Shown here: piece by piece, positions 1 to 26,384 of the stretch
Position numbering within the stretch: the stretch's first letter is position 1
Layout: every line of letters starts with the position of its first letter
Source: a virus
IMG/VR virus record: IMGVR_UViG_3300042475_003074
Coordinates: 1-26,384 of that record
Direction: 5' to 3' (one strand)
Length of the DNA: 26,384 nt
Notes under the pieces: model-generated
Told to the model about the DNA's origin: nothing
The model's input: the letters and a program-made list of their open reading frames with translations, nothing else
Database searches by the model: none
Position numbers and translations under genes: made by a program

Positions 1-23
1 GGGTCGTCGCGACCCATTCCGCT

Positions 24-73
24 AGTCGCAACAAGCCCCCAAGAGGACACCAGATTACATGCTTGTTGAGACT
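24..73. repeat. 13-bp inverted repeat, 12/13 matching
   Basis: AGTCGCAACAAGC at 24-36 is mirrored by GCTTGTTGAGACT at 61-73. The reverse complement of the second arm differs from the first at one base. The arms are 24 bases apart. This could be a protein-binding dyad, part of a packaging site, or a weak stem-loop. It is not followed by a T run, so a simple intrinsic terminator is unlikely. Confidence 0.6.
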
Positions 74-120
74 GCAAGAATCGGCAAAAAACCTCCGACC
101 TGCTCTCAAATCGCACTTTT

Positions 121-157
121 CCGCGCAATGGGCAAAACCGCGCAATCCTAGTGCAAT
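121..157. repeat. Iterated (G)CGCAAT words
   Basis: The 9-mer CCGCGCAAT occurs at 121-129 and again at 138-146, 17 bases apart, and a related GTGCAAT lies at 151-157. Spaced short direct repeats of this kind are typical of protein-binding arrays such as the lambda cosB R sites bound by small terminase, but they may equally be operators. No function can be read directly. Confidence 0.45.
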
Positions 158-222
158 CAACGCTTTCTAGGCACATCGCCGGTGCATTCCCTGCTAGGTA
201 ATTGGCAGACGTAAAAATCCTC

Positions 223-244
223 TTGCGTTTCTTTTTCGTTTTGT
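223..244 (+). promoter_or_regulatory. Late-promoter-like element, site D
   Basis: TTGCGT (223-228), ten bases, then TTTTGT (239-244) preceded by CG, matching TTGnnn-N8-YGTTTTGT. Thirteen bases separate it from the ATG at 258 of the capsid gene. The same element with the same spacing stands before five other genes of the window. It is the only candidate promoter in front of the capsid block. No mirrored partner lies upstream, as expected for a one-way start. Confidence 0.7.
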
Positions 245-257
245 TGTGTCTCTCGCA

Positions 258-2249
258 ATGTCGAAAGCCACACAAAAACAATTCTCCCCGCAGGTCCGCT
301 CCTTCGACCTGTCGCGCTCCTCGATCAACGAGGACGAGCGCACGGTAGACGTTGTTTTCTCGACCGAAACCGATCAAGTCGAACGCTCTTGGGGCGTCGA
401 GATTCTCGACCACGGTTCAAAGTCTGTTCGCCTCAAGCGGCTGAACAACTCCGCGCCGCTCCTGCTCGATCACGATCCGCGCGAGCAAGTCGGAGTCATC
501 GAATCCGCTCGCATCGACGGCAAAACTGGAGCCGCTACCGTTCGATTTTCCCGCTCTGCAAAGGGCGAGGAAATCTTCCAAGACGTTAAGGACGGCATCC
601 GCTCCAAGATTTCCGTTGGCTACCGCGTCCACGCACTCGTCATGGAAAAGCGTGACAAGCAGAGCGGAAAAGAAACTTACCGCGTCATCGATTGGGAGCC
701 TTTCGAGATTTCCCTTGTTTCTATTCCCGCCGACGACGGCGCTGGAGTTCGTGACGCATCCTCCATCTTCGGCCAAAGAGCCGCTGAACTTTCAACCTCC
801 ATTACCATGGAAAACCAAGACCACGACCAAGAACGCGCCGACAACGCAACGGCTCCCGCTGCGATCGCTCCGGCGGAAACCAAGAACGAAGTCCGCGCCG
901 CCGCTGAGGTGGAACGGGAACTCAACAAGCTTCAAATCGCTCAACTTGCGAAGGAAGAAGCCGCACGCGCCATCGCTGAAGATCGCAAGCGTGCTGCCGA
1001 AATTACCGAATGCGGTAACGGATTCCGCCGCAACCAGGCTGAGATCACGAAGGCCATCGAAAGCGGTTTGAGCATCGACGACTACAAGCGCCAACTCCTC
1101 GACTCTATGAAAACCGAAAACCCCGCTTACTCCGCTGGCCGCGTTGAAGTCCTCAGCGAACCCGTGAAGAAGGGAACTCGCCAATACCTCCAAAGCACCT
1201 GGGCGGAGAACGCCAAGCGTGCCTTGGGTGACCGTGGCCGCAACATCGTTGTTCCGACCTACTCCGAAGCTCGCGAGTTTTCTCGGAACTACATCGGCGG
1301 ATCGCAAACCCCCTTTCACCGCTCCCTTACCGGATCCGTGACGCTCGTCGACAAGCTTGCCATCGACGAAGGCATCGGTATGCCGATCGTCGAGGAAGTG
1401 GTCGCAATGTATCCCGAAATCGCAGTCTTCCCGGTTGATACCATCTCCGGCGACACCGTGACGCTCTCGATCCAAACCGGCAACCCCTCCGTTGGATATC
1501 GTAACGCCAACGAAGGAACCTCGGCCAAGAAAGGCACGTTCGCCTCGCGCATCTTCCAGACCTCGATCATCGAGCAGTTTATCAACGTCGATATCCAAGG
1601 CGTTCTCAACGCCAGCAAGGATCCGGCCCGTGTGCTGACCGCCGAAGCTCGCAGCGTGACGAAGGCAGTGCTTAGTCACATCGCATTCCAGCAATGGTAT
1701 GCTGGCACGACCCAAGCAAGCGTTGACGCCAAGGCCGCTCCCGGCTTCCTCGCTCAGTCCAACAGCGCCGCGACTCACGTTGTCGATGCTACCGGTTCGA
1801 CCGCTAAAAGCTCGGTCTGGATCATGGAGCTTCTGCAAGGCGAATGCGATCACGTTTACGGAAACGACAACACTCTTCTCTTCGGCGAAGATTGGACCGA
1901 AGAAACGGTTGACGACGCGAACGGCAACAGCCTCCGCTGCCTTCAAAACTGGATCTCGGGCCGCGTTGCTCCTCGCCTCGCGAACAAGAACCGCGCCATC
2001 CGGATTAAGAACCTCGGAACCGATTCCGGTAAGGGTCTGACCGACGCTCTCCTTGCGAAGGCGTTCCGCCAAGCTCGCGAACTGGGCATGAACCCCAACG
2101 CGATTTTCGCAACGCCCCGCTCCGTCGAGCAGCTTCAAGTTAGCCGCACCACCTACTCGCCCATCGGCGCTCCCGCTCCGATGCCCGAAGAGTATCAGGG
2201 TGTTCCGATCTATCAAACCATCAACCTTTCCAACGCGGAGACGGTCTGA
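258..2249 (+). CDS. Prohead protease / major capsid protein fusion
   Basis: A 663-aa protein that joins two head functions. The N-terminal ~165 residues form an HK97-type prohead protease (U35-like). Visible are the LLLDHD histidine (about residue 72 from this start), KISVGY serine (about 119), and the downstream EPFEISLVSIPAD block. A charged, alpha-helical, Ala/Glu-rich linker (about 180-270) resembles a scaffold or delta domain. The remaining ~390 residues read as an HK97-fold capsid protein. Fused protease-capsid polypeptides are a known annotation class. The protease would be expected to cut itself from the shell protein during maturation. GTG at 246 is an alternative in-frame start, but ATG 258 keeps the 13-base distance to the upstream element seen at the other sites. 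It has no Shine-Dalgarno sequence. It is the first gene of the + strand head block. Confidence 0.88.
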   Translation: MSKATQKQFSPQVRSFDLSRSSINEDERTVDVVFSTETDQVERSWGVEILDHGSKSVRLKRLNNSAPLLLDHDPREQVGVIESARIDGKTGAATVRFSRSAKGEEIFQDVKDGIRSKISVGYRVHALVMEKRDKQSGKETYRVIDWEPFEISLVSIPADDGAGVRDASSIFGQRAAELSTSITMENQDHDQERADNATAPAAIAPAETKNEVRAAAEVERELNKLQIAQLAKEEAARAIAEDRKRAAEITECGNGFRRNQAEITKAIESGLSIDDYKRQLLDSMKTENPAYSAGRVEVLSEPVKKGTRQYLQSTWAENAKRALGDRGRNIVVPTYSEAREFSRNYIGGSQTPFHRSLTGSVTLVDKLAIDEGIGMPIVEEVVAMYPEIAVFPVDTISGDTVTLSIQTGNPSVGYRNANEGTSAKKGTFASRIFQTSIIEQFINVDIQGVLNASKDPARVLTAEARSVTKAVLSHIAFQQWYAGTTQASVDAKAAPGFLAQSNSAATHVVDATGSTAKSSVWIMELLQGECDHVYGNDNTLLFGEDWTEETVDDANGNSLRCLQNWISGRVAPRLANKNRAIRIKNLGTDSGKGLTDALLAKAFRQARELGMNPNAIFATPRSVEQLQVSRTTYSPIGAPAPMPEEYQGVPIYQTINLSNAETV

Positions 2250-2285
2250 TTTAACCCATCCTGACAACCCCAACTACACAAGACC

Positions 2286-2690
2286 ATGTCACAAAAAGTT
2301 AATCGCCGGAACAAAGCAGACGCTCTTCTCAGCGTTACCAAGGCGCTCCCCGCTGCCGCTGCCAACAACGACACCGATGAAATCTACATCGGGCCTGCTG
2401 GACCGCATCGCGAAGGCATGAAGCTCCGCGCTTCGTGGCCTGCCAACAGCGTCCTCGTTGCCACCAAGCTCCTCACGCTTACGCTGAAGAGCGGAGCGAC
2501 CGGGGCGCTTGCCTCCGAAACCGATCCCACTGCTACCTACGTCATTACCGGAAATACCGGTTTTGACGCTGGCTATGTTGATTTCGAGCTTGGGCAAAAC
2601 GTTGGCGAATACGTCGCGGTCAACCAAGCCGTCGAAACTGGCGGCGGTTCCAACATCGCCACCTCGTTCACCTACACGGTGGTCTGCTAA
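2286..2690 (+). CDS. Probable capsid decoration/stabilisation protein
   Basis: 134 aa, directly after the capsid gene with a 36-base gap. The sequence is beta-rich and Ala/Thr/Gly-rich with no catalytic motif or membrane segment. The stretch around residues 40-70 (KLRASWPANS and following) and the C-terminal SFTYTVV read like a small shell-binding protein. The position after the major capsid gene is where phages usually encode decoration or stabilisation proteins. The function is inferred from position and composition, not from a recognised motif. It has no obvious ribosome binding site. Confidence 0.6.
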   Translation: MSQKVNRRNKADALLSVTKALPAAAANNDTDEIYIGPAGPHREGMKLRASWPANSVLVATKLLTLTLKSGATGALASETDPTATYVITGNTGFDAGYVDFELGQNVGEYVAVNQAVETGGGSNIATSFTYTVVC

Positions 2691-2702
2691 AAAATCCCAT
2701 TC

Positions 2703-2948
2703 ATGCCCGCAGTAAATTCAGAAGCGAAAGCCGACGACGCACCGGGGGAGGTTCCGCCTCTTCCCTCCCCTGGTGCGACTGCGGACAGGGTTAACCGCAT
2801 CCAGCGCATCGTTGACATTGTCGAAATGCTCAACGGCACACCGGACCAAGAGACGGTCATCGAGGACGAGCGGAAAAACCTCACGGCATTTATTGCCGAA
2901 GGTCTCGACGCTAGCCTAACCGCCAAAGTTAAAGCCATCCTAAAATGA
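2703..2948 (+). CDS. Small hypothetical protein of the head block
   Basis: 81 aa. The first ~25 residues are Pro/Ala/Gly-rich and look disordered. The rest is helical and charged (VNRIQRIVDIVEMLNG, then ERKNLTAFIAEGL). The gene lies between the decoration candidate and a connector candidate and overlaps the next gene by 4 bases (ATGA). I do not recognise the family. The position suggests a head-tail connector accessory or a capsid-associated protein. Confidence 0.6.
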   Translation: MPAVNSEAKADDAPGEVPPLPSPGATADRVNRIQRIVDIVEMLNGTPDQETVIEDERKNLTAFIAEGLDASLTAKVKAILK

Positions 2949-3244
2949 GCTATGCGACCCTCGATCATCAAGCAGCCCTTGCCGATCTGATCGCGTTTGA
3001 AGGCAAGATGATCGAAATCGACGGCGTCAAGATGAGGGCAATTATCGAACAAGGCGACACCTCCTTTGAGGCGAGCGAATTCGGAATCGACAACCGCGAA
3101 AGCACACTGACCGCGACCATCCTAAACAGAGGCACGACGCCGCGCAAAAAAGCGCCCGTCTTTTACCAAGGGCAAAAATACCGCATAACGGCAATCAAGC
3201 CCGAGGGCGAACGAATCCTTTCCATTGACCTGACAAATGATTGA
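2945..3244 (+). CDS. Head-tail joining protein candidate
   Basis: 99 aa, starting inside the stop of the preceding gene (ATGA). After a short N-terminal helix it is mainly beta: EIDGVKMRAIIEQ, then a C-terminal VFYQGQKYRITAIKPEGERI hairpin. This layout (helix, 'G-x-x-x-x-a-I' strand, late Y-r-I strand) is like small gpFII-type head-tail joining proteins, which sit at this place between capsid and tail genes. The assignment is by fold impression and synteny only. Confidence 0.6.
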   Translation: MSYATLDHQAALADLIAFEGKMIEIDGVKMRAIIEQGDTSFEASEFGIDNRESTLTATILNRGTTPRKKAPVFYQGQKYRITAIKPEGERILSIDLTND

Positions 3245-3650
3245 TACCACCCCAGACCTCGCAGAGCGAGTCGAGGACAGCGTCGCACGGGTTTTCCGCG
3301 ATGCATTCCCTGGTATTGTCATCGCAACCTCCAGCAAGCCCGAGGAGCGCGTTGGAACGTCCATTGGCATCAAGGCCGAGACCGGAGCAGAGGAGCCAAT
3401 CGGAACAAACATCTTTCCCGTCTCAATCGACATCGAGACGCGCAATCTTGATGCACAACAGCGCGAACTCATGCGCGAGATGATCGGCAATGCCGACTCT
3501 GCCAAGCAGACGGTTTCCGCCTATTCTGCTAAATCCTTTACCATGCCGCGAGGGCAAGCCGTCGAAATGATCGGCGCACCTCGCACGGTCGAGAACGAAA
3601 ACGACCGCATCATTACCTATTCTCTTGTCGCCACAATCCAACCCATCTGA
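3237..3650 (+). CDS. Tail terminator / tail completion candidate
   Basis: 137 aa, overlapping the preceding gene by 8 bases. It has an N-terminal helix (LAERVEDSVARVFRDAF), a central beta strand pair (FPVSIDIETRNLDAQQRELM) and a C-terminal TYSLVATIQPI strand. This is the alpha/beta pattern of phage gpU-like tail terminators, whose gene normally precedes the tail tube gene, as here. No diagnostic motif was seen. An alternative is another neck protein. Confidence 0.6.
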   Translation: MIDTTPDLAERVEDSVARVFRDAFPGIVIATSSKPEERVGTSIGIKAETGAEEPIGTNIFPVSIDIETRNLDAQQRELMREMIGNADSAKQTVSAYSAKSFTMPRGQAVEMIGAPRTVENENDRIITYSLVATIQPI

Positions 3651-3653
3651 GCC

Positions 3654-4034
3654 ATGCCAACTCCCACTTTTGTATCTGCAACCAACTTCGTAAAAGGCGT
3701 TGTCAGCGCCGAGACGGCCATTAACATTTCCGACTTTCGCCAAGGCTGGACCAACGAAAAGATCTTCATCGAAGACAAAGGCGGATCGCCCACTGGATTT
3801 GTCTACAACTTCCTGACCGCGACCACCTGCACCATTACCGGGGAGGTTAATACTTCCGCCCTTAGTGGCGTCCTTGGTGTCGCATTCGGAACTGCCGAGA
3901 CCGTGGCAAATTCCGTGTCTGGCTACGGTATCACCACGGGAGGTTTCTATATGGACGACATCGAAATCAGTCAATCGCGAGGCGCTTTGGCAACGGCTAC
4001 GGTGAACTTCACCAAGCATCCTGACATCACCTGA
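3654..4034 (+). CDS. Probable major tail tube protein
   Basis: 126 aa. The protein is almost wholly beta with many Thr, Gly and Ala, ending in FYMDDIEISQSRGALATATVNFTKHP. Such a sequence ending in a long strand pair suits a small tail-tube subunit that assembles in stacked hexamers. It follows the tail-terminator candidate and precedes the chaperone pair with one gene between. It is short for a tube protein, so a tail-tube-like or neck protein remains possible. Confidence 0.55.
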   Translation: MPTPTFVSATNFVKGVVSAETAINISDFRQGWTNEKIFIEDKGGSPTGFVYNFLTATTCTITGEVNTSALSGVLGVAFGTAETVANSVSGYGITTGGFYMDDIEISQSRGALATATVNFTKHPDIT

Positions 4035-4036
4035 GG

Positions 4037-4717
4037 ATGAGTGAACTAAAAGGGGCGGGAGTTAACATCATCCCAACGCAATGTCCGCGCTTCTTCGCGG
4101 CTTGCGTAACGGCTGGCGTCGAGCTGGAGCCGGGAACCCCAGGCGTTTCAAACGTCTATTCCAAGGGAGTGACATACGATCCCGACGAGCCGGGAACAAT
4201 CAGCTATCACCTCGACAACAAGACTGTCGGCCCTTTGTCGCTCGCTAAAGTCTGGCGGGATCCGTCGCAGGACATGAATGAAGCCGCAGCACTGCCAGCG
4301 CGAATGATCAGCGCAAGGACAGAGGACCATTGGCAGAGCATCGCAGACGACCTAGAGTTGCTCCACGTTTATTGTGCCATCGCACACATCAAGTCATTCG
4401 CCGACGGCAAATTTGCAATCGGAATGCGTGCTGTGACCGACGAGGAGGAGCGCGCCGCGCAAATGCTCTCGGACATGCCCGATGTCATTCGCAACGCTAC
4501 AGGCAGGCGCAACGGCGGAAAGATTGCTGCCCGATTTGACGCAATCTGGATGCCTGCCATGTTCGCATGGGTAAAAGCATGGGTGGCCAATTACCTAGAG
4601 CTGAAAGACATCTGGAAGGCAGCCAATCCCGCAATCAAGATCGAGCGCGAGGGTTTTCCGCTCGTCATCCCAAAAGGTCCACAATTTGAGAAACTAGCCC
4701 GTCGTTGGGTCAAATAA
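4037..4717 (+). CDS. Unknown protein of the tail block
   Basis: 226 aa, starting two bases after the tail tube stop. I do not recognise it. The N-terminal third is Pro/Gly-rich beta sequence, and the rest is helical with several aromatic positions (WKAANPAIK, FDAIWMPAMFAWVKAWV). The hydrophobic run near residues 168-185 is interrupted by Lys and is more likely a buried helix than a membrane span. It lies where tail assembly proteins are encoded, between tube and chaperone genes, and may be structural or a chaperone partner. Confidence 0.65.
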   Translation: MSELKGAGVNIIPTQCPRFFAACVTAGVELEPGTPGVSNVYSKGVTYDPDEPGTISYHLDNKTVGPLSLAKVWRDPSQDMNEAAALPARMISARTEDHWQSIADDLELLHVYCAIAHIKSFADGKFAIGMRAVTDEEERAAQMLSDMPDVIRNATGRRNGGKIAARFDAIWMPAMFAWVKAWVANYLELKDIWKAANPAIKIEREGFPLVIPKGPQFEKLARRWVK

Positions 4718-4730
4718 CCAAAAAAGAAGC

Positions 4731-5186
4731 ATGAGTGAAATCACCATCGAAGACATCGAAAAAGACAACAGCGTCACGCCCGACATCGTGGCCGCGCGTA
4801 GCCGATCCTACCAGTTTAAAGGGAAGCCCCTCAAGCCCTTTTCAAAATCCCGTTCCACCGCCGCGCGATGCATGGGCAACTCCCTCTTCCTCGGTCGCGC
4901 AAGACCGGATGAGAACGGAGTCTGGGACCAAATTACGCTAGACTCCATCATGGTTGTCTGGCTTTGCTCCGTAGACGATTCCCGCGTTGCCCGTGCCTGT
5001 CTCAATCGCGATCAGGCGATCATTGAAATGATGGGATGGTGGGACAAGGAGGGCGGAGAAATCGGAGGCGCGGAGGAGATCGAAGCCGTCCAGCTTCTGA
5101 ACATGATCTGCGAGGACATCCAGACCGTTTCGGCATCTGTCGAATCTCCCTCCGGTGGTCGCGACACCTCCAACGTGGGGGAGTGA
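4731..5186 (+). CDS. Tail assembly chaperone, G-like part
   Basis: 151 aa. A mostly helical, acidic-ended cytoplasmic protein placed before a second short frame (5183-5401) in the -1 register, which is the layout of lambda gpG/gpGT and many other siphovirus tail chaperones. It contains YQFKGKPLKPFSKSRS and an EEIEAVQLLNMICED helix. It ends in a Ser/Gly-rich tail just before a GGGGG run at 5177-5181. A purine-rich AAAAAAGAAG sequence precedes the ATG. Such chaperones bind the tape measure. Here the tape measure lies 12 kb away on the other strand. Confidence 0.7.
   Translation: MSEITIEDIEKDNSVTPDIVAARSRSYQFKGKPLKPFSKSRSTAARCMGNSLFLGRARPDENGVWDQITLDSIMVVWLCSVDDSRVARACLNRDQAIIEMMGWWDKEGGEIGGAEEIEAVQLLNMICEDIQTVSASVESPSGGRDTSNVGE
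5177..5183 (+). promoter_or_regulatory. Candidate -1 frameshift site in chaperone pair
   Basis: In the G-like frame the last codons read GTG GGG GAG TGA. The heptamer G GGG GAG allows the glycine tRNA on GGG to slip back one base onto GGG, after which reading continues as GGA GTG ATC in the -1 frame up to 5401. The A-site re-pairing (GAG to GGA) is poor, so efficiency is uncertain. The product would have about 223 residues. A coupled restart on the overlapping GTGA is an alternative. Confidence 0.4.
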
Positions 5187-5401
5187 TCGGGAGCGATGCT
5201 GACTACGTTTCCACCGTAGCGGCAAAGCTCCCCGGCCAGACTTGGGCTTATTACATGGACGAACTGCCGCTCTGTATCGGTATGCAGTTGCGCAACGCGG
5301 ACCTTTTTGAGCGCGGCTGCGACATCGTGCCACCAGGCAGGAGCGCATCGGCAAAGATGCAGGAGATCCTTGGCGAACATGCGGAAGCGTGGTTTAGTTG
5401 A
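5183..5401 (+). CDS. Tail assembly chaperone, T-like part
   Basis: 72 aa if begun at GTG 5183, which overlaps the TGA stop of the G-like gene as GTGA; or the C-terminal ~73 residues of a -1 frameshift fusion. The segment WAYYMDELPLCIGMQLRNA followed by a short tail looks like a real, helical, conserved-type peptide and occupies the position of gpT. The open frame extends further upstream, but there it is an Arg-rich shadow of the G-like gene. Both expression models are open. Confidence 0.65.
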   Translation: MIGSDADYVSTVAAKLPGQTWAYYMDELPLCIGMQLRNADLFERGCDIVPPGRSASAKMQEILGEHAEAWFS

Positions 5402-5403
5402 GT

Positions 5404-5961
5404 ATGGACAGAATAACGGCATCGGTTGACGTTCGCGAGTTTATGGCTGCATTGCAGGCATACGAGAAGGAATCGTCGCGAGATTTGAAAACCGTTGTGA
5501 AATCAACGGCAATTGATGTTGCGTTCAAAGCTAATCAGTCAGCAACGGCAGCAAAGAAAACTTCGATTCCCAATCTGAAAACCGGGCTTTTTAACGCGCT
5601 GGCAGCAAAGGCCGGATTTACTCGCGGCAATGGAAACCAAAGGGAGGCCGAACGTCTTTACAATCGCCGCATCTCCGCGATCAAATACAGCAAATCGCTG
5701 TTTTTGAAAATGGCGCAGGATCTTGGCGCAAAGGTCGCATCGCTCCGCAAGAAGATCGAAAACGCAGGAGCGGAGGACAAAGGCACGATTTTGATTCCGG
5801 CCATTGAACTTACGATTGAAGGCGTTGACATGGACCACGCCAACAAAGTCTTGGCTCCAGCATTGCAGGAGGGCGTCAATAAAAGCGCCGCCAAAATGCG
5901 CCAGCGGATTGCAGACAAGATCGCCAAACGCGCACAGGCTCATTCAGGAAGAGGAAGGTGA
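5404..5961 (+). CDS. Virion morphogenesis protein candidate
   Basis: 185 aa from ATG 5404; TTG 5398 in the same frame would overlap the preceding stop. It is Lys/Ala-rich and helical at both ends, with a central region (SIPNLKTGLFNAL; RRISAIKYSKSLFLKMAQDLG). The helix with KSTAIDVAFKANQSATAA followed by a short strand resembles HK97 gp10-like or minor tail/completion proteins that bind neck or tail ends, but this is a weak impression. It is the last gene before the small terminase and overlaps it by one base. Confidence 0.55.
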   Translation: MDRITASVDVREFMAALQAYEKESSRDLKTVVKSTAIDVAFKANQSATAAKKTSIPNLKTGLFNALAAKAGFTRGNGNQREAERLYNRRISAIKYSKSLFLKMAQDLGAKVASLRKKIENAGAEDKGTILIPAIELTIEGVDMDHANKVLAPALQEGVNKSAAKMRQRIADKIAKRAQAHSGRGR

Positions 5962-6374
5962 TGCAACGCTTTTCAATCAAGGCGCTCTCCTCGATGTTTC
6001 GCACCAATCGCGAGACGGTGGAGAAACGCGCCTCGCACCTAGGCCTAAAGTTTGAAGAAGGCGACAAGGGCGCAAAGCTCTACGACATCTACGAAATCGC
6101 CCAGCTTCGTCCTCCACCAGCTCGCAGCGAGGGCGCAATGTCTTTGGAGGAGGCGAGGACGCGAGAGGCTACAGCGCGCGCTGAGGGGCTGGAAATGGAC
6201 AATGCTCGAAAGCGCCGGGAGCTTGCCAACGTGGACGAGCTAATGGCCGCTCAGAACGTCCTCTTCGACGAGATCGCCGCAATGATCAAGAAATCGAAAA
6301 TGACCGACGCTGAAAAGGAGGATTGCTTGAGCGTGATCTCCTCGGTTCCTCGGAAGTGCTGGGGCGAGCTTTAA
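5961..6374 (+). CDS. Terminase small subunit, Nu1-like
   Basis: 137 aa. The N-terminal ~55 residues form a winged helix-turn-helix (IKALSSMFRTNRETVEKRASHLG, then KLYDIYEIAQL), the DNA-recognition part of Nu1/DUF1441-type small terminases. A charged coiled coil (about 58-100, EEARTREATARAEGLEMDNARKR type) would mediate oligomerisation or contact with the large subunit. A purine-rich AGGAAGAGGAAGG precedes the ATG. GTG 5958 is a possible in-frame alternative. Unusually it is separated from the large terminase and convergent with the portal gene. The two stop codons share TTAA at 6371-6374. Confidence 0.75.
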   Translation: MQRFSIKALSSMFRTNRETVEKRASHLGLKFEEGDKGAKLYDIYEIAQLRPPPARSEGAMSLEEARTREATARAEGLEMDNARKRRELANVDELMAAQNVLFDEIAAMIKKSKMTDAEKEDCLSVISSVPRKCWGEL

Positions 6375-7813
6375 ACGTTACCGGGAGGAGCCGGCGCTTT
6401 CCCAATTGCCGTAGATAGCCCTGCTGCTTCCAACTTGGCGTTGTCCGCCTCATTCTCGGCAATGATCTTGTCGATGTTCAAGCCGCGATCCTTGGCCGCA
6501 CGCTCTCGCGAATTAAGCGAAAGAGCGATTTCCCGCTCGATGGCCTCAATGTCGCCGACCGGATCCACCCAAGTCCACGTTCTGCCGGAGAACTCAACAT
6601 GAGAAAGACGGTCGAAATCAAGGAGGGTATAGCCCTCAATCCTACCCATTAGGAGGGCCATTCGTAGCCAGCGCTCGAAAAGCGGAATCTCAAATGTGTC
6701 GATGAACCACGAGTGAAGGATTTTGTAAATGTCGCGCTCTGACAGGACGCCCTGCCGGATCGACGAATACGAAACGCCCTCCAAGTCTTGCGCCCAAGTG
6801 TTGTAATTGACGTAGATGCCCGGGGAGACGCCGCGCAGAATAGCCTTTCGGAAGTCAGGCATCGCACTATTCGGATGCGCTGGGTCAATCATCTGGGCCT
6901 CGACGCCGTGGGGCAACGTCTCAAACGTGCCTGGTGCGGAAGGCGCAATGGCTTTGCCATCGTCGTCCTCATCGCCAGTGTATTGAGCCTCGCCAGTTTG
7001 CTTGAAAAAGCCAAGCTTGTTTGCGCTGATACGGGCGGCGATGACCTCGGCTTCTTCGAATTTCGCGAGATGCCGAAGGCGCAGGAGGGCATTGGCCAGC
7101 CAAGAATAGCCTTGGCTCTGGTTGATTCGACGCGCCAAGAATGTGTGGATCATGTTGTCACCACCGACCGCGAACGTCTCGCGAGTGTAGCGACCGCTCT
7201 TGGGGTCCATCTTGCGCAAGTGATACCGAATCGGCTCATCCCACTCGTCAAACTCCACGCCCATGTAAATACGGGCGGCATCGTTCCGGTGATGCGGATC
7301 CAAAGCGTCGATCTCGATTCCTTGAGCAGCAAAGCGGAAATCGTTTTTAGGGAAGCCCTCGACCGTCCGCGTGAGGAAGCCACCATCGCGAACGGCAGAG
7401 CGCAAGGCGAGGCGCTCGAAAGCAGCGCGTGAGAACTGGCGCGTAACGTCGAAATTGCCACGCCGGGAGAAATCCTCCCAAGCCTCCTCAACCTTTGCTC
7501 TCGCGTTGTTGTCGGCGCTGTTCGACAAGCCTTTTTTGCTCCTCGCATCTGCTCGACGGGCGAGCGATTTCATGCGGATACCATGCTGCCCAATGACGTT
7601 GGATTCCAAAGCCATCAAAGCGCCTTCAATGTAACCGTCATTCCGCTCAGAATCCCGCGCACGGTCGCGCAGTGACTTGGCATCCTGCTTGATCGCGTTA
7701 TCCGCTGGGCCTGTCCCGGCAACCCAATCGTTCGTGTATCGAGTGCCTTTGGCCGCGTCGAAATTGCGAGCGCGGATGGGCTTGTTGTTGGGGCCGTAGA
7801 GAAGAGGTTTCAT
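6371..7813 (-). CDS. Portal protein, lambda GpB family
   Basis: 480 aa, slightly shorter than lambda gpB (533). The N-terminal block SLRDRARDSERNDGYIEGAL followed by SNVIGQHGIRMKS (about residues 47-83) is the signature start of lambda-type portals. Further family features are GIEIDALDPHHR, FDEWDEPIRYHLR and the YVNYNTWAQDLEGVSYSSIR segment near 330-350. It forms the dodecameric ring at the capsid vertex through which DNA is packaged. The start overlaps the stop of the gpW-like gene as ATGA, so it is translated with it. It is the last gene of the - strand block. Confidence 0.92.
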   Translation of the reverse strand: MKPLLYGPNNKPIRARNFDAAKGTRYTNDWVAGTGPADNAIKQDAKSLRDRARDSERNDGYIEGALMALESNVIGQHGIRMKSLARRADARSKKGLSNSADNNARAKVEEAWEDFSRRGNFDVTRQFSRAAFERLALRSAVRDGGFLTRTVEGFPKNDFRFAAQGIEIDALDPHHRNDAARIYMGVEFDEWDEPIRYHLRKMDPKSGRYTRETFAVGGDNMIHTFLARRINQSQGYSWLANALLRLRHLAKFEEAEVIAARISANKLGFFKQTGEAQYTGDEDDDGKAIAPSAPGTFETLPHGVEAQMIDPAHPNSAMPDFRKAILRGVSPGIYVNYNTWAQDLEGVSYSSIRQGVLSERDIYKILHSWFIDTFEIPLFERWLRMALLMGRIEGYTLLDFDRLSHVEFSGRTWTWVDPVGDIEAIEREIALSLNSRERAAKDRGLNIDKIIAENEADNAKLEAAGLSTAIGKAPAPPGNV

Positions 7814-8346
7814 TCAAATCTGGAGTAAATGGTTCGACCGTTGGAAAGGCCAGCGTCTGCGCGAGCCTTGGCGATCTCGGTGTCGAGGTCGCGTCGATAT
7901 TTGGTCAACAGCTCGCGAGCGTCCATCAAAGAGATTTTGGTAATGGGAACACCTCCGACCGTGTAAGTCTCAAGTCCCCGGCCTTCGTCATCGCTGATTC
8001 GGCCCTCAAGATGAGCTTCCAAAGCCTTAACCATCTTCCGCGCATGACTCGGCAGCGGGGCGCGATCCGGCGGGGCTTGCAGCGTGATATTGCCAATGGA
8101 CTCAACCGACCGAATCCCGGCCACCTCGAGCGTCAGAGCAACGACGTAGATTCCTGCCGGTAGGTTTGCCGTCTTTTCCGGCGCATAGGTCGCGGTAGCC
8201 GTCGTATCTGAGACTGAAAGCGGAACCGTGACCACCTCGCCAGTGTCGATGCTGCGAAAATGAGCGGATCCTGTAGCGCCTGACGTTACAGTTGCCGTAA
8301 ATTCGATGGATTCGCCGCAGAATGCACGGGAGGGTAAAGCTGCCAT
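7810..8346 (-). CDS. gpW-like head completion protein with N-terminal beta domain
   Basis: 178 aa, between large terminase and portal, the place of lambda gpW. Residues about 100-178 match the gpW-like pattern: a helix (HARKMVKALEAHLEGR), a beta hairpin (ETYTVGGVPITKIS), a second helix (DARELLTKYRRDLDTEIAKAR) and a basic tail (RTIYSRF). Lambda gpW is only 68 aa. Here about 90 extra N-terminal residues (GESIEFTATVTSGATGSAHF ... GIYVVALTLEVAGIRSVESI) form an Ig-like beta domain, joined by a Pro-rich linker (APPDRAPLPS). It is preceded by promoter-like site B at the standard 13 bases. Confidence 0.75.
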   Translation of the reverse strand: MAALPSRAFCGESIEFTATVTSGATGSAHFRSIDTGEVVTVPLSVSDTTATATYAPEKTANLPAGIYVVALTLEVAGIRSVESIGNITLQAPPDRAPLPSHARKMVKALEAHLEGRISDDEGRGLETYTVGGVPITKISLMDARELLTKYRRDLDTEIAKARADAGLSNGRTIYSRFE

Positions 8347-8359
8347 ATTGGAGGCATCT

Positions 8360-8381
8360 ACAAAACAAAGCCCAATTTCAA
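8360..8381 (-). promoter_or_regulatory. Late-promoter-like element, site B
   Basis: On the minus strand: TTGAAA, ten bases, TTTTGT preceded by TG, then 13 bases to the ATG at 8346. It fills the 45-base gap between the large terminase stop and the gpW-like start, and would drive the gpW-like and portal genes separately from the upstream terminase. It is the only one of the six sites that lies inside a co-directional block. Confidence 0.65.
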
Positions 8382-8391
8382 GGGCTTTTGG

Positions 8392-10275
8392 TTAATCGGC
8401 TACGAAATCAAGAGTATATTCGCGCTCCTTACCTCTATCTGGCACGTTTTTGGCCGCATATTCGGCGTATTTCTTGGCAATCGTGGCAAAAGCAATGTCG
8501 AGCTTCTTGGCTGCGGCGATGTTGTAAACGCGAACGTCGAGCGGTTCGTTTCGGTCGCGCTTGTCCTTCTTGTCGAAAAACTCATAAAAGCTCCCGTCTT
8601 GTCCTTTCTTCAGCGTCACCTTCTCGATCAGCAAGCGTTGGAAATATTCCGGCGTATAACCGTGGCCGCTGGGGAAATGCATGTAATTATGCGGATAGAT
8701 GGAAGATTTGCGATCTTGGCGCAGGGCCGCGTTCTGGTAAATCATGCTCTTGCATTCGTGAGTGCCGATCTCAAAGAACGTCCCGCGCTTTTCCCGCTTG
8801 GGCTGCGAGACAATCGGCTTGCCTAGGACCGTCGAGCCGAAGATTGCAAAGACTCCGCGAGCTTGTCGCGGCCTAGTAAAGGCTAGCACCTGGGCCTGCC
8901 GGTATTTAGAGTCGATAAAAACAGAGGCGACGCGCAGCACCTTCCCGCACGGGTGCAGGAACTCGGTCTGGAGCAGCGCATCGAGCTTTTGCCAAACCTC
9001 TGGCTCCATCGTTCCCCCAATCAAAATGTGATACCCCAGCCCCCACGTTTGACCGTTCGCACCGTGACCGACAAACTCAAATTCCAAACGGTCTCCTTGA
9101 ACGTCGCAGCCTCCGGTGACGACCAGCACGCCGGCGGGAATCGTGAACTGGTTTTCAGTCACGCGGTCCAAATAATCGTAAGCCTCCTGAGCAAGGCCGA
9201 CCGGATCCGGCATTTCCTCCTCTGGGGCTTGGTAGGTTTCCGCATCAAACGTGTTAATCAGCACGCGCTTCGCCTTCTCGCGATTGTCCGCCGCCTCGAT
9301 TTTCAGCTCCTCGACCGCAGCCCAGTGCAGGTGGCTCGCGAAGCCCTTCTGAGGCGGGTGCGGCGACATCATCCGCGAACCGTGAAAGCCTGCTATGCCG
9401 TTAAACGGCCGCGTTGCCTGCCATCTGCCGTTCCGTATCATCTCCATGCGCTCCGCATCGGAGATTCGGCACTCGCTCTCGGGGCATTCAATCCACGCGT
9501 CCTCGGGCTTGTTGCGGTCATATTTGAGCTGGCGTCGGTGCAGGACAAACTCCTTAGAGCAATGGGGGCAGGGCGCGATCCAGACTCGCCAATCGCTTTG
9601 AAGCATCAGCGCCTCGATTTTGCTCTTACCCTTCACGCTAGGGTAGCTCGCGGCAATCTTGATTGTGTCCGCATATTCGGATCCGCGAACCCAAAAGATC
9701 TCAAGCGGGTCACCTTCATCTGATTCCGTCGATTCGATGGCGTCGATCTCGTCCGCGAAAAGAAAGTTTCCCTTTGCTCTCCGCATCTCACCTGGAGCAT
9801 TGGAACCGAAAGCATTGACCAAGCCACCGGGGAAAAGCTTATGGAGGATTGTGTTGCCGCTTTTGCGCCTCCCAGAATCGTCGCCAATGAGCGAGGCCAG
9901 ATCCGGCGTCGGATTAACCAGCTCTCCCATAAGCGTCTCCTTGCTCCACTTCTCGGTCTGCGAGATCGTCGGATACATGACGAGAACGCGACGAGGCGCC
10001 TCTGCGATGCTGTGGCCGATTTGGTTCATTACCACCTCCGTTTTGCCCATACGGCTGGCGAGCATGTAAACCGTCATCTGAACGCGCGGATCGTAAGGCG
10101 CTTCCATCATCTCTCGCTGATACGGTGCGAAGTCGAAGCGGAAGCGTCTCCCGCCTTCCATGCGCCTGACCTTCTCGGACCATTCCGGCGCAGTCATCGT
10201 GCGCTGAAACCTAAATGCCCGTTCTAAGTGCCTGAGAGTCCCTCGGTAATACCGATCAAGTGCCGCCTCGTTCAT
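8392..10275 (-). CDS. Terminase large subunit, GpA family
   Basis: 627 aa, close to the length of lambda gpA (641). An N-terminal ATPase has a Walker A variant ASRMGKT (residues 73-79), the Walker B end FADEID with Asp175-Glu176, and a coupling region TIKIAASYPSVKGKSKIE. A zinc-finger-like insert follows (CPHCSKEF, later CPESECR, residues about 236-270). The C-terminal nuclease half has TGGCDVQGDRLEFEFVGHG and SVFIDSKYRQAQ acidic strands. With the small subunit it cuts concatemeric DNA and pumps it through the portal. It starts 11 bases after the stop of the preceding gene on the same strand, without a clear Shine-Dalgarno sequence. Confidence 0.93.
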   Translation of the reverse strand: MNEAALDRYYRGTLRHLERAFRFQRTMTAPEWSEKVRRMEGGRRFRFDFAPYQREMMEAPYDPRVQMTVYMLASRMGKTEVVMNQIGHSIAEAPRRVLVMYPTISQTEKWSKETLMGELVNPTPDLASLIGDDSGRRKSGNTILHKLFPGGLVNAFGSNAPGEMRRAKGNFLFADEIDAIESTESDEGDPLEIFWVRGSEYADTIKIAASYPSVKGKSKIEALMLQSDWRVWIAPCPHCSKEFVLHRRQLKYDRNKPEDAWIECPESECRISDAERMEMIRNGRWQATRPFNGIAGFHGSRMMSPHPPQKGFASHLHWAAVEELKIEAADNREKAKRVLINTFDAETYQAPEEEMPDPVGLAQEAYDYLDRVTENQFTIPAGVLVVTGGCDVQGDRLEFEFVGHGANGQTWGLGYHILIGGTMEPEVWQKLDALLQTEFLHPCGKVLRVASVFIDSKYRQAQVLAFTRPRQARGVFAIFGSTVLGKPIVSQPKREKRGTFFEIGTHECKSMIYQNAALRQDRKSSIYPHNYMHFPSGHGYTPEYFQRLLIEKVTLKKGQDGSFYEFFDKKDKRDRNEPLDVRVYNIAAAKKLDIAFATIAKKYAEYAAKNVPDRGKEREYTLDFVAD

Positions 10276-10286
10276 TTTTTAAGCCG

Positions 10287-11258
10287 TCAAACAGGTTGCC
10301 CGTGGCTCAACAATGCTGGAGCCAGTGTCATCAATTGCGAAAATTGCGTCTCCGTGCCTCGCGAGAAGGTCAAGACCGCCGCAGTTGGAAGTGCAACGCT
10401 GGCCGCGTCGAGAAGCCGCAGCACCTTGGAAGTGTCGAGCGTCATCGTCACGCCAATGGGACCAATAAACGTCTCGGAAACCGTGATCGCCGGATTCACG
10501 CCCACGGCAGTCCGCTTGATTTCAATCTTGATCGTCTCTCCGGTCGCATCTCTCGCTACCAAGAACTCTCCCGGCTCGATGTCCTCCACAGCCATTTCAA
10601 TTTGATAGGTTGAGACATCCGCCGAAAGCCACATTGTGCCGGTATCGGAAGCCGTGCGAATCTGGAACTTGCCAGCGTCAGGCATCCTCGAAATGGTTAT
10701 GCGGTCGTTTTGCGCCACACTCACGCTCCCGGTCGCCACGTTTGCAACCGTCACGGCAGCCTCGTTAATGTTGGCCGCGCTCGTTGCCGCTACGAGCGTC
10801 TGGAGCGTTAGGTCAATCTCGACCGTCTCTACGTTGGATGCGCCGCCAGCGATGAGCGTAAGCGCACGATTTGTCATCGTCCCGAAGGCGGAATGGGCAA
10901 TGGTGAAATCCGCCCTCGCTCCGTTGCTGCGGAACGTGACAATGAAAAGCCCGTTTTGCCCAGATACATCTACGCCACCTGCCGAAACAATGGCGGAAAG
11001 TCGATTGAGCGCGAGGCCGAGCAAATGCGCGTCAATACCGGCAGCGGGAAGCTCGACGGTGGAAGCGCCCCAAGTGATCGACCAATCGCCGGAAGCAATC
11101 GGAACGGGCTTTTCGAGCGCAAGGGACAAGCTTAACGTGTCACTGCTTGTAATCTCCAAATGATCCGCGATTAGCTCGACGCTGAGACTGTCGCCGGGGC
11201 GAATCGCGTCAGGCAATCCCCGCACTTGGCCTTTGTCGTCGTAGCGCAATTTCAACAT
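10287..11258 (-). CDS. Unknown beta-rich protein upstream of terminase
   Basis: 323 aa, starting at ATG 11258 (MLKLRYDDKG). The open frame continues upstream to 11348, but 11258 places the start 13 bases after promoter-like site F, as at other sites. The sequence is a series of beta strands rich in Thr, Val and Ala (GDSLSVELIADHLEI, IEPGEFLVARDATGETIKIEI) with no cysteine, no membrane segment and no enzyme motif, suggesting stacked beta-sandwich domains. It is the first gene of the block carrying large terminase and portal, and sits back to back with the fibre gene. A virion structural role is likely. I do not recognise the family. Confidence 0.7.
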   Translation of the reverse strand: MLKLRYDDKGQVRGLPDAIRPGDSLSVELIADHLEITSSDTLSLSLALEKPVPIASGDWSITWGASTVELPAAGIDAHLLGLALNRLSAIVSAGGVDVSGQNGLFIVTFRSNGARADFTIAHSAFGTMTNRALTLIAGGASNVETVEIDLTLQTLVAATSAANINEAAVTVANVATGSVSVAQNDRITISRMPDAGKFQIRTASDTGTMWLSADVSTYQIEMAVEDIEPGEFLVARDATGETIKIEIKRTAVGVNPAITVSETFIGPIGVTMTLDTSKVLRLLDAASVALPTAAVLTFSRGTETQFSQLMTLAPALLSHGQPV

Positions 11259-11271
11259 GTCGGACGCCTCG

Positions 11272-11293
11272 ACAAAACGCCGCGCAAAATCAA
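11272..11293 (-). promoter_or_regulatory. Late-promoter-like element, site F
   Basis: On the minus strand: TTGATT, ten bases, TTTTGT preceded by CG, then 13 bases to the ATG at 11258. The 13 bases (CGAGGCGTCCGAC) nearly equal those after site E (CGAGTCCTCCGAC). Its TTG box is one base away from the TTG box of site A on the other strand. Confidence 0.7.
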
Positions 11294-11294
11294 G

Positions 11295-11316
11295 TTGAAA
11301 ATCCCCGTTGTTTTGT
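11295..11316 (+). promoter_or_regulatory. Late-promoter-like element, site A
   Basis: TTGAAA, ten bases, TTTTGT preceded by TG, then 12 bases to the fibre ATG at 11329. Here the following bases include GGAGG, a good Shine-Dalgarno sequence seven bases before the ATG. Together with site F it forms a symmetric 45-bp divergent module (11272-11316) inside the 70-base gap between two opposite genes. Confidence 0.7.
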
Positions 11317-11328
11317 GGAGGCATCGAC

Positions 11329-13608
11329 ATGCCCGACTCTCCCGTCATCTCTGGCGTTGCCGACCTGCCTAAATTCTATTTTGCGGAGGGCGCACCTTTC
11401 CGACTGACACTCACTATCGGCGCTGAATTTTCAATGACGGGCAAATTCGTGACCTTTGGAATGAGGGCGCGTTCCGGCACGGTCAGACGCGTTTTCGGGA
11501 CGGATTCCGGCGAGTCGAATCTGACCATTGCGGGGCAAGTCATCACATTCAACGTTGCGACAACCGACGCGACCGTCCCGGCCTTTGCTTCGGGCTGGAC
11601 GTTGGAAGATGTCCAGGCCAAGGGTGAGACTGAATACTGGGTGGATATCTCCGCGACCGAAGGCAGTGACGTTCTCCTGCGCCTTCAAGGCCAAGCCGAT
11701 TGGGTGGCTCCTGGATCTGACATCGCTGAATCTTCCGCTGTTGTTTCATCGCCAGCGATTGATGTGAACATTACAAGCGGAGCCGTTTCTGTATCGGTTG
11801 CAGTCCTCGGCGCCGCGGAACCGACGCTTACGACCAATACCGCAACCAGCGGGTTGACGGGCATTCTCAAGGCCGCAAGCAACACGCTAGACGTTGCCGT
11901 TGCCGGAACCGACTACGTTGCCACAAACGATTCCCGCCTGACCGACGCAAGAACGCCCACAAGCCACGTTCATGGGGGCATTTCCAACGCAGGCGCAATC
12001 GGCTCGACCTCGGGCCTGCCGATCAAGACCGGAACGAGCGGAGTCCTTGAAGCTGGCGCATTCGGAACTGGATCCGGTCAATTCGCACAAGGCAACGATG
12101 CGCGATTCCATGATCGGTCGCATGCGATGACCTCGACCAGCGACCACACTGCCGGGAACTGGAAAGTCTTCCACTCCAATGCCAGCGGACAACTTGTCGA
12201 GCTTGCCCTTGGTGCGGACGGGACTTTTCTCAAGAGCAATGGCGCGTCTGCTGCACCTTCCTTCGCTACTCCTGCGGGAGGCGGATCGTCCATCACCGGA
12301 ACGGGAATCGCATATGTCCGCACAACAGGGAACGGAGGAAATGATACAACCGGGACTATCGGAGATCCCTCCAAGCCATATGCAACCGCGCAAGAGGCAT
12401 GGAATGATGGGGCGCGGGTTTTTGAATTGGGGGCCGGAAGCTTTTCGTTTACGCACACATCATCCGTTGGTAACACTGCGGAAGAACGTGTTTTCATCCA
12501 AGGACTTGGTAAGGAGGTTTCTAGCATCTCAATTACATGGAATGGTCTCGACGGCACGGTCGGATCGACATCTCCCTTTATGGTTGATGGTGGCAACGGG
12601 GCAATGCCTTCTAAGTTGTTTTTACAGTCTGACAGCACCGTAGCCATCTCTCTTGCTATGTCGGGTGGAGACGGTGGAGCAGGAGGCGCAGGACAACCGG
12701 GAACCATTGAAGCACAAGGGGGCGGAGGTAGTGATGGTGGCGACGGGAGCAATAGCCCAGAGTTTAGTATTGCGAATGCACATCTAACTGCTTTTAGCTG
12801 CGTTGTTGGTGCGCTTGGAGCAGGTGGCGCAGGTGGCTCTGATGGTGGGGCCGGGGCTGGTGGGAACGGAACGGACGGAATTTCGGGTAACATAACCGGA
12901 GGTCTCTTTTCTTGGTGCTATGTGCCAAGCACCTACACTGCTCCTGCTCAAGATGTCTTTTTGGCTAGCACAGTTGCTGGTGCAGGGCAGCTTGTTTTTG
13001 ATGGTGACAAGGGTAGTATCACAGTTAGCAGTAATGGGACTACTTGGTCTATAGATCAAGGGGCAGTTGCCATTGACAGAATTGTTAGTGCCACGGCAAA
13101 GGGTAAAATCATTGGTAGAAAAACCGCAGGTTCGGGGTTTTTCGAGGAGTGCGTAATCACCGATTTTATCGACGCTCCCGTTGTCACAACTGCCAACATT
13201 ACTGATACTGCGGGCGCTGTCGCCAACGTAACCGGCATGTCATTCGCAATTGCTGCCAACGAAAAAGTTTCGGCGACCTTCAGAGGTTTTTGGTCGACGA
13301 GCGTTTCTGGCTCGGGTTTCAAATATGCTTTTACTGGACCAGCCTCGCCTACCGACGTTCAGATCGGCGACTTCTCTTTCACTTCGGCCACCGCAGTCAG
13401 AACTGAATCGGGAATAACTGCATTTAGCACGACCGCGACTCAAGGCGGCGGCACGTTGCTTAACAGCGCAATGCCGATCATGATTCAGATTTATGTGTGC
13501 AACGGATCGACTCCAGGCACGGTCCAGCTCCAAATTGGCGGAGAAGTAAACGGGTCAACATTCACGCTCTACAAAGGCTTTACGATGCAGGTTCTCAGAA
13601 TCCCATGA
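11329..13608 (+). CDS. Tail fibre / receptor-binding adhesin with glycine-rich segments
   Basis: 759 aa from ATG 11329, preceded by TGGAGG at a seven-base distance. The N-terminal ~140 residues form a beta domain (FAEGAPFRLTLTIGAEFSM ... ADWVAPGSD) of the kind that anchors fibres to the baseplate (BppU-like impression). A shaft follows with fibre repeats (AGTDYVATNDSRLTDARTPT, then HDRSHAMTST). At about 324-368 there is a beta-helix entry (GDPSKPYATAQEAWNDG). Around 445-475 and 496-520 it has dense Gly-rich runs (GGDGGAGGAGQPG; GGAGGSDGGAGAGG) like the polyglycine-II receptor-binding tips of S16-type gp38 adhesins. The C-terminal ~150 residues resemble a globular trimer tip. GC content falls in the distal half. 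It begins the fibre block. Confidence 0.82.
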   Translation: MPDSPVISGVADLPKFYFAEGAPFRLTLTIGAEFSMTGKFVTFGMRARSGTVRRVFGTDSGESNLTIAGQVITFNVATTDATVPAFASGWTLEDVQAKGETEYWVDISATEGSDVLLRLQGQADWVAPGSDIAESSAVVSSPAIDVNITSGAVSVSVAVLGAAEPTLTTNTATSGLTGILKAASNTLDVAVAGTDYVATNDSRLTDARTPTSHVHGGISNAGAIGSTSGLPIKTGTSGVLEAGAFGTGSGQFAQGNDARFHDRSHAMTSTSDHTAGNWKVFHSNASGQLVELALGADGTFLKSNGASAAPSFATPAGGGSSITGTGIAYVRTTGNGGNDTTGTIGDPSKPYATAQEAWNDGARVFELGAGSFSFTHTSSVGNTAEERVFIQGLGKEVSSISITWNGLDGTVGSTSPFMVDGGNGAMPSKLFLQSDSTVAISLAMSGGDGGAGGAGQPGTIEAQGGGGSDGGDGSNSPEFSIANAHLTAFSCVVGALGAGGAGGSDGGAGAGGNGTDGISGNITGGLFSWCYVPSTYTAPAQDVFLASTVAGAGQLVFDGDKGSITVSSNGTTWSIDQGAVAIDRIVSATAKGKIIGRKTAGSGFFEECVITDFIDAPVVTTANITDTAGAVANVTGMSFAIAANEKVSATFRGFWSTSVSGSGFKYAFTGPASPTDVQIGDFSFTSATAVRTESGITAFSTTATQGGGTLLNSAMPIMIQIYVCNGSTPGTVQLQIGGEVNGSTFTLYKGFTMQVLRIP

Positions 13609-14024
13609 TAGCGACCATTCACGATATTCTTTCAATTGCGTGGCCAGATCGCGGCGGCTGGCGAGTCTACGGCGAGGAAATCACCGCAGGCGACGGCGGC
13701 AGTGTGCCAACGCCGCAAGAGATAGAGGCGCAACGCGCATTCGCCGAATCCGTAATAACGGCAAGACAAGCAGACATCGACGCACGGGCGGCAGGGCGCT
13801 CTGCCCTCTACGCTGCATGGCAAGCCCTCCCGGCCTACATTCGCGGCCCATTCCGCGAAAAGTTTGAGGTCGCCAACACGCTCCTCGACGAGGGCGACGA
13901 CGAAGCTGCAATCGCAATGATTGAATACGCCGAAGCGCCAACCTCCTACACCGCAGAACAAATCACCGTCTTCGCCGCAACTAAAACGGCCATGAAAGCA
14001 GGCATCGAGAATCTCACAGCATGA
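13605..14024 (+). CDS. Small fibre-block protein, possible fibre chaperone
   Basis: 139 aa from the ATG that overlaps the fibre stop (ATGA). Residues 1-40 are short beta sequence (MIATIHDILSIAWPDRGGW). The rest is helical and Ala/Glu-rich (EIEAQRAFAESVITARQADIDARAAG; LPAYIRGPFREKFEVAN). It lies between two fibre genes and overlaps both. That position and composition suggest a fibre assembly chaperone or a small fibre-associated protein, but no family signature was recognised. Confidence 0.6.
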   Translation: MIATIHDILSIAWPDRGGWRVYGEEITAGDGGSVPTPQEIEAQRAFAESVITARQADIDARAAGRSALYAAWQALPAYIRGPFREKFEVANTLLDEGDDEAAIAMIEYAEAPTSYTAEQITVFAATKTAMKAGIENLTA

Positions 14025-15448
14025 AACTCTTCTTCGACCTCCGCATTGATCGCCTAGTTGCCGCACCTGGGCAGGATTCTGTCATTACGGGTCTGGCCGG
14101 CAAGTCTGGAGACGGCGCGACTCCGGTTCAGCTCATTTTCGGGCGAAGCTCAGACCCGACAAGCACAACCTCGATTGTCGAAGCTCCAACGTGGACGCCG
14201 GAAAACCTGCCTGGTGGAACGGTAATCAGGATCGGTATTAAGGAGGAGGGCGAATACAGCGACGGCACGCTTCTGGCGTCCAATTCAACATGGACGCACG
14301 ACGCTGGAACTTTTACCTACACCGGAACGCTCGACCTTAACACCAACGAGATCGACACCGCGCTGAATCGCGACGATGCCAACGCCGGAAACGACGTCGC
14401 TAGCCTCGCCTGTAGTTTCGAGCTTACCTATCAGCCCAGCGGATCGGGCGGATGGAGAAGCTCTGTCGAGCCTGTCGAGTTTACGATCTACCATGACATC
14501 CTCGTAGGCGATGAAGCCACGCCAACAAACGCAGGAGACCCGACTCAATACTTGCTCAAAGCGAGTGGCATTGAATGGCTTCCCACGGTAACGAGTCAGA
14601 CCGGAGGGACTGCTGCCGATCTGGATGCCATTGCGACGGTGAGCGTGACCGTTGGAAAGGCGGTTATGTTTAAAGATGCGGACACATCGAACCTGATCCG
14701 CCTTTATCAACTGATCGCAAGCACGGATGCAGAAAGCGCACCGACGACCATTCGACCGGATGACTACAACGCATCGACCAACGCAAAGGTATGGCGCAAC
14801 TTTCCGCTTGATGTGGCGGTCATCGCTGAACCTGTAAATGGCCTTTCCTCCTCGATTGCCAACGAGGTGGTTTTGTTTAACGGGACCGACGGAAAGCAGC
14901 TAAAGCGAGCGACCACGACCGGCATTGCAAAATTGACAAGCGGCGTCCTGTCTGCCGCTACCGCCGGAACCGATTACGCTACCGGGGGCGCCATCGGCAG
15001 CTCCGGCTTGACGATGTCAACGGCACGGCTTTTGGGGCGCACCACGGCCTCGACAGGCGCAGTGGAGCAAATCACCGTTGGCACTGGCTTGACGCTCTCA
15101 GGCGGGAATCTTAGCTCAACGGTTGGGCTTGAGGCGCTTCCTAGTGGAGTCGTAACACTCTCGACCGATACAAGCCTCATCGTCGGCTCCCACGACAAGC
15201 AATACATCGAATGCGGCAGCGGAGTATCGACGGTGACAATTTCCGCGCAGGCCGATACGACGTGGGTTCAAGATAGCCATTTCTGGATTGTAAACCGCAA
15301 GTCCTCCGGTTCCGTTACACTCGCGGAAGGGTCTGGCGTGACATTGATTTCCCACGGAAGCACCACCGGATCGATTTCTTTGGCGCATACCGAAAACCCT
15401 ATCCATCTTTGGCGCAGTAATACCAATGAATGGAGGGTCATCTCCTAA
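14021..15448 (+). CDS. Second tail fibre / baseplate adhesin
   Basis: 475 aa, starting within the stop of the preceding gene. The N-terminal ~165 residues (FFDLRIDRLVAAPGQDSVIT ... VEFTIYHDILVG) form a beta domain that may attach to the virion. A shaft has fibre motifs (TSGVLSAATAGTDYATGG, GLTMSTARLLGRTTASTGAV) that share the AGTDY repeat with the first fibre. The last ~100 residues form a separate beta domain (SHDKQYIECGSGVSTVTI ... HLWRSNTNEWRVIS) with an aromatic end, plausible as a carbohydrate-binding tip. Confidence 0.75.
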   Translation: MKLFFDLRIDRLVAAPGQDSVITGLAGKSGDGATPVQLIFGRSSDPTSTTSIVEAPTWTPENLPGGTVIRIGIKEEGEYSDGTLLASNSTWTHDAGTFTYTGTLDLNTNEIDTALNRDDANAGNDVASLACSFELTYQPSGSGGWRSSVEPVEFTIYHDILVGDEATPTNAGDPTQYLLKASGIEWLPTVTSQTGGTAADLDAIATVSVTVGKAVMFKDADTSNLIRLYQLIASTDAESAPTTIRPDDYNASTNAKVWRNFPLDVAVIAEPVNGLSSSIANEVVLFNGTDGKQLKRATTTGIAKLTSGVLSAATAGTDYATGGAIGSSGLTMSTARLLGRTTASTGAVEQITVGTGLTLSGGNLSSTVGLEALPSGVVTLSTDTSLIVGSHDKQYIECGSGVSTVTISAQADTTWVQDSHFWIVNRKSSGSVTLAEGSGVTLISHGSTTGSISLAHTENPIHLWRSNTNEWRVIS

Positions 15449-15450
15449 TC

Positions 15451-15753
15451 ATGAAAGACGCCGCTTTATCGCTCGCCAACGCGCTCAAGGTTAACCCTAT
15501 TGTGACCGCCGCCATCATTCTGCTCGCTGCTTGCTGCGTCACGTCATGGAGAGCGGCCGTTGCCTTTACTAGGCTGAGTCGCGCAGTCGAGCAATCATGG
15601 AGTTATAACATGGAACGCGAAAGCTGGGACAAGTTCGCAAGGCTGAACGCGCAGATTCAGATTCCCGATGTGGAGAAGATTCGCAAGGAGCATATATCGG
15701 CCAGCGAGAAGACAGACGACCTTTTTGAATTTTTGGGTCAGGCCGGGAAGTGA
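15451..15753 (+). CDS. Small single-span membrane protein
   Basis: 100 aa from ATG 15451; an in-frame ATG at 15430 would add seven residues and overlap the fibre gene. GGAGGG at 15432-15437 is 13 bases before the chosen start, rather far. A hydrophobic span at about residues 17-38 (IVTAAIILLAACCVTSW) is followed by a charged helical tail with many Glu, Lys and Asp. A short cytoplasmic N-terminus, one span and a helical periplasmic-type tail would suit an inner-membrane spanin or another lysis accessory, but it lies outside the holin block. Its 3' end overlaps the opposite gene by 16 bases. Confidence 0.6.
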   Translation: MKDAALSLANALKVNPIVTAAIILLAACCVTSWRAAVAFTRLSRAVEQSWSYNMERESWDKFARLNAQIQIPDVEKIRKEHISASEKTDDLFEFLGQAGK

Positions 15754-16460
15754 GTCGCGATTGACACGGACGCGACTGGGAAACATCCGCCTTGGCCTTG
15801 ACCTTGACCGCCTCTGTCGTTGATCCCTAAATACGACGAGCCGAGATCGAACATCCGGTATGTCCTGACAAATGGAAACGGTCCAGATGTGTCTACTCTT
15901 TCAATTTCAACGTTGATGATCAGTGGGCTTCCAACAATAGCCCAAACGTAGTTACTGTTTTGATCTTTTGCTGGCCTTGGAATTGGAGCAGTCATAGTCA
16001 CATCTAACGTCCAATACCCGATATATTCGGTAAAATTCAAAATCTTATAATAACGAAACCCAGAAAAACCGACCCCACTGAAATATATGGATTCTTCGTC
16101 TGGGTCAGTATATCTTTCGAAAAGCTTTGCCTGCGTGTCCCATTTATAATCGAGGTTAAACGTTTCAAGTTGAGTTCGCGTATCGTAATATTTCCAAGTT
16201 CCCGATTCGCAGACAACCGAGTAAGACACATCTTCTGGAAACTCTTCGCCAAACTCCGCGTTGAAAGCGGCAGAGCTGAACTCAAACGAAAAATTGAACT
16301 CCTTCGCCGTCAGGAGATCGCAAACCTTACCAGGCGGCACTCTCCAATCGCCAGCAACGTTCCAGATTGGAGCTTCTGCCGTTGTATCAATTTCAAAAAA
16401 CGTATCAGGCACGGCAAACGGCCACGCCATTCGATACCGATTCTGAAAAGGCGCGATCAT
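15738..16460 (-). CDS. Distal tail protein candidate, last of tail block
   Basis: 240 aa, start overlapping the stop of the preceding gene (ATGA). It is rich in aromatic residues (Phe, Tyr, Trp) and beta strands (ESGTWKYYDTRTQLETF; FRYYKILNFTEYIGYWTLDV), with a Gly/Gln-rich stretch near the C-terminus (DRGGQGQGQGGCF). This looks like an exposed virion protein, perhaps tail-tip or adhesin. It is in the AT-richest part of the window (20 of 60 bases G or C at 16021-16080). The family was not recognised. Confidence 0.65.
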   Translation of the reverse strand: MIAPFQNRYRMAWPFAVPDTFFEIDTTAEAPIWNVAGDWRVPPGKVCDLLTAKEFNFSFEFSSAAFNAEFGEEFPEDVSYSVVCESGTWKYYDTRTQLETFNLDYKWDTQAKLFERYTDPDEESIYFSGVGFSGFRYYKILNFTEYIGYWTLDVTMTAPIPRPAKDQNSNYVWAIVGSPLIINVEIERVDTSGPFPFVRTYRMFDLGSSYLGINDRGGQGQGQGGCFPVASVSIATHFPA

Positions 16461-17083
16461 AAGAACGTCGGAACGACTCGCGTCCTGCTTTGATTCGGCA
16501 CGGTTGCCAAAGTGAAAGCGAGCGTTGGGTAGGGACCTATCAGCTTGGTGGCATAAATTCCTTCTCCGACTGAGATGGCATCTTTTTTGTCGGCCTCTTC
16601 GGCTAATGCCTCAACGCGATGGATTGGAATCCGAGTTATTTCCCATTCAAACGGGTCAGCGCCAAACTTGTAGGCAGAAGGAAACCCGTCCCAAGTGTCA
16701 ACGCTTTCAATGGTGATTGTTGGCGTTTCAAGAAACGTGTCAATCGGGCCTTCCATCTTCGCAACGACCCAATCGCCATCCGCAAGCGTAAAGGGATCGT
16801 TTGTGATCGTCACCTCCTGCTCGATGTCCTCTCGCGAAAAAGTCACGCTAGGATTTAACAAGATCCATTCATCATCTGAATCTGGCGCACGTTTTAAATC
16901 CCATCGAAAGGTGCTTGTGCTGCCGCTTAAAACATACGGCGGCATCCATCCGTTTTCCGTCTCAACCCATCCCGGTCTGCCACCAGGATTGACGCCATGC
17001 TTTTTGGCTGCCGCTACAACGGCATTTAGCGCATTGGCGAAGTTCGTGTTGCCGCTTTTGAATGTTGGAAAAGAGTAACTCAT
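16457..17083 (-). CDS. Distal tail protein candidate
   Basis: 208 aa. ATG 17083 overlaps the upstream stop (ATGA) and has AGGAAG five bases before it. The longer frame from 17140 is therefore rejected. It begins SYSFPTFKSGNTNFANALNAVV, then becomes beta-rich (EVTITNDPFTLADGDWVVAK; TITIESVDTWDGFPS). It is second of three mid-size genes behind the tape measure, where lambda encodes minor tail and tip proteins. No enzymatic motif is seen. Confidence 0.65.
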   Translation of the reverse strand: MSYSFPTFKSGNTNFANALNAVVAAAKKHGVNPGGRPGWVETENGWMPPYVLSGSTSTFRWDLKRAPDSDDEWILLNPSVTFSREDIEQEVTITNDPFTLADGDWVVAKMEGPIDTFLETPTITIESVDTWDGFPSAYKFGADPFEWEITRIPIHRVEALAEEADKKDAISVGEGIYATKLIGPYPTLAFTLATVPNQSRTRVVPTFL

Positions 17084-17712
17084 GGCGCTTCCTGCGTGAC
17101 CGGCTCGACGAGGTTTTTCCACGTTTCCGTGACAGCCCAAACTGTTTTAGCTAGCCTCACGCGTTGAAATCCCGCAAGCACGCCCTCAAGCTTGTAGTTT
17201 CCAGAGATGGATCCGGTATAATCTGGCGGATTAGGCTGGCGCAAAAGCCCCACGGGCAACGTAGTTGGAACGACGCCTGGAAACTGCGGCCGCGTTGGAT
17301 ATCTACTCGATCTGCTAATCCATCGAGTGGTAGCGGTCTGTGCAAAATACCGGAAATTGACGTTTTCGCCTGTTGAGGTGGTAATTGTAACGCTCTCCTC
17401 CGCGATGTCGTCGGTAATGTCGATGACGCCTCTGTCATTATCGACTGAGTCGAGGAAGCCAAGGTAATTTAGGACCACATCGCAAACCGGACCACGCTCC
17501 TGCCACGATACCGTTTGAAGAAACATGTTTTTGTATGTTGAATGAGCCGCGCCACGCCTCCAAAACGCCAACTCCGAATTGAGCTGTGCATTTGAAGTTC
17601 CTACAGCGCCGCGACGAGTCACGGTCAATGTGTCAGGGCCGTCGAACCCCTTGGCGGAATCGACTGAAAAATCGCGGAATGACGTTGTTCCTCTAGATGC
17701 GGCGGTTGGCAT
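17080..17712 (-). CDS. Distal tail protein candidate, next to tape measure
   Basis: 210 aa, starting one base after the tape-measure stop (TGACATG). The N-terminus is basic and Ser/Thr-rich (TTSFRDFSVDSAKGFDGPD). The middle is acidic and beta-rich (YLGFLDSVDNDRGVIDITDD), and the end reads LEGVLAGFQRVRLAKTVWAV. The place immediately after the tape measure is that of lambda gpM-like minor tail proteins. The function is inferred by position only. Confidence 0.65.
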   Translation of the reverse strand: MPTAASRGTTSFRDFSVDSAKGFDGPDTLTVTRRGAVGTSNAQLNSELAFWRRGAAHSTYKNMFLQTVSWQERGPVCDVVLNYLGFLDSVDNDRGVIDITDDIAEESVTITTSTGENVNFRYFAQTATTRWISRSSRYPTRPQFPGVVPTTLPVGLLRQPNPPDYTGSISGNYKLEGVLAGFQRVRLAKTVWAVTETWKNLVEPVTQEAP

Positions 17713-17713
17713 G

Positions 17714-19549
17714 TCAGTTAACGGTTACGGCGGATTTAATGTTGCTTTCAATGGATTCAAGAGATGCCGCCTGTTTCTCTTGCAGCGACAGATTCTTCTT
17801 TGCTTCTTTGTCGTTTGCCGATGTATTGAGACGGCGCTTTTCCCCAAGTCCCCCGGTAGTCATTCCTGACGCGATGCCGAGGCGCTCGCGATCTTTTGCA
17901 AAAACGTTGTCAGTTCCTAGCGGCGCACCAGCTTCTCCGAATACGCGATTGGAGGGGCGAACTGCTTCGCCGAATGCGCGACCTGCCCCATCAGTCTTTG
18001 CTGTCCCAGCGGACGCTCCTCCCTTAATGCCTGTCATTTTTTCAATTTGCGGTCTGTATTTTTGCACAAAATCACCCAATGCTTTCGGCAGGGATTCAAC
18101 AGGTCGATTCAAGATCTCTTTCCATTGACCTCCTATTTCTGAAAACGCTTTCATGGCGTCTTCTTTTAAAGCGCTTGTGTCGAAAAAGTCCCCGGCGTTT
18201 TTAAATGCATCTTTGCCAGCTTTAAAAATCCGATCAAACGAATCTTTTACACTGTCGCCAACCTCAAACTTGAAACCATCCTTTCCGCCCCCGCCGATTT
18301 GCTCCATGATGTCTTTGCCCATCTGTTTAAGGCCTTCAAAATCCATGTTTTTCAATAGGCCGAAAGCCTTTCCCAACATGCTCGTAAACGATTCCGCAAA
18401 CGATAATGCAACATTTAAAAGAGAGTCTTTGACGGTTGACCAGAAAGAAGGATCCGTGAGAAACTTCCAAGCATTCCAAACCAGATTGGGCATTTCTTGC
18501 AAAAGCTGCAAGAGCATCGCGCCGTATGCTTTTACGCCAGCAATCAAGACATTTACCCCATCTCCCATTGCCGCGACGATAAGCTTGCCCTGAGCGACCC
18601 AGAAATCAGCACTAAATACTTCTCGAAGAAGCATTCCAGAAGCCTCAATTCCATTTCCAAGCCTTTGACCGAATTGATAGGCCATGTCGAGCAGCTTTCC
18701 CGTCATGCTTACCGCTTCCATAATAAAGCCCCCGGCGTCTTGGCCCATTTTGGCAAAATCCAAGGCATCGAACTTTTGCAGAACTTCCAAAAGAGCAGGG
18801 CCGATAACGTCAAGAATGCCAACAAAAAAGCCTTGGAACTTCTCCCCTGCCCTTGCGAGGATGTCGGAAATCTCATCAAACAGACCGGCATTGCGGTTGA
18901 GAATCTCAGCTTGGCTTCCCAAAAATGTTCCAGCATTTGCAAACGCCTTGCCATCTGCAAAAAGCGTCAAAAGCTCTCCGCCTGATTTCCCGAATAGCTG
19001 CATGGCAACAGCAGCCCTTTCGGTAGGAGATTGAATCGCGGCAATCTTGCTTTGGATTAGCTGAAATTGATCTGATGGATTGAGCTTTGAAATTTGGTCA
19101 AACGAAATGCCAAGCTTCTCAAAAGGCTTTGCTGCGGTTTTTGATCCGTTGCCGAACTCTGTAATTCCCTTTTGAAGCTTGTTAATTACTCCGCCAATCT
19201 TGTCCGCTGAGACTCCATTATCTTCAAAGGCACGCCCCATCACCGCCAGATCACCGGCGGCGATTCCTGTTCGCGCAGAAAGATCTGCGAGTTTTCCTCC
19301 TAGGTCTGCGGCGTTTTTAATGCCCATCGTTAAACCAGCGCCAGCGGCTGCGGCTCCAACAGCGGCAAGCCCAGCGCCAGCAATGGCCGAGGTCTTTGCT
19401 ATTCCGCCCAAAGCCTTGCCTGCGCCGCCAAGAGATTTGCCGATCTTAGTGCCGGTAGTTGCGGCCAGCCCTCCAGCTCGTCGCATCGTCGCAGCGAATC
19501 CCGTCATATCTGCCGAGATCGTGGTCTTGAGGTCTGCTTTTGCGGCCAT
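17714..19549 (-). CDS. Tape measure protein
   Basis: 611 aa from ATG 19549, preceded by AGGGA and by promoter-like site C at 13 bases. The N-terminal ~90 residues are typical of tape measures: TTISADMTGFAATMRRAGGL, then Ala/Gly-rich AIAGAGLAAVGAAAAGAGLT. Next comes ADLGGKLADLSARTGIAAGDLAVMGRAFEDNG and SPTERAAVAMQLFGKSGGELLTLFADG, a stretch common in phage tape measures. Long amphipathic helices and hydrophobic segments fill the rest, and the last ~60 residues are basic. Tape measures set tail length, and 611 residues predicts a fairly short tail. It is the first gene of the minus tail block. Confidence 0.88.
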   Translation of the reverse strand: MAAKADLKTTISADMTGFAATMRRAGGLAATTGTKIGKSLGGAGKALGGIAKTSAIAGAGLAAVGAAAAGAGLTMGIKNAADLGGKLADLSARTGIAAGDLAVMGRAFEDNGVSADKIGGVINKLQKGITEFGNGSKTAAKPFEKLGISFDQISKLNPSDQFQLIQSKIAAIQSPTERAAVAMQLFGKSGGELLTLFADGKAFANAGTFLGSQAEILNRNAGLFDEISDILARAGEKFQGFFVGILDVIGPALLEVLQKFDALDFAKMGQDAGGFIMEAVSMTGKLLDMAYQFGQRLGNGIEASGMLLREVFSADFWVAQGKLIVAAMGDGVNVLIAGVKAYGAMLLQLLQEMPNLVWNAWKFLTDPSFWSTVKDSLLNVALSFAESFTSMLGKAFGLLKNMDFEGLKQMGKDIMEQIGGGGKDGFKFEVGDSVKDSFDRIFKAGKDAFKNAGDFFDTSALKEDAMKAFSEIGGQWKEILNRPVESLPKALGDFVQKYRPQIEKMTGIKGGASAGTAKTDGAGRAFGEAVRPSNRVFGEAGAPLGTDNVFAKDRERLGIASGMTTGGLGEKRRLNTSANDKEAKKNLSLQEKQAASLESIESNIKSAVTVN

Positions 19550-19562
19550 TTGCAATCCCTCT

Positions 19563-19584
19563 ACAAAACATAGCAGAATTTCAA
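19563..19584 (-). promoter_or_regulatory. Late-promoter-like element, site C
   Basis: On the minus strand: TTGAAA, ten bases, TTTTGT preceded by TG, then 13 bases to the tape-measure ATG at 19549. The downstream bases AGAGGGA also offer a Shine-Dalgarno sequence. It pairs with site E across a single base. Confidence 0.7.
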
Positions 19585-19585
19585 C

Positions 19586-19607
19586 TTGCGTTTTTCGTTC
19601 GTTTTGT
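19586..19607 (+). promoter_or_regulatory. Late-promoter-like element, site E
   Basis: TTGCGT, ten bases, TTTTGT preceded by CG, then 13 bases to the holin ATG at 19621. With site C it makes a 45-bp symmetric module (19563-19607) of exactly the same length as the one at 11272-11316, and it fills the 71-base gap between the tape measure and holin genes. Confidence 0.7.
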
Positions 19608-19620
19608 CGAGTCCTCCGAC

Positions 19621-19797
19621 ATGGACACGAAACTTCTTCTTGGTCTTCTCCTTCGTCACGGCCTGACCATTGCTGGCGGCTACGCAACCGGGGCTGGCAT
19701 CGTCTCACAGGCCGATCTTCAGACCGGTATCGGTGCGGCGGTCGCGCTTGTCGGTATCGTGATGTCGGCGCTGGAAAAACGTAAGCGGCTCAAATGA
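19621..19797 (+). CDS. Holin, Pam3-gp28-like
   Basis: 58 aa. Two hydrophobic segments (about residues 5-28 and 33-51) separated by a short polar turn (VSQADLQTG) and a basic C-terminus (LEKRKRLK). The RHGLTIAGGYATGAGIV ... GIGAAVALVGIVMSALEKRKR pattern resembles small two-span holins of the Pam3-gp28 type. It would make membrane lesions that release the endolysin encoded next, whose start overlaps its stop (ATGA). ATG 19621 is chosen because of the 13-base spacing to site E. There is no Shine-Dalgarno sequence. Confidence 0.75.
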   Translation: MDTKLLLGLLLRHGLTIAGGYATGAGIVSQADLQTGIGAAVALVGIVMSALEKRKRLK

Positions 19798-20498
19798 CCA
19801 AAAGCGAGATCGTCGAAATCCAGACGCGCCTCAAGGCCCATGGCTTTGATCCAGGTGCAATGGATGGAGTTATCGGGCCGAAAACCCGAGCGGCGATCAT
19901 CGCGTTTAAAGTCTCCAAGGCGCTTTCCCCTCGCGACTACGTTGGGCCGATTACGCTGGCCGAGCTACGCAAAGAGCCACAGGCATCGGTCGCACCTCCG
20001 AAGGTCGCGGGAGAGCCTATTTGGCTACGCCGCGCAAGGCAGGAGATCGGCGTTTCTGAGATCGCTGGTAGGCAGCATAGCAAGCGCATCTTGTCTTACT
20101 GGCAGCTCGCAAAACTCTACTTTACTGACGACGAGACGCCTTGGTGTGCCGGATACGTCAACGCCATGCTCGAGGACTGCGGGATTGCCGGAACTCGCAG
20201 CGGCATGGCGCGGAGCTTTGAAAGGTGGGGCCAGCCCTGCGGAGCTATCCCCGGCGCGATTGTTGTTTTCTGGCGCGGCTCAAAATCAAGCGGATCTGGC
20301 CACGTTGGATTCGTGACCGGGAAAGATCAATACGGGAACATCATGGTTCTAGGCGGTAATCAGGGCGATGCCGTGAATGTGAAGCCGTTCGACACTTCCC
20401 GAGTCGTTGGCTACCGATGGCCTAAAGGTTTTGATATTGGCAGCGATGCGCTCCAAACCGTCGCCAGTGACGGCAAAACATCCCAGAACGAAGCATGA
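19794..20498 (+). CDS. Endolysin: peptidoglycan-binding domain plus CHAP/NlpC-like amidase
   Basis: 234 aa. Residues about 1-60 are a PG_binding_1 domain (EIQTRLKAHGFDPGAMDG, VIGPKTRAAIIAFK). A Pro-rich linker leads to a cysteine amidase/peptidase of the TIGR02594/CHAP-like type: catalytic Cys118 in PWCAGYVN, His170 in SGHVGFVTG and Asn189 in GGNQGD. It would cleave peptidoglycan at the end of infection. No signal peptide is visible, so release depends on the holin upstream. The C-terminal ~25 residues look disordered. Confidence 0.9.
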   Translation: MTKSEIVEIQTRLKAHGFDPGAMDGVIGPKTRAAIIAFKVSKALSPRDYVGPITLAELRKEPQASVAPPKVAGEPIWLRRARQEIGVSEIAGRQHSKRILSYWQLAKLYFTDDETPWCAGYVNAMLEDCGIAGTRSGMARSFERWGQPCGAIPGAIVVFWRGSKSSGSGHVGFVTGKDQYGNIMVLGGNQGDAVNVKPFDTSRVVGYRWPKGFDIGSDALQTVASDGKTSQNEA

Positions 20499-20614
20499 TC
20501 CCATCCGCCATCTTCGGATCGCTCTTAATGATCGCGGCTTTTGTCTTGGTCCTCAAATGCACCAAGGATGACGACGACGACGATTTTCCAGACTACCCCG
20601 GCGGATACCGATAA
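20495..20614 (+). CDS. Tiny membrane protein with acidic tail
   Basis: 39 aa, starting in the endolysin stop (ATGA). It begins MIPSAIFGSLLMIAAFVLVL, a single membrane span, then KCTK and six consecutive Asp, ending in FPDYPGGYR. Only its size, overlap and place right after the endolysin support it. Small membrane proteins there are often lysis accessories (spanin or antiholin), but no lipobox fits the cysteine at 21. Function unknown. Confidence 0.6.
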   Translation: MIPSAIFGSLLMIAAFVLVLKCTKDDDDDDFPDYPGGYR

Positions 20615-20618
20615 CATC

Positions 20619-21050
20619 ATGGACGATGCAAAAAGAGACAGAATTCTGGCAGCTATCGCTAAACGACCGAGCGCGGCCAACTACGACATCTCGAAAAACC
20701 TTTCTGCGGTGACATCTGCCGAGGTTGCCGAGGTCAGAGCGTCAATGACAGGCGAGGTGATGAAAGGACCACAGGACGGCAACGAGAGCGAACTGGAGGC
20801 CATTCCGTTGAACCAAAAGCGAGTCATGCCGCAGAAACCTCAAGGCTCAGACTGCCGCCGAAGACTCCATGAAATCAAGCGCGGAGTCTGCTACCGAGTC
20901 GCTGACTTCGCGCAGCACCTAGGAGTTTCAGAGGATACGATCCGGCGGCATGCGAAGGCCCTGCACTGCATCAAGTGGGTCGAGATGTCACCGGACAATT
21001 TTGAGGAATGCGTGATGTCACCGGAAACCGCTAAGCAATACCTCCGTTAA
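20619..21050 (+). CDS. Helix-turn-helix DNA-binding protein
   Basis: 143 aa from ATG 20619. An upstream ATG at 20568 is in frame but would overlap the small membrane gene. Two HTH-like regions are visible: residues about 3-40 (RDRILAAIAKRPSAANYDIS) and about 90-125 (RVADFAQHLGVSEDTIRRHAKAL), the second a clear recognition-helix pattern. Between them lies a Pro/Gln-rich linker. It may regulate phage transcription. Whether it acts on the late-promoter-like elements cannot be told. Confidence 0.65.
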   Translation: MDDAKRDRILAAIAKRPSAANYDISKNLSAVTSAEVAEVRASMTGEVMKGPQDGNESELEAIPLNQKRVMPQKPQGSDCRRRLHEIKRGVCYRVADFAQHLGVSEDTIRRHAKALHCIKWVEMSPDNFEECVMSPETAKQYLR

Positions 21051-21053
21051 ACC

Positions 21054-22049
21054 ATGAGCGACGAAATCAATCTTTCCGACCGCCTAGTCTCAGACTCCGA
21101 CGCAATGAACCGCGTCGTTAAGGCACAGGCGGAACTTGCCAAAGCCCGAGCCGAGGCCTCCGCATTGCGAAAAGACAGAGACGATGCTCTCGACGAATAC
21201 AATGCGCTCAGAGCGGCGAAGTTTCCCATTAAGAACGAATACAAGCCGAGGCCGAAAGTCAAGACCGAGACGGTCAGGCTTATCGCGAACGATGTTCATG
21301 GATCAATGATGGATCGCCCTGCGGTCGAGGCGTTTCTTGGCGATGTGCGCCGACTATCGCCGGATGAGATCATTTTGAACGGCGACATTGTAGAATGTGG
21401 TGGGTTTTTGGCCAAGCACCACGCGGCCAACTACATCGCGCAGACAACCTACAGCTATCAGGACGACATTGCCCATGGGAACTGGTTTTTGGACCAGCTC
21501 CAAGATGCCGCGCCTTCCGCGCAGATCCATTACATCGAGGGCAACCATGAAGACCGAGTCGAACGTTGGGTCATCGATGAGACGCTTTCAAACTCGCGCG
21601 ATGCTGAGTTCCTTCGGCGACTCAACGCGCCAGAGTTCCTTCTCAAGCTCAAAGAAAGGGGCATCATTTACTACCGGCGATCCGAGACTCACGTTCCCGG
21701 CCTGCCCCCTGGCTGGATCAAGATGGGCAAGATTTTCTTTGTTCACGAATTGAGCGGATCCAAAAACGCCGCGAGCGATTCCGTCTCAAGGACTGCGGGA
21801 AACGTCGTCTTCGCTCACACTCACCGCGAGGATTCGGCCACGCGAGTCCTTCCCGGCGTGGGTCTCGTCAAAGCGTGGAATCCCGGCTGCTTGTGCCAAC
21901 GTCAACCGCTCTGGAGGCATTCGGATCCGACAGGATGGAGCCACGGCTACGGCTACCAGGTCATCGCCAAAAGCGGAGAGTTCTTGCACATCAATGTGGG
22001 AATCTGGGAAGGGCGCTCCCTGCTTGGCAACATGCTCGAGGGACGATGA
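21054..22049 (+). CDS. Calcineurin-like metallophosphoesterase
   Basis: 331 aa. Residues about 15-55 form a coiled coil. The rest is a calcineurin-type phosphoesterase with all metal motifs: NDVHG (Asp80, His82), NGDIVE (Asp111), GNHED (Asn164, His165), His231 in FFVHEL and AHTHR (His255, His257). Such phage enzymes hydrolyse phosphoesters of nucleic acids or nucleotides. The substrate here is unknown. Its stop overlaps the next gene (ATGA). Its place behind the lysis genes rather than the replication genes is uncommon. Confidence 0.85.
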   Translation: MSDEINLSDRLVSDSDAMNRVVKAQAELAKARAEASALRKDRDDALDEYNALRAAKFPIKNEYKPRPKVKTETVRLIANDVHGSMMDRPAVEAFLGDVRRLSPDEIILNGDIVECGGFLAKHHAANYIAQTTYSYQDDIAHGNWFLDQLQDAAPSAQIHYIEGNHEDRVERWVIDETLSNSRDAEFLRRLNAPEFLLKLKERGIIYYRRSETHVPGLPPGWIKMGKIFFVHELSGSKNAASDSVSRTAGNVVFAHTHREDSATRVLPGVGLVKAWNPGCLCQRQPLWRHSDPTGWSHGYGYQVIAKSGEFLHINVGIWEGRSLLGNMLEGR

Positions 22050-22369
22050 GCGCGTTTGAGGGACATTTCCGCAGAGCGCAGAATGCCCTTGGACTCGCTC
22101 ATTACGACGTTCGCTTTTCGGTTGAGCCTGGTGCAGGAAACTACGCCAGCATCGAACCGGATCCCGCAAGCTGCACTGCGATTTGTCGAGTCGATCTAGA
22201 GTTGTGCGAACGGGAGGAGCAAACGGCGCAGGTAGCGGTGCATGAGGCGCTGCATCTCCTGCTTGCCGAGCTGCGTCACGCTGCGTCCATCTCAGACGAG
22301 ACTGCCGATTGGGTGGAAGAGCAGATCGTCAGGAAAATAGAAGCCGTGGTTTTTAAGGGCTTGGCATGA
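22046..22369 (+). CDS. HExxH mini-zincin-like protein
   Basis: 107 aa from the ATG overlapping the phosphoesterase stop. The longer frame from 21875 would be a shadow. It holds a VAVHEALHLLLAEL helix (about residues 64-77), the HExxH zinc-protease signature, followed about 20 residues on by an acidic helix (DETADWVEEQIVRKI) that could give the third ligand. Small phage zincin-like proteins of this layout are common and mostly uncharacterised. Substrate unknown. Confidence 0.65.
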   Translation: MSAFEGHFRRAQNALGLAHYDVRFSVEPGAGNYASIEPDPASCTAICRVDLELCEREEQTAQVAVHEALHLLLAELRHAASISDETADWVEEQIVRKIEAVVFKGLA

Positions 22370-22620
22370 TCTGCCTGTGCTGCCCTCCCATCAATTTCGT
22401 CTGCGAGCTGCACCGCTCAGGCCGAGCTGCGACCGATTGCCCATGGAATCCCGACGACCTGTCGGCGCGTCTACGCGGATTCGGGCATCGCATGGCCGAT
22501 CAGGATGGCGGGAATGGGGAGGAGTGGGTAACTCCGCAGGAGGATCTGGAGGCCCAGATGATCGAGGCGGCTCGCGTGCTGCTTGATGCGGTCGAAATCA
22601 AGGCAGAGCAAGGTATTTAA
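22366..22620 (+). CDS. Small cysteine-containing hypothetical protein
   Basis: 84 aa, ATGA overlap with the zincin-like gene. It starts MICLCCPPINFVCELH and contains a further Cys at DCPWNPDD, giving a cysteine/histidine cluster in the first 30 residues that may bind a metal. The C-terminal half is an acidic helix (QEDLEAQMIEAARVLLDAVEIKAE). Family not recognised. Confidence 0.6.
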   Translation: MICLCCPPINFVCELHRSGRAATDCPWNPDDLSARLRGFGHRMADQDGGNGEEWVTPQEDLEAQMIEAARVLLDAVEIKAEQGI

Positions 22621-22721
22621 GGTTTTTTCTGTTTTCCTTAAAAAAATCCGTTGCAAGTTTTAAAGCGGGATTTATCATGGCCTCGTTAGCGGATGGGCCG
22701 CTGGCAAAAACAAAAGAGAGC
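22621..22721 (+). other. 101-base gap with weak promoter/terminator-like features
   Basis: This gap breaks the chain of overlapping genes. It begins with AAGG, T-rich and A-rich runs (GGTTTTTT at about 22621-22628 and AAAAAAATCC near 22641-22649) that can pair weakly. Then comes TTGCAA (22651-22656) in an AT-rich stretch that could be a -35 box without a convincing -10. The late-type YGTTTTGT element is not present. An in-frame ATG at 22677 could shorten the gap. Confidence 0.35.
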
Positions 22722-23132
22722 ATGAGAATTAAAGTCAACATCCAAAACAACGCAGCGATTAACGCGGAACTTCTTAAGGTTAACGGCAGGGCGGAATCGT
22801 TTACGATTTCCTGCACCAAGCAGATTCTTGAAGCGATCAAGGGCGCGGAGCGCAAAATGTCTGCGATCCCCAAGGCCAAGTGGAAGGGCGCGAAGGTCAT
22901 GTTCCGCCCAGCGGGACCGTCCGCGAACTCTTACAAATACAACGCGAAAAGCACCCGCGTTTACATTGAGCGCGGCGCAACGGATTGGTTTTTGGTCAAC
23001 ATCCAGCCCGATGCGGTCAGTCCGAAGGAGAAAGAGTTTTTGCACATTACGATCTCTGCCGATCAAGCCGCAGAGATTCAACGCCGCGCGATTGCAGATT
23101 TCAGCGTCCAACTTCAAACCCAAGCAGCATGA
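22722..23132 (+). CDS. Hypothetical protein of the small-gene run
   Basis: 136 aa from ATG 22722 (MRIKVNIQNN); ATG 22677 would add 15 residues. I prefer the shorter form because proteins of this type start with a beta strand of alternating charge. The N-terminal region (RIKVNIQNNAAINAELLKVNG) is followed by a helix and a basic middle part (AKWKGAKVMFRPAGPSANSY), then RVYIERGATDWFLVNIQ and a C-terminal HITISADQAAEIQRRAI. I recall similar small phage proteins with no assigned role. It is well expressed in style (Lys-rich, GC-typical). Confidence 0.65.
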   Translation: MRIKVNIQNNAAINAELLKVNGRAESFTISCTKQILEAIKGAERKMSAIPKAKWKGAKVMFRPAGPSANSYKYNAKSTRVYIERGATDWFLVNIQPDAVSPKEKEFLHITISADQAAEIQRRAIADFSVQLQTQAA

Positions 23133-23281
23133 TCTTAAACATCGAAATCCCAGACGAAGAGGGCGCGATGCTTGACGCTCTCGCCAATGAACAAGACCGG
23201 AGCAGGTCCGCACAGGCTAGACGCCTGTTGATTCGCGCCATCCGTTCCGCAGCCAATCAACCCGAGGAGGACGAAGCATGA
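23129..23281 (+). CDS. Ribbon-helix-helix-like small protein
   Basis: 50 aa, beginning in the stop of the preceding gene (ATGA). An N-terminal strand (ILNIEIPDEEG), helix (AMLDALANEQDRS) and second helix (SAQARRLLIRAIRSA) form the Arc/CopG ribbon-helix-helix pattern, in which a dimer strand contacts DNA. The acidic tail (PEEDEA) is atypical. It may be a phage regulator, and its size fits the fold. Confidence 0.6.
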   Translation: MILNIEIPDEEGAMLDALANEQDRSRSAQARRLLIRAIRSAANQPEEDEA

Positions 23282-23547
23282 GCATTCTTCAAAATCGAAA
23301 AGCGGATAACCTCCGCGCACGCATGGAGGAGTTCCTCTCATTCTCATCGGCGGATTCGGTCGCTGACATGTTTAACAGGGCTTTCGAGGCCGGAGTCGCT
23401 GCCAAATCGGACGCGGATTATTTCGCGATGCGTGACGCCCTTGAACGTGCCCGCGCTCGCTACGAGGCCCAGCGGAGAACTGAGCCTGTCGCATTTTTCG
23501 ACGTTGCACCTGGAACTCTCATCCACATCGCTTCAAATGCACTTTGA
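23278..23547 (+). CDS. Hypothetical protein
   Basis: 89 aa, ATGA overlap with the ribbon-helix-helix gene. It is mostly helical with many Ala, Arg and Asp (RKADNLRARMEEFLSF; YFAMRDALERARARYEAQ) and a short hydrophobic C-terminal beta piece. Family not recognised. The overlap and typical composition support it as a gene. Confidence 0.55.
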   Translation: MSILQNRKADNLRARMEEFLSFSSADSVADMFNRAFEAGVAAKSDADYFAMRDALERARARYEAQRRTEPVAFFDVAPGTLIHIASNAL

Positions 23548-23638
23548 TCCCATCGACTTTCTGGTCAAGCTGATCACGACGCTCGCGATCTTCGCAGTCT
23601 GGAACGTGCCAGCCCTTTTCGATCTGATCTGGCCATGA
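23537..23638 (+). CDS. Tiny membrane peptide
   Basis: 33 aa (MHFDPIDFLVKLITTLAI ... DLIWP). It overlaps the end of the previous gene by 11 bases and its own stop overlaps the next start (ATGA). About 22 hydrophobic residues would span a membrane once. The tight overlap on both sides is the main support. No Shine-Dalgarno sequence is clear. Confidence 0.45.
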   Translation: MHFDPIDFLVKLITTLAIFAVWNVPALFDLIWP

Positions 23639-23841
23639 TCCCGCATTGCGTATCAGGCATCGTCTCGCGCTACCTACTCGACGGTCCCGAGGCCGAGAGA
23701 AGCGTTACGCTAGAGATCGAGCGATCCGAGATTGTCGCAGTGATCGACAACGAAACAGGGGAGGAACTCAATCCATCCGTTGTTGAGCGCCGCGACTACG
23801 ACTACGCCATTGACGCGCTGATCCAGAAATCGTTGACATGA
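23635..23841 (+). CDS. Hypothetical protein
   Basis: 68 aa, ATGA overlaps at both ends. It contains a beta-type N-terminal part (VSGIVSRYLLDGPEAERSVT), a strand pair around EIVAVIDNETGEEL and a C-terminal helix (YDYAIDALIQKSL). Family not recognised. Confidence 0.55.
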   Translation: MIPHCVSGIVSRYLLDGPEAERSVTLEIERSEIVAVIDNETGEELNPSVVERRDYDYAIDALIQKSLT

Positions 23842-24044
23842 AATTGAGCAAACGGAAACAAGGCGAAAGCCTTGAGGATTTTCAGCGGCGAATCGAAAAC
23901 GCTAGATGGGCTGCGATTTCAAAACCGATTGATGACGCTGCCACAAAGACCGGCATGAAGGGCATTGGGCAAAGCCGAAATCTGAAATGGCGCATAGCCG
24001 AAATGGAGCGGAAGGCCTTTGGAGCCGAGGAAGAGAACTGGTAA
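23838..24044 (+). CDS. Hypothetical basic protein
   Basis: 68 aa, ATGA overlap upstream. It is rich in Lys and Arg (KLSKRKQGESLEDFQRRIEN; SRNLKWRIAEMERKAFG), with two helical stretches joined by a Gly-containing turn (KTGMKGIGQ). The net charge could allow nucleic-acid contact, but no known fold was seen. Confidence 0.55.
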   Translation: MKLSKRKQGESLEDFQRRIENARWAAISKPIDDAATKTGMKGIGQSRNLKWRIAEMERKAFGAEEENW

Positions 24045-24050
24045 ATCATT

Positions 24051-24293
24051 ATGAACATCGACCAACTACTCGCAAACCATGAGCGCGAGACTGACAAGCT
24101 CATTGCCGAAATTCGTGCCTTTCGACTTCGTAAACGCGAATCGTGCGATCATCTCATCTACGACGGCCTCGCTGTCCAGGTGCGGATGTTGAAAAACCTA
24201 GGCATCCGACTTGCCGCCGTCGATGCCATTGAGCAAGAGCTTTACGGGCTGGCTCTGGATATTTTCCCAGACAATGGGCAGGGGCGCGACTGA
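24051..24293 (+). CDS. Hypothetical helical protein
   Basis: 80 aa, six bases after the preceding stop. It is a nearly continuous charged helix (NIDQLLANHERETDKLIAEI; RLRKRESCDHLIYDGLAVQV) with a short hydrophobic end (YGLALDIFPDN). It is the last of the small-gene run before the recombination genes. A GCGCG/CGCGC stem at 24284-24300 follows and overlaps its stop. Confidence 0.55.
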   Translation: MNIDQLLANHERETDKLIAEIRAFRLRKRESCDHLIYDGLAVQVRMLKNLGIRLAAVDAIEQELYGLALDIFPDNGQGRD

Positions 24294-24308
24294 AACGCGC
24301 ATCATTTT
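24284..24308 (+). terminator. Weak stem-loop before recombination genes
   Basis: GCGCG and CGCGC form a 5-bp stem around ACTGAAA at about 24284-24300, followed by ATCATTTT. The stem is short and the T tract only four long, so this is a doubtful terminator. It lies in the 33-base gap before the annealase gene, one of the few gaps in the right half. Confidence 0.25.
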
Positions 24309-24326
24309 AAACCAAAAAAGAGACAA

Positions 24327-25079
24327 ATGAAAAACGAAATCACCGAAGCCCCTCGCACCATTAAGGGGCTGATTAACTCCGAGGCTGTCAGAGCGCAAAT
24401 TGCTCGCGCATTGCCTAGCCACATGACGCCAGATCGTTTCCTGCGCGTTGCCACCACCCTGTTGCTGCGCTCCCCCAAGCTTGCCGAATGCTCTCAGGAG
24501 AGTTTCATGCGAGCGATGCTGGATTGCTCGTCGCTTGGCCTTGAGCCGGACGGGCGGCGCTGCCACCTGATCCCCTACGGCAAGGAGGTGCAGCTGATTG
24601 TCGATTGGAAGGGGCTTGTCGAGCTTGCGAAACGATCCGGCGAGGTGGTTTCGTGGAAGGCTGAGACGGTCAAAGAGAACGACTCCTTTGAATGGGTAAA
24701 CGGCGACATCCAGCACTCCGTCAACTGGCGGGAAGATCGTGGGAAGCTCCAAGCGGTTTACTCCATTGTCAAAATGGCCAACGGCGAGATCGACACCGAG
24801 GTGATGACGCTGGCCGAGGTGGAAGCGATTCGCAAGCGGTCGAAGGCCAGCGGATCCGGCCCATGGGTAACGGATTTCGAGGAGATGGCGAAGAAGACGG
24901 TTATTCGTCGCCATTCCAAACGGCTCACGCTCTCGCCTGAGTTCCACGATGCTTTGGACAAGGACGGCGACAAGCTTGCCGACATCCAGGTGAATCGAGC
25001 AGCCAACGAGGCCGCGAAGGTTTCCTTTTCTCAACCTGCCATCGAGGCAGAATCGACCGAGGTGAAGGAGGGGGCATGA
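24327..25079 (+). CDS. recT: RecT-family single-strand annealing protein
   Basis: 250 aa, typical for RecT (E. coli RecT 269 aa). The core pattern is clear: MTPDRFLRVATTLLLRSPKL, then SFMRAMLDCSSLGLEPDG, HLIPYGKEVQLIVDWKGLVELAKRSG, and YSIVKMANGEID with EEMAKKTVIRRHSKRL. It binds the 3' strand left by an exonuclease and anneals it to complementary DNA. The partner exonuclease is encoded one gene downstream, as in RecE/RecT-type pairs. AGAGAC six bases before the ATG is a weak ribosome binding site. The stop overlaps the next start. Confidence 0.9.
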   Translation: MKNEITEAPRTIKGLINSEAVRAQIARALPSHMTPDRFLRVATTLLLRSPKLAECSQESFMRAMLDCSSLGLEPDGRRCHLIPYGKEVQLIVDWKGLVELAKRSGEVVSWKAETVKENDSFEWVNGDIQHSVNWREDRGKLQAVYSIVKMANGEIDTEVMTLAEVEAIRKRSKASGSGPWVTDFEEMAKKTVIRRHSKRLTLSPEFHDALDKDGDKLADIQVNRAANEAAKVSFSQPAIEAESTEVKEGA

Positions 25080-25507
25080 AAGAAGTCTCAATCTACCACA
25101 TCGATCACCTAGGCGGGAACCCAACCATCCGCTTCAATCTCGCGGCGATTCGGCGCCTGCTTCCCGAGTATCAGATCGACAATTTCAATCTGACTTCACG
25201 GCAAAGAACCAAAATGCAGCGGCGCGTGGATCTTTACGTTGGCCTTGGCGGCAAATGCGACTTTCAAACTGGCATCGACGCCACCGAGGAAAGAATCATT
25301 CCGGCGAGAGTGATCCCGGCCAAGGACGCGAAGATGGTTCGCGGGAAGCTGGTCCCGGCATCGAAGCGTGAGGTCATACCGGCACGCATTGAACCGGCCA
25401 AGCCCGAGATTCTTCCAAGCATTAATCACCTGCCCAACGATGACATCCTCGACAGGGCGCTTCGTCTCGACTTCGCAACCAAACCCAGAACGTTGGCATC
25501 AGCATGA
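25076..25507 (+). CDS. Unknown protein between annealase and exonuclease
   Basis: 143 aa, overlapping both neighbours by 4 bases. The N-terminal ~60 residues are structured (YHIDHLGGNPTIRFNLAAIRR, then QRRVDLYVGLGG). At about 74-109 there is a degenerate repeat of the form (I/V)-P-A-(R/K/S), with Pro-Ala at 76, 81, 94, 102 and 107. The tail contains PNDDILDRALRLDF. Its tight place within the recombination operon suggests a role with RecT or the nuclease, but nothing is recognised. Confidence 0.6.
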   Translation: MKEVSIYHIDHLGGNPTIRFNLAAIRRLLPEYQIDNFNLTSRQRTKMQRRVDLYVGLGGKCDFQTGIDATEERIIPARVIPAKDAKMVRGKLVPASKREVIPARIEPAKPEILPSINHLPNDDILDRALRLDFATKPRTLASA

Positions 25508-26166
25508 AAGAATTTCCAGACTGCACAATCTATTACTGCGAGCAACGCTCCGAGGAATGGCACGACCTTCGCCGTGGAGTCCTCACGGCGTCGAACTTCG
25601 GCCCGTGGCTATTGGCCAAAGGAAAGGTTGCAGACGGGGCGAGAGAGAAGGCGATTTGTAAGCTCATCAGCGAACGGGCCAAATGCTGGCAAAATCCCAA
25701 CTTTGAAAACGCAGCCATGCAGCGCGGCACTGAGATGGAGCCGCAAGCGGTTGAAGCGTTTGAAACGGCTACCGGAAAGAAGTTGGTCCAGGTGGGCTTT
25801 TGTCAGAGCAATTACGGCTGGTTCGGATGTTCGCCAGATGGCCTTGTCGAAGGCGCGAGCATCGGATTTGAAGGCAAAGTTCCAGTGCCATCAACACACA
25901 TCGAATACCGTCGAGCTGGGATCCTTCCTGATTCCTACCTTTATCAGGTTCACGGGTGCATGGCTGTGACCGGAGCGGAGGCATGGTGGTTCCAAAGCTG
26001 GTCACCTGGTCTGGCATCGCTTCGGATCCTCGTCGAGCGCGATGCCTTTACCGATTCGTTGCGCGATGCGCTGATTGAATTCTCATATCAGTTTGAGGGC
26101 GCTTTGGATGAAGAGGAGCAGGCGGCTAACAGGGAACTTGCCAACCTTGCAAAGCACGAAGCATGA
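25504..26166 (+). CDS. YqaJ-type recombination exonuclease
   Basis: 220 aa, the length of lambda exonuclease (226). It has QRSEEWHDLRRGVLTAS near the N-terminus, RGTEMEPQAVEAFE (Glu at 77-84 region), GCSPDGLV with Asp112, and GFEGKVP with Glu123 and Lys125, which together form the PD-(D/E)XK catalytic set of the YqaJ/lambda-exo family. It would digest one strand of dsDNA ends to supply substrate to the RecT protein two genes upstream. Start and stop overlap the neighbours by 4 bases. Confidence 0.88.
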   Translation: MKEFPDCTIYYCEQRSEEWHDLRRGVLTASNFGPWLLAKGKVADGAREKAICKLISERAKCWQNPNFENAAMQRGTEMEPQAVEAFETATGKKLVQVGFCQSNYGWFGCSPDGLVEGASIGFEGKVPVPSTHIEYRRAGILPDSYLYQVHGCMAVTGAEAWWFQSWSPGLASLRILVERDAFTDSLRDALIEFSYQFEGALDEEEQAANRELANLAKHEA

Positions 26167-26384
26167 AACAATCCCCCACCGCTCGCAGCTTGGCCCATCT
26201 GCGCAAAACCTGCCAGCTAGTCCAGGTAGTGGAGAAGTGGAATCCTCACGCTCGCATTAGACAGGATCTTTTCGGAATCATCGACATCCTCGCTATCCGC
26301 GATGGAGAGACTGTTGCAGTGCAATCAACCAGTTGGAGCAATACAAAAAGCCGCATCAATAAGATGACCGAATCGGATGCGCTA
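26163..26384 (+). CDS. PD-(D/E)XK-like nuclease-fold protein, partial
   Basis: 74 codons are visible before the window ends; the 3' end is missing. The ATG overlaps the exonuclease stop (ATGA). The segment VEKWNPHARIRQDLFGIIDI with Asp41, then AVQST (53-57 region), resembles a PD-(D/E)XK/resolvase-type core in which the usual E-x-K is replaced by Q-x-T. Proteins of this look are common in phages and mostly uncharacterised. Loss of the acidic residue would leave activity doubtful. Confidence 0.6.
   Translation, partial: MKQSPTARSLAHLRKTCQLVQVVEKWNPHARIRQDLFGIIDILAIRDGETVAVQSTSWSNTKSRINKMTESDAL

Follow-up and report, generated by a model that had tools for sequence, protein, structure and literature searches.

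What is the short sequence that stands, nearly unchanged, at the start of one gene block after another in this phage: a promoter, and if so of which kind, or some other signal? The question arises from the window, by which we mean the whole stretch of DNA analysed (26,384 nt, positions 1 to 26,384 of the IMG/VR virus record IMGVR_UViG_3300042475_003074). A sequence-only reading had described a bipartite motif, TTGnnn-N8-YGTTTTGT, and had interpreted it as a phage-specific late promoter with a spacing unlike that of sigma-70, recognised by an unusual sigma factor, activator or polymerase. That the copies are phage promoters is almost certain from where they stand, how they are oriented, their number, their conservation and their counterparts in sister clades; the geometry, which is probably wrong, and the label 'late' had to be revised.

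The element and its placement

All six copies were recovered, at 223 (+), 8360 (−), 11272 (−), 11295 (+), 19563 (−) and 19586 (+). Matches to TTG-N11-YGTTTTGT numbered 6 in the window against 0.01 expected, a count reached in none of 100 shuffles, and none of the six YGTTTTGT octamers in the window stands outside an element. The copies form a near-identical 35-base signal whose 3′ end abuts the start codon that opens a gene block (n = 6 in the window; Table 1), with TTTTGT-to-ATG distances of 13, 13, 13, 12, 13 and 13 nt, in agreement with the 12–13 bases reported earlier. Variation is lowest in TTTTGT and TTG. Conserved letters extend beyond TTTTGT (G24, A25, C28 and T30), and the stretch NGAGNCNTCSGAC is conserved as far as the ATG. 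Conserved positions keep register with TTG rather than with ATG; across the window clade the TTG-to-ATG offset is 34–36 nt at 71 of 82 distinct sites. The YGTTTTGT box holds at all six window copies, but its G, at position 16 of the element, is not constant among relatives, which carry R there.

Table 1. Copies of the element, the genes behind them and other features of the window.
Feature	Position	Strand	Remarks
Copy 1	223..257	+	Candidate promoter of capsid/protease block, ATG at 258; conserved in L001, L004, L013, L017, L020, L027, L033
Major capsid + protease gene	258..2249	+	Behind copy 1; PHROG 4523/617
gpW-like head-tail joining gene	7810..8346	−	Behind copy 2; PHROG 5774
Copy 2	8347..8381	−	Candidate promoter of gpW/portal, ATG at 8346; within TerL-gpW gap; copy most sampled among relatives
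Terminator-like hairpin AAAGCCC-TTGAAATT-GGGCTTT	8367..8388	−	Overlaps copy 2; T-tract is the TTTTGT box
Terminase large subunit (TerL)	8392..10275	−	PHROG 15
323-aa gene	10287..11258	−	Behind copy 3; no family
Copy 3	11259..11293	−	Candidate promoter of 323-aa gene + TerL block, ATG at 11258
Copy 4	11295..11328	+	Candidate promoter of 759-aa structural gene block, ATG at 11329; divergent from copy 3, the two sharing CAAGTTG
759-aa gene	11329..13608	+	Behind copy 4; probable tail fibre, no family
Tape measure gene	17714..19549	−	Behind copy 5; PHROG 9483
Copy 5	19550..19584	−	Candidate promoter of tape-measure block, ATG at 19549
Copy 6	19586..19620	+	Candidate promoter of lysis block, ATG at 19621; divergent from copy 5, the two sharing CAACTTG
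58-aa small membrane protein (putative holin) + endolysin	19621..20498	+	Behind copy 6
143-aa protein, two HTH-like regions	20619..21050	+	In all relatives examined; candidate only as DNA-binding regulator
50-aa Arc-like ribbon-helix-helix protein	23129..23281	+	Only in part of the clade

Each of the window's five strand blocks opens with a copy and one further copy precedes the gpW/portal pair, as had been claimed. Contig G001 contains the full circle of the phage, 34,108 bp, the contig end repeating an internal stretch (158/159 nt); on the circle there are four strand blocks rather than five, the MCP copy being internal to a long + block. This complete genome has exactly seven strong sites, all before transcription units, and nothing comparable elsewhere. 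A matrix scan of the full genome and its relatives, the check proposed with the original reading, gave a bimodal distribution in all genomes tested, with true sites at 21–35 bits and other sequence at ∼15 bits or less, except for one 20.7-bit match in G005. The seventh copy, which falls beyond the window, precedes the rep/Toprim-DnaB helicase replication genes and is present in five genomes. The seven sites serve structural, packaging and lysis blocks and the replication genes; because of this last copy the element extends beyond late genes, and 'late' holds only in part. At the rep copy the ATG follows TTTTGT by ∼38 nt, so that this copy is not leaderless.

A search of IMG/VR with TerL yielded 43 loci. 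The element is kept at the corresponding gene starts in nearly all TerL-related loci (∼40 related IMG/VR contigs), with variable internal letters, and the expectation that relatives would conserve it was thus borne out. In all relatives the copies retain their strand and gene partner, and no inversion was seen. This constancy argues against recombination or inversion sites at module borders, an explanation suggested by the presence of copies at strand-block borders and by their mutually inverted arrangement at two pairs. One copy, between TerL and gpW, is moreover internal to a single strand, and we consider the explanation barely worth entertaining. More distant phages (45–48% TerL identity: L136–L139, L168–L183) had no motif and a different gene order. 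Phage isolates show a TerL identity of ∼32%, and the 323-aa protein had no relative among them.

The two pairs of copies stand back to back on a common CAASTTG core, creating a 45-bp near-palindrome. Such symmetry, together with the presence of an HTH protein in all genomes examined, would suit an operator bound by a phage DNA-binding protein (e.g. the 143-aa HTH protein), with the promoters located elsewhere. However, the single copies (223, 8360 and rep) are asymmetric and always point downstream, promoter boxes fill the same interval in sister clades, and the Arc-like protein is missing from G005 and G006, which both retain the motif. An operator is in our view very unlikely.

Promoter geometry in sister clades

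Sister phages were found by way of TerL, and orthologous gene starts were compared in three sister clades at 61–73% TerL identity, a small set of four short contigs or contig groups in which L164–L166 are near-identical. In L038 (73% TerL identity) the orthologous starts read TTGCAA-N16-TATAAT-N6-ATG, a near-perfect sigma-70 promoter, and TTGAAT-N16-TAGACT-N6-ATG. L166 (61%) has TTGTAA-N17-CAAAGT-N6-ATG, TTGTAA-N17-GAAAGT-N5-ATG and TTGAAA-N16-TAGTGT-N5-ATG, and the orthologous start of L159 reads TTGCGC-N16-GATTAT-N6-ATG. The general layout at these starts is therefore TTG-N3-N16/17-hexamer-N5-7-ATG. The full −35/−10/ATG geometry is present at seven of the nine sister block starts examined, as compared with 14 of 801 ATGs overall (those matches included). 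A TTG lies 33–36 nt upstream at all nine, as compared with 10% of ATGs, and an A occupies −11 at all nine.

The TTG-to-ATG distance is 33–36 nt in all four clades, that of the window included. Because this distance matches, the TTG of the window clade is probably the −35 box of its sisters, with TTTTGT placed in the spacer and a normal spacing overall. A TTG(ACA)-type −35 thus lies at the right distance, provided that transcription starts at the ATG. The statement that the spacing is not that of sigma-70 hinged on taking TTTTGT as the −10 box, and fares poorly in the comparison: sister clades place a −10-like hexamer 8 nt further downstream. At this position the window clade has GAGKCN, in which the A at −11 is usually kept (copy 1 is without it) and the T at −7 is lost. 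A TATAAT-like −10 located 16–18 nt downstream of TTG is thus absent from the window clade, present in L038 and partly present in L166 and L159. A sigma-70 consensus scan of the window gave no more matches than chance, and neither these gene starts nor others in the window clade carried a canonical promoter of another type. L134 (69% TerL identity), in which CTTKTTGY replaces YRTTTTGT at all three sites seen, is by its sequence intermediate between the sister and window-clade promoters.

The strongest box within the window clade remains TTTTGT and not the −10 position, and a different reading of the boxes is possible. TTG and TTTTGT could themselves be displaced −35 and −10 boxes with a 10-bp spacer and have their own dedicated reader in the phage, a sigma factor, appropriator or polymerase; transcription would then start ∼7 nt past TTTTGT and leave a leader of 5–6 nt. 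The invariance of the two boxes agrees with this reading, as do concerted changes within genomes (YATTTTGT-like at three of three sites in G002, CTTKTTGY at three of three in L134), which are expected of sites tracking one reader. However, sister promoters have no box at this place, their hexamer lying 8 nt beyond it, and no sigma factor or RNA polymerase was found among the families searched. We regard displaced boxes as unlikely.

The fixed distance to the ATG and the conservation of the letters that precede it would also be expected of an element acting at translation start or in the mRNA leader, of which the Start-Associated Sequences of Cluster K mycobacteriophages are an example. These contain AGGAG and sit in non-structural genes (PMC3203893). 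The likeness is that of a conserved repeat just before the start codons of a subset of genes; unlike them, the present element is found at transcription-unit starts and carries a −35-like box. It has no AGGAG, and it stands mostly at the starts of structural blocks rather than as a 13-bp Shine-Dalgarno-containing repeat before many non-structural genes. Internal genes are without a copy, the rep copy lies far from its ATG, and the element takes in the TTG upstream at −35 as well as, in the sisters, promoter boxes. A leader element is for these reasons highly improbable.

A model of the promoter and its reader

We favour the model, at a probability of roughly 0.6, that each transcription unit has a complete compact promoter which was rewired from a sigma-70-family leaderless promoter and which starts transcription at or near the ATG. 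Each copy would be a whole promoter driving one transcription unit. Host RNA polymerase would contact TTG as it does a −35 box, and the hexamer 17 nt beyond TTG (GAGKCN) would occupy the −10 position with a decayed sequence. YRTTTTGT (−21 to −14) would act as a clade-specific spacer or extended −10-type element compensating for the poor −10, the YRTTTTGT-N-GA block, invariant in the window clade, supplying the missing recognition. Transcription would begin at the ATG or within a base or two of it and give a leaderless mRNA. The ancestral form, an ordinary sigma-70-family leaderless promoter, would be the one still present in sister clades.

A leaderless mRNA fits the near absence of Shine-Dalgarno sequences: the motif is rare, nearly all window genes being without one, suggesting that the host lineage seldom relies on it. 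The reading also fits published leaderless promoters, since leaderless genes in bacteria are marked by −10-like boxes ∼12 nt before start codons, and in Actinobacteria and Deinococcus-Thermus a −10 box, TANNNT, stands just before the open reading frame (PMC3160421, PMC12340547). The sister clades resemble these promoters in having a −10-like hexamer with the start codon 5–7 nt on, a TTG 16–17 nt further up and no Shine-Dalgarno sequence; the −10 position 5–7 nt before the start codon and the lack of a Shine-Dalgarno sequence apply to the element in general. The TANNNT hexamer is present in L038 (TATAAT, TAGACT) and absent from the window clade, which instead has the added invariant spacer block YRTTTTGT-N-GA. 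Judged by its −10 sequence, the element is therefore not a member of the TANNNT class. A promoter of the Bacteroidota type (TTG-N17-23-TAnnTTTG) had no conserved instance at gene starts.

The enzyme is likely to be host RNA polymerase, either by itself, together with a lineage-specific host sigma factor, or altered by a small protein of the phage. The first proposal, a sigma factor, activator or polymerase of an unusual kind, is possible, but the complete 34.1 kb genome shows no recognisable one. Pfam and PHROGs gave no match to a sigma factor, an RNA polymerase or a known appropriator in the proteins scanned from this genome, nor any to MotA or AsiA, and no relative of gp39 was found. Nor did these proteins include a single-subunit RNA polymerase family, the 759-aa protein, without a Pfam or PHROG match, being the only large unassigned one; the element thus lacks the phage-encoded polymerase of a T7-type promoter. 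Small orphan proteins remain and leave room for a divergent factor, and one of them may read the altered promoter. Three, the Arc-like 50-aa protein and two other small proteins, were excluded as universal readers since each is missing from genomes that have the motif; the nine left over, which are kept universally, are the 143-aa HTH protein and proteins of 89, 80, 84, 118, 92, 97, 80 (a second one) and 105 aa. For the 143-aa HTH protein the AlphaFold model was poor (pLDDT 59.5, two HTH-like regions), and no significant structural or sequence match was found.

A tentative extension of the model, less likely than not, is that a phage protein without recognisable sigma or activator homology re-targeted host polymerase from TATAAT to YRTTTTGT-N-GA, so that all gene blocks, replication included, would depend on leaderless promoters poorly read by the unmodified enzyme. 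An overlapping explanation, which we hold to be possible but doubtful, is that the element is a promoter of the type normal for the host lineage, with a host sigma factor as its reader, and tells more of the host than of the phage. The lack of canonical promoters of another type in the window clade is in its favour, as are the other −10 sequences carried by sister phages, perhaps with other hosts. No motif match was found in nine bacterial genomes, a weak test since none is a candidate host, and the divergent-pair pattern across IMG/VR was confined to this phage clade and four AT-rich coincidental matches (L108–L110, L115). A host search by TerL in GTDB returned relatives at 26–33% only and identified no host.

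Other phages also direct transcription through elements beside the usual boxes. In Thermus phage P23-45 the middle and late promoters belong to the extended −10 class, and host RNA polymerase remodelled by gp39 uses them (PMC7403470). The present element would resemble these as a case of a lytic phage steering host polymerase to promoters whose recognition depends on elements beside the −10; it differs in its invariant TTG at −35 and in a longer spacer box, two bases off the usual TGn register. Middle promoters of T4 combine a MotA box with sigma appropriation, a good −10 being kept and the −35 replaced (PMC2988021). They share with the element a phage-specific box within an RNA polymerase-type layout, but here it is the TTG −35 that is kept and the −10 that is lost, so that the T4 pattern of an activator box with a good −10 is not present. 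In phiEco32 and 7-11 a short motif is likewise repeated upstream of structural and other gene clusters; in contrast to the element, their phage-sigma promoters consist of a single box, TAATGTATA, and a recognisable sigma factor is encoded (PMC4331800).

The seven sites constitute a fully enumerated promoter set for the complete genome of an uncultured phage, and the sister clades show a −35/−10 leaderless promoter exchanged for another recognition code at fixed position and spacing. If confirmed, this would offer a clean way to study changes of promoter recognition within a phage lineage, and the element could serve as a marker that assigns orphan contigs to this phage group.

Hairpins and contig structure

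The gpW copy and some of the rep copies have a terminator-like hairpin before them or overlapping them, which is what the start of a new transcript at these places would lead one to expect. The gpW hairpin is retained in 15 distinct orthologues with variable stability. It would end the TerL transcript just ahead of the new start, a role that we propose tentatively because hairpin strength varies among the orthologues. Hairpin promoters like those of the N4 virion RNA polymerase were considered and rejected, since only the gpW copy folds well and the others do not.

Directly upstream of the rep copy, a hairpin AAAGCTC-N-GAGCTTTT was seen in L076 (4120 region) and L044 (12447 region). In L071 (3053–3086) a perfect inverted repeat, CGTTACAGTAACG, lies just before the rep start codon and is perhaps an operator or an RNA hairpin. 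In distant phages (L170, 7229 region; L179, 7334 region; L169, 7292 region) an intrinsic-terminator-like hairpin has its T-tract adjoining the ATG of a small gene.

In G001:1–26975 and G002:1–41000 (L069, L070, L073, L074) there is, fused on at the tail-fibre gene, a further set of terminase, portal and tape measure genes that is unrelated to the first. These double sets probably arose as assembly chimeras by way of a tail-fibre domain common to both, or may be true mosaics. A tandem repeat of ∼600 bp reading MAMRGSL is present at G005:29198–29806, and another repeat array at G001:3–293.
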